Shown piece by piece: positions 1-42,448 of a DNA stretch of 42,448 nucleotides; position 1 is the stretch's first letter; each line of letters opens with the position of its first letter. The stretch is from Citricoccus sp. CH26A (GTDB taxonomy: Bacteria > Actinomycetota > Actinomycetes > Actinomycetales > Micrococcaceae): contig NZ_AFXQ01000024.1 in the NCBI RefSeq assembly GCF_000224415.1, forward strand, positions 1-42,448, given 5' to 3'. The notes below the pieces were generated by a model, which was given only the letters and a program-made list of their open reading frames with translations, searched no databases and was not told the DNA's origin. The translations under genes and the position numbers were made by a program.

Positions 1-566
1 GCACCTGGCGCCAGCGCCTGGCCGGCATGCGCTCCTACCCCTCGAAGCGGCAGGTCGCCCAGTTCATGGAGCGCACCGTCCAGCCCGCCCTGGCGGACGT
101 GCTGCGCGAGTTCACCGCCCAAGGCTACGAAGCAACCCTGGACCTCACCCCGGACCCCGAGACCACGATCTCCGGCCACAAGCTCACGGTCACCATCCCA
201 GAGCATCGAGCCTTCCAGTACCACGCCCAAGTGGTGGAGGCACCGGTGCCGAAGTTCGGCGGACGCGGCTCGATGTCCCGCGCCACGGACGTGTACTACC
301 GCATCGAGGTGTTCGCCCAGACCGGCTCCGAGGGGTACGACCTCTACGGCGTCACCCGGCAGCAGGTCATCGACGACGTCCTGGACCGCTACGAGGCACA
401 CCTCGGGTTCCTGACCTACACCCACGAGCACGACTACGCCTCAATGCTCACCCCGGCACCGGCAGTCACCGGCGCCATGCCCGCGGTCACCGCCCCGGAA
501 ACGGCCGCCGAGGTGACCGAGGACGCGGTGGAGATCCGGGAGAAACTGGACGGCAGGGACGCCTAG
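1..566 (+). CDS. BCCT-family (BetT-like) choline/betaine transporter, C-terminal part only
   Basis: The reading frame is open from the window edge (frame beginning at base 3), so this is the 3' end of a gene that starts outside. What is visible is not the 12-helix transport core but a soluble cytoplasmic tail of about 185 residues. Its WRQRL, RTVQPAL-like and VTRQQVIDDVLDRYEAHLGFL stretches match the long C-terminal regulatory tail of BetT-type choline transporters, which senses osmotic stress in that family. The last 40 residues are Ala/Thr/Glu-rich and probably disordered. The full protein would be a proton- or sodium-driven importer of choline or glycine betaine. The identification rests on the tail alone, so the substrate is uncertain. 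Confidence 0.75.
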   Translation, partial: TWRQRLAGMRSYPSKRQVAQFMERTVQPALADVLREFTAQGYEATLDLTPDPETTISGHKLTVTIPEHRAFQYHAQVVEAPVPKFGGRGSMSRATDVYYRIEVFAQTGSEGYDLYGVTRQQVIDDVLDRYEAHLGFLTYTHEHDYASMLTPAPAVTGAMPAVTAPETAAEVTEDAVEIREKLDGRDA

Positions 567-793
567 CTGCCACATTCTCTTTGCATCCATCAACGGCGCG
601 AGCTGAATCCACGGATCGCCGGGTCACACCCCAGCCCGGCACTGCCCTCCACGCGCATCTCGATGTAGACGAGGTCCATGCCATGCAGCCATGATTCAAC
701 AGTCCCGGTCTCATCGACCCGGTGTGCCACTATGAACCCGTTCGCGCGAGTGCAGACAAGGAGCACCTATCCGGGACTTCCAGGAGGATGGGC

Positions 794-1090
794 ATGGACG
801 TGCTGGCAGAAGTTCGTGCAGTGGTGGCGATGATTCCGGCCGGTTGCGTGGCAGCCTATGGCGAGATCGGGCGGGCAGTGGGAATCGGTCCTCGCCAGGC
901 AGGGCGAGCGGTGTCGTTGCTGGGGGACGACGTGCCGTGGTGGCGGGTTGTTTACGCCGACGGTACGCCAGCGACGTGCCACGAAGGACAAGCTCGGGCG
1001 CTGCTCGAAGCAGACGGGGTTCCGTTCCGAAACGATCGCGTTGACATGGCCAAGATGCAGACCGCACGTGATTCCCATGACGGGATATAG
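794..1090 (+). CDS. Alkyltransferase-like protein (ATL, MGMT fold without the reactive Cys)
   Basis: This is a protein of 98 residues. An AGGAGG at 782-787 lies 6 nt before the ATG at 794, which decides this start over the ATG at 788 (no spacing) and a frame-open ATG at 722. It matches the C-terminal DNA-binding domain of O6-alkylguanine alkyltransferases: a VxxIPxGxVAAYGEIGRAVG helix-turn-helix region with GPRQAGRA, then the active-site loop. The usual PCHR motif reads PWWRVV here, so the alkyl-accepting Cys is Trp. That is the hallmark of ATL proteins, which bind O6-alkylguanine lesions, flip the base and flag it for nucleotide excision repair. It stands alone, with intergenic DNA on both sides. 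Confidence 0.88.
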   Translation: MDVLAEVRAVVAMIPAGCVAAYGEIGRAVGIGPRQAGRAVSLLGDDVPWWRVVYADGTPATCHEGQARALLEADGVPFRNDRVDMAKMQTARDSHDGI

Positions 1091-1455
1091 GCACGACGCG
1101 TGAGACCACATTCCTAACGTGCTTTCCAACCCACGGGTGGAGAACCGCCCCGAATCTAACGACTCTCTCTGGTTCCTGAAGCCCCCTCACACGCGGCAAA
1201 CAAAAATGCCCAAGGAGCCACAGGCAGGGACACCGCTCGAGGAGCAGTACGGCCGAGAACCCCGAGTATGTCAACTAACTGCTCGAAGAAGTCCCATTTG
1301 ACGATTGTGATGGGCCTCCCCCAAGCTACGTGCCTACGGTAATTGACGCCCAGATCATTCCTAGAGCAATGTCCACAGATTCAGTCGTGGACGGGTTGCG
1401 TCTCTTGGTCTCGCACAGCTCGTACTGACCGCCTTGAATGACGCGTCCCGCCGGA
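1091..1455. other. Intergenic region of 365 bases without a supported gene
   Basis: No open frame here has a ribosome binding site and a recognisable product, and I see no tRNA cloverleaf. The only clear structure is an inverted repeat, GTCCAC (1371-1376) and GTGGAC (1387-1392), 64-85 nt downstream of the minus-strand cytochrome gene. It could form a weak hairpin in that transcript, but it has no U-run. GC content here looks somewhat lower than in the neighbouring genes. Confidence 0.5.
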
Positions 1456-3156
1456 CTATTTGGAGATCTTGCCGGTACGGGCGGCGATCGGGGTGGTGAA
1501 CATCGGTTGGGTGAGGAACCACGCGGCGGCGATCACGAGAAGCGAGACCAGGAAGATCACCAGGCCCCACCAGTCCACGACGTCCCGGGAGGTGTACATG
1601 TGGTTCAGGTTGGCCAGCGCCCCGGTGAAGAACACCAGGAACACGTGCACGATCGTGAACGCCACGAAGTAGAGCATCACCGGGAAGTGCACCGCCCGGG
1701 CCCACTCCACCGGGTAGGCCTTCGTCAGCTTCTCGGCGCGCTCGGGCCACCAGGTCGAGAACCGCAGCCCGGAGATGATCGCCAGCGGGGCGGCGATGAA
1801 CACGGTGGTGAAGTAGGCGACCACCTGCAGGGCGTTGTAGTGCACCCAGCCGTTCTCGGTGGGCCAGTCCAGGGAGGCGTACTGGATCGCCCCGGAGACC
1901 ATGTTCGGGAACACGTCCCAACTGGTGGGCACGATCCGCATCCAGTGCCCGGTGGTGAACAACAGCACGATGAACACCACCCCGTTGAGGACCCAGAGCA
2001 CGTCCAGGCTCTGGTGCAGCCACTGGGACAGGGAGACCTTCTTGGGGGTGTTCCCCTTCGGGGAGAAGAACGAGTCCTTCCTGGCGGTCCAGTACCCGGG
2101 GGGCTTGCGCTCGGTGCGCACCTGCAGCCCGGTGCGGATGATCAGCACGATGAGGAACATGTTGAAGAAGTGCTGCCAGCCCAGCCACCAGGGCATGCCC
2201 GCCGGCGCGGTGGCCGGCTGGGAGGCATGCCCGTCGTAGGTGGCGATGAACTCCTGCACCGGTTCCAGGGTGCGCAGCCACCGGGCCCCGAGCACCACGG
2301 CCAGGGCCACCACCACCAGGGCCGCGGTGATCACCACCGGGCGCACCCACGGGCGCTGCGGGGCCGCCGGGGTGGCCGCCCCCGCCGGACCCGACGTCCC
2401 CGCCCGCCCCGACGACGGGGACGGCACCGAGGCCGACGATCCAGAGGAGGGCCCCGGTGCGGTGGGAGCGGCCTGCGCGGAGGCCGGGGCACCTATCCGG
2501 GTCCCGGCCGAGGCCTGCACGGTCCCCGCTGCGGGCGCGGTCGGGGCCCCACCCATCCGCCTGCGCGGAGCGGCACCCGCAGATTCGACGGCCGGTGCCG
2601 CAGGCACCGCGGGTGCTGATGCCGTGGGGACCGGGGCCACCGGCGCGCTACCCATCCTGGTCTTGGCTCCAGCAGTGCCTCCCATCCGGGTCTTGGCCAC
2701 CGGAGCCGGCGTCGCCGGCGCGAGGCCGTTCGTCACACCCTCGATGCCAGCATTCTCCGTGTCAGTTGCACCGTCTATACCGGATACTGAGACCCCGGCC
2801 GACACGCCCGGAGCCGACATGACAGCACTATCGGTCACGGTGGTGATCAATGGTGCCGGGGCACCGACCATTCTGCGCTTTCGCACCGCAGCAGCGGCCT
2901 CCGTCGGCGCCTGCAGATGCGGTGGAGCTCCCCTGTCCGGTTGCCCGGGCACGGCCGCTGACGACTTCTGGTTGGCCACTGCAAGCGGCGGCGAGGCAAC
3001 GTTGGGCGGGGCTGCCAGGGCCACCGGTTCAGGTGCCGCAGCGGAGCGTGTGGACGTCACGTTAGAAACGAGTCCGGAGCCGGCCGTCTCGGCCGGCGGC
3101 ATGTAGCCGGCCATACGCCGCCGGGAAGGTCGATCCGGGTTCTGCTCGCTGGTCAT
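1456..3156 (-). CDS. Cytochrome b/b6-domain membrane protein with a long disordered N-terminus
   Basis: This protein has 566 residues. Residues 1-270 are Ala/Pro/Ser/Thr-rich and low in hydrophobic order, with a short Arg-Met/Ile-x-Gly motif recurring near residues 14, 95, 157, 167, 200 and 220. Residues 271-566 form a di-haem cytochrome b561/formate-dehydrogenase-gamma type domain. There are about six hydrophobic segments (near 272-294, 323-346, 384-402, 444-464, 489-511 and 528-549). Candidate haem-ligand histidines are H329, H381, H490 and H504. It follows etfB and etfA on the same strand after a gap of 120 nt. I infer that it accepts electrons from the ETF/dehydrogenase system and passes them to quinone, since no iron-sulfur ETF-quinone oxidoreductase gene is seen here. 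The family call is firm; the partner is inference. Confidence 0.8.
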   Translation of the reverse strand: MTSEQNPDRPSRRRMAGYMPPAETAGSGLVSNVTSTRSAAAPEPVALAAPPNVASPPLAVANQKSSAAVPGQPDRGAPPHLQAPTEAAAAVRKRRMVGAPAPLITTVTDSAVMSAPGVSAGVSVSGIDGATDTENAGIEGVTNGLAPATPAPVAKTRMGGTAGAKTRMGSAPVAPVPTASAPAVPAAPAVESAGAAPRRRMGGAPTAPAAGTVQASAGTRIGAPASAQAAPTAPGPSSGSSASVPSPSSGRAGTSGPAGAATPAAPQRPWVRPVVITAALVVVALAVVLGARWLRTLEPVQEFIATYDGHASQPATAPAGMPWWLGWQHFFNMFLIVLIIRTGLQVRTERKPPGYWTARKDSFFSPKGNTPKKVSLSQWLHQSLDVLWVLNGVVFIVLLFTTGHWMRIVPTSWDVFPNMVSGAIQYASLDWPTENGWVHYNALQVVAYFTTVFIAAPLAIISGLRFSTWWPERAEKLTKAYPVEWARAVHFPVMLYFVAFTIVHVFLVFFTGALANLNHMYTSRDVVDWWGLVIFLVSLLVIAAAWFLTQPMFTTPIAARTGKISK

Positions 3157-3276
3157 GGTGGTTCTCAGTCCTTCATCAGGGCGTCGACAGTATTGAAAGA
3201 AGAAGAGCCTCAGGCATCCCGGACAGGTGCGCGTCCTGGACGCTGCAACCGCGGATGATTTTCGTCTGCGGGCGGC

Positions 3277-4266
3277 TCAATTGCGACGGGCTTTGATCTC
3301 TTCGACGAGCTTCGGCACGACCTCGAACACGTCGCCGACCACCCCGAAGTCGGCGACCTCGAAGATCGGGGCGTCCTCGTCCTTGTTGATCGCCACGATG
3401 GTCTTGGAAGTCTGCATCCCGGCCCGGTGCTGGATGGCCCCGGAGATGCCCAGCGCCATGTACAGCTGCGGGGTCACGGTCACCCCGGTCTGGCCGACCT
3501 GGTAGTGCTGGGGCACGTACCCGGCGTCCACGGCCGCCCGGGAGGCACCCACGGCCGCACCCAGGGCGTCGGCCAGTTCCTCCACGAGGGCGAAGTTCTC
3601 CTTCGAGCCGATCCCCCGGCCGCCGGAGACCACGGTCTTGGCCCCGCGCAGCACCGGCCGACCGGACTGCACCGCCGTATCGGTGGCCGACTCGATCCTC
3701 GCCCCGGGCCCGGACTGGGTGCTCACCGGTGCGGTGCGCACCTCCGGGGAGGCCACGGCCTCGGCCCGGGCCTCCACCGAGCCCGGGCGCACGGTGATGA
3801 TCATCAGTCCGCCCTCGACGGTGGACTCGGTGGTGAAGTCCCCGCCGAACACCGCGTGGGTGGCGATGACCTCCTGGCCCTCGGTGTCGTAGCGCACCCC
3901 GACGGCATCGGCGGCAACCGAGCCGCCGGCCACGATCGCCAGGCGCCCGGCCGCGGCCTTGGAGTCATTGGTCGCCGGGACCAGCACGATCTGCGCCCCG
4001 TAGGCGCCCACCGCATCCGCTAGGGCCCCAACCTGGGCGGTGCCCAGCTCGGTGGTCGCGGTCTCGGACTCGGCCAGGTACACCTGGGCCGCGCCCAGCT
4101 CCCCCAACCGCCCGGCGAGTGCCTGCCCGGCTCCCGGGGCGGTCACCGCCACCGCGACCGGTGACCCGATCTGCGCGGCCGCCCCCAGCAGCGACGCGGC
4201 GGTGGACTTGGGCTTGCCCTCGCCAGTGGTCTCGATCAGGACCAGGACATTCTCAGTGTTTGCCAT
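3277..4266 (-). CDS. etfA: Electron transfer flavoprotein alpha subunit
   Basis: This protein has 329 residues, a normal length for the family. An AAGGAA lies about 8 nt before the ATG at 4266. The N-terminal half ([12 protein letters not shown] onward) is the ETF alpha/beta domain. The C-terminal half carries the FAD-binding ETF_alpha signature: [13 protein letters not shown] near residue 215, then [35 protein letters not shown] and [21 protein letters not shown]. With EtfB it takes electrons from acyl-CoA dehydrogenases in the cytoplasm and passes them to a membrane quinone reductase. It is the middle gene of etfB-etfA-cytochrome b. Whether it serves the acyl-CoA dehydrogenase at 14713-15900 is an inference from proximity. 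Confidence 0.95.
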
Positions 4267-4323
4267 GATGTGCTTCCTTTAGGTCAGTGCAGGTTTGCGT
4301 GCGTCGCGGGGGCCGGTGGCGGG

Positions 4324-5106
4324 TCAGGCCAGTCGGTTGGAGACCAGGAACTCCGCGAGCTGGGCAGCCGCCGTGCCGTCGTCGGTCATCTTCGGCCCGG
4401 CCTGCTTCGGAGGGCGTGCGTTCGCCGAGACCATCACCGAACGCACCGGGGCCGCCTCCGGCCCGGCGGCGATCCCCAACTCCGCCAGGGACCAGGTGTC
4501 CACTGGCTTCTTCTTCGCGGCCATGATCCCTTTGAAGTTCGGGAAACGCGCCTCAGCTGTCTTTTCGGTTACCGACACCACCGCCGGAAGCTCAGAGGAC
4601 AACTCCAGGGTGCCGCCGTCCACTTGCGCGGAACCGGTGATCTGGTCCGCAGCGACCTGCACCGCGTCTAATCCCGGCAGCACCGGCAGCCCCAGAGCCT
4701 GGGCCACCATCGCCGGGATCATCCCGCCCCGGCCGTCCGTTGCCTCGTTGCCGGCCACCACCAGGTCAACCCCGCCGATCTTCTGAATCGCGGCGGCCAA
4801 CACTTGGGCGGTCTGCACCATGTCCGAACCGGCCAGGGCGGCGTCACTGACCAGCACTGCGGAGTCCGCGCCCATCGACAGCAACTTGCGCAGCGTCTTC
4901 GTCGCATCCTGTGGACCCATCGTCAGCACGACCACCTCGGTGTCCTGGTGCGCGTCCTTGTACACCAGTGCATTCTCCAACGCCCGCTCATTGATCTCAT
5001 CCGGCACCGGTTCCGAGGCCGCACGGTCCAGCATCCCGGTCTCCAGGTCGATCTTCCGATCCGACCAGGTATCCGGAACCTGCTTGGCCAACACGACAAT
5101 CTTCAT
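4324..5106 (-). CDS. etfB: Electron transfer flavoprotein beta subunit
   Basis: This protein has 260 residues. The start at 5106 gives the family's standard beginning, MKIVVLAKQVPDTW, with AGGAGC just upstream; the frame stays open further upstream, but that part does not resemble the family. Visible signatures are PDEINERALENAL near residue 40, VVLTMGPQDATKTLRKLLSMGAD, and DLVVAGNEATDGRGGMIPAMVAQALGLP in the AMP-binding region. It is the partner of EtfA and precedes it by 57 nt, so the two are very likely co-transcribed. Confidence 0.95.
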   Translation of the reverse strand: MKIVVLAKQVPDTWSDRKIDLETGMLDRAASEPVPDEINERALENALVYKDAHQDTEVVVLTMGPQDATKTLRKLLSMGADSAVLVSDAALAGSDMVQTAQVLAAAIQKIGGVDLVVAGNEATDGRGGMIPAMVAQALGLPVLPGLDAVQVAADQITGSAQVDGGTLELSSELPAVVSVTEKTAEARFPNFKGIMAAKKKPVDTWSLAELGIAAGPEAAPVRSVMVSANARPPKQAGPKMTDDGTAAAQLAEFLVSNRLA

Positions 5107-5266
5107 TGTTGCTCCTAGTACTGGGCGATTTAGGTGGTTGCGTTCCTTAAAGCCTGGCTCGGGGTATTGAGCCCGGTCCCTGCCTGGCCCCGGCCAGCGT
5201 AGGGCTGGCATTCCCAGGCTTGATAACGCTCCTCTCACTGATTGATAGACCGGCTCCCGCACACCG

Positions 5267-5328
5267 TTGACGCCCGGAAGCCGAGTTATCTATTCTGTAC
5301 TAACGAACAGACTTCCACTATACAGAAT
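5267..5328 (+). promoter_or_regulatory. Promoter and candidate operator of the 3-hydroxybenzoate hydroxylase gene
   Basis: TTGACG (5267-5272) and TATTCT (5291-5296), 18 bp apart, form a plausible -35/-10 pair. Overlapping and following the -10 are inverted half-sites: TCTGT (5294-5298) with ACAGA (5307-5311), and the longer pair ATTCTGTA (5292-5299) with TACAGAAT (5321-5328). A repressor bound here would block the polymerase. The gentisate dioxygenase promoter has the same layout. The positions are read directly; the regulator (one of the nearby IclR proteins) is inferred. Confidence 0.6.
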
Positions 5329-5370
5329 CGGTGTAGCCACGTTGCTCACCGGTACCGAAGGAGAGAACCT

Positions 5371-6585
5371 ATGTCAGTTGCACCAAGCCCAGTAATCGAG
5401 ACCCTTGTCGCCGGTGGGGGGATCGGTGGCCTCGCCACCGCCCTCGGGCTGGCCCGTAAGGGCAAGAAGGTCCACGTCCTTGAACGGGCTCCCGAGTTCG
5501 GCGAAGTCGGCGCCGGCATCCAGCTCGCCCCGAACGCCTTGTCAGCCCTCGACGGGCTCGGCGTGTTGGAGAAGGTCATGGAGGATGCCGTCTTCCCGGA
5601 GCGCAAGGTGTACATCGACGCCGTCACGGGCCAGACCATCGCCACGATCTCCCTGGGTCCCGAGTTCGTGGAGCACTACGGATACCCGTACATCGTCACC
5701 CACCGGGCCGACCTGCACGCCGCGCTGCTGGATGGCTGCCGCGATTCGGGCCTCGTGACCTTCGAGACCGACACGGAGGTCGTCAGCGCCACGAACCAGC
5801 CGGACGGGACCGTCCTGGTGAGGACCGCCGAGGGCGAGGAATACACCGCTGCGGCCGTGATCGGCGCCGACGGCCTGCGCTCGAACCTGCGCAAGGCCAT
5901 CATCGACGACGAACTGGTCCCCTCCCGGTACGTCGCCTACCGCGGGACCGTACCCACCGACGTCGTGGGGGAGGATGTCACCTCCTCCCCGGCCGTGTTG
6001 TGCTGGCTGGGACCCAACATGCACCTCATCCAGTACCCCCTGAGGGGTGGCAAGCTCTACAACAACGTCGCCGTGTTCAAGTCGGACGCCTACTCCCCCG
6101 ACCACGACGACTGGGGCACGCCTGAGGAACTCGACGCGCGATTCGCCGCGTGCTGCGAGACCGTCCGGAAGGCCGGGCAGTACCTGAGTCGGGACATCCG
6201 CTGGCCCATGTACGACCGCGAGCCGGCCCAGCAGTGGGTCGACGGCAATGTGGCCCTGCTGGGCGACGCCGCGCATGCCATGGTGCAGTACCTGGCGCAG
6301 GGCGGGGCCCAGTCCTTGGACGACGCGGTGGCCATGGCTGAGGAACTCAATGGCACGGAGGACGTCACCGAGGCCTTCGCGCGGTACCAGGACCGGCGTC
6401 TCGAGCACGCCGGGAACATCCAACGGCTGGCCCGCGTAGCCGGCGAACTGTTCCACATCGAGGGAATCGGCCGGCGGATGCGCAATCACACCTTCCAGGA
6501 CCATGACGCGACGGATTACGCGAACCTCGACTGGATGTTCATGCCACTGGACCGGGCGCCGCGGCAGCGCAGTTACCCCGCCTGA
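5371..6585 (+). CDS. 3-hydroxybenzoate 6-hydroxylase (FAD-dependent aromatic monooxygenase)
   Basis: This protein has 404 residues. GAAGGAGAG just before the ATG at 5371 decides the start. It is a group A flavoprotein hydroxylase: the GGGIGG Rossmann motif at residues 15-20 binds FAD, a VIGADGLRS (DG) motif lies near residue 168, and the GDAAHAMVQYLAQGGAQSLDDA stretch near residue 290 is the second FAD motif. The GD-motif surroundings and the length fit 3-hydroxybenzoate 6-hydroxylases, which use NADH and O2 to para-hydroxylate 3-hydroxybenzoate to gentisate. Gentisate dioxygenase and an FAH hydrolase at 24295-26174 complete that route. Salicylate 1-hydroxylase is the main alternative, but the gentisate genes argue for the 6-hydroxylase. 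Confidence 0.85.
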   Translation: MSVAPSPVIETLVAGGGIGGLATALGLARKGKKVHVLERAPEFGEVGAGIQLAPNALSALDGLGVLEKVMEDAVFPERKVYIDAVTGQTIATISLGPEFVEHYGYPYIVTHRADLHAALLDGCRDSGLVTFETDTEVVSATNQPDGTVLVRTAEGEEYTAAAVIGADGLRSNLRKAIIDDELVPSRYVAYRGTVPTDVVGEDVTSSPAVLCWLGPNMHLIQYPLRGGKLYNNVAVFKSDAYSPDHDDWGTPEELDARFAACCETVRKAGQYLSRDIRWPMYDREPAQQWVDGNVALLGDAAHAMVQYLAQGGAQSLDDAVAMAEELNGTEDVTEAFARYQDRRLEHAGNIQRLARVAGELFHIEGIGRRMRNHTFQDHDATDYANLDWMFMPLDRAPRQRSYPA

Positions 6586-6586
6586 G

Positions 6587-6645
6587 ACCCGGAACCGGGT
6601 GGCTCCCGTCAGCGGCGCAGCTCGTCCTCGAGCTGCGCCGCTGAC
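6587..6645. terminator. Bidirectional terminator region between convergent genes, overlapping coding sequence
   Basis: Directly after the monooxygenase stop is ACCCGG-AA-CCGGGT (6587-6600). It is followed by a perfect 17-bp hairpin: left arm 6608-6624, loop TCCT 6625-6628, right arm 6629-6645. The large hairpin includes the stop codon and last codons of the minus-strand IclR gene. There is no U-run on either side, as is common for actinobacterial terminators. Confidence 0.7.
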
Positions 6646-7355
6646 GCCTTCAGGGACCTGACAAGTCGCGGCACCTGCTGCTCGGCGACCCTGCCCGTGG
6701 GGAAGGTGACGCCGATGGCGTACTCCACGGTCCCGCTGACGCCACGCACGGGGACGGCCAGGGCGCTCACGCCAGGTTCCATCTCGCCGTGCTGTAACAG
6801 GTAACCCTTCTCCTCGACTTCCCGCAGGTGGGCGGCGAGACGGTCAGCGTCCACCTCCTCCGCGGCGATCATCTCCCGGCGTACCGCGTCGTCCAACCCC
6901 GAGAGCAGGACTCGGCCCATGCCGCTGCGGACCGCAGGCTGGGCGTGGCCCTCACGATTGCCCACCCGGAGCAGATGGGGGCTCTCCACGGAAACGACCG
7001 TCAGGGCTGACGCCCCGTCCAGCACGCTCAGGTGCACCGTCTCGCCGAACTCCTCCACGAGCGACGTGAGGATGGGGCGCGCCAGCTGCCGGACACGCTC
7101 CCGCGGGTTGGCGAGGCGTTCCATCGTCTCTCCGGGATGGTAGGCCTTGGTCTCGGGATCCTGCCGGGCGAAGCCGTGGTGCACGAGCATCTGCAGCAGT
7201 CGGTGGGCAGTGGAGGGAGCCACCCCCAGGGCTGCGGTGGCGTCCCCGAGCCGCACCCCGGCGGGGTGGCCGGCCACGAGGACCACGAGCCTCAGCGCCT
7301 TGTCCACGGAACCGATCGGGTAGGCCGGCTGGTCCTTCTCCGCCTTCTTAGTCAT
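6609..7355 (-). CDS. IclR-family transcriptional regulator (first of two adjacent)
   Basis: This protein has 248 residues, normal for IclR. The N-terminal winged helix-turn-helix covers roughly residues 14-75 (SVDKALRLVVLVAGHPAGVRLGDATAALGVAPSTAHRLLQMLVHHGFA). The C-terminal effector domain includes RELARPILTSLVEEFGETVHLSVL-type sequence and GVSALAVPVRGVSGTVEYAIGV. IclR proteins commonly control aromatic-acid catabolism in actinobacteria. It is the last gene of the minus-strand series and converges on the 3-hydroxybenzoate hydroxylase gene. It may control that gene or the gentisate genes; CTG/CAGA half-sites in its own upstream region (7378-7389) suggest autoregulation. The last codons lie inside a terminator hairpin. 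Confidence 0.9.
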   Translation of the reverse strand: MTKKAEKDQPAYPIGSVDKALRLVVLVAGHPAGVRLGDATAALGVAPSTAHRLLQMLVHHGFARQDPETKAYHPGETMERLANPRERVRQLARPILTSLVEEFGETVHLSVLDGASALTVVSVESPHLLRVGNREGHAQPAVRSGMGRVLLSGLDDAVRREMIAAEEVDADRLAAHLREVEEKGYLLQHGEMEPGVSALAVPVRGVSGTVEYAIGVTFPTGRVAEQQVPRLVRSLKASAAQLEDELRR

Positions 7356-7377
7356 GACTCGACCCTATCTCAGTCCC

Positions 7378-7389
7378 ATCCTGCAGAAT
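7378..7389. promoter_or_regulatory. Near-palindromic candidate operator upstream of the IclR gene at 6609-7355
   Basis: ATCCTGCAGAAT differs from its own reverse complement at only one mirrored pair of positions. It lies 22 nt upstream of the start codon at 7355, in the 93-nt gap between the two IclR genes. Its TTCTG/CAGA(A) half-sites recur in the two gentisate-route promoters. Confidence 0.4.
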
Positions 7390-7448
7390 GGCGTTTCGTT
7401 CGTGCTCTCCTCCGGCGGTTCCTCGCCTGTTCCGGCGTGGACCCGCCC

Positions 7449-8393
7449 TCAGCGCACCGGGTTCGCGCTGGGCCGGCCCGACGACGTCGGCAGGGTCCGC
7501 CGGGTCAGGTCGGCGCTGATGGCCTTGGCTGCCCCCAGGACCTGCGGGACGATCGTGCGCGGGTCCGGGATGCGGGTTTCGGGGAAGGACACCGTCAGGC
7601 TGGCCACCACGGCACCGAGCTCGCCGAACACGGGGGCGGCCACCGAGGTGCGCCCCCGTAGCCCGTCGTTCCATGTCGTCCCGTAACCACGGGAGCGGAT
7701 CGAGGCCAGTTCTCGGCCGAGTGCCTCCAGTGACGCCTCGCGCCGGGTCCGCTCGCTGGCCGATGGACCGGCAAGCGCGTCGTCCCCGAGGCCGTCGGCC
7801 CTTGAGGGGTCGTCTTCGTCCTGGGCACGGGAAGATGCAGGCGTACCGCCCCCTGTCTCCGCCGGGAAATCGCGCTCGTCGGCTGCCACGGCATCCGCCT
7901 GCAACTGCTGCCACGCGTCCTCGCTGTAGGCCAGCAGCACCCGGCCACCGGCCGTGCTCTGCAAGGGCATCCGGCGTGTCACCATCGAGGAGGCAACCGT
8001 GGGCTTGACCCGGGTGATGCGGTCCCCGAATACGGCATCGGGCCCGTCGCGCACGCCCAGGTATACCGTGCCCCGGGTGGCCATGTGCAGGTCCACGAGG
8101 TACGGCTGGGCAAGCTCGCGCAGTCGGCGTACTTGGGGGGCGCTGATGCCGAGTCGCCAGATGCGCGCCCCCAACCGGTAGCGGCCCCGGGCCAGGCGTT
8201 CCACGCCCTCCCACTCCACGAGGGCGGCGAGCATGCGGTGCACCGTGGCCGGCGGAAGGCCCGTCTCCTCGCAGATACCTGCGACGGTCATTTCCTGGCC
8301 ACCGGCGAAACAGTCCAGGATCTCGAAGGCCCGTCCCAGGACGGACCGTTTCGATTCCTCGCTCTGCTCCGCGGGCTCACGGCTCCCTGTCAT
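7449..8393 (-). CDS. IclR-family transcriptional regulator with an extended linker
   Basis: This protein has 314 residues, about 50-60 more than usual. A GGAGGAT precedes the ATG at 8393. The winged helix-turn-helix is at residues 18-75 (SVLGRAFEILDCFAGGQEMTVAGICEETGLPPATVHRMLAALVEW). The effector-binding domain follows, with LRELAQPYLVDLHMATRGTVYLGVRDG and a C-terminal VAAPVFGELGAVVASLTVSFPE. The extra length is mainly a polar Gly/Ser/Asp-rich insert at about residues 178-215, probably a disordered loop. It lies 85 nt downstream of the aldehyde dehydrogenase gene and is probably co-transcribed with the catabolic genes. It is a likely regulator of that operon; the ligand is unknown. Confidence 0.88.
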   Translation of the reverse strand: MTGSREPAEQSEESKRSVLGRAFEILDCFAGGQEMTVAGICEETGLPPATVHRMLAALVEWEGVERLARGRYRLGARIWRLGISAPQVRRLRELAQPYLVDLHMATRGTVYLGVRDGPDAVFGDRITRVKPTVASSMVTRRMPLQSTAGGRVLLAYSEDAWQQLQADAVAADERDFPAETGGGTPASSRAQDEDDPSRADGLGDDALAGPSASERTRREASLEALGRELASIRSRGYGTTWNDGLRGRTSVAAPVFGELGAVVASLTVSFPETRIPDPRTIVPQVLGAAKAISADLTRRTLPTSSGRPSANPVR

Positions 8394-8478
8394 CGATCCT
8401 CCGCCCGTCGCCCTCGACCTGTCCTCGGTTCTCGACGAAGTCTAGCCGCCGGTCCGGTGCCGGGTGAGGGGCTCGGCC

Positions 8479-9963
8479 TCAGCGGGCCGGACGGCCACCC
8501 GAGGGCAGGGCGTAGGTCTCGATCGTCGGACGGGCCGTGACCCACTGCGTCTCCGTGAAGGCCTCGAAGTTGGCTTCCGGGCCACCGAAGCGGGACCCGG
8601 TCCCCGAGGCCCCCATGCCGCCGAAGGGCGCCATGGACTCGTCCCCCACCGTCTGCTCGTTGAGATGGACCACGCCGCTGTGAACCCGGTCGGCCACGGT
8701 CATGCCCGTGCCGACGTCACCGAGCACGGCCACGGACAGGCCGTACTCGCTGGCATTGACGAGGTCCACCGCCTCGTCGAGACTCCGGTAGGTGAGCACG
8801 GGGGCCACCGGACCGAAGATCTCGTCGGTCCATACCGCCATCCGAGCCGTCACCCCGCCCAGCACGGTCGGCTGGTAGAAACGCCCCTCAGCCGCACCGC
8901 CGGCCAGCACCCGGGCGCCGTCCGCCACCGCCTGGTCCACGAGGGCGGCCACCCCGGCGAGCTGGCGGTCGTCGATGATGGGGCCAACCTGCACACCCTC
9001 CTCGCGATACGGGTCCCCGACCCGCAGTGCGGAGGCGATCCGGGCCAGCTCGGCCAGGTAGGCCTCGGCCTGGTCCTCATGCACGAGATGCCGCCCGGCC
9101 GCCTGGCAGATTTGCCCCTGGTGCAGGAAGGATCCGAAGGCGCCGGCCGCGGCGGCCGGCGCCACGTCCGCGCCCGGCAGCACGATGATGGCGTTGTTGC
9201 CCCCCAGTTCCAGGTGCGCGCGCTTGAGGTGCCGCGCGGCCGTCTCGCCCACTTTCCGGCCAGCCGCCGTCGAACCGGTGAAGGAGATGACGCGCACCTC
9301 CGGTGCTCCAACCACCACCTCGCCGATGTCCGCCCCGCCGGGCAGGGTCTGCAGCACGCCGGCTGGGAGGCCGGCCTCCTCGAAGACCCGTTGGATGGCG
9401 ACGCCGCCGCCCACCGAGGTGCGCGGGTCCGGCTTGAGCAACACGGCGTTACCGACCGCCAGGGCCGGTGCCACGGAGCGGATGCCCAGGGTCAGGGGGT
9501 AATTGAACGGCGCGATGACCGAGACGACACCGGCCGGCACCCGGCGCGAGAGAGACCAGCGGTCCCGATTCGTGGCCAGCACGTCACCCTGCGGATGAGT
9601 CGGCAGGGCTGAGGCCTCGTGGCACTCACCGACGGCGGCTCGCACCTCGGTCGCGGCCTTGGCCCAGGTCCCCCCGCTCTCCCGCACCAGCCATGGGGTG
9701 ATCTCGTCCTCATGAGTCTCGAACAGCTCGCCAGCTCGGCGCAACACCCCTGCCCGCGCGGACGGGGACCACTCGGCCCACTCCCGCTGGGCGCGGGCGG
9801 CACGGCGAGCCGCCTCGGCGGCCTGCGTGACGGAGGCCGTCCCGAGGGTCCCGATCTGCGCACCGGTGGCGGACTCCCGCACGGCCAGCGGCTCACCTTC
9901 CCCGGACACCCATCCCCCGGTGGCGATCCGCCCTTGCCATGTCTCGACGTCCAGCAGGTCCAC
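8479..9963 (-). CDS. Aromatic aldehyde dehydrogenase (benzaldehyde/vanillin dehydrogenase type)
   Basis: This protein has 494 residues from the GTG at 9963, which follows an AGGTAGG that overlaps the stop codon of the hydratase gene upstream. A GTG at 9987 is possible but would overlap that gene. ALDH features, numbered from this start: APFNYP with Asn154, nucleotide-binding FTGSTAAGR near 228, general base Glu252 in LELGGNN, catalytic Cys286 in HQGQICQAAGR, and EIFGPV near 382. The ICQAAGR-type active site and overall pattern resemble benzaldehyde and vanillin dehydrogenases that oxidise aryl aldehydes with NAD(P). It fits directly after the benzoylformate decarboxylase at 21499-23076, oxidising its aldehyde product to a benzoate. 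Confidence 0.88.
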   Translation of the reverse strand: MDLLDVETWQGRIATGGWVSGEGEPLAVRESATGAQIGTLGTASVTQAAEAARRAARAQREWAEWSPSARAGVLRRAGELFETHEDEITPWLVRESGGTWAKAATEVRAAVGECHEASALPTHPQGDVLATNRDRWSLSRRVPAGVVSVIAPFNYPLTLGIRSVAPALAVGNAVLLKPDPRTSVGGGVAIQRVFEEAGLPAGVLQTLPGGADIGEVVVGAPEVRVISFTGSTAAGRKVGETAARHLKRAHLELGGNNAIIVLPGADVAPAAAAGAFGSFLHQGQICQAAGRHLVHEDQAEAYLAELARIASALRVGDPYREEGVQVGPIIDDRQLAGVAALVDQAVADGARVLAGGAAEGRFYQPTVLGGVTARMAVWTDEIFGPVAPVLTYRSLDEAVDLVNASEYGLSVAVLGDVGTGMTVADRVHSGVVHLNEQTVGDESMAPFGGMGASGTGSRFGGPEANFEAFTETQWVTARPTIETYALPSGGRPAR

Positions 9964-9971
9964 GGTTCTGC

Positions 9972-10847
9972 CTACCTGTTCTTCCACTGCGGGGCCCGCT
10001 TCTCGATGAAGGCGCGCACACCCTCGGCACGGTCCTCGCTCGTATAGGGGTTCGGTCCCACGTTCAGGCGTAGGGCGGAGGTGACCGGAAGCCCCCAGCT
10101 CTTGGTGGCCATCTCTTTGTAGCGGCGCAGTGACACGGGTGAATTGGCCACGATGGTCCGGACGTACGCTTCCACTTCGGACGCGAAGTCCTCGCGCGGA
10201 ACGACCCGGTTCACCAAGCCGATCTGCTGGGCCTCCTCTACCGGCACCATCCGTGCGGTGTAGAGCAGGTCCATGGCCAGCGCTCGCGGGATCAGCCGGG
10301 GCAGGACGACGGAACCGAAGTTGGCCCCCATGCCCCGCCGCGCCTCCGTGAGGCCGATGGTGGCGCCCTCCACGGCGATGCGGATGTCGCTGGCCAGGGC
10401 GATCTCGCAGCCGCCGGCGAGCGCGTGGCCGTTGATCGCCGCGATGACCGGCTTGTACGTCTCCAGGATGACCTCCAGCAGCGCGCGGTACATACCTGTC
10501 ATGGGCGTGTGCACCTGGCGGCCGGCGCGCGCCACGCTGTCCATTTCCTTGAGGTCGCCCCCCGCACAGAAGGCCTTGTCCCCGGCGCCGGTGATGACCA
10601 CGGCCCATACGTCGGGGTCCTCGCCAGCGTCCACGAAGGCCTGGGTCAGCAGTTGCACGGTGTGCCGGCTCATGGCGTTGCGCCGTTCCGGACGGTTGAT
10701 GGTGATCCAGGCGACCTGATCCCTGACCTCGTAGAGGACCTCGTCCCTCGTGCCGGTGATGAGGCCATCACCGGTTTCGTCCGCGCGTGGGCCTCGTGGG
10801 GTGCCCTGTGTGGTGCCCTGTGTGGTGTCCTGCGTCAACTCGGTCAT
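9972..10847 (-). CDS. Enoyl-CoA hydratase/isomerase family protein
   Basis: This protein has 291 residues. Its ATG forms an ATGA overlap with the CoA-transferase stop, and AGGAAAGG lies upstream. It is a crotonase fold: AWITINRPERRNAMS near residue 50, oxyanion-hole AFCAGGDLKEM near 90, and AAINGHALAGGCEIALASDIRIA near 138, whose GGCE carries a glutamate that crotonases use for catalysis. The C-terminal KRAPQWKNR is typical of the family. Residues 5-18 are a Thr/Gln/Gly repeat encoded by a 12-bp tandem repeat, extra to the family. In this operon it probably hydrates the unsaturated CoA thioester made by the acyl-CoA dehydrogenase, giving the 3-hydroxyacyl-CoA for the lyase. The substrate is not known. 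Confidence 0.9.
   Translation of the reverse strand: MTELTQDTTQGTTQGTPRGPRADETGDGLITGTRDEVLYEVRDQVAWITINRPERRNAMSRHTVQLLTQAFVDAGEDPDVWAVVITGAGDKAFCAGGDLKEMDSVARAGRQVHTPMTGMYRALLEVILETYKPVIAAINGHALAGGCEIALASDIRIAVEGATIGLTEARRGMGANFGSVVLPRLIPRALAMDLLYTARMVPVEEAQQIGLVNRVVPREDFASEVEAYVRTIVANSPVSLRRYKEMATKSWGLPVTSALRLNVGPNPYTSEDRAEGVRAFIEKRAPQWKNR
10801..10836. repeat. 12-bp tandem repeat inside the enoyl-CoA hydratase gene
   Basis: GTGCCCTGTGTG occurs at 10801-10812 and 10813-10824, with a diverged third copy at 10825-10836 (GTGTCCTGCGTC). In frame it encodes the Thr-Gln-Gly repeat near the N-terminus of the minus-strand protein. Gain or loss of a unit would keep the frame. Confidence 0.7.
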
Positions 10848-12115
10848 GATGCCTTTCCTCCGACCATCTCGGTCCGCTGATTGATGTCGGTCCCCGCCTC
10901 GTCCGGAGCCTCGGTGGCCCCGGTCTCGATGACCCCGGCGGCCAACAGGTCGTCAACCTCACCGCTGGCCAGCCCGAGCGCCGCCAGTACCTCTGCCGTG
11001 TCGGCTCCCAGTTCCGGCGGGGTGCGACGGTGTTCCAGGTATTCGCCGTCGAACGTGATGGGGGTGTTGACCACCGTGGTGGGCCCCAGCCGCGGGTGGG
11101 GGATGTCCTCGAGCTGGCCGAGGGCCCGCACCTGGGGATCGGTGATGACGTTGTCCAGGGTGTTCACCGCGGAGTGCGGGACCTTCGCCCGCTCCAGGCG
11201 CTCGAGAAGCTCCGCCATGGTGAACCGGGCGGTCGCCTCGCCCAAGCGCTCGTTGACCAGGGCTCGGTTTTGCACCCGTGTCAGGTTGTCCTCGAAGCCA
11301 GAGGCGTCCTTGAGGTGGGGTGCTTCGATGGCCTCGAGCAGGCGGTGGAAGCTCTCGTTGTTGCCCACCGAGAGGAACACGTGGCCGTCAGAGGCCGGGA
11401 AGGCTCCGTTGGGGACGTTGCCGCGGAATCCCGAGCCGAGCCGCTGGGGCACAGGACCACCGGCAGCCACGCTCATCAGCGGCGTACCGACCCAGGCCAG
11501 CGCGGTCTGCAGCAGCGAGACCTCCACGTGCGCACCCTCGCCGGTCTGCTCGCGCCGGCGCAGAGCGTCGAAGACGCCGAGGGCGATCCACATCCCCGTG
11601 CCCATGTCCATCATGGACAGTGGCACGCGGGCCGGCGGGCCATCGTCGGCCCCCGTCATCGCGACCACCCCGGAGTAGGCCTGCAGCATGGCATCGTAGG
11701 CCGGTTGGTCCCGGCGCGGGCCGGTTCGTCCGTACCCGGTCATCTCCACGTACACCAACCGGGGATTGAGTTGGCGCAGGCGGTCCCGGGAGAAACCGGC
11801 CGAGGCGAGCGCCCCAGGGCGCAGGTTCTGCACCAGCACGTCGGCCGAGCCGATCAGGTCCTCGAGGACCTGTGCCCCGCGCTCGTCCTTGTAGTTCAGG
11901 ACGACTGAGCGCTTGTTGCGGTTGAGCGAGAGGAAGGTGATCGAGACGCCGTCGCTGAGCGGAGCCCACGTGCGGGCGTCGTCCCCGCCGTTGAGGCGCT
12001 CGACCTTGATGACCTCGGCGCCGAAGTCCGCCAGGATCTGGCAGCCATAGGGCACCGCCACACTGGTGCCGATCTCGATGATGCGGACGCCCTCCAGGGA
12101 TCCTCCGATGCTCAT
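10844..12115 (-). CDS. CaiB/BaiF (class III) CoA-transferase, first copy
   Basis: This protein has 423 residues, with AAGGAG 8 nt before the ATG at 12115. Class III CoA-transferase features are the N-terminal GVRIIEIGTSVAVPYGCQILADFGAEVIKVE, KRSVVLNYKDERG, VQNLRPGALASAGF and the likely catalytic Asp170 in SMMDMGTGMW. These enzymes move CoA between carboxylic acids through an aspartyl-CoA anhydride, without ATP. It overlaps both neighbours (lyase upstream, hydratase downstream) by 4 nt, so the three are translationally coupled. It most likely activates the acid substrate of this pathway as a CoA thioester, perhaps with succinyl-CoA or acetyl-CoA as donor. Confidence 0.92.
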   Translation of the reverse strand: MSIGGSLEGVRIIEIGTSVAVPYGCQILADFGAEVIKVERLNGGDDARTWAPLSDGVSITFLSLNRNKRSVVLNYKDERGAQVLEDLIGSADVLVQNLRPGALASAGFSRDRLRQLNPRLVYVEMTGYGRTGPRRDQPAYDAMLQAYSGVVAMTGADDGPPARVPLSMMDMGTGMWIALGVFDALRRREQTGEGAHVEVSLLQTALAWVGTPLMSVAAGGPVPQRLGSGFRGNVPNGAFPASDGHVFLSVGNNESFHRLLEAIEAPHLKDASGFEDNLTRVQNRALVNERLGEATARFTMAELLERLERAKVPHSAVNTLDNVITDPQVRALGQLEDIPHPRLGPTTVVNTPITFDGEYLEHRRTPPELGADTAEVLAALGLASGEVDDLLAAGVIETGATEAPDEAGTDINQRTEMVGGKAS

Positions 12116-13257
12116 CGCACAGTCTCCTTCCCGGCGGCGAACCGCGCGTCTTGTTCATCGCGGGCCGGTGATCTCACCGGCTCGCGCCAGGGCGAGAGTG
12201 CGCCCTCGTACACCGAGGGCCCGAGACGGAAGTGCTGGGCCTGCTCGAAGGTCTCGACGAACGGCATGTCCATCGGGTACAGGTCTGCCCCTGTGGGGCG
12301 TGGACCGGCGGCGGTCACCTTGGACCAGAGGGGATGGCCCACTACCTCCTCCGCGACCACCCCCGCCTCGACCAGAGCCGTGAGGTCCAGGCCGGTCTCG
12401 ATCCCCTCGGACTCCAACAGGTGGGCGAAGTCTTCCGTGGGAATCATCCGAGTGGCCCGGCCGTTGCCGCAGTACGGGCAGCCGCCCATTCCGCCGATCG
12501 CGGCGTCCACCAGCAGGCAGTGGCGTTCGTCCAATTCCTCGATGGCCACGTAGGCCGAGAGCATGGCCATACCGCGGGCGTCGTGCAGGTGCAGATGATA
12601 ATCCCGCACCTCGGGCCAGGTGTCCACCAGCCGGCGCATCATCGGGCGCATCGCCGCGGGCGTGTTCCAACTCATGGGGTCCCCGACGTGGATGCGGGTC
12701 ACGGGGATGCCCGCCGCCGTCCAGGCGTCGTACTGCAACTGCAGCAACCGCATCCGCTCGTCCTCCGTGAATTCACCGAGCCAGTTGGAGCCCCACGCCG
12801 CATTGATGGAGATCTCCGCGTGGGTGATCCCGGCCTCCTGGGCAGCGGCCACGGAGCGCTCCAGTGCGTCGATCTCGTCCTGCTGGCTGCGGTTGGTGTT
12901 GCGCCGCACGAAGACGTCGCAGAGGTGCACCTTGCTGCGGCCCAGCGTGGGGTCCGGCAAGGTGAGCTTGTGCCCATAGGCGGCCCGGCGCTCCGCGCCA
13001 CGCTGATTGAGCACGATCGCGGTGTACTCCACGCCCTCCACCGGGGTGAATCCGTCGATCACGGCCTCGACCTCGGCCATCTGCGGAGTCCACTTAGGGC
13101 TGACAAAGGCTCCCACGATGATGCGGCGCAGACCGGTTTGGGACAACGCGTCCAGCAGGCGGACCTTGGCCTCGACGGGAATGTCGCGGCTCTCGATCTG
13201 CATGCCCTCGCGCATCCCCTCCTCCTGGATGACGACGGTGGGTCGGCCGTGGCTCAT
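12112..13257 (-). CDS. HMG-CoA-lyase-like (retro-Claisen/aldol) enzyme
   Basis: This protein has 381 residues. The ATG at 13257 overlaps the MmgE/PrpD stop (ATGA); the frame is open further upstream but unlike the family there. It is a TIM-barrel lyase of the HMG-CoA lyase group: EGMREGMQ near residue 13 corresponds to the RDGLQ motif, HLHLHDARGM at 221-230 gives the metal-binding His-x-His, and GGMGGCPYCG at 255-264 contains the loop cysteine (Cys260) that is the catalytic Cys of HMG-CoA lyases. The family cleaves a 3-hydroxy-acyl-CoA into acetyl-CoA and a keto acid. With about 60-80 extra C-terminal residues and this operon, it probably acts on a substrate other than HMG-CoA. I infer a 2-hydroxy-2-aryl-succinyl-CoA type compound. 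Confidence 0.85.
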   Translation of the reverse strand: MSHGRPTVVIQEEGMREGMQIESRDIPVEAKVRLLDALSQTGLRRIIVGAFVSPKWTPQMAEVEAVIDGFTPVEGVEYTAIVLNQRGAERRAAYGHKLTLPDPTLGRSKVHLCDVFVRRNTNRSQQDEIDALERSVAAAQEAGITHAEISINAAWGSNWLGEFTEDERMRLLQLQYDAWTAAGIPVTRIHVGDPMSWNTPAAMRPMMRRLVDTWPEVRDYHLHLHDARGMAMLSAYVAIEELDERHCLLVDAAIGGMGGCPYCGNGRATRMIPTEDFAHLLESEGIETGLDLTALVEAGVVAEEVVGHPLWSKVTAAGPRPTGADLYPMDMPFVETFEQAQHFRLGPSVYEGALSPWREPVRSPARDEQDARFAAGKETVR

Positions 13258-14708
13258 GACGGGTTCCTCCTGGAGAGTACGGATGTGACGGCGGGCCCGG
13301 GCTCCCGGGTAGCCACCTCGATGATCTGGTCGGCAACTGCCGCTTCGTACCCACCGGCCAGGACGCAGTCCACGGCCTTGGCCCGCAGCTCCGCGTCCGT
13401 CAGGGGATCGGCGGACTGGCCGTGGGTGACTTCGACCCGGGCCGCCCGGGTGGAACCGTCCGCGTACATCGCCTCGACCACGGTGAAACCGGTCGTGTAG
13501 TCCGCCGGGCCCACGGGCGGGACGCGATTCTCCGCCACGGTGACTGCGCGCATCAGTGCGTGCACCTGTTCGTCGGCGAAGGCCTCCTCGGTGAAGTCCG
13601 CCAGTGCCACACGCCCGCGCAGGCAGGCCACCGCGAGGGTGTACTCGAGACTGAACTTTGCCTCGGTGCCGGTGGTGGGCGGCGTGCTGCGCAGGGGCCG
13701 GGTGCCACGCCGGTGCAGGGTGGCGCGCACCTCGATAGGACAGTCCTGCCGTCCCGCCTCGGCGTGCTCGCGCCGGATGGCGAGCATCGCGTCGATGCCG
13801 CGGTGAGTCCCGTAGCAGCTCGCGTACTGCTTGATCCCCCAATCCTGCACCCAGGCGTCGGTCCAGTACTCCAGCCGCTCCTCGAGCGTCTGCGCCGGCA
13901 GACCGACCGGGGCCTCCGCAGGGTCACCGTAGCGCTCCAGAAAACCGTTCGGCGCCTCCAGTTCGGCAGGGTTCGCGGTGAACCCGGCCTCCGACAGCTC
14001 CACGGCCATCACCGCATCCCGCGCGGCCGCGCCGGCGTGCAGGGGCTTCGTCATCGAACCGAAGTTCAGACGGGAGCCGGCGGCGAGCGAAGAGGCGATT
14101 CCCAGTGCGTTTCGCGCCGTCCCCGCGTCGAGACCCACGAGCCGGACGAGCGCGGCGACGGCGGCCAGCCGGCCGATCGTGGAGGTGCTGTGCCAACCGC
14201 GGGCGTAGTGCACGTGTTGGGGAAGGATGTCGGCGAGGGCACGGAAGGCGGCGGCGCCGACGTCGTAGGACTCCGTGAAGGCGGACGAGTCCGTCCCGCG
14301 GGCCTCTCCCAAGGCCACCAACGCCGGTATCAGCACGGCGCTGGGGTGCAGGGGCATCGACGGGGAGATGTCGTCGAAGTCCAGGAGGTGGGCGACCGTG
14401 CCATTGACGAGTGCGGCGGTGGACGCCGACGTCGGCTCCCCCGAAGTCCAAAGCGTGGCCGGGCCGGACGGGGACTCCGCCCGGGACCAGCCGCGCAGGA
14501 TCCGCTCTCCCGGGGCCCCAGCCCCGCCGAGGGTCACCGCGACGGTGTCCACCAGGGCACGGGAAACCTCGGCCGAGTGGTCGGCCGCGACCGGGGCCCC
14601 GGTGGCGGCGAACTCCGCCAGGACCTCGGTCGTGCCGACCTCGGCCCCATGGTCGACACGGCGGATGGAGGCGTGGTCCGTTCCGCGCTGGGCTACGTGC
14701 TCGGCCAA
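13254..14708 (-). CDS. MmgE/PrpD family (2-methylcitrate dehydratase-like) protein
   Basis: The family match starts around TTEVLAEFAATGAPV. In frame there is no ATG or GTG between the upstream gene's stop (14713-14715) and that region. A TTG at 14708 gives a 484-residue protein and is the best available start, but it has no clear ribosome binding site. Family signatures are DTVAVTLGGAGAPGERIL, ALVNGTVAHLLDFDDIS (residues about 105-125), the HPSAVLIPALVALGE and ARGWHSTST regions, MTKPLHAGAAARDAV near 225, and KQYASCYGTHRGIDA near 300. Relatives dehydrate 2-methylcitrate or decarboxylate cis-aconitate. Here it probably (de)hydrates or decarboxylates a branched di- or tricarboxylic intermediate. 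Confidence 0.82.
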   Translation of the reverse strand: MAEHVAQRGTDHASIRRVDHGAEVGTTEVLAEFAATGAPVAADHSAEVSRALVDTVAVTLGGAGAPGERILRGWSRAESPSGPATLWTSGEPTSASTAALVNGTVAHLLDFDDISPSMPLHPSAVLIPALVALGEARGTDSSAFTESYDVGAAAFRALADILPQHVHYARGWHSTSTIGRLAAVAALVRLVGLDAGTARNALGIASSLAAGSRLNFGSMTKPLHAGAAARDAVMAVELSEAGFTANPAELEAPNGFLERYGDPAEAPVGLPAQTLEERLEYWTDAWVQDWGIKQYASCYGTHRGIDAMLAIRREHAEAGRQDCPIEVRATLHRRGTRPLRSTPPTTGTEAKFSLEYTLAVACLRGRVALADFTEEAFADEQVHALMRAVTVAENRVPPVGPADYTTGFTVVEAMYADGSTRAARVEVTHGQSADPLTDAELRAKAVDCVLAGGYEAAVADQIIEVATREPGPAVTSVLSRRNPS

Positions 14709-14712
14709 GGCG

Positions 14713-15900
14713 TCAGAACGACTTCGGGAGGCCCAGCGTGCCGTGGGCGATACCGGCGAGCACGAGGTTGTTGCTGATCGGCGCGGTGCGCGGCAACCGC
14801 GCCTCGCGCCACTTGCGCTCGATGCCATACTCCTCCGCCGCGGCATAGCCGCCGAAGGTGTCGAAAGTAGCGTCGGCAGCAGCCCACAGTGCCTCCGAGG
14901 CCAGCAGCTTGGCCCCGTTGACCTCGAACCGCGGGTTCTCCCCGGCCGCGTACATCTCAGCAGCCCGCCAGCGCATCAGCGAGGCGGCCTGCAGCTGGGC
15001 GTAGGCCCGGGCCAGCGGCACCTGCAGCGCCTGGTTCTGGCCGATCTTGCGGCCGAATACCTCGCGTTCATTGGCATACTGCACCGCGCGATCAAGCAGG
15101 TAGAAGCCCGCCCCGATGTACTCGCTCGTGACGATGACCCGTTCGGAGTTCATCCCGGAGAGGATGACCCGGAACCCCTTGCCCTCCTCACCGATGCGGT
15201 TGGCGACGGGGACCCGCAGGTCCCGGATCGCAAGCTCGTTGGTCTCATGGTTGACCATGGTCTTGATCGGGGTCGCCACGATCTGGCCGTTGTCGATCGC
15301 CGTGCGCAGGTCCACGAGCAGCACGGTGAAGCCATCGGTGGGCTTGGTCGCGTCCTCACGTTTGGTGGTGCGGACGAGCAGCAGCAGCAGGTCGGAGTGC
15401 TGCACGCGGGAGATGAAGATCTTGTTGCCGTTGACGACGTAGTCGTCACCGTCGCGAACCGCGAACGTCTTGATGCGGGTCGTGTCACTGCCGGCGTCGG
15501 GCTCCGTCACGCCAAAGGACTGCAGCCGCAGCTCCCCTGAGGCGATCTTCGGCAGCCACTCGGCCTTCTGTTCCTCCGAGCCGTGGCGCAGGATGGCACC
15601 CATGGTGTACATCCCGGCGCGGGCGGCGCCGGCGTGGCAGCCGTTGCGTTCGAGCTGCTCCAGCACGACCGCCGCGTCGCGGATGTCGGCGCCGCCACCG
15701 TCGTACTCCTCCGGGATGAGCATGCCCATCCAGCCGGCGTCGTACAGCGCGTCGACGAACTCCTCGGGGTAGGTGCCCTCTGCGTCGTGCTTGCGCCAGT
15801 ACTCGTTGTCGAACGGCTCGCAGAGGTCGTCGATCGCATCGCGGATGAATCGCTGGTCCTCGTTCAGACTGAATGCCGAGGACTCGATGGTGGCTGTCAT
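14713..15900 (-). CDS. Acyl-CoA dehydrogenase
   Basis: This protein has 395 residues, with AAGGAG 8 nt before the ATG at 15900. The full acyl-CoA dehydrogenase layout is present: an N-terminal helical domain with GMLIPEEYDGGGAD, a central beta domain with SFGVTEPDAGSDTTRIKTFAV and GNKIFIS, and a C-terminal helical domain with EREVFGRKIGQNQALQVPLA and DTFGGYAAAEEYGIERKWREARL. The usual C-terminal YEGT glutamate is absent (the region reads RTAPISNN). However, Glu253 in SGMNSERVIV aligns with the alternative base used by isovaleryl-CoA dehydrogenase, so the enzyme is probably active, perhaps on branched substrates. It passes electrons to ETF. It follows the MFS gene by 67 nt. Confidence 0.92.
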   Translation of the reverse strand: MTATIESSAFSLNEDQRFIRDAIDDLCEPFDNEYWRKHDAEGTYPEEFVDALYDAGWMGMLIPEEYDGGGADIRDAAVVLEQLERNGCHAGAARAGMYTMGAILRHGSEEQKAEWLPKIASGELRLQSFGVTEPDAGSDTTRIKTFAVRDGDDYVVNGNKIFISRVQHSDLLLLLVRTTKREDATKPTDGFTVLLVDLRTAIDNGQIVATPIKTMVNHETNELAIRDLRVPVANRIGEEGKGFRVILSGMNSERVIVTSEYIGAGFYLLDRAVQYANEREVFGRKIGQNQALQVPLARAYAQLQAASLMRWRAAEMYAAGENPRFEVNGAKLLASEALWAAADATFDTFGGYAAAEEYGIERKWREARLPRTAPISNNLVLAGIAHGTLGLPKSF

Positions 15901-15967
15901 GGGGGTGCTCCTTCTGTGTGGTCCAGATCAGTGAATCCGAGCCACCCGGCAGAGGAAATCGGAAGTC

Positions 15968-17278
15968 TCACCGAGTGGAATTGCGTTCCCGGGGATCCTG
16001 CGCTGGGTCGTCACCTGCCCGGTCCAGCACGGCCGCACCGGCGGCCCCCGGGACCAGGACGGGCACCAGGATCATGACCGTGACGGCCAGCAGGAGGGCG
16101 GCTCCGAGCAGGGCGGTGGTCAGGCGCACGCCCCAGACGTCCGTGAGGACACCACCGAGCAGGACGCCCAGGGCGATCGTGGCGGAGAAGACCATGTGCC
16201 GGACCGCGAGTACCCGGCCACGCAGGCCGTCCGGAGCCAACAGTTGGATGACCGAGTTGAGGGCCGCGAAGGAGGCCAGGAACGCGGCGCCAACACCGAC
16301 CGCAGCGAGCACGCCGAGGCCGTAGCCCGGGGCGGCCCCCATGGCCACGAGGGCTAGGCCGAGGGCCGTGATCGCCAGAATGATGCGCCGCGCGAAACTC
16401 AGTGGACCCCCGCGGCGCAACAGGCCGGCCAGGGCGAAGAGCACGGCCCCGACGCCGAGTGCGGCCGTGAGCACACCCAGGCCGATCGCGTCGGTGTCGT
16501 AGACGGTCTCGGCAAAGACGACGGTGAGGTTGAAGACCGGGTTCCCCAGCAGCCCCACGAGACAGCACAACCCGATCGCCAGCAGCATCGGAGAGCTCCC
16601 GGCCATGTATCGCACCGCATCTCGCCACTGCACGAAAAATCCCCTGCCGGTGGAGGTCCGCACCCGGGACCGGTGCTGCCGGACGAACGCGAGGGTGACC
16701 ACGACGACCACGAAGGACACGGCGTTGAGCAGGAACGCCCAAGACGCCCCCAGAGTGGCCAGTAACACGCCAGCCACGGCGGGCCCCACGGCCCGAGCAA
16801 GGTTGAACTGCAGTGAGTTCAGCGTCACCGCTGAGAGTACGTCCTCCCGCGGGACCAGGTCGTTGACAAGGGACTGCCACGCCGGGTTGTTGAGTCCGTT
16901 GAGCACGCCGAAGACGGTGACCAGGACGAGGAGTAAGGCAGGCTCGTGCGCACCGACGGACCACTGGATCCACATCGCCACGGCCACCAGACCCAGTCCA
17001 GCCTGCGTCCACATCAGCAACACGCGCCGGTCCACGGTGTCTGCCAGGCACCCTCCCAGGGGCGCCAGCACGAAGGCCGGGCCGAACTGTGCGGCGGCGG
17101 CCAGGCCCACCCACACGGCACTGTCCGTCTGCTGGTACAGGACATAGGGCACGGTGAGGTTTCCCAGCCACGTGCCGGTGCTGGAGATGAGGGCGCCGAT
17201 CCAGAACAGCGTGAACCCGCGGTGACGGAAGGCGGCAAGGGACCCGCGGTGCGGGAACCCACCGGCTGGGGTGATCAT
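15968..17278 (-). CDS. Major facilitator superfamily transporter (MFS_3/EntS-like)
   Basis: This protein has 436 residues. The ATG at 17278 follows AGGAGAG, and the N-terminus (FRHRGFTLFWIGALISSTGTWLGNLTVPYVLYQQT) is typical of the DHA3/MFS_3 group. There are about 12 hydrophobic segments. The loop between helices 2 and 3 reads GGCLADTVDRRVLLMW, a form of the MFS GxLaDrxxRR motif; other signatures are VNDLVPREDVLSAVTLNSLQFNLARAVGPAVAG and GLRGRVLAVRHMVF. This group is mostly drug or metabolite exporters. In a catabolic operon it may export a toxic intermediate or carry the aromatic substrate. A hairpin upstream (17322-17354) may separate it from the ABC genes. Confidence 0.85.
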   Translation of the reverse strand: MITPAGGFPHRGSLAAFRHRGFTLFWIGALISSTGTWLGNLTVPYVLYQQTDSAVWVGLAAAAQFGPAFVLAPLGGCLADTVDRRVLLMWTQAGLGLVAVAMWIQWSVGAHEPALLLVLVTVFGVLNGLNNPAWQSLVNDLVPREDVLSAVTLNSLQFNLARAVGPAVAGVLLATLGASWAFLLNAVSFVVVVVTLAFVRQHRSRVRTSTGRGFFVQWRDAVRYMAGSSPMLLAIGLCCLVGLLGNPVFNLTVVFAETVYDTDAIGLGVLTAALGVGAVLFALAGLLRRGGPLSFARRIILAITALGLALVAMGAAPGYGLGVLAAVGVGAAFLASFAALNSVIQLLAPDGLRGRVLAVRHMVFSATIALGVLLGGVLTDVWGVRLTTALLGAALLLAVTVMILVPVLVPGAAGAAVLDRAGDDPAQDPRERNSTR

Positions 17279-17321
17279 CGAGACTCTCCTGGGGTGGGTG
17301 CGGTGGCGGTGGGTGGCACGG

Positions 17322-17354
17322 GAGAACCCGGCACGGTGACCGTGCCGGGCTCTC
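17322..17354. terminator. Hairpin between the ABC solute-binding protein and MFS genes
   Basis: CCCGGCACGG (17327-17336) and CCGTGCCGGG (17340-17349) flank a TGA loop. After one mismatch the stem extends by a further 4 bp (GAGA with TCTC). It lies 28 nt past the stop of the solute-binding protein gene. It could terminate or attenuate the ABC transcript before the MFS gene, or protect a processed mRNA end. Confidence 0.6.
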
Positions 17355-17381
17355 ATGGTCCGGGTCCAGTGGGGAGGCCGG

Positions 17382-18482
17382 TCAGCGCCCGAACGCCTCC
17401 CGCCAGACCTGGGCGTCCTCGCTGGCGTACTTGAGCTCGTCCTCGGCCGGCATGAGCCAGACCTTGTCGGAGTCGAGGGCGGGCAGGTCGCGACCGAGGG
17501 CCTGGGGCGGGGCGATGTCCGAGCGAGCGGAGTAGTCACCCACCTGGGTGATCACCGACTGGCCGCGCTCGGAGAGCGCGTAATTGAGGAACGCCTCTGC
17601 GGCCTCGCTATTCTCGGCGTTCTCGACCTTCCCGGCGAAGAAGCTGAACAGGACGACGCCCTCCTCCGGCACGACGTAGTCGATCGGCGCCCCGTCCTCG
17701 GTGACGGCGACGTTGACGGCCGCGGTGCCCGCGGTGGCGACATCGAGCTCGTTGCGCGCCAGGGCCTCTTGGCGCTGGCCACCGCTGTCATAGACCGACG
17801 GGTTCAGCTCAGCGAGCTTGGTCCAGAACTCGGGGTCGACCTCCTCCTGGATGAAACGGTTCAGGGCGATGGAAGATCCACCGGCGGTTCCCTGCGTGAT
17901 CCCGATCCTGCCCTTGTACTCTTCGTCGAGCAGATCGGCCCAGGCCTGAGGGGCCTCCTCGGGCGTGATGCTCTGGGTGTTGTAGGCGAAGGTCACCGGG
18001 ACGTTGGCCAGTGTCACGAAGGCACCGGCGTTGTGCTGCAGCTCCGGCATCCCCTCGATCGCCGTGGGGACGAAGGGCTCCCAGACGCCAGCCTCGTCGA
18101 ACTCGTTGGCCACCTTGTAGTCCGAGGTGATGATCACGTCCGCGCCCAGCTGTCCGGCACCATCCTCGGAGAGGATGCGTTCGGAGAGTTTGTTGGTCAC
18201 GTCCCGGACGTACTCGACCTTGATGCCCGTGTCCTCTGTGAAGGCGTGATTGAGGACCTCCTGGTTCGCCTCCTGATAACCGGTGTAGATGGTGAGGGTC
18301 TGGTCTTTGGCCGCTTCGTAGGCCTTTTGATCGAGGATCTGCTGACCGTTGATGACCAGTCCGTCATCGGTGTTCACCTCGGCTTCGCTGGTCACCACGC
18401 TGGTCGAGGTGCCCCCAGAGCAGGCGGTAATTGTCAGCATGAGCGCCGCGAGGGATGCGATGCCGCCAGTGCGCAGTTTCAT
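17382..18482 (-). CDS. ABC transporter substrate-binding lipoprotein (ferric-iron/aminoethylphosphonate type)
   Basis: This protein has 366 residues. A signal peptide (MKLRTGGIASLAALMLTITAC) ends in a lipobox whose Cys21 would be lipidated, so it is anchored outside the membrane. The mature part is a type II periplasmic-binding fold: LTIYTGYQEANQEVLNHAFTEDTGIKVEYVR near residue 68, GADVIITSDY near 114, and YKGRIGITQGTAGGSSIAL near 195. This layout matches extracellular solute-binding proteins of the Fe(III)/AfuA and 2-aminoethylphosphonate class. It is followed by no further ABC gene and preceded by its permease. The real ligand could be iron or an organic anion fed into this pathway; the sequence alone does not decide. 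Confidence 0.88.
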   Translation of the reverse strand: MKLRTGGIASLAALMLTITACSGGTSTSVVTSEAEVNTDDGLVINGQQILDQKAYEAAKDQTLTIYTGYQEANQEVLNHAFTEDTGIKVEYVRDVTNKLSERILSEDGAGQLGADVIITSDYKVANEFDEAGVWEPFVPTAIEGMPELQHNAGAFVTLANVPVTFAYNTQSITPEEAPQAWADLLDEEYKGRIGITQGTAGGSSIALNRFIQEEVDPEFWTKLAELNPSVYDSGGQRQEALARNELDVATAGTAAVNVAVTEDGAPIDYVVPEEGVVLFSFFAGKVENAENSEAAEAFLNYALSERGQSVITQVGDYSARSDIAPPQALGRDLPALDSDKVWLMPAEDELKYASEDAQVWREAFGR

Positions 18483-18552
18483 GATGATGCCTTTCGTTGA
18501 GTCGAGGCCGAGGACGGGGGTGTCCGACGGCAGGGGTCAGCGGACGGCGGGG

Positions 18553-20376
18553 TCAACGGACAGCGTCCTTGAACTTCCGCTCGCGCATGCCGATCACTTG
18601 GGTCGCGATCGCCACGACCGCGATGAGCAGGACGAACACGAGGCTGAGGGCTGCGGAGTAGCTGATGCTGCCGTTCTCGAAGCTGTGGAACACAAGGATC
18701 GAGAGCACTCGGGTGTCAGAGGTGTAGAGGAAGAGGATGGCGCTCATCTCCCGCAGGCCGAGCATGAGCAGCAGCAGCAGGGTCGAGACCAGGCCCGTGC
18801 GCATCAGCGGGATGGTGACGTCACGCACCGCCCGTAGACGGTTGGCGCCCAGCATCACGGCGCTGTGCTCCAAGTCGCCGTCCATCTGCAGCATCGAGGA
18901 GGAGATGCTCCGGTAGCCCTGCGGCATGTTCACCGCCACCGTGGCGATGACCAGCAGCAGCAGGGTCCCGAAGACCGGGAGGGGCAGCGTGAGCCAGGCC
19001 CACAGGATGCCCATGCCCAGCACGACCTGCGGGATGGCGAGCGGCAGCATGGAGACCTGCTCCAGCAACTGACCGGCGCGCGAGGTGGTCCGGTAGCGGA
19101 CGTATGAGGCCATGAAGGCGATCAGCGTGCCGGCCGCTGCGGCCAGCAGAGCCATGAGGATCGAGTTCCAGGTGGACGTCTGGAAATCCGCCTGGCCCAT
19201 CGACTCGAGCAGACGGTCGGCCGAGAACCCCGCGAACAGGTCGGAGAAGCGGTTGATGTAGACCTTGTCCCCCATTGCTGTGAACACGAGCGCCGCCACG
19301 GGCAGCAGCACGGACAGGGCGAAGTAGGCCAGCGCGAATCCAGTGGCCACCCAGCGCATCCAGCGCAACGGGATGGTCCGCGGGCGGTTGCCCTTGCCGG
19401 TGAGGGTGGTGAACCGCTTACGGTTGACCACCCTCTGCTGCAACCAGGTCACGACCACGACTGCCACGGTGAGGGCGATGGCGATGCCGGCCGCGGCGTT
19501 GGGCCGGGAGTCTCCGGCCATCAGCCGGTAGATGTACGTCGGCAGGGTCTCGATGCCGGCCGGGTTGCCCAGGATGGCGTTGACCGGGAAGTTCTCCATG
19601 GCCAGGGTGAAGCACAGGATCGCCGCCCCGGCCAGCGCCGGGACCGACAGCGGCAGAGTCACGGTCCGGAACAGCCGGCCCAGGCTGGCGCCGTGGACGG
19701 AGGCGGCCTCCTCCAGGTCGGCGTTCATCATGGAGAACGAGCTGTAGGTGAGCATGAACGCGTAGGGCGCGTAGTACAGCCCCAGCACGAAGATGATGCC
19801 ACCGTAGGAATAGATGTTCAGCGCACTGCCGATCCCGATGGCCTCGAGGAAGAGGTTGAGGTGCCCGGCTGTGGGGCTGGCCAGGATGGACCAGGCCAGG
19901 GCGCCTACGAGTGCCGGCAGGAACATCGGGGCCATGCCGGTGATATAGATGAAGCGCTTCCAGGGCGCGTCGGTACGGGCCGCGATGAAGGCGAGCAGGG
20001 CCCCGACGACCAGCGAGAGCACACCGGCTCCGACACCGATGACCAAAGAGTTGATGATGCTCTGGCGGCCCTCCGGGGTCGCGAGAATGCCGAAGTTGGC
20101 CCAGGTGAACTCACCGATCTGGGCATTGCCCGGGCGCGGCACGGCGGTGGACACGGCGGCGATGATGATGAAGATGACCGGCAGGATGACCAGGAAGAAC
20201 AGCAGGACGGCCAGGATCCCACTGGGCACCTCCCTGCGAAGTGCTGTCAGGGTCAGGCGGCCGGTCCGGCGGCGCGGGGGTCCGGGGCTCACCTCACGGT
20301 TGATCGCGGCGACGGCGCGCGTCGAGGGTTCCTCGGTGGTTGGTTTGGCCTCAGCGGACGGGAGGGTGAAGGTCAT
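18553..20376 (-). CDS. ABC transporter permease, fused two-domain (FbpB/ThiP type)
   Basis: This protein has 607 residues and starts at 20376 inside an ATGA overlap with the ATPase gene. Two homologous permease domains are joined in one chain with about 12 membrane segments. Each has the EAA cytoplasmic loop that contacts the ATPase: EEAASVHGASLGRLFRTVTLPL near residue 213, and EHSAVMLGANRLRAVRDVTIPL near 510. Fusion of both halves is characteristic of the ferric-iron, thiamine and aminoethylphosphonate importers. The first 45 residues are a soluble polar lead. It functions with the ATPase and lipoprotein on either side. Confidence 0.92.
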   Translation of the reverse strand: MTFTLPSAEAKPTTEEPSTRAVAAINREVSPGPPRRRTGRLTLTALRREVPSGILAVLLFFLVILPVIFIIIAAVSTAVPRPGNAQIGEFTWANFGILATPEGRQSIINSLVIGVGAGVLSLVVGALLAFIAARTDAPWKRFIYITGMAPMFLPALVGALAWSILASPTAGHLNLFLEAIGIGSALNIYSYGGIIFVLGLYYAPYAFMLTYSSFSMMNADLEEAASVHGASLGRLFRTVTLPLSVPALAGAAILCFTLAMENFPVNAILGNPAGIETLPTYIYRLMAGDSRPNAAAGIAIALTVAVVVVTWLQQRVVNRKRFTTLTGKGNRPRTIPLRWMRWVATGFALAYFALSVLLPVAALVFTAMGDKVYINRFSDLFAGFSADRLLESMGQADFQTSTWNSILMALLAAAAGTLIAFMASYVRYRTTSRAGQLLEQVSMLPLAIPQVVLGMGILWAWLTLPLPVFGTLLLLVIATVAVNMPQGYRSISSSMLQMDGDLEHSAVMLGANRLRAVRDVTIPLMRTGLVSTLLLLLMLGLREMSAILFLYTSDTRVLSILVFHSFENGSISYSAALSLVFVLLIAVVAIATQVIGMRERKFKDAVR

Positions 20377-21488
20377 GCCGCCACCCCCGCACGCTCCTGG
20401 ATCAGCGGTGCGTCCTGCGGGAGGATCTGCACGGCACCGGCGTCCATGGTCACCCAGACGCTGTCCCCGGGCTGGAAACGTTCCGCGGCGCTGAGCGGCG
20501 CCAGGATGTCGAGGTCCGGCATACCGGACGCCACTTCGACGGCGTAGCGGATGGTGCTGCCTTGAAAGCTGCTCACGCGGACGGTCCCGCGCCAGCTGTT
20601 GGCACCGGGGGCGCCGGTACTGGAGAGGCGGATGTCCTCACTGCGGAAGCAGGCGTGCAGCTCCCCGGCGCCCACGGGCTCGAGTCCGGCACTCGCCAAC
20701 GTGAGGTCCGTGTCGGTGACGGTGTACGTCCCAGAGGCCCCGGCGGTCACCGGGTGCACATTCGAGACTCCGAGGAAGTGGGCGATCTGGGCACTGGCCG
20801 GCTCGAGGTACATCGCCGAGGGCGAATTCATCTGGACGATGACGCCGTTCTGCATGAGGGCGATGCGGTCGGCCAGTGCGAAGGCCTCCTGCTGGTCGTG
20901 CGTGACGTAGACCGTGGTCAAACCCAACTGCAACTGGATCTCGCGCAGCTCGATGCGCAGGCGGTCGCGTAGCCGGGCGTCGAGATTGGACAGCGGCTCG
21001 TCCAACAGCAGCACGTCCGGGCGCATCACCAGGCTGCGGGCCAAGGCCACGCGCTGCATCTGGCCACCGGAAAGCAGGCTGGCGCCGCGACTGGCGAAGT
21101 CCTCCAGGCCGACGAGCTCGAGCGCCTCGTGGACACGGTTCGCGGTCTCGGCCTTGCCGAGCCCCTGAACCTTGAGAGAGTAGGCCACGTTCTCGAACAC
21201 GGTCATGTGCGGCCACACCGCGTAGGACTGGAACACCATACCGACGTTGCGCCGGTGGGGTGGGATGTTGATTCCGGCCTCGGCGTCGAACACCACGGTG
21301 TCGCCGATGGTGATCCGGCCGGCGGTCGGCTCCTCGAGTCCGGCGATACAGCGCATCGTACTGGTCTTGCCACAGCCCGACTTGCCGAGGAGAACAACAG
21401 ACTCGTGGTCCCCGATTTCGAGGTTCATGTTGTCGATCGCGGTGAACTTGCCGTACCGCAGCTGGAGGTTCTCGATGGTGATCTTCAT
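20373..21488 (-). CDS. ABC transporter ATP-binding protein (FbpC/PotA type)
   Basis: This protein has 371 residues. It shows Walker A GKSGCGKTSTMR near residue 35, the Q-loop in VFQSYAVWPHM, the ABC signature LSGGQMQRVALARSL near 140, Walker B VLLLDEPLSNLDARL near 160, and the switch His in YVTHDQQEA. A TOBE-type C-terminal domain covers about residues 240-371. It energises the importer formed with the fused permease and lipoprotein. It starts 10 nt after the benzoylformate decarboxylase gene, so the importer is probably co-expressed with that enzyme. Confidence 0.94.
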   Translation of the reverse strand: MKITIENLQLRYGKFTAIDNMNLEIGDHESVVLLGKSGCGKTSTMRCIAGLEEPTAGRITIGDTVVFDAEAGINIPPHRRNVGMVFQSYAVWPHMTVFENVAYSLKVQGLGKAETANRVHEALELVGLEDFASRGASLLSGGQMQRVALARSLVMRPDVLLLDEPLSNLDARLRDRLRIELREIQLQLGLTTVYVTHDQQEAFALADRIALMQNGVIVQMNSPSAMYLEPASAQIAHFLGVSNVHPVTAGASGTYTVTDTDLTLASAGLEPVGAGELHACFRSEDIRLSSTGAPGANSWRGTVRVSSFQGSTIRYAVEVASGMPDLDILAPLSAAERFQPGDSVWVTMDAGAVQILPQDAPLIQERAGVAA

Positions 21489-21498
21489 GGTTCCTGCC

Positions 21499-23076
21499 TC
21501 AGTCGAAATAGGTGAGCGCCTCGATCAGCACCGGTTCCTGGGCCGCGAAGGCCCGGGTCAGTGCATCTCGAAGCTCGGCCTCGGTGGCCACGGACTCGGC
21601 TCGCACGCCATAACCCTGGGCGATCGACACGAAGTCGATGCCGAGGAGGTCGAAGGACGGGGTGCCCGGGGTGTCGAGGCGCCGGCCGAAGTTGACGAGT
21701 GCCCCGTAGGTCTCGTTCCGAAGGATGACGAAGACGACCGGCACGCGGTGCCGCGCCGCCGACCACAGCCCGGTGATGCCGAAGTTCGCCGATCCGTCGC
21801 CGATCTCGGCGACCACGCGGCGATCCGGCCGCGCCAGCTGGATGCCGACCGCGGCGGGTAGGCCGAAGCCCAGTCCGCCAGCGGCCGCGGAATAGAAGGA
21901 GCCCTGCTCTCGCATGCGGATCTGCGACCAGAACGAGGCAGCCGTGGAGGTCGACTCGACGACGTGGATGGCGTCGTCGGGCCCGGTCTCCTGGATCGAC
22001 CGGAACACCGTGTCCGGGTGCATCCGGTGGGGACGGTCGGTCCCCGCTTCGTGCGGGGATCGCGGCCGGGGCCGGACTTCGCGGACGGCCACGGCCTCGG
22101 CAAGCTGTGCGAGGGTGTCGCTCACTGGAGCCAGGTAACCCTCTCCAAAGGGGGCCCGGGCGAGCTCGTCCGGATCCTGGGAAACGTGGAGGAGCCGGGT
22201 GGTGCCACCGAGGTAGCGGCCCGGCTTGTCGTGGTGGTACCGGAAGACCGGTGCCCCCACTACCAGGACGAGATCGTGGACCGACAGCAGCTGCGAGATA
22301 TCCGCGACGTTGGCCGGCAGCACCCCTGCAAAATTCGCGTGGTCCGTGGGGAAGGGGCAACGCGCCGGTGAGGGCGCGATCCAGACCGGGGCACCGAGCC
22401 GTTCCGCGAGTCGCACGGCGTCGTCGTTGGCGTGGGTGGCGTCCACCTCGGGGCCGAGGACGAGGGCTGGTGAGAACGAGCCCTCGATCGCCTCGAGCAG
22501 CTCGGAGAGTCGGCCCGGGGCCAGTGCGTAGGCGTCCTGGACGTCACGGGCGACGGTCAGCGGGGTGTTGTCATCAGCAGGGTGGTCCCAGTCGTCGTGG
22601 GGCACCGAGACGTGTGCAGGCCCCTTGGGATGCATGCCGGCAGTGTGGATGGCCTGTGCGAGTGAACGGACCACGTCGTTGGCGGAGAGCGGTTCGGCGC
22701 TGTACTTCGTCAACGGCCGGGGCAACTGGGTCGCCTCGGCACTGGCGACCATGATCTCCTGCCCCACCATGTCTCGGACCTGCTGGCCCGAGAGGACGAC
22801 GACAGGTGACTTGGAGTGGACCGTGTTCGCCAGTACTCCCATCGAGGTCCCGGTGCCGGCGGCGGAGTGGAGGCTGACCAGAGGCACCCGGCCGGAGGCC
22901 TGCGCGTAGCCGTCGGCCATGGCCATCACGGCTCCCTCGTGCAGGCCCAGGATGTACTCGAAGTCGTGGGGGAAGTCCTTGAGGAACTGGAGTTCGTTCG
23001 ACCCTGGGTTGCCGAAGACCGTGGTCATCTCGTGCCGACGCAACAGGTCGTACGTGGCTTCTCGGATGGTTGCCAT
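21499..23076 (-). CDS. mdlC: Benzoylformate decarboxylase (thiamine diphosphate enzyme)
   Basis: This protein has 525 residues, with AAGGAA before the ATG at 23076. It aligns almost without gaps to Pseudomonas putida benzoylformate decarboxylase as I recall it. The family's functional residues fall at the same numbers: Ser26 in FGNPGSNE, Glu47 that activates thiamine diphosphate, His70 in SLHSAAGTG, and His281 in VFRYHH. The cofactor motif GDGSANFGITGLWSAA lies near residue 430. The enzyme converts benzoylformate (phenylglyoxylate) to benzaldehyde and CO2 in the cytoplasm. Neither mandelate racemase nor mandelate dehydrogenase is in the window, so the arylglyoxylate probably comes from another route. 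The aldehyde dehydrogenase at 8479-9963 would take the product further. Confidence 0.92.
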   Translation of the reverse strand: MATIREATYDLLRRHEMTTVFGNPGSNELQFLKDFPHDFEYILGLHEGAVMAMADGYAQASGRVPLVSLHSAAGTGTSMGVLANTVHSKSPVVVLSGQQVRDMVGQEIMVASAEATQLPRPLTKYSAEPLSANDVVRSLAQAIHTAGMHPKGPAHVSVPHDDWDHPADDNTPLTVARDVQDAYALAPGRLSELLEAIEGSFSPALVLGPEVDATHANDDAVRLAERLGAPVWIAPSPARCPFPTDHANFAGVLPANVADISQLLSVHDLVLVVGAPVFRYHHDKPGRYLGGTTRLLHVSQDPDELARAPFGEGYLAPVSDTLAQLAEAVAVREVRPRPRSPHEAGTDRPHRMHPDTVFRSIQETGPDDAIHVVESTSTAASFWSQIRMREQGSFYSAAAGGLGFGLPAAVGIQLARPDRRVVAEIGDGSANFGITGLWSAARHRVPVVFVILRNETYGALVNFGRRLDTPGTPSFDLLGIDFVSIAQGYGVRAESVATEAELRDALTRAFAAQEPVLIEALTYFD

Positions 23077-23089
23077 GGATTTCCTTCGT

Positions 23090-23118
23090 CCAGAAATGAT
23101 TTGTGTCTGGCATCACAC
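23090..23118. promoter_or_regulatory. Candidate LysR operator between the decarboxylase and LysR genes
   Basis: CCAGA (23090-23094) and TCTGG (23106-23110) are perfect inverted arms 11 bp apart. They overlap a second inverted pair, GTGT (23103-23106) and ACAC (23115-23118). They lie just upstream of the decarboxylase ribosome binding site, in the 112-nt divergent region where LysR proteins normally bind. Confidence 0.45.
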
Positions 23119-23188
23119 TAGACAGCTGCCCCCTAAAGGAAAACAACGAATGATTGATGGCTGCATAGAGGGCGTCTATGTTGGGGTC

Positions 23189-24178
23189 ATGTCCGGATAC
23201 GACTTGGGGATGCTGCGGGTGTTCGTGCTGGTGTATGAGACCGGCAGCGTCACCGCCGCCTCCCAGCGGCTCTACCTGAGCCAACCTTCAGTCAGTTACA
23301 CCCTGCGCAAGCTGCGTACCCACTTCGGGGACCAGCTCTTCCAACGGCGCGGCCACCGCCTCGAGCCCACCCCGGTTGCCGAGGAGCTCTACCCCAAGCT
23401 GCGGCGACTCCTGGAGTCGCTGGATGATGTCATGGCCGGTGACGCAGGCTTCCACCCTCCGTCCTCCACACGCCGGTTCCGGCTCTTGATGACGGACGTG
23501 GGCGTGGGCGGACTACTGCCCCCCATCTTGCACAGCGTCCGGAACCAGGCCCCTGGTGTGACACTTGAAGTGGAGACGCTGAACCTCCGCACGGCCGTGC
23601 AGGGCCTGCGCACCGGTGTCGCCGACGCGGCCATCTGCACCACGCGGCTCGAGGGTAGTGACATCCGCCGTGACCTGCTGTTCGAGCAGGCATACGTGGG
23701 CCTATGCTCAGTGGACCACCCCCGGATCGGCGAGTCCCCCACGCTCGGCGCCTACGAGGCGGAGGAGCACGTGACCGTCGCCGTCTCCACCGGCCACACC
23801 GCCTTGGATCTGCGGGTAAGCGAACTGGGCATCAACCGACGACTCGCCGTCGTGATCCCCACCTTCTCGTCGCTGCCGAACCTCCTTGAGGGGAGCGATC
23901 TACTCTCCTACGCCCCCACGGGCCTGGCCAGCCGACTGGTCAGCCGAAACGCGGTCCGCACGTTCCCCCTCCCCTTCGACGTGCCCATCACCCAGATCGC
24001 CCTGTACACCCTGAGGCGCGAATTGCCGTCGGCAGAGCTGGACTGGCTCCGGCACACGATCCAGGAAGCCGTACAGTCCGGGCGGACCGCGCCCCAGGCC
24101 GGCATCGACTCCGGCGGCCAGGACGCCACCCTGCCCCGCGCCCCGGCCCACCCTTCGCCACGCCTCCTCGACACATAG
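23189..24178 (+). CDS. LysR-family transcriptional regulator
   Basis: This protein has 329 residues from the ATG at 23189, which gives the usual short lead before the LysR helix-turn-helix (MLRVFVLVYETGSVTAASQRLYLSQPSVSYTLRKLRTHFGDQLFQR, residues 8-53). An in-frame ATG at 23150 has a better ribosome binding site (AAAGGA at 23135-23140) and would add 13 residues. The effector domain follows (LLMTDVGVGGLLPPIL near 100). The last 35 residues are polar and variable. It is divergent from the benzoylformate decarboxylase operon, so it probably activates that operon in response to a pathway acid and may repress itself. Confidence 0.9.
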   Translation: MSGYDLGMLRVFVLVYETGSVTAASQRLYLSQPSVSYTLRKLRTHFGDQLFQRRGHRLEPTPVAEELYPKLRRLLESLDDVMAGDAGFHPPSSTRRFRLLMTDVGVGGLLPPILHSVRNQAPGVTLEVETLNLRTAVQGLRTGVADAAICTTRLEGSDIRRDLLFEQAYVGLCSVDHPRIGESPTLGAYEAEEHVTVAVSTGHTALDLRVSELGINRRLAVVIPTFSSLPNLLEGSDLLSYAPTGLASRLVSRNAVRTFPLPFDVPITQIALYTLRRELPSAELDWLRHTIQEAVQSGRTAPQAGIDSGGQDATLPRAPAHPSPRLLDT

Positions 24179-24222
24179 CGGACCCCTCCCCTTCACCGTC
24201 GGCCCCTCGGAAAAGAGCACCC

Positions 24223-24284
24223 TTGACGCCAAGCCACCACATGCCCGTATTCTAGAAAGCGGAATAACAATCTGTCTTGCAGAA
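24223..24284 (+). promoter_or_regulatory. Promoter and candidate operator of the gentisate dioxygenase operon
   Basis: TTGACG (24223-24228) and TATTCT (24248-24253) form a -35/-10 pair with a rather long 19-bp spacer. Around the -10 are the palindrome TTCTAGAA (24250-24257) and the pair TATTC (24248-24252) with GAATA (24262-24266). Further down, TCTG (24271-24274) and CAGA (24280-24283) are inverted with a 5-bp gap. The arrangement repeats that of the 3-hydroxybenzoate hydroxylase promoter at 5267-5328. Confidence 0.55.
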
Positions 24285-24294
24285 CGGAGTGGCC

Positions 24295-25320
24295 ATGACT
24301 GAGACAGTCTCCCTGGATGAGGCGTTCTACGCCGAGCTCGCCGAGAACCACTATTCACCGCTATGGCAGTTGATGGGCGGGATCGGCTCTGAAGCGAAGA
24401 CCAACCTCGTCCCGCACATCTGGCGGTACGAACAGGCTCGTGAGCTGATGATGAAGGCCGGCGAGGTCGTGCCGTTGGAGGACGCCCTGCGGCGAGTACT
24501 CGGTTTCCGCAACCCCGGGTCTCGTCCGGACCAGCGCACCGGTGCGACTGACTCGCTCTGGGCCGCCCTGCAGCTGGTGATGCCCGGCGAGATCGCACCA
24601 CCGCACCGCCACACCCCCTCGGCGCTGCGTTTCATCGTGGAGGGCGACGGCGCCTACACGGTGGTGAACGGACAGCGCGTGCCCATGGAGGTGGGTGACT
24701 TCCTGCTGACCCCGGCACTCCACTGGCACGAACACGGCCATGAGGGGGATGGCCCGATGATCTGGCTCGACGGCCTCGACTCCCCGCTGGTCAGCCGCCT
24801 GAACCAGTACATCATTGACGAATCGGCCGAGGAACGGCCCGTGGACCGGCCCATGCCGGGTGCTTACGTGCAGGGCATGCTCGCCAAGACGTACGGGCAG
24901 CCGCACCCCCTGCAGCAGCCCCTGGTGTACAAGCTCGCTGACGCCTTGGAGGCCCTCGAGTACCTGCGTGACGGTGAGGGTGACCCTTACGACGACATCA
25001 TCGTCGAGTACAGGAATCCCGCCACCGGTGGACCAGTCATGACCACCATCTCTGCCTACCTGCAGCTCATTCGTCCCGGCGTGGACACACAGAGCCACCG
25101 TCACACCCACAGCACCGTTTACCACGTCGTGCGAGGCAGCGGTTACTCGATCGTGGACGGCCAGCGGATTGAGTGGACCCAAGGCGACACCCTGGCCATA
25201 CCACTGTGGTACGAGCACTCCCACCACAACCCGGCGTCCGAGGACGCCGTGCTCTTCTCCTACACCGACCGCCCGGCGATCACCGCGCTCGGCCTGTGGC
25301 GTGAGCGGGGTGAGCACTGA
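24295..25320 (+). CDS. Gentisate 1,2-dioxygenase
   Basis: This protein has 341 residues, with GGAG 6 nt before the ATG at 24295. It is a bicupin protein. The first cupin (about 90-165) has PPHRHTPSALRFIVEG with His104 and His106, and the later LHWHEHGH, of which His145 is the likely third iron ligand. The second cupin (about 255-325) also keeps an HRHTHSTVYHVVRG and WYEHSHHN set. Length and motifs fit gentisate 1,2-dioxygenase, which uses Fe(II) and O2 to open gentisate to maleylpyruvate. Its stop overlaps the next gene's start by 1 nt (TGATG), so the two are translationally coupled. Its substrate is supplied by the hydroxylase at 5371-6585. Confidence 0.93.
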   Translation: MTETVSLDEAFYAELAENHYSPLWQLMGGIGSEAKTNLVPHIWRYEQARELMMKAGEVVPLEDALRRVLGFRNPGSRPDQRTGATDSLWAALQLVMPGEIAPPHRHTPSALRFIVEGDGAYTVVNGQRVPMEVGDFLLTPALHWHEHGHEGDGPMIWLDGLDSPLVSRLNQYIIDESAEERPVDRPMPGAYVQGMLAKTYGQPHPLQQPLVYKLADALEALEYLRDGEGDPYDDIIVEYRNPATGGPVMTTISAYLQLIRPGVDTQSHRHTHSTVYHVVRGSGYSIVDGQRIEWTQGDTLAIPLWYEHSHHNPASEDAVLFSYTDRPAITALGLWRERGEH

Positions 25321-26174
25321 TGCGCATCTGCATCTTCGATGACCAGCGGATCGGCGCCCTGGCCCAGGACGGGACCATCGTCGACCTCACCGATCTCGTC
25401 CCCCAGAACACCGCTGCGGACGAGCGGATGAACTCCCTCATCTCGCACTGGGAAGAACTCAAGAGCACCGCAGCGGAACGCGTGGCCACGGGTGGCGGCG
25501 CCGCCGAGGGATCGGTCCAGCTGCGAGCGCCCCAGCCACGGCCGCGCAACCTGTTCGCCGCGCCGGTGAACTACCACAAGCACCAACAGGAGATGGGCGG
25601 TGACGCCGGCGTCTACACCGGGCGCCAGATCATGACCGCAGAGGTCCGCAAGGGCTTCCTGAAGGCCGTCACGTCCATCGTCGGCCCCGACGGGGCGATC
25701 GAGCTGCCGTGGGAGGACCGCCGCTTCGACCACGAGGCGGAGATCGGTGTCATCATCGGCCGGACCGCCAGCCGCGTCTCGGCCGAGGACGCGCTCGACT
25801 ACGTCTTCGGCTACACGCCGTTGCTGGACATCACCCTGCGCGGTGAGGAAGATCGCTCCTTCCGCAAGTCATTCGACACCTTCACTCCCATCGGCCCCTA
25901 CATTGTCACGGCCGATGAGGTCCCGGATCCAGAGCGGCTGGACTTCTGGCTGACGGTGAACGGTGAAGAGCGGCAGCGGTCGAACACCTCGTATCTCATC
26001 TACGGGATCGCCCGGCTGATCGAGGTGTACTCGGAGGTCATGACCCTGCAGCCGGGTGACATCATCGCCACTGGCACCCCCGAGGGCGTAGGACAGATCG
26101 TCCCCGGAGACACCGTGGTCCTGACCATCCCCGAGGTGGGCGAACTGGCCATGCCGGTCGTCGCCCGGTCGTAG
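25320..26174 (+). CDS. Fumarylacetoacetate hydrolase family protein (maleyl-/fumarylpyruvate hydrolase)
   Basis: This protein has 284 residues. FAH-fold signatures are NLFAAPVNYHKHQQEMGG near residue 78, the metal-binding DHEAEIGVIIGRTAS near 137, VFGYTPLLDITLR near 162, DTFTPIGPYIVTADEV near 184, and the C-terminal PGDIIATGTPEGVG. In gentisate operons this family hydrolyses fumarylpyruvate to fumarate and pyruvate, or maleylpyruvate directly to maleate and pyruvate. No maleylpyruvate isomerase (mycothiol- or glutathione-dependent type) is found in the window. Either direct hydrolysis occurs or the isomerase is elsewhere. It is coupled to the dioxygenase gene by a 1-nt overlap. Confidence 0.88.
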   Translation: MRICIFDDQRIGALAQDGTIVDLTDLVPQNTAADERMNSLISHWEELKSTAAERVATGGGAAEGSVQLRAPQPRPRNLFAAPVNYHKHQQEMGGDAGVYTGRQIMTAEVRKGFLKAVTSIVGPDGAIELPWEDRRFDHEAEIGVIIGRTASRVSAEDALDYVFGYTPLLDITLRGEEDRSFRKSFDTFTPIGPYIVTADEVPDPERLDFWLTVNGEERQRSNTSYLIYGIARLIEVYSEVMTLQPGDIIATGTPEGVGQIVPGDTVVLTIPEVGELAMPVVARS

Positions 26175-26183
26175 ACAGGGGTA

Positions 26184-27233
26184 TCAGGTCCCCAGAGGCC
26201 TGGGACCGACCGGTGGTCGGCCCCAGGCCTCGAGTGCGTCCAGGTGGGCCCCTGAGCGCACGAGGTCGGCATGCATGGCCGTCTGCCGCAGCGCTGAGAC
26301 CAGGTAGTGGCGGGTGAGCCCCGCCCAGCCGCGGGACCAACTGAGCCGGGAGGCCACCGCCCAGGTCGTCGCCCCCGGATCGACCGCCAGGACCGCCTCG
26401 ACTTCCACGGTGCGGCGCAGGTGCCGAGCGGCGATCCCTGCGGCCCGCGCGGCGATGCCCCGGTACCGGAACTCATGGCCCGGCAGGCTCTGGCAGTCGT
26501 CGTACGCACGCACTGTCAATAGGTTGTCCAGGTAGAGGCGCAGCGGGTTCTCCGCGGAGTGCCCGGCGGCGCCGACGCCGGGCGTGACGACCGGCAGCAG
26601 GTGGTCGCCCGTGAAGAGCAGGCGTTGATCCTCCTCGAGCAAGCACAGGTGGCCCGGCGTGTGACCGGGCGTGTGCACTGCCCGCAGCCGGCGGCCTGGC
26701 ACCGGGAGCAGGTCACCGTCTTCGAGGTGGAGGTCGGCGGGGATCACGACCCGCGGCGTTCCGGTGACATACCCCAGCACCTCCTCGAGGCGTTCGGACG
26801 GTACGCCCCAGGCGACGAGGTCGGCGCGGACCCGGCCGGCGTCGGCCAGCCAGTGCGCGGACTCTCGCTGAGCCTCCTCATCCCACCGGTGCAGGACCAC
26901 GGGGCTGCCGTGGCCAGATCTCAGGCGTTCGGCCAGGCCCATGTGATCCGGGTGCAGGTGGGTGACGATGATCGACGCCGGCCCCCGGCCCCGGCGCCCG
27001 GTCCGTGCCAGGGCGGCCCGGATGGCCTCGAGGTTCTCGTCCAGGTCCCAGCCGGGATCTATGACGTGCACGCCCCCCTCGGCGTCCTCGACCAGATAGG
27101 AGAAGGTGAAGGACATGTGTCCCGGGTGGTTGCGGAGCGGCAGCGTCCAGACCCCTTCTGCCACGCGTTCCGCAGCAGGGATCCGCCGGTCTCGGTGCGC
27201 GCTGTGTTCCTCGGCGCTCATCGGGATGATCAT
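26184..27233 (-). CDS. Metallo-beta-lactamase-fold hydrolase
   Basis: This protein has 349 residues from the ATG at 27233, with GAGAGG upstream. It shows the metal-binding THLHPDHMGLA motif near residue 90, VHTPGHTPGHLCL near 190, FTGDHLLP near 210 and a downstream LPGHE histidine, so both metal sites look complete. The last 100 residues are a helical domain common in MBL proteins of the glyoxalase II/lactonase-like group. It follows the aconitase gene by 25 nt and is probably co-transcribed with it. The likely reaction is hydrolysis of a thioester or lactone; the substrate cannot be told from sequence. Confidence 0.85.
   Translation of the reverse strand: MIIPMSAEEHSAHRDRRIPAAERVAEGVWTLPLRNHPGHMSFTFSYLVEDAEGGVHVIDPGWDLDENLEAIRAALARTGRRGRGPASIIVTHLHPDHMGLAERLRSGHGSPVVLHRWDEEAQRESAHWLADAGRVRADLVAWGVPSERLEEVLGYVTGTPRVVIPADLHLEDGDLLPVPGRRLRAVHTPGHTPGHLCLLEEDQRLLFTGDHLLPVVTPGVGAAGHSAENPLRLYLDNLLTVRAYDDCQSLPGHEFRYRGIAARAAGIAARHLRRTVEVEAVLAVDPGATTWAVASRLSWSRGWAGLTRHYLVSALRQTAMHADLVRSGAHLDALEAWGRPPVGPRPLGT
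26195..26231. terminator. Bidirectional terminator inside the 3' end of the MBL gene
   Basis: GAGGCCTGGG (26195-26204) pairs with CCCAGGCCTC (26222-26231). Inside it, CCGACC (26206-26211) pairs with GGTCGG (26215-26220) around a GGT loop, with a single A/C mismatch between the two stems. It lies between the convergent FAH gene (stop at 26174) and MBL gene, and most of it is MBL coding sequence. Confidence 0.7.
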
Positions 27234-27258
27234 GGCCTGGTTCCTCTCGGCCGGGCGC

Positions 27259-29931
27259 TCAGTGCGCCGGGCGCAGTCCCGCACGCAGTGCGTAGGGCAG
27301 GATTCCCCCGTGGCGGACGTAGTCGGCCTCCGCCGGAGTGTCCACCCGGACCACGGCGTCGAAGGTCACCGCTCGCCCGGACGGGGCCCGGGCCTCGATC
27401 CTGACGGTGCGGGGCCAGCTGTCGGTGAACCCCGCCAGCCCGGTCACCGTGTACTCCTCGGTCCCGTCCAGTCCGAGTGACGCCGCAGTGTCCCCGTCCC
27501 GGTATTGCAGCGGTATGACACCCATGCCCACGAGGTTCGAGCGGTGAATCCGCTCGTAGGACTCGGCCAGGACCACGCGCACGCCGAGCAGCCGTGTGCC
27601 CTTGGCCGCGTAGTCGCGCGCCGAGCCGCTGCCGTAGTCACGGCCGGCGAGCACCAGCAAGGGGGTCCCTTGTTGGGCATACAGCTGGGAGGCGTCGAAG
27701 ATGCTCAACTCCTCGCCGGTGGGCAGCATGCGGGTATATCCGCCCTCCTGGCCGTCCAGGAGCCGGTTCCGGAGGCGGACATTGGCGAAGGTGCCCCGGA
27801 CCATGACCTCGTGGTTACCGCGACGCGCCCCATAGGTGTTGAAGTCCCGGCCTGCGACGCCGTGCTCCCGCAGGTATCGTCCGGCGGGGCTGTCCGCCCG
27901 GATGGGGCCGACCGGGCTGATGTGGTCGGTGGTCACCGAGTCTCCGAGGCTGACCAGGACGCGGGCACCCTCGAGATCGCGGACGGGTTCGAGTTCGGGT
28001 CCCACACCGTCAAGGAAGGGTGACGGGCGCAGGTAGGTGGACTCGCCGAAGTCGTACCCGTCATCCCGCGGCACCTCGAGGCCCTCCCACAATGGTGATC
28101 CCGTGAATACGTCCCGGTAGCCGTCCTCGTACAACTCGCTCGTCACCACACGGGACAGCTCCCGCTCGACCTCCGCGGCCGAGGGCCAGAGGTCCGGCAG
28201 ACGTACCTCCCTGCCCTCCGCATCGCATCCCAGCGGGTCGCGTACCAAGTCGATGTCGACTGTCCCGGCCAGCGCGTAACCGACGACGAGGGGTGGCGAT
28301 GCCAAGTAATTCATTCGGACATCAGGGCTGACCCGTCCTTCGAAGTTTCGGTTCCCGGACAACACGGACGCCAGCACGAGGCCGTGGTCACGAGCCGCGG
28401 CCGTCATCTCCGCGGCGAGCGGCCCGGAATTGCCCATGCACGTGGTGCACCCATAGCCGACGACGTGGAATCCCAGTGCCTCTAGGGACGGGAGCAGTCC
28501 GGCGCGTTCCAGATAACTGGTCACCACCTGGGACCCCGGGGCGAGGGACGTCTTCACCCAGGGTGGAACGCGCAGACCGCGAGCCACCGCGTTCCGGGCG
28601 AGCAGCGCTGCCGTCATCATCACCTGGGGGTTGGACGTGTTCGTGCAACTGGTGATGGCCGCGATCGCCAAGGTACCGTGTCCCAGCCGGTGAAGGCTGC
28701 CCTCCACGTCGACCTCGACCGGGTGTGCGCCCGCCCGATGCTCTTCGGGCGTGAGCGTGGCGACATCGGCCCGGAACCGCCTCCCAGCCTCCTCCAGCGC
28801 GATGCGGTCCTGGGGACGGTAGGGTCCGGCGATCGACGGGACGACGGTCGATAGATCCAGCTGGAGCGTCTCGGCGTAGCGGGCCGATGTCCCGGTGCCG
28901 TCGCCCCACAGGCCCTGCGCTCTGGCGTAGGCCTCGATCAACTCGACCTGTGACGCGGGGCGCCCGGTCATCCGGTAGTACTCGACGGTGGCGGCATCGA
29001 CGGGGAACATGGCCGCCGTCGAGCCGAACTCCGGTGACATGTTGGCAATCGTGGCGCGGTCAGCCACGGGGATCCCGCGCAGTCCCGGTCCGTGGAACTC
29101 CACGATCTTGCCCACCACACCGTGGGCACGGAGCTGCTCGGTCACTGTGAGGACCAGGTCGGTGGCGGTAGTGCCCACCGGCAACTCCCCGTGGAACTCC
29201 ACGCCCACGACGGGCGGCACGAGGAGCGAGAGTGGCTGGCCGAGCAGAGCCGAGACCGCCTCGATCCCGCCGACACCCCACCCGAGGATCCCCAGCCCGT
29301 TGACCATGGTGGTGTGGCTGTCCGTGCCGATGCACGTGTCGGGATAGGCCAGCGTCTCCCCGTCCACGGCCGTGGTCATCACTCCCCGGGCCAGGTACTC
29401 GATGTTGACCTGGTGGATGATCCCCTGGCCGGGAGGTACGACCCGGAGGCCCTCGAAGGCACCTTGAGCCCAGCGCAGGAAGCGGAAGCGTTCCTCGTTG
29501 CGCTCGAACTCGCGATCCGTGTTCCGCCTCAGCGCCGCCCGAGTGCCGGAGTTGTCCACGATCACGGAATGGTCCACCACCAGTTCGGCCGGGACGAGCG
29601 GAGTGATCCGGGCCGGGTCCGCGCCCAACCGTCCCATCGCCTCCCGAAGCGTAAGCAGGTCATGGACCACGGGCGCACCGGCCATGTCCTGCATCACCAC
29701 CCGCGCCGGGTTGAACGGGATCTCCGCCGGCTCATGGGCCGTCTGGGAGGTGACCAGCGCGTGGACGGCCTCGGCACCGGCGCCATGGCGCAATAGGTTC
29801 TCCAGGAGGATCTTCAGGCTGACCGGCAGCGAGTCCGCACCGTCCACGCGCGTGATGTCCACGTAGCGGAAAGAGCGTCCCCCCACGTCCATCGCGGCGG
29901 TTCCAGCCGGTCCTGTGATCGTGCCTGTCAT
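27259..29931 (-). CDS. acnA: Aconitase (AcnA-type) hydratase
   Basis: This protein has 890 residues, the usual AcnA length; the ATG at 29931 follows AGGGAGC. All four aconitase domains are present: GTDSHTTMVNGLGILGWGVGGIEA near residue 200, the iron-sulfur ligands in SCTNTSNPQVM and GCTTCMGNSGPL, SGNRNFEGRV, and the swivelling C-terminal domain with GDSVTTDHISPVG and GTFANVRLRN. One unusual site: the substrate-binding loop normally GSSRD reads GSARD (Ser770-Ala771-Arg772). The catalytic Ser is kept but its neighbour is changed. Its position behind a CoA-transferase and citryl-CoA-lyase-like gene suggests a dedicated catabolic role rather than the TCA-cycle copy, though either is possible. Confidence 0.92.
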   Translation of the reverse strand: MTGTITGPAGTAAMDVGGRSFRYVDITRVDGADSLPVSLKILLENLLRHGAGAEAVHALVTSQTAHEPAEIPFNPARVVMQDMAGAPVVHDLLTLREAMGRLGADPARITPLVPAELVVDHSVIVDNSGTRAALRRNTDREFERNEERFRFLRWAQGAFEGLRVVPPGQGIIHQVNIEYLARGVMTTAVDGETLAYPDTCIGTDSHTTMVNGLGILGWGVGGIEAVSALLGQPLSLLVPPVVGVEFHGELPVGTTATDLVLTVTEQLRAHGVVGKIVEFHGPGLRGIPVADRATIANMSPEFGSTAAMFPVDAATVEYYRMTGRPASQVELIEAYARAQGLWGDGTGTSARYAETLQLDLSTVVPSIAGPYRPQDRIALEEAGRRFRADVATLTPEEHRAGAHPVEVDVEGSLHRLGHGTLAIAAITSCTNTSNPQVMMTAALLARNAVARGLRVPPWVKTSLAPGSQVVTSYLERAGLLPSLEALGFHVVGYGCTTCMGNSGPLAAEMTAAARDHGLVLASVLSGNRNFEGRVSPDVRMNYLASPPLVVGYALAGTVDIDLVRDPLGCDAEGREVRLPDLWPSAAEVERELSRVVTSELYEDGYRDVFTGSPLWEGLEVPRDDGYDFGESTYLRPSPFLDGVGPELEPVRDLEGARVLVSLGDSVTTDHISPVGPIRADSPAGRYLREHGVAGRDFNTYGARRGNHEVMVRGTFANVRLRNRLLDGQEGGYTRMLPTGEELSIFDASQLYAQQGTPLLVLAGRDYGSGSARDYAAKGTRLLGVRVVLAESYERIHRSNLVGMGVIPLQYRDGDTAASLGLDGTEEYTVTGLAGFTDSWPRTVRIEARAPSGRAVTFDAVVRVDTPAEADYVRHGGILPYALRAGLRPAH

Positions 29932-30048
29932 GCCTGGTGCTCCCTGCGTTGACCTCGACCGCAACCGGCCGCGTCGGTCCAATTCCTGAGCCCGGGCCCT
30001 CGATCAACCATGTCGCACCCTGTCATCGTTCCGCACCCCACGGCAGGA

Positions 30049-30843
30049 TCACGACACGTCGCGCCGGGCCGGGCCCGCGTAATCGGGCAGGATCGACCGG
30101 TGCTCAGGTCCCTTGTTCCGCAGGCCGGAGCGGGATTCCTCCCAGGCATGGGCCAAGGCACCCACGGAGCGAGAAAGGATGAAAAGACCGCGACCCAGGA
30201 CCGGGTCGAAGCCCAACTCGGCGTAGATGATGGCCGTGGCACCATCGATGTTCATGGGGATGGGGCGCTCCCGCCCCACGTTGATCTGCCGCTCGATCTC
30301 CAAGGCGGCGTCGAGGACGCGGCCCTCGACGAGACCCTCCGCCCTCGCCGCTTCCACGGCTGCGACGAGGGGCGCCCGCCTCGGGTCCACCGGGTGGAAC
30401 CGGTGCCCGAATCCCGGCACGTAACGTCCCTGCTCCCGCAACCACGAAATTCGGGCAGCAACTGCCTCCTCCAGTGGCCGCTCATCGACCAGAATGGCTT
30501 GGAAAAGCTCCATGAGCTCCTGCCCGGCGCCGCCGTGGACGTCACCGAGGACGTTGGTGGCGGAGGCCATGGCACTGTTGATGCCCACTCCGCACGTCAT
30601 GGCCATGCGCGCAATGGCGATCGAAGGGGCCTGGGGCCCATGGTCCACGCCGGCCACAAGGGCGTGCTCGAGCAGTCGGGCCTGCGCCGGGCACGGGAGT
30701 TCGCCCCGGGTCATCAGCCAGATCATGGACGCCAGGCCCACCGTGTCCGCGGAGATCAACTGTTCCACGGGGTAGCCATGGAAGCGGATCACCCCCGGGG
30801 AAATGTCGGAGATCGAGGTCTTCCACCACGTTGATCGTTCCAT
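30049..30843 (-). CDS. Citryl-CoA lyase-like protein (citrate synthase family)
   Basis: This protein has 264 residues, much shorter than citrate synthase (about 370-430); it begins WWKTSISDISPGVIRFHGYPVEQLI, as in stand-alone citryl-CoA lyases and the C-terminal part of ATP-citrate lyase. The three catalytic positions of the superfamily are retained: His in GDVHGGAG (near residue 103), His in GFGHRFHP (near 147) and Asp in NIDGATA (near 199). Such enzymes cleave a citryl-CoA-type thioester into acetyl-CoA and a 2-oxo acid. Its ATG overlaps the CoA-transferase stop by 1 nt, so the two proteins probably act in series. Citryl-CoA, citramalyl-CoA or malyl-CoA are all possible substrates. Confidence 0.85.
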   Translation of the reverse strand: MERSTWWKTSISDISPGVIRFHGYPVEQLISADTVGLASMIWLMTRGELPCPAQARLLEHALVAGVDHGPQAPSIAIARMAMTCGVGINSAMASATNVLGDVHGGAGQELMELFQAILVDERPLEEAVAARISWLREQGRYVPGFGHRFHPVDPRRAPLVAAVEAARAEGLVEGRVLDAALEIERQINVGRERPIPMNIDGATAIIYAELGFDPVLGRGLFILSRSVGALAHAWEESRSGLRNKGPEHRSILPDYAGPARRDVS

Positions 30844-32075
30844 CAGATGATCCCCCCGGTCCGCAGCGAGGCAATCTCCTGGGTGGTGTAGCCGAGTCCG
30901 GTCAGCACGTCCTCGGTGTGCTGGCCCAGCAGCGGAGGCGGTGCGTCCGGCCCCACGGCGACGCCGTCGACGTGAACGGGAGCACCCAGCAGGCGAATGT
31001 CGCCATCGGCGCCCACACCGGGGTCGGACACACCGGCCGCCTCTTCGATCCGGAGGGTGGACACCAGTCCTCGCGCAGTGATGTGAGGAGAGGCGAGGGC
31101 GGTGGCTACGTCCATGACTGGCGCACCGGGAATGCCTGCGGCAGCCAAGACCTCATCCCAGTGGGCGCTGGGCCGCTGGGTCAGGACCTCCTCGATCTCC
31201 GCCTTCAGCTCGAGTCGGTTCACCTTGCGGGTCTCGCGCTCCGCGAAGCGGGGGTCCGTGGCGAGTTCCGGCCGGCCGATGACCTGGCACAGGGCCTCGA
31301 ACTGTTCCTGTTTGTTGGCGGCGATGTTGAAGTCACCGTCCGCCGTCGCGAAGGCGCCTGAGGGCGCGGCCGTGCGGTTCTCGTTGCCCATCGGCACCGG
31401 TGTGTTCCCACCCACGAGGTAATCGGAGGCGACCCAGCCCATGGCCGTCAGCGTGGCCTCCAGCATGGAGACGTCGAGGAAGGCCCCTTCACCGGACCGT
31501 TCCCGGCGAACCAACGCCGAGGAGATGGCGAAGGCCGCGGCGAAACCTCCCACCGTGTCGGCGATGGGGGCGCCGACACGCAGGGGAGCGGACTCGCCAT
31601 CTCCGGTGACGGACATCAATCCAGACATTCCTTGAATGATCTGGTCGTAGGCCGGGCGATCGCGCAAGGGGCCGTTCTGGCCGAAGCCCGAGATGGCGCA
31701 GTAGACGAGGCCGGGGTTGAGCTCACGGAGATGCTCCGAGCCGAAGCCCAGCCGGTCCATCACGCCCGGACGGAAGTTCTCCAGGAGCACGTCATGGGTC
31801 TCCACGAGTCGGCGGAAGACTTCCTTGCCCCGCTCAGTCTTCAGGTCCAACGTCAGCGAACGCTTGGCACTGTTCTGGGCGAGGAAGGAGATGCCCAGGT
31901 CGCGGAGGCTCAGGTCCGGGGAGGCTCCCAGCCTCCGTGCGAGATCACCTCCGGCCCGGGCCTCCACTTTGAGCACCTCGGCGCCCATGAGGGCGAGCTG
32001 GTAGCCCGCGAAGGGGCCGGAAAGGACATTGGTCAGGTCCAGGACCCTGACGCCATCCAATAGGTTCGATCTCAT
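30843..32075 (-). CDS. CaiB/BaiF (class III) CoA-transferase, second copy
   Basis: This protein has 410 residues and starts in an ATGA overlap with the upstream IclR gene. Class III features are LLDGVRVLDLTNVLSGPFAGYQLALMGAEVLKVEA, KRSLTLDLKTERG, LENFRPGVMDRLGF, and likely catalytic Asp173 in PIADTVGG. It is clearly distinct from the first copy at 10844-12115. Immediately upstream of a citryl-CoA-lyase-like gene, it would form the CoA thioester that the lyase cleaves. The acid may be a citrate-like or citramalate-like compound. Confidence 0.92.
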   Translation of the reverse strand: MRSNLLDGVRVLDLTNVLSGPFAGYQLALMGAEVLKVEARAGGDLARRLGASPDLSLRDLGISFLAQNSAKRSLTLDLKTERGKEVFRRLVETHDVLLENFRPGVMDRLGFGSEHLRELNPGLVYCAISGFGQNGPLRDRPAYDQIIQGMSGLMSVTGDGESAPLRVGAPIADTVGGFAAAFAISSALVRRERSGEGAFLDVSMLEATLTAMGWVASDYLVGGNTPVPMGNENRTAAPSGAFATADGDFNIAANKQEQFEALCQVIGRPELATDPRFAERETRKVNRLELKAEIEEVLTQRPSAHWDEVLAAAGIPGAPVMDVATALASPHITARGLVSTLRIEEAAGVSDPGVGADGDIRLLGAPVHVDGVAVGPDAPPPLLGQHTEDVLTGLGYTTQEIASLRTGGII

Positions 32076-32815
32076 AGCAGTCCTCCTACCGGGCCGATCC
32101 CTCGGCCGCTGAGTAAATCGCCGGCCTCGATGAGCCGGGCTTGGGCCCGTCGCCGGGCCTCTTCTGTGAAGCGGGACAAGGGGCCGGACACTGACAGTGC
32201 TGCGATCACCTGCCCGGTGCCCCGACGGACGGGCACGGCGACGGAGGCTGCACCAACCTCCCGTTCGCCTTCGGAGTGCGCATACCCCTGTTCGACAACC
32301 GCCTGGGCGCGCGCCCGAAGGCTCTCAGTGTCCAGTCCGGGGTCCCGATCCTGCAGCCGTTCAATGATGTGTGGATCACCGGAGAGCAACACCATGGAGG
32401 GAGCTCCGACCGTGAGAGGCATCCGGGCCCCGATCTCCACGACATTGCGTACTGCATGCCGTCCGTCCGCCGATGCGATCGGAGTTCGATCCAGGTCCTG
32501 CCGCACGTACAACGTGGCCGTCTCACCCAGGTCACGGACCAAGTGCGCCAAGACCTCCTGGGTCTCCTCGTCCACCCTCCACATGCGCTGTGCCAGCCGC
32601 GTCCAGCGCAACAGCGCGGCACCGATGGTGTACCGCCCGTGGCTGTCCACCGACAACACGCCGCGGCTGACGAGGTCACCGGCCAACCGCAGCACGGTCG
32701 ACTTCGGCAGGCCCGACATCGATACCAGTTCGCGGATGTCCAGGGTTGGAGTCCCCACATCAAATAGTTCGAGGAGGTCCACCATGCGGCCGACCGTACG
32801 GATCGGTTGACTCAT
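32072..32815 (-). CDS. IclR-family transcriptional regulator, third copy
   Basis: This protein has 247 residues. GGAG 7 nt before the ATG at 32815 favours this start (MSQPIRTVGRMVDLLELF) over a GTG 21 nt further upstream. The winged helix-turn-helix (TPTLDIRELVSMSGLPKSTVLRLAGDLVSRGVL) covers about residues 22-55. The effector domain includes LAHLVRDLGETATLYVRQDLDR and GAASVAVPVRRGTGQVIAALSVSGP. It is the first gene of its own operon (IclR, CaiB, lyase, and probably aconitase and MBL), so it is probably autoregulated through the palindromes just upstream (32841-32877). Confidence 0.92.
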   Translation of the reverse strand: MSQPIRTVGRMVDLLELFDVGTPTLDIRELVSMSGLPKSTVLRLAGDLVSRGVLSVDSHGRYTIGAALLRWTRLAQRMWRVDEETQEVLAHLVRDLGETATLYVRQDLDRTPIASADGRHAVRNVVEIGARMPLTVGAPSMVLLSGDPHIIERLQDRDPGLDTESLRARAQAVVEQGYAHSEGEREVGAASVAVPVRRGTGQVIAALSVSGPLSRFTEEARRRAQARLIEAGDLLSGRGIGPVGGLL

Positions 32816-32840
32816 CGCATACTCCTTCTTTGTCACCTCT

Positions 32841-32877
32841 ATCCACCAGGTGGATTATTTGGTCCATACAGTGGATC
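32841..32877. promoter_or_regulatory. Double palindromic operator of the IclR-CaiB-lyase operon
   Basis: ATCCACC-A-GGTGGAT (32841-32855) is a perfect palindrome. A second, GGTCCA-TACAG-TGGATC (32861-32877), has one mismatch. Their centres are 21 bp apart, two helical turns. Between them on the minus strand lies AATAAT (32859-32854), a good -10 candidate, although no strong -35 is seen. Binding of the IclR protein here would cover the promoter. Confidence 0.6.
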
Positions 32878-32926
32878 ATAGGGCCGGATCCGCCGTCAAT
32901 GGTCGTTCAAATTTGGGAAGACTGTC

Positions 32927-33323
32927 ATGACCCGACAGGACCTCGAACGCCAACGCCAGGCCAAGCACCGGCTGACCGCGATCCGTCACGCCCGGGAAGT
33001 CAGCGGCAACGTCTCGGCCACCTGCCGCTACTACGGCATCAACCAACCGCTACTACAAGTGGCTGCACCGCCACGAGGACGCGGGCTTGGACGGGTTTCA
33101 GGACCGTTTCAGCGTCCCGCACCACATGCCCACCGCCAGCACACCGGTGGTGGTGGCGTCGAGGTTCTGCGGTTGCGCCGGCAGAGCCACTTCGGCCCCG
33201 AGAAGATCGCCATGCACCTGCAGCGCTACCGAGCGGCGAGGGGAAGCGCCGTCAGAAGGGCGCCGTACAAACCCCGGCGGACACGGGAAGCACCACCAGT
33301 CCCACCCCTGGCGGAGTCGGTGA
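32927..33323 (+). pseudogene. Degraded IS481-family transposase fragment
   Basis: The N-terminal part (QAKHRLTAIRHAREVSGNVSATCRYYGIN) matches the helix-turn-helix start of IS481-type transposases. After about 33050 the match continues in another frame (YKWLHRHEDAGLDGFQDRFSVPHHMPT). It then returns to the first frame for VLRLRRQSHFGPEKIAMHLQRY. The rest of the transposase, including the whole DDE catalytic core, is missing, so it cannot be functional. No terminal inverted repeats were found. It sits exactly where the catabolic region ends and the defence-type genes begin. Confidence 0.8.
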
Positions 33324-33395
33324 TATCGGTCGTTGAACTATTACAGGTAAGGAGTCATCGAATACCTCACGCTGAGTACGTCACACGTTTCAGGA

Positions 33396-34013
33396 CTACC
33401 CCGTTCCTAGGCGATCGGCCATCCCATCAAGCCAGGCTTCGATCTCCCATTCGATGGGACTGGCTGCAAACCCGCTTGCGCTCAAGACACCCCGAAGAAG
33501 CCACTGGTACTCCTCGTACGCATCAGAGTCCATTTTGCTCCAGACCACACTCGGCCATTTCAGATCCAGTTGAGATTTAGCCTGCTTCGCAACCACGCTG
33601 TCGATGGGTACATGTAAGAACCCAGCGACCTTGTTGGTGCAGTCATCATTGAGGACAAACAGATACTTCGCAGTCATGTTGATCCATTTCTGTGCCTGTC
33701 CATGCGACATGGTGACTCCTTCGTCTTCATAGAAGCGCACCAACATTCGGCGCCAATCTCGATGGCGCCTATCGAAATCCTCCTGACTGGTGATTGGTGG
33801 CAATACGTCTATGACATCGGCCATTACTTTCTGAACCTGATGCCGCACACGGAGAGCACGGTCGGAGTCGAGGACAGCTCGAAGGCGAAGCGTCCGGCTC
33901 ATATCGCGGTACGCTCGGCTGCTCGCAGCCATCCGTCTCCCTCGGTCCGACCGAAGGACTTTCGCACCGAAGTAGTAAACTGACAAAGATCTGGTTCTCC
34001 AGTCGCCGCTCAT
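33396..34013 (-). CDS. Unrecognised 205-residue protein, last gene of the helicase operon
   Basis: I do not recognise this family. Its ATG overlaps the helicase stop (ATGA) and has a strong AAGGAGGG, so it is a real, coupled gene. It is rich in charged and aromatic residues, has no signal peptide and no membrane segment, and is probably cytoplasmic. Visible stretches include FDRRHRDWRRMLVRFYEDEGVTMSHGQAQKWINMTAKYLFVL (about residues 80-120), predicted helical, and a C-terminal WEIEAWLDGMADRL helix. No nuclease or NTPase motif is evident. GC content is lower than in the helicase gene. Its fixed place in the operon suggests an accessory or regulatory subunit of the defence module. Confidence 0.75.
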   Translation of the reverse strand: MSGDWRTRSLSVYYFGAKVLRSDRGRRMAASSRAYRDMSRTLRLRAVLDSDRALRVRHQVQKVMADVIDVLPPITSQEDFDRRHRDWRRMLVRFYEDEGVTMSHGQAQKWINMTAKYLFVLNDDCTNKVAGFLHVPIDSVVAKQAKSQLDLKWPSVVWSKMDSDAYEEYQWLLRGVLSASGFAASPIEWEIEAWLDGMADRLGTG

Positions 34014-37000
34014 CGCAGGCCCTCCTTGTCCGCAGCTTTCCGCTTTTCCCGCTTCTGCCCTCGGCGTGCGCCGTCGTTAGTCAGGCTGTCCTTCAACGGG
34101 AACCTGGGGCTCAAATCAATCCGCAGTTTCGCCGCATCCGGACCCAGGTACCGGATCAGGTCCTCCTGCCGGGGCTGGCCCATGACGAACCGGTAGGCAC
34201 CCAGGGTCGTCCGCAGCTGTGCGTATTGTTTGGCCTCCCGGCTCAGGGGCATCGCCGGCACATACCGCTCGATCGTCGCCCCGTCCGGCAGTGGGAACAC
34301 CCAGTACGGGTTGATCAGCGAGTCGTTCTCAGGCCGCGCCGCTTCGGCAGCGCAGAACATCGCCTCCCACGGGTCTCTCGCCTCCGGAGTCACCGCGCTC
34401 CCCCGGAACACCGCCGCCACGTTCTTGCGCACCGCATGTCCCTTGTATCGGTGGACACGGCCCTCACGCTGCTCCAGGTCCACCGGGTTGCTGGGCAGGT
34501 TCCAGTGCACCACCGCATGGCTGTAGGTGTGGAAGTCCAGGCCTTCCTGCCCCACCGAGGTGCTGGCCATGACGAATGGCCAGAACGGGGAGGTGTACCC
34601 CTCACGAATGGTCGCCTCGCGTTCGACGGCGGCGTCGTTCGACTGGACACGGCCGAAGCGCGCCGCCACGTGTGAGTTCAGGTGCCGTTCGGTCACCGAG
34701 ATCTGACCGCCGGACACTCGCACGTCCTGCACCGTATTCAGGGCAGATCGGATGGACGCGGTAGCCGCGATGCGATCGGCCAGTGCCTCCGCACGCTCGG
34801 CCCGCGGTGCCGAGCCCAGCCCCTCGGACTCGACGAGCGTGTGCACGAACTCGTCGAGCACCGACTGCAGGTTCCCGTCCACGCAGTACCGCAGCACCTG
34901 GTTCCAGTACGAGTCGATGTCCCCACCGGCATCCCCGGTAGCACCACGCACGGCCGAGACGATCTCGGGTTTGTTGAACAGTGACCGCAGGCCCTTCGAC
35001 GCGATGACCGCCGCGAGCCGCAGCTCACGTTCAGTCACCGACCGCACACCGTCCTCGCCACGAGCCAGCGCGCGCAGGGCACAGACATCGGGCCCGCCGA
35101 GCGCCATCTGCGCCAGCACGCGGGCGAGGTCCTCCGGCGGATCCCCCAGTTCGGCGACGTCCGGGTCCATCGCCCACGTCATGTGGTCGACGAGGCGCGA
35201 TCCCTCTCCGCGCTCGTCCTTGAGCCACTGCTGCAACCGCCCGTCGATGCTTCCGTCACCGGCGTACTCGGCATCGAGCAGGTACGGGGCAACGCCGTAC
35301 CACCGCCGCCGGGCGCCCTCGTTCCCGGGCTGCGGACGGATGCCGAGGTCCGTCAACCGCCGTGAGATCCGTTCCTCAACGACGGCGAGCGCCCGGTCGG
35401 GGTCGATCGGCAGCTCCCAGCCGTGCTCGGCCGCGAGGGCGAGCGGATCGCCGAGCCGGGCGAGCGTCACGCTGGGGTACAGCACGGTGAGATTGGGCAG
35501 GTTCCGAGGCAGGTCCTTCTCCGGATCCCAGTTGAAGGACAGGGACACGGCAGTCCGCGGGTCCCCGTAGCGGTGGGTGCGGTCGACGGCGGCCCCGGAC
35601 TCATCACGCATGCGCCGCTCGGCTTCATAGCTGACGAGCGCGGCCACCGCCTTGGGGACGACGGCCCAGGACGAGAAGATCAGCCGCTTCGTGAACCCCT
35701 GCGCCTTCTCCGACGCGAAGACCCCACCGGGTTCGAGGTAGGGCAACGAGGGGGCCACCCACGCCAGTCGCCAGGCCTCATGGTCCATCAGGTCGTCGAC
35801 CAGCACGCGCATCTTGGCGTTCACGCGGTCGATGGGTCGGTACTCGCGGATGCGCTCCCAGTCCAGGAGAGCATTCCGGTGCTCGCGCAGGACCCCCGCC
35901 AGGCCGGCGTCGTGGTGTTCGGCCTGGGTCAGGAACTGTTCCTGGAGCTGGTAGCCGTGTTTGTCCATCAGGTTGGGCGCGTAGGGCGCCGACCGCCAGT
36001 ACTCGAACGGGTCCTGGCCGCCCACGTGGCGGGCGATCGCATCGGCGGCCAGCCACCCCTGGAGGTCGGCCTCCTCGAGCGTCATGGGCCCGAGGCTCCG
36101 TTCCGTGAGCATGCCGTCCCGGTCCGGCGTGGCAGAGAGCCGCTCGGTGCGGGACATGACCTTCCGCAGCGCCGTCTCCACCGCAGAACGCGCTGCCTCC
36201 GCCGTGGCCTGCCCGTCGTCGGTCCGCTGCAGGATGCCCTCGCGCAGCAGGCCGAGCTGCCGGGTGACCTCGCGGGCCTGCTCCTGGCCGGTCAGGAACG
36301 CGATGGTGTCCGTGAAGTCCCGGTAGTGGTCCTCGCCGTCGGGCTCATCGGGGAGCGTGTACATCTTGTACGGCGTCGCGGACAGCACCAGCACCTTGGC
36401 CCGTTCCGTGGTGATGACCCGCTGGGCGAGCCGCTGGGCGTCGGTGAGCCCGTCCGTGCTCGTCTCACCGAGGTTCGGGAACAGCTCCTTGAAGCGCTGG
36501 AACTCGTCCATGATGACCAGGTCCGGGTTCAGCCGGTCGACGGACACCGTGGCCATGGCCATCCGCAACGCCCCGACCAGCAGGTTCCGGCGGTATCGGG
36601 TCGGCCAGGGCCGGTGCCGTTGCCGGGTCCACGCCGCCTGGTCCTCGAGCAATTCGTCCAGAAGTGATTGACCGGTTTCCAGGGGCCCGGGGGTCGTCTC
36701 CAGGTACCCGCGGAAGTCCTCGACCAGCTCCGGGTCCAGATCGGGGCAGTTCGCGGGGTCCTTGGCGGCCTGCCGGAATCTCTCGGTACTCGCCGTGGCC
36801 GCCAGGTACGTGAACCACCCGGACTTCGCCATCTCCCTGGTGCCCAGCACGTGGAGCAGCATCCATCGCAGCAGCGCCCGTTCCGAGGCCTTCCCCGTCG
36901 ACTGCCCGAGATTCAGTGACGTGCCCGGGGTGAAGGCGATCAACTGCATCCGCTGCCGTGCCGTGGCACCCATGGTCGCCGGCAGCATCGTCAGGCGGTC

Positions 37001-37309
37001 CGCGTTGTCCTGCAGCTCTCCCCCGGTCAGTTCGCGCAGACGGCGGAGGTTCTGCCGGGCGATCTGCCCGTTGGAGCAGATGTAGACGATCGTGATGGCC
37101 CGCCCGGTCTCCCACAGGTGGTCGATCGCCCGGGCGGCCACGCCCTTGGCCACCAGCGTCTTGCCCAGGCCCACCTCGTCGGCGACGAGGAAGCGGTCCA
37201 CGAAGTCCTCGTCCAGCCAGAGCCTCCGGTAGGCGTGCTCCACCGTCGCCCGCTGGAACGGCTTCAGGCCGTCGAGGATCCCCTCGACGTCCGGTCGGGT
37301 CTCGGTCAT
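34010..37309 (-). CDS. SNF2-like superfamily 2 helicase/ATPase of a defence-type operon
   Basis: This protein has 1099 residues. The ATG at 37309 follows AGGAGAAG and overlaps the PLD gene's stop (ATGA). Motifs in order: FLVADEVGLGKT (Walker A, residues 40-51), VIMDEFQRF (motif II, Asp268-Glu269), LVLSATPYKMY (motif III, near 315), then a long insert. Next is the second RecA domain with TSVGQEGLDFHTYSHAVVHWNLPSNPVDLEQREGRVHRYKGH (motifs V and VI, near 910-950). This is the SF2 pattern seen in defence helicases that translocate on DNA. No methylase, protease or nuclease motif is visible in the chain, so cleavage probably comes from the PLD partner. It is the third gene of the four-gene operon. 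Confidence 0.9.
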   Translation of the reverse strand: MTETRPDVEGILDGLKPFQRATVEHAYRRLWLDEDFVDRFLVADEVGLGKTLVAKGVAARAIDHLWETGRAITIVYICSNGQIARQNLRRLRELTGGELQDNADRLTMLPATMGATARQRMQLIAFTPGTSLNLGQSTGKASERALLRWMLLHVLGTREMAKSGWFTYLAATASTERFRQAAKDPANCPDLDPELVEDFRGYLETTPGPLETGQSLLDELLEDQAAWTRQRHRPWPTRYRRNLLVGALRMAMATVSVDRLNPDLVIMDEFQRFKELFPNLGETSTDGLTDAQRLAQRVITTERAKVLVLSATPYKMYTLPDEPDGEDHYRDFTDTIAFLTGQEQAREVTRQLGLLREGILQRTDDGQATAEAARSAVETALRKVMSRTERLSATPDRDGMLTERSLGPMTLEEADLQGWLAADAIARHVGGQDPFEYWRSAPYAPNLMDKHGYQLQEQFLTQAEHHDAGLAGVLREHRNALLDWERIREYRPIDRVNAKMRVLVDDLMDHEAWRLAWVAPSLPYLEPGGVFASEKAQGFTKRLIFSSWAVVPKAVAALVSYEAERRMRDESGAAVDRTHRYGDPRTAVSLSFNWDPEKDLPRNLPNLTVLYPSVTLARLGDPLALAAEHGWELPIDPDRALAVVEERISRRLTDLGIRPQPGNEGARRRWYGVAPYLLDAEYAGDGSIDGRLQQWLKDERGEGSRLVDHMTWAMDPDVAELGDPPEDLARVLAQMALGGPDVCALRALARGEDGVRSVTERELRLAAVIASKGLRSLFNKPEIVSAVRGATGDAGGDIDSYWNQVLRYCVDGNLQSVLDEFVHTLVESEGLGSAPRAERAEALADRIAATASIRSALNTVQDVRVSGGQISVTERHLNSHVAARFGRVQSNDAAVEREATIREGYTSPFWPFVMASTSVGQEGLDFHTYSHAVVHWNLPSNPVDLEQREGRVHRYKGHAVRKNVAAVFRGSAVTPEARDPWEAMFCAAEAARPENDSLINPYWVFPLPDGATIERYVPAMPLSREAKQYAQLRTTLGAYRFVMGQPRQEDLIRYLGPDAAKLRIDLSPRFPLKDSLTNDGARRGQKREKRKAADKEGLR

Positions 37310-39183
37310 CGCTTCTCCTCCCGGTGGACCACCCGCAGCACCACGTCCCACATCTGCAGGAACTCCGGCGGGATGAGGTCCTCGGCCCCGGGCATCTCGC
37401 GGAGCTCGGCCACCTGGCGGGCCACCGACCCGAGCGCCTTCGGGTCCCGGCCCGCGGCCCGCACGAGGGGTTCGAACAGCACGATCGGTGGCGGTTCGTG
37501 CCCTACGCCGGCCACACCGGCCCCCTCGAGGTGCTCCGTCACGGCCACCGAGTCGTCCAACCCCGCCGACTCAGACTGCAGCGGATCCATGCCGAGCAGC
37601 AGGGCCAGGTACCGCAGGACCGCCGACGAGCTGGAGAGGAGGGTGGCCAGCACGGCTTGCCGACGGTCCAGCACGTCGCCCCGGAGCCGCATCATCAGGA
37701 TGCAGCGCCGGGTGACCCGCCCGTTCCCTTCTCCTGCCGTGGTCTCGACGGCCAGGTATGGGGTGACGTTCTCCGGTGCGAGCTCCCAGCACTGCTCGGG
37801 GGCCAGGTCCCGGACCTGCGCGGGCACCGTGGCGAGCCAGACGCGCGTCCGGCCGGGGGCGTCGTCGGGGATCTGAAGGCTCAGGCGAGCCTCCACCCGC
37901 TCCTCGCCCACCTCGGCGACCGCCAGCTCGGGACGCTGCCGGGCCAGGTCCCGGTGGAACTCTTCGAGCCGGTAACTGGTGTCGATCGCGGGGTCGGACG
38001 TTCCGTCATCATGCTGCGGGGTGTACGGCTGGAGGATGGCGCCCAGGCCCAGGCTCTCCCGCCCCTCCCCGAGCACCGCGTGGACGCCGCACGTGGCGGT
38101 GGGGCCGGTGAGCACGGCGTTCATCTCCACCCCGCCGCTCCACGCCTGCTGCGTGAGATTGGCACTGCCGGTGACGACCATGGACTGCCCGCCCGGCAGG
38201 TCGAGGACGACAGTCTTGGCGTGCAGCCCATCCAGCCGAATGGCCGACCCAGGATCCTGATCCTGCCCGTCCGGGGCGTCGACGACGGCGGTGAACTCGT
38301 CCACGGTGCGCACGCTGGACTGGTCGTCGTCGCCCTCCTCGACGCCGCGGTGCAGCACGGTGGTCGACCATCCCCCGAGCTGACGCCGGCCCAGCAGGTC
38401 CATGGCCTCGGCCCGGGAGACGAGGGTGGCCTCGGTGGCCGTGCCCCGGATCCGCGTCAGCGTCGAGGAGGACACGAAGGGGCTGATGGCCAACACGCGC
38501 TGCGGATCTTCGGGGAACGGCCAGGGCCTCTCACCGTCCAGGCCGAGCGGCAGCAGGCTGCCGCCGGCGAACGGCTCGGGCGCGGCCAGGTTGACCCCGC
38601 GCAGGGTGCTGGCCAGGTCGGCGACGGCGGCCGCGCGGGCCTCGGGCAGCGGGTCCAGCGTCATGGTGGGCAGGGCGGCGACGACGTCGGCGGCCGGCCC
38701 CGCGGCGATCGTCCCGTTCGGGTCCTCGTCCAGGACCAGGACAGTGTCCCAGGAGTTGTCGAGGGTGAGGTTGCGGCTGGCGATGACGACGCGGTGGTGG
38801 AGGGCACCGTCGTCGGCGGTGAAGCGCACGGCCCACAGCTTGGGATGGAAGAGGTGTCCCTCGTTCGGGGGCATGACCTCGTGGATGCTGTCTTCGAGGA
38901 AGGTGTGGATGCGGCTGTGGCTGGCCGGGACGTGGATGCCGCCGGCCTGGACGAAGACGGTGGTGTGTTCGACGTGGCGCTGGACGGCATCGAGGAGGCG
39001 GACGGGGTCTCCGGAGGCGAGGACGTCGGCGTCGTCCACGTCACCGAGGGAGAATGTCATCGGGGCGATGAGCATGGCCGTGAGGTTGAGGGTGTAGGTG
39101 GTGGCCACGGCGTGGTCCACGCGGTAGCCGGCGGGCGGGCGCAGTGCGTCGGTGAGCAGGACGGTGGTCTCGGGGTGCAGCAT
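37306..39183 (-). CDS. Phospholipase D-like (HKD) nuclease-type protein of a defence operon
   Basis: This protein has 625 residues. The ATG at 39183 shares its first base with the stop of the DUF6361 gene (TGATG). Two HKD-type active sites are visible: HLFHPKLWAV followed by VVIASRNLT (about residues 110-140), and GLHAKTVVLDL followed by VVTGSANLTQQAWSGGVEMN (about 325-360). Paired HxK and S/GxN motifs are what PLD-superfamily nucleases and phosphodiesterases use. No membrane segment or signal is seen, so a cytoplasmic nuclease role is more likely than lipid hydrolysis. Coupling to a helicase gene resembles other antiviral systems with PLD nucleases. Confidence 0.85.
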   Translation of the reverse strand: MLHPETTVLLTDALRPPAGYRVDHAVATTYTLNLTAMLIAPMTFSLGDVDDADVLASGDPVRLLDAVQRHVEHTTVFVQAGGIHVPASHSRIHTFLEDSIHEVMPPNEGHLFHPKLWAVRFTADDGALHHRVVIASRNLTLDNSWDTVLVLDEDPNGTIAAGPAADVVAALPTMTLDPLPEARAAAVADLASTLRGVNLAAPEPFAGGSLLPLGLDGERPWPFPEDPQRVLAISPFVSSSTLTRIRGTATEATLVSRAEAMDLLGRRQLGGWSTTVLHRGVEEGDDDQSSVRTVDEFTAVVDAPDGQDQDPGSAIRLDGLHAKTVVLDLPGGQSMVVTGSANLTQQAWSGGVEMNAVLTGPTATCGVHAVLGEGRESLGLGAILQPYTPQHDDGTSDPAIDTSYRLEEFHRDLARQRPELAVAEVGEERVEARLSLQIPDDAPGRTRVWLATVPAQVRDLAPEQCWELAPENVTPYLAVETTAGEGNGRVTRRCILMMRLRGDVLDRRQAVLATLLSSSSAVLRYLALLLGMDPLQSESAGLDDSVAVTEHLEGAGVAGVGHEPPPIVLFEPLVRAAGRDPKALGSVARQVAELREMPGAEDLIPPEFLQMWDVVLRVVHREEKR

Positions 39184-40424
39184 CAGGCGGCTGCCTCGGC
39201 GTCGTAGAGGTCCTGGAGGTGGCGGCGGGCGTTGGTCCACAGGTAGTCGAAGCGGCTCGTGCCGCTCGCGCCGCTCCAGGCGTCGAGGGCGCGCTGGTTG
39301 CCGGGGGTGAGCCGGGCGCGCGGGCCCTTCTTCTCGCGCTCGCGGGCGACGATCATGTCCCGGAGTTCACCGCTGGTGGTGAGGTCTTCTGCCGCGTCCG
39401 CCGAGTCGACAGCATCGGCCCAGGTGGCGATGAAGTCCTTGGTCGTGTGCGACAGCCGACGTCCTGTCTCCATGACGGTCTGCCAGATCAGCTCGCGGTC
39501 CTGGACCTGGAGGGGTTCAACCGTTTGGACCTCGTCGAACCACTCCCCCACCCGATCGGTGTAGAACGCCGTCAGCGGCGTTCCCTGCTGGTCCTCCTTG
39601 TTCGTGGCCTCCGCCAGTAACAGGTTGTAGAGCAGGCTGGCGCCCTGCGCGTACAGGGCGAACCGGTCGGCACGGTCCACGAGTGCGGCCAGCTCGGGTG
39701 GCAGTTCCTGCCGGATCGCGGGGTCGGCGACGCCGGCCGGCTGGGTCGAGGCGTCCGTCCAGCCCTCCGGCCGGTGGGTCACGAGGTGGGCCAGCAGGGA
39801 GCCGGCCGCGGTGCGCGTGATGGTTTCCTGCAGGTAGTGGGCGTCCTCGGGGCGGAGGGCGAAGGAGGCCTCTCGCAGCAGATTTTCCGGCGAAACCGGC
39901 AGGCGAGGATCCAGGCCGGTCGGCGTCAACCGGGCCGGCTCGTCGGAATCGTCCACACGCGGGACGGTCTTCAACTCCTCGCGGCGCAGCAGCTCTCGTT
40001 CGAAGTACCGGCGGGTCGTGAAGCCGGGTTCGACGATGCGCCAGCGCCCGATCGCGCCCCAGTAGATCTCGCTCGGCAGACGTTGCAGCGTGCGGCCCGC
40101 GTCGCGGCCGATGACGCCCAGGGATTCCCCACCCCGCTTCAGGGCCTCGATGAGCTGGAACTCGTGCTCGCGGAACTGTGTCTGCATCCTGCCCACGGTG
40201 TCCCGGTAGCGTGCCTCCTGCAGCAGCCATGGCAGGAACAGCACATAGCGCAGCCGGGTCTGGATGGACGAGACCCCGGGGAACAGGGTGTACGAGAACG
40301 CATCCCGGATCGCGCCGAACCCCAGGTCGTCGAGAGTCGTCTCATCGCGGAACTGGTCGACGGCCTCCATCATGCGCCGCCTCTGCTCCGGGTCAATGGC
40401 GAGCCAGCCGAAGGAGGAGGTCAT
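39183..40424 (-). CDS. DUF6361 family protein, first gene of the defence-type operon
   Basis: This protein has 413 residues from the ATG at 40424. The opening SSFGWLAIDPEQRRRMMEAVDQF and the following LDDLGFGAIRDAFSYTLFPGVSSIQTRLRYVLFLPWLLQ match the DUF6361 family, whose function is not known to me. The rest is helical and charged. It has no clear ribosome binding site; ATG lies about 10 nt after a -10-like GATACA, so the mRNA may be leaderless. Family members occur beside helicase and PLD genes, so a role in target recognition or assembly is a guess only. Confidence 0.82.
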   Translation of the reverse strand: MTSSFGWLAIDPEQRRRMMEAVDQFRDETTLDDLGFGAIRDAFSYTLFPGVSSIQTRLRYVLFLPWLLQEARYRDTVGRMQTQFREHEFQLIEALKRGGESLGVIGRDAGRTLQRLPSEIYWGAIGRWRIVEPGFTTRRYFERELLRREELKTVPRVDDSDEPARLTPTGLDPRLPVSPENLLREASFALRPEDAHYLQETITRTAAGSLLAHLVTHRPEGWTDASTQPAGVADPAIRQELPPELAALVDRADRFALYAQGASLLYNLLLAEATNKEDQQGTPLTAFYTDRVGEWFDEVQTVEPLQVQDRELIWQTVMETGRRLSHTTKDFIATWADAVDSADAAEDLTTSGELRDMIVAREREKKGPRARLTPGNQRALDAWSGASGTSRFDYLWTNARRHLQDLYDAEAAA

Positions 40425-40539
40425 GAAGATCGTTGTATCACCAATGCCGCGATGTTTGATTAGAGCGCGCCCCCACCGACTTCTGCGTCGCAAACTTTTG
40501 TTTGAGTAAATTGCGAATTCATCTCATACTATGAGACGT
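40425..40539. promoter_or_regulatory. Divergent promoter region with possible leaderless starts
   Basis: On the plus strand TTGAGT (40502-40507) and CATACT (40525-40530) are 17 bp apart. The ATG at 40540 lies where transcription would begin. On the minus strand a GATACA lies 9 nt before the ATG at 40424. Neither gene has a convincing Shine-Dalgarno sequence. The region is more AT-rich than its surroundings. Confidence 0.4.
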
Positions 40540-41793
40540 ATGAGCAGCCTTTCGCTTGAAAACCTCAATTTCACGGCAATAGATTTCGAAACGGCAAACT
40601 CTAACCGCGCTTCTGTTTGCTCGGTCGGCCTTGTGAAGGTACGCGCGGGCCAGATCGTTGAATCAATGCACCAACTTGTGTGTCCGCCGGAGCACTTCAG
40701 CGACTTCTCACCACGCAATGTGGAAATCCACGGGATAACTCCCGAACTGGTGGCCAATACTCCAACATGGGACCGCGTCTACGGACTCGTTAGAGCCTTC
40801 GCGGGAGAAGATGACTGGGTCGCTCACAACGCACCCTTTGACCGATCAGTTATGCAAGAGTCCTCGAGTATTTACGACTTGGATTGGCCCGAAGGGTACT
40901 GGTTCGACACTCTTCGGGCGTCTCGAGAGTTGCTTACTCTCTCGACATATTCGTTGCCATTTGTCGCCTCCCACCTTGGCATCGAGGAGGCCCATCACCA
41001 CCATGCCGAGCAAGATGCCCTGCAGGCAGCACGTATCGCCATAGAACTTGCTCGGCGAGCTGGAGCACCGACCCTCGAGAGCCTCAGAGAAGCATTGGCT
41101 TCCTCTACCCTTCCTGGGCGGCAGGAGCGCACCGCACCCGGTGATTTCTCGTCATTGGAAGGCATCTCACCTTTGCAAGGAGAGGTAGTTGTATTCACGG
41201 GGAAACTACAGACAGTGACTCGCAAGGAAGCACAATCTCTGGTTGTAAGCTTGGGTGGTTCAGCCAAGGGATCGATAACCAAAGACACCACATTGGTTGT
41301 TACCGGGGATTTTGACCCTAGAACTTTTCGTCCCGGTGCCAAGTTGACCGACAAACTTGAGAAGGCTCAGCGGATGGCTGAAGCCGGAATCCCGATTGAG
41401 ATTCTGACCGAGGTTGACTTCTTAGAACGCATTCAAGTCACCAGAGATGCCCTTGAAGCGGCAACGCGCGCCCAACGTGCATCAACTCGTCAGAACTGGC
41501 TTCCCCAGTATGTTTCCGAACAGGCTAAAAACTCCATCGCCCCAGAGGGCGACTACTGGTCATGGCTCAGGAACGCGTTGAGGCATCCGAACGGCACTTC
41601 GGCCGGGGGCGATCTATGTGTTCGATGCGGTTCGTCCATCGACCCCAAGTCCCCATGGCAGTACAGGGAAAGGCACGTCTGCTCCGGAGACTGCAATGAG
41701 GCTCTCAAGCGAGCTGCTAAGAAGGCGTGGAAGAGCCAAGGCGTCAGCATGCCACCTTCTCCCACCTACGACCCTCGATGGAACGTGAGGTAA
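40540..41793 (+). CDS. DEDDh exonuclease with BRCT domain and C-terminal zinc finger
   Basis: This protein has 417 residues from the ATG at 40540 (an ATG at 40531 is also in frame). Residues 8-170 are a DnaQ-like 3'-5' exonuclease: FTAIDFETAN gives Asp/Glu, VAHNAPFD the next Asp, and HHHAEQDALQAA the His-x4-Asp of the DEDDh type. A BRCT domain follows at about 210-295 (LQGEVVVFTGKLQTVTRKEAQSLVVSLGGSAKGSITKDTTLVV). The C-terminus has a CVRCGSSIDP...HVCSGDC four-cysteine zinc site. Exonuclease-BRCT fusions probably act on DNA ends. Base composition is clearly lower in GC than nearby genes, which suggests transfer. It may or may not belong to the divergent operon. Confidence 0.88.
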   Translation: MSSLSLENLNFTAIDFETANSNRASVCSVGLVKVRAGQIVESMHQLVCPPEHFSDFSPRNVEIHGITPELVANTPTWDRVYGLVRAFAGEDDWVAHNAPFDRSVMQESSSIYDLDWPEGYWFDTLRASRELLTLSTYSLPFVASHLGIEEAHHHHAEQDALQAARIAIELARRAGAPTLESLREALASSTLPGRQERTAPGDFSSLEGISPLQGEVVVFTGKLQTVTRKEAQSLVVSLGGSAKGSITKDTTLVVTGDFDPRTFRPGAKLTDKLEKAQRMAEAGIPIEILTEVDFLERIQVTRDALEAATRAQRASTRQNWLPQYVSEQAKNSIAPEGDYWSWLRNALRHPNGTSAGGDLCVRCGSSIDPKSPWQYRERHVCSGDCNEALKRAAKKAWKSQGVSMPPSPTYDPRWNVR

Positions 41794-41851
41794 TCCTTGT
41801 CCTCATGTCTGGTACGCCGCTGCCCCCGCGTCTATCGGATAGCGTCGCCAT

Positions 41852-42169
41852 ATGGACCCCCACACTCAGGAACTGATCCGGAACATGGTCGCCGAGCGGG
41901 AGTGGGGCCAGTTCCACACACCGGAGAACCTCGCCAAGAGCATCGCGGTTGAAGCCGGTGAACTCCTCGAGTGTTTCCAGTGGAATGGCACCCCCGACGA
42001 CGCAGCAGTTCAGTCAGAGCTGGCGGACGTGCTGACGTATTGCTTCCTACTGGCCGACGCCCTTGACCTCGACGTCGACCAGATTGTCCAGGACAAGACG
42101 AATGTCACCCGGGCCAAGTACCCCGTGGAGAAAGCACAGGGACGGAGCACAAAGTATGACCGACTTTGA
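41852..42169 (+). CDS. MazG-like nucleotide pyrophosphohydrolase
   Basis: This protein has 105 residues, a normal length for the small MazG-like group. The metal-binding helices carry SIAVEAGELLECFQW (ExxE, residues about 30-44) and SELADVLTYCFLLADAL (ExxD, about 55-71). Such proteins hydrolyse (d)NTPs to monophosphates. The start has little ribosome binding site. The last 14 nt overlap the next gene's start, so the two are coupled. The pair of MazG-like protein and GIY-YIG/DUF2075-type protein is one I recognise from accessory regions; nucleotide depletion in phage defence is a possible role, not shown here. Confidence 0.88.
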   Translation: MDPHTQELIRNMVAEREWGQFHTPENLAKSIAVEAGELLECFQWNGTPDDAAVQSELADVLTYCFLLADALDLDVDQIVQDKTNVTRAKYPVEKAQGRSTKYDRL

Positions 42170-42448
42170 GGTCCGGGACTTCTCGCTGACCGCTGATGCC
42201 GTGGGTCAGGCAGCACGGCACGATCAACGCCTCACTGATTGGCCAGCGGTGTACATCCTCCATCAAGGACGGTCCTCGAGTACCCACCGTGTACGACAGA
42301 AGGTCTACGTGGGCGAGACACTCAAGGCAGACCGGCGGCTCGCGCAACACATGCAGAGCGAGGCGAAGAAGGACCTGACAGAAACACGGGTCGTCCTCCA
42401 CGAGAAGTACAACAAGTCAGCGGCCCTCGGCTTGGAGTCCTTCCTCAT
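42156..42448 (+). CDS. GIY-YIG-domain protein (probable DUF2075 helicase N-terminus), cut by the window end
   Basis: The ATG at 42156 has GGAG 8 nt upstream (42144-42147) and overlaps the MazG-like gene by 14 nt. 97 complete codons are present and the frame is open at the edge. Residues 29-57 read WPAVYILHQG, then a polar loop, then QKVYVGET, the two strands of the GIY-YIG nuclease motif. LAQHM and VVLHEKYNKSAALGLESFL follow. This arrangement is the N-terminal part of large proteins that continue into a DUF2075/Schlafen-like ATPase. That continuation is expected but not visible here. Confidence 0.78.
   Translation, partial: MTDFEVRDFSLTADAVGQAARHDQRLTDWPAVYILHQGRSSSTHRVRQKVYVGETLKADRRLAQHMQSEAKKDLTETRVVLHEKYNKSAALGLESFL

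Follow-up and report, generated by a model that had tools for sequence, protein, structure and literature searches.

The mandelate pathway consists of mandelate dehydrogenase, benzoylformate decarboxylase (BFD) and benzaldehyde dehydrogenase. A bifunctional HMG-/citramalyl-CoA lyase has reportedly been found in Mycobacterium tuberculosis. The itaconate/methylsuccinate gene cluster comprises Ict, Msi, Mcd, Ich and Ccl; the reactions of the methylsuccinate pathway are proven, its MmgE protein acts as an isomerase of a substituted succinate, and those MmgE/PrpD proteins whose function is known use 1,4-dicarboxylates as substrates (PMC12290011).

According to the accessible part of its description, the anaerobic indoleacetate pathway employs the phenylsuccinyl-CoA transferase IaaL, the mutase IaaGH and IaaF (PMC8360864). 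CoA transfer on a (2-aminophenyl)succinate there precedes an acyl-CoA dehydrogenase, as is proposed below for an island of Citricoccus sp. CH26A. In contrast to the proposal for this island, a mutase there produces benzylmalonyl-CoA, the dehydrogenase is a decarboxylating one, and neither an HMGL-type lyase nor an arylglyoxylate, both elements of our proposal, appears in that part of the text.

Gene content and conservation of the island

The analyzed window is the whole of contig NZ_AFXQ01000024.1 (42,448 nucleotides), with at least 19 kb present on each side of the BFD gene. The initial annotation had listed CoA-transferase, acyl-CoA dehydrogenase (ACAD), crotonase, MmgE, HMGL-like, BFD and aldehyde dehydrogenase (ALDH) genes as a same-strand series (8479-23076) bordered by 3-hydroxybenzoate hydroxylase and gentisate genes. 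Pfam and NCBIfam bore out both the series and its flanks (5374-6585; 24292-26174), and all of the enzymes are present (Table 1). ABC importer and MFS genes, which had gone unmentioned, separate BFD from the CoA genes. The eleven genes from BFD to ALDH and an IclR gene (7449-23076) all lie on the minus strand. Contrary to the initial annotation, gene order along the strand differs from the proposed reaction order.

Table 1. Features of the island on contig NZ_AFXQ01000024.1, with amino acid identity to Terrabacter sp. Ter38
Feature	Position	Strand	Basis	Identity (%)
Electron transfer flavoprotein genes, possible ACAD acceptor	3277-5109	-	Pfam ETF for 4324-5262; 3277-4266 ORF by eye from translation	
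3-Hydroxybenzoate 6-hydroxylase (3HB6H)	5374-6585	+	best solved match 4bjy	66
IclR regulator, operon end	7449-8393	-	Pfam HTH_IclR, IclR_C	60
ALDH, proposed 3-hydroxybenzaldehyde dehydrogenase, BFD partner	8479-9987	-	Pfam Aldedh	67
Crotonase-family hydratase, proposed arylfumaryl-CoA hydratase	9972-10847	-	Pfam ECH_1	76
CaiB/BaiF class III CoA-transferase, proposed succinyl-CoA:arylsuccinate CoA-transferase	10844-12115	-	Pfam CoA_transf_3, 390 bits	60
HMGL-like lyase, proposed 2-aryl-2-hydroxysuccinyl-CoA lyase	12112-13257	-	Pfam HMGL-like, 55 bits	68
MmgE/PrpD, proposed (S)/(R)-arylsuccinate isomerase	13254-14708	-	Pfam MmgE_PrpD N and C	57
ACAD, proposed arylsuccinyl-CoA dehydrogenase	14713-15900	-	Pfam	85
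MFS transporter	15968-17278	-	Pfam MFS_3	
ABC solute-binding protein, proposed substrate importer	17382-18482	-	Pfam SBP_bac_6	51
ABC permease, two-domain	18553-20376	-	Pfam BPD_transp_1, two stretches	62
ABC ATPase	20373-21488	-	Pfam ABC_tran, TOBE_2	68
BFD, proposed 3-hydroxybenzoylformate decarboxylase	21499-23076	-	NCBIfam NF005485, 676.9 bits	62
LysR regulator, divergent from BFD	23186-24178	+	Pfam HTH_1, LysR_substrate	50
Gentisate 1,2-dioxygenase (GDO)	24292-25320	+	best NCBIfam match TIGR02272, below cut-off; nearest solved 2d40	76
Fumarylpyruvate or maleylpyruvate hydrolase	25320-26174	+	Pfam FAA_hydrolase	68

From BFD through ACAD to MmgE, intergenic distances (by start positions) are 10, -4, 70, 103, 67 and about 4 bases, and the genes from MmgE through HMGL, CaiB and crotonase to ALDH overlap by 4, 4, 4 and about 16 bases; the ALDH open reading frame running to 10608 is over-long, and the shorter gene of Table 1 was adopted. 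With such short gaps and overlaps, the BFD-through-ALDH genes could form a single transcript. Scanned with a consensus, the gaps of the series showed no terminator-like sites, a weak test given that it matched less often than in its own shuffles, and promoter and terminator scanning of the island was uninformative.

A search for the same gene set in other actinobacteria, suggested in the initial annotation, was successful: Terrabacter sp. Ter38 keeps 15 island genes together at 50-85% identity, in rearranged blocks, its BFD-ABC block lying on the opposite side of the CoA operon. No relative of the MFS gene was found in the Terrabacter stretches searched. Nocardioides sp. Iso805N carries, on one strand, genes for a thiamine diphosphate (TPP) protein (35% identity to BFD), ACAD, HMGL, CaiB, ALDH and crotonase. 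The order on a plasmid of Diaphorobacter sp. HDW4B is MmgE, TPP enzyme, HMGL, ACAD, MaoC, MaoC and CoA-transferase, with relatives of 3HB6H, GDO and the hydrolase (31, 32 and 47%, respectively) about 4 kb further on. LysR adjoins BFD in Terrabacter and in all four further BFD genomes examined, from the five (own genome apart) with a BFD at E ≤ 1e-140. The full set was seen in only two genomes, those of the window and Terrabacter. Because 15 genes stay together in Terrabacter and a BFD-like protein accompanies five of the enzymes in Nocardioides, the gene set is a conserved unit and no chance neighbourhood.

Comparison with the methylsuccinate pathway

Like the methylsuccinate cluster (PMC12290011), the CoA operon combines CaiB, MmgE/PrpD and ACAD, followed by hydration and cleavage to acetyl-CoA and a 2-oxo acid. 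The logic of CoA transfer, dehydrogenation, hydration and retro-aldol cleavage put forward in the initial annotation equals that of a proven pathway with another side chain, and by analogy the two would match reaction for reaction. They differ in that two steps fall to unrelated enzymes (a crotonase in place of the MaoC-type hydratase, an HMGL-fold lyase in place of the CitE protein), that the island also carries BFD, ALDH and gentisate genes, and that the proposed side chain is aryl and not methyl.

Individual proteins fit this comparison. CaiB is a CaiB-type transferase with 33% identity to CaiB of a five-gene cluster of Rhodococcus rhodochrous, and, of the proteins with a solved structure, succinate-hydroxymethylglutarate CoA-transferase resembles its sequence most. 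ACAD appears to be of the Mcd kind, with 51% identity to the dehydrogenase of another five-gene cluster (L182), assigned to the methylsuccinate type by gene content alone. MmgE/PrpD shows a family-level match, with iminodisuccinate (IDS) epimerase as the best solved match (206 bits), and its catalytic His, Tyr and Lys positions, read by eye, appear kept; by analogy it is probably an isomerase of a substituted succinate, which gives it a place in the proposed route. MaoC (Ich) and CitE (Ccl) queries from L182 gave no match in the window, and the genome's PF03328 matches fall on contigs other than that of the island.

Two other models were considered. In one, the HMGL-like protein cleaved citramalyl-CoA during alkylgentisate breakdown, with CaiB2 and an aconitase (27259-32836) as companions. 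It was prompted by a Novosphingobium plasmid (L026) and by the PAH cluster of Sagittula sp. MA-2, for which the available part of a report lists HMGL, acyl-CoA transferase and maleylpyruvate hydrolase genes (PMC11705938). For the window this model was weakened because CaiB2 is already paired with a different lyase (30049-30843), a citrate-synthase-like citryl-CoA lyase, and further by finding no close CaiB2 in Terrabacter at E ≤ 1e-90. The aerobic auxin (iad) pathway was rejected as a model: removal of the acetyl side chain is thought to proceed there via an AMP-ligase and a thiolase, as inferred from annotation in the accessible text of PMC12633357, and that of PMC9613470 names no lyase.

The lyase subfamily

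As the initial annotation supposed, the lyase is no normal HMG-CoA lyase. It scores 157 bits against the curated NCBIfam model PRK05692 (cut-off 246). Like the HMG-CoA lyase of leucine degradation, it has the HMG-CoA lyase fold and keeps R41, N138, D204, H233, H235 and C266 (human numbering), of which we take R41, H233, H235 and C266 to be catalytic; unlike it, E72 is replaced by I, T205 by P, N275 by M and D42 by E. D42, E72 and N275 are presumably functional in the human enzyme; a literature search on residue roles yielded nothing useful. E72, N275 and T205 are absent from all 22 subfamily sequences (Met in 19 at 275, Pro in 21 at 205), whereas 14/14 control lyases have E72, N275 and T205. 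D42E is not subfamily-specific, being present in 10/10 intermediate sequences. This comparison draws on 14 of the 56 control loci and 10 of the 16 intermediate ones, with sequences cut at the match ends, so that the C-terminal extension (about 60 residues of the window lyase run past the end of the human-chain match) is not fairly compared. A structure model (mean pLDDT 76) has human HMG-CoA lyase as its best match, confirming the fold alone. Judged by sequence, the lyase belongs to a distinct subfamily that has lost residues of HMG-CoA lyase.

The neighbourhoods of 21 subfamily loci (L076-L092, L024, L052, L053 and L054) were compared with those of 16 hand-picked intermediate loci (plasmid matches H4 to H7, L055-L060 and L093-L098) and 56 controls (L100-L155), taken as ordinary HMG-CoA lyases by distance; L075 (H16) and the contig-end fragment L099 were left out. 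Six plasmid loci (H1, H4, H5, H6, H7 and H16) were examined from 366 records with a lyase relative. Subfamily neighbours include CaiB, MmgE and sometimes TPP genes, unlike the HMG-CoA lyase setting. A TPP-dependent 2-oxo-acid enzyme is encoded near the lyase at 5/21 subfamily loci (4/20 once the source locus of a query is set aside) and at 0/56 of the more distant HMGL loci. Because L027, L051 and L024 provided the additional TPP and E1 queries, these three match by construction; with them set aside, the TPP counts are 4/20 and 2/14. Relatives of GDO and 3HB6H occur at 1/21 subfamily, 2/16 intermediate and 0/56 control loci, while ACAD and crotonase do not discriminate (7/21 and 8/21 subfamily vs 22/56 and 30/56 control loci). 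At L078, L079, L081 and L082 the lyase lies beside a CaiB2-type transferase, and no ACAD, crotonase or MmgE was found. The subfamily occurs in records titled as several phyla.

Proposed pathway and alternative readings

BFD exceeds the equivalog cut-off of NF005485 (493 bits) and keeps S26, E47, H70, H281, L461 and F464, which we take to be functional, while pocket Phe397 is replaced by Ser. The TPP proteins of Nocardioides and a Chloroflexota member score below this cut-off (451 and 381 bits) and have no His281. At the aromatic end, 3HB6H (386 bits against PRK08163, cut-off 459) retains, in an alignment with 4bjy read by eye, Tyr105, Val107, His213, Tyr217 and Gln301; 4bjy is, we assume, the Rhodococcus jostii enzyme and these are presumably its 3-hydroxybenzoate-binding residues. 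GDO scores 314 bits against TIGR02272 (cut-off 442).

We read the island, with a probability of roughly 45%, as a gene set for degrading a succinate that bears an aryl group, most likely 2-(3-hydroxyphenyl)succinate, along the lines of the methylsuccinate pathway. Judging by homology and gene linkage, the ABC system would import the arylsuccinate, MmgE/PrpD would interconvert its (S) and (R) forms and CaiB would form the 4-CoA ester. ACAD would then convert arylsuccinyl-CoA to arylfumaryl-CoA, which the crotonase would hydrate to 2-aryl-2-hydroxysuccinyl-CoA, and the HMGL-fold lyase would split this into acetyl-CoA and an arylglyoxylate. BFD would decarboxylate the arylglyoxylate to the arylaldehyde, ALDH would oxidize it to 3-hydroxybenzoate, and 3HB6H, GDO and the hydrolase would complete ring breakdown. 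The presence of BFD and its ALDH argues that the released keto acid is an arylglyoxylate, and 3HB6H implies a 3-hydroxyphenyl rather than a phenyl substituent. The lyase route of the initial annotation is plausible and partly supported: the conserved unit, the methylsuccinate logic and the atypical lyase speak for it, whereas the arylsuccinate substrate is inferred only and BFD is set apart by the transporters. We know of no natural source of 2-(3-hydroxyphenyl)succinate. In the open-access literature, judged mostly from abstracts, no description of this pathway was found, and a search for phenylmalyl-CoA met related words only in an indole-propionate review and a photochemistry paper.

The main alternative, which we consider unlikely, assigns the CoA operon to the breakdown of methylsuccinate or another alkylsuccinate. 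The HMGL-fold protein would then stand in for the CitE-type citramalyl-CoA lyase and release pyruvate, while BFD, ALDH and the gentisate genes would form an independent arylglyoxylate and 3-hydroxybenzoate cassette that adjoins by chance. The reaction set of the operon is identical to the proven one (PMC12290011), and L096, L077, L080 and L052 carry a large part of the CoA module but no BFD. At 16/21 subfamily loci no TPP enzyme was found in the DNA examined, weak absences given that some loci are short (3.6 to 8.1 kb). Free-standing LysR-BFD-ALDH-MFS cassettes (MFS by eye) with no CoA-gene relative in the 20 kb examined are present in three genomes (G621, G655 and G866), and the window ALDH is 61-63% identical to their BFD-adjacent ALDH. 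However, precisely this BFD-type ALDH is embedded at the end of the CoA operon in both the window and Terrabacter, the linkage persists through rearrangement, Nocardioides and Diaphorobacter also couple a TPP enzyme with the same reactions, and neither BFD nor ALDH is needed for pyruvate. A lyase acting on another tertiary 3-hydroxyacyl-CoA (e.g. 3-aryl-3-hydroxyglutaryl-CoA or 3-aryl-3-hydroxypropionyl-CoA) and giving a 3-oxo acid, ketone or aldehyde, with BFD not the next enzyme, seems very improbable. HMG-CoA itself would yield a 3-oxo acid, and in both sequence and fold the lyase matches HMG-CoA lyases, but BFD requires a 2-oxo acid, the 1,4-dicarboxylates used by MmgE/PrpD proteins (PMC12290011) fit succinate and not glutarate or propionate, and E72, T205 and N275 are gone.

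Arylglyoxylate might also come from a mandelate-type route, with the ABC system importing arylglyoxylate or (3-hydroxy)mandelate, BFD being fed by an unlinked alpha-hydroxy-acid dehydrogenase and the CoA operon serving something else; we regard this as distinctly improbable. Our own proposal shares with the mandelate pathway the BFD and ALDH steps from arylglyoxylate to benzoate but derives the arylglyoxylate from a CoA-dependent lyase. Neither a mandelate racemase nor a mandelate dehydrogenase was found among the family-assigned window proteins. The lack of a mandelate gene stressed initially stands for these proteins, but is weak evidence, because benzoylformate could originate from a hydroxy-acid dehydrogenase encoded elsewhere in the genome. 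An FMN dehydrogenase (contig C33) and an FAD oxidase (contig C49) show 56 and 44% identity to an alpha-hydroxy acid oxidase beside mdlC and to the other mdlC neighbour, respectively, on a Rhodococcus opacus plasmid. Both lie on contigs other than the island's, a search of the Terrabacter and Nocardioides stretches gave no relative of either, and FMN enzymes of this kind are often lactate dehydrogenases. Moreover, the BFD pocket is altered in both the window and Terrabacter (Ser397), while six other BFDs compared carry Phe.

Returning to the arylsuccinate pathway, a wider version, which we hold a shade more tentatively, is an undescribed aerobic route in which MmgE/PrpD would racemize arylsuccinates, a new HMGL-fold subfamily with altered metal and acyl site would release acetyl-CoA and arylglyoxylate, and BFD (Ser397) would channel the latter to 3-hydroxybenzoate and gentisate. 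The subfamily would then be general 2-substituted-malyl-CoA lyases, whose 2-oxo acids go to different TPP enzymes (BFD, acetolactate-synthase-like, 2-oxo-acid dehydrogenase).

If the proposal is true, a CoA-dependent source of arylglyoxylate would stand beside the mandelate route, and methylsuccinate logic would extend to aromatic substrates. It would give a function to a lyase subfamily whose closest named relatives are HMG-CoA lyases, predict that uncharacterized MmgE/PrpD proteins of such operons are substituted-succinate isomerases, and point to a natural aryl-dicarboxylate, as yet unknown, as food for some bacteria.

Composition and layout of the island

The window, contig C44 of a 3.47-Mb genome, encodes all of the enzyme classes assigned to this region in the initial annotation, as confirmed by Pfam and NCBIfam family searches. 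The gene series held for the named enzymes and was incomplete in that an ABC importer and an MFS transporter were absent from it. The order of transcription is benzoylformate decarboxylase (BFD), a three-gene ABC importer with its solute-binding protein at 17382-18482, the MFS transporter, acyl-CoA dehydrogenase (ACAD), MmgE/PrpD, an HMG-CoA lyase-like protein (HMGL), CaiB, crotonase, aldehyde dehydrogenase (ALDH) and IclR. Intergenic gaps do not exceed 103 bases and, according to start positions, the last five enzyme genes overlap. The plus-strand flanks encode 3-hydroxybenzoate 6-hydroxylase (3HB6H), LysR, gentisate dioxygenase (GDO) and a hydrolase.

Features of the window (positions and strand)
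Feature	Positions	Strand	Match or remark
Enzyme classes of the island	8479-23076	minus	
HMGL-like lyase	12112-13257	minus	
Separate module: IclR, CaiB-type transferase (CaiB2), citryl-CoA lyase, AcnA-type aconitase	27259-32836	minus	
Citrate-synthase-like citryl-CoA lyase	30049-30843		PF00285
ORF adjoining the CaiB2 module	32927-33580	plus	transposase-like start (by eye); may mark an insertion boundary
Three genes, candidate anti-phage defence system	34010-40493	minus	PADLOC ZacA, ZacB, ZacC (371, 528, 1068 bits)
Exonuclease-BRCT gene, after the ZacABC-like genes	40531-41793	plus	

The window BFD exceeds the equivalog cut-off and retains Ser26, Glu47, His70, His281, Leu461 and Phe464. At position 397, the window and Terrabacter enzymes have Ser, six further BFDs in the comparison have Phe, and the TPP proteins of Nocardioides and Chloroflexota have Thr and Ala, respectively; Ser397 could fit a hydroxylated ring. 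In an alignment read by eye, the window hydroxylase keeps the 3-hydroxybenzoate-binding residues, and these suggest a substrate with a 3-hydroxyphenyl group. An ALDH 61-63% identical to that of the window comes after BFD in three of four further BFD-bearing genomes compared, so BFD has this ALDH type as its natural partner. In both the window and Terrabacter, the ALDH gene is the last enzyme gene of the CoA operon, which is the strongest link joining BFD to the CoA enzymes.

The separate CaiB2 module is probably involved in CoA-dependent degradation of a hydroxy-di- or tricarboxylate. Its transferase/citryl-CoA lyase pair is also found on plasmids of Rhodococcus koreensis, Azoarcus, Ruegeria and Diaphorobacter. 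On another contig of the window's own genome (C59), the ACAD-CitE-MaoC-ALDH genes of locus L175 form a possible separate itaconate-like module.

The lyase and the methylsuccinate template

Gonner and colleagues (PMC12290011) showed a methylsuccinate route in which CoA transfer by a CaiB enzyme, interconversion of (S)- and (R)-methylsuccinate by an MmgE/PrpD isomerase and the action of methylsuccinyl-C4-CoA dehydrogenase yield mesaconyl-C4-CoA; this then passes through a hydratase and a citramalyl-CoA lyase to acetyl-CoA and pyruvate. The window operon has a matching enzyme set, but with a crotonase as hydratase and an HMGL-fold lyase instead of one of the CitE type. The window ACAD shares 51% identity with its counterpart in a five-gene CitE-MmgE-CaiB-MaoC-ACAD cluster carried by a Rhodococcus rhodochrous plasmid; from gene content alone, we assign that cluster to the methylsuccinate type. 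Among solved structures, MmgE best matches iminodisuccinate epimerase (206 bits vs 153 bits for the next protein). If an aryl group replaced the methyl group, the lyase product would be an arylglyoxylate, the substrate of BFD. Phenylsuccinates undergo CoA transfer in the anaerobic indoleacetate pathway (PMC8360864).

Residues of 22 subfamily, 14 control and 10 intermediate lyases were compared using human HMG-CoA lyase numbering. R41, Q45, N138, D204, H233, H235 and C266 are retained in all 22 subfamily lyases, from which E72 (V in 17), T205 (P in 21) and N275 (M in 19) are uniformly absent; the 14 controls have all three. Position 172 is W in 20 of the 22. The D42E change occurs in 21 subfamily lyases and also in 10/10 intermediate sequences, and therefore extends beyond the subfamily. 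Against the HMG-CoA lyase family model, the window lyase reaches 157 bits (cut-off 246). Its predicted structure has the HMG-CoA lyase fold, and the structures matching it include 6nds, the title of which names an HMG-CoA lyase in complex with CoA and 3-methylmalate. Restriction of the enzyme to HMG-CoA, named in the initial annotation as a finding that would refute its pathway, looks unlikely.

Distribution and gene neighbourhoods

The lyase is rare in both genome samples. In the order sample, 18 of 297 genomes gave matches at E<=1e-30, with identity above 37% in the window's own genome only; in the phylum sample, identity of at least 56% was found in 4 of 396 genomes, own genome included. 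When five aligned lyases of this type were used to scan a species-genome collection, at least 590 stretches were obtained, and the best 80 contained 17 near-complete relatives (49-68% identity). The best relative among the matches listed is that of Terrabacter sp. Ter38, a genome with 15 of the island genes, the lyase included. There, hydrolase-GDO-3HB6H lie together on one strand, followed by ACAD-MmgE-HMGL-CaiB-crotonase-ALDH-IclR, LysR and BFD-ATPase-permease-binding protein. In contrast, the window has the BFD-ABC block before, not after, the CoA operon, and its gentisate genes are divided between both sides of the island; the blocks have therefore moved yet remained linked. No close CaiB2 relative was found in Terrabacter sp. 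Ter38, which has an extra group of CaiB-like, CitE-like and MmgE-like genes.

Other arrangements include Nocardioides sp. Iso805N (BFD-like protein, ACAD, HMGL, CaiB, ALDH and crotonase consecutively), Variovorax sp. SRS16 (TPP enzyme-HMGL-MmgE-ACAD-CoA-transferase) and Rhodococcus sp. USK10 (HMGL with CaiB, ACAD, LeuCD-like and 2-oxo-acid dehydrogenase genes, some identified by eye from translations). Diaphorobacter sp. HDW4B has MmgE, TPP enzyme, HMGL, ACAD, two MaoC-type hydratases and a double CoA-transferase, with ALDH and 3HB6H, GDO and hydrolase relatives starting 2.4 to 7 kb past the cluster.

Neighbourhoods were counted against a control set of 56 HMGL loci, more distantly related but comparable in length and presumed to encode ordinary HMG-CoA lyases. 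TPP enzyme, CaiB and MmgE genes occur in 5, 17 and 5 of 21 subfamily loci and in 4, 7 and 3 of 16 hand-picked intermediate loci, respectively, and each was found in 0/56 controls. Three loci had supplied TPP/E1 queries; without them, the TPP counts are 4/20 and 2/14. ACAD (7/21 vs 22/56) and crotonase (8/21 vs 30/56) neighbours do not discriminate between subfamily and controls.

At four loci of Acidimicrobiales and Acidobacteria MAGs (L078, L079, L081 and L082), a CaiB2-type transferase immediately precedes the subfamily lyase, and in three of them IclR comes next. Relatives of 2-oxo-acid dehydrogenase E1 are also present at L082. Neither dehydrogenase nor crotonase was found within the stretches searched at these four loci, as if the substrate arrived hydroxylated. 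A plasmid cluster of Novosphingobium sp. KACC 22771 (L026), with an intermediate-type HMGL and relatives of the hydrolase, GDO, 3HB6H, CaiB2, IclR, aconitase and ALDH, looks like an alkylgentisate route via citraconate and citramalyl-CoA.

Candidate function of the island

The CoA operon could serve methylsuccinate degradation and adjoin an independent BFD cassette. Two observations count against an arylsuccinate pathway: a TPP enzyme was not found in 16 of the 21 subfamily loci, within the stretches scanned, and at four loci (L096, L077, L080 and L052) a large part of the CoA module is present but BFD is not, although two of the four are short contigs and three BFD relatives lie at other positions in the L077 genome. 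Benzoylformate might also arise from mandelate through a hydroxy-acid dehydrogenase, a gene for which is present elsewhere in the genome. We know of no natural arylsuccinate of the proposed kind, and a search of open-access literature, assessed largely at the level of listings and abstracts, found no description of such a route. At a probability of roughly 0.45, slightly short of even, the predicted activities would make the island an aryl counterpart of the methylsuccinate pathway, in which an arylsuccinate would be converted to an arylglyoxylate, then by BFD and ALDH to 3-hydroxybenzoate, and finally by 3HB6H to gentisate.
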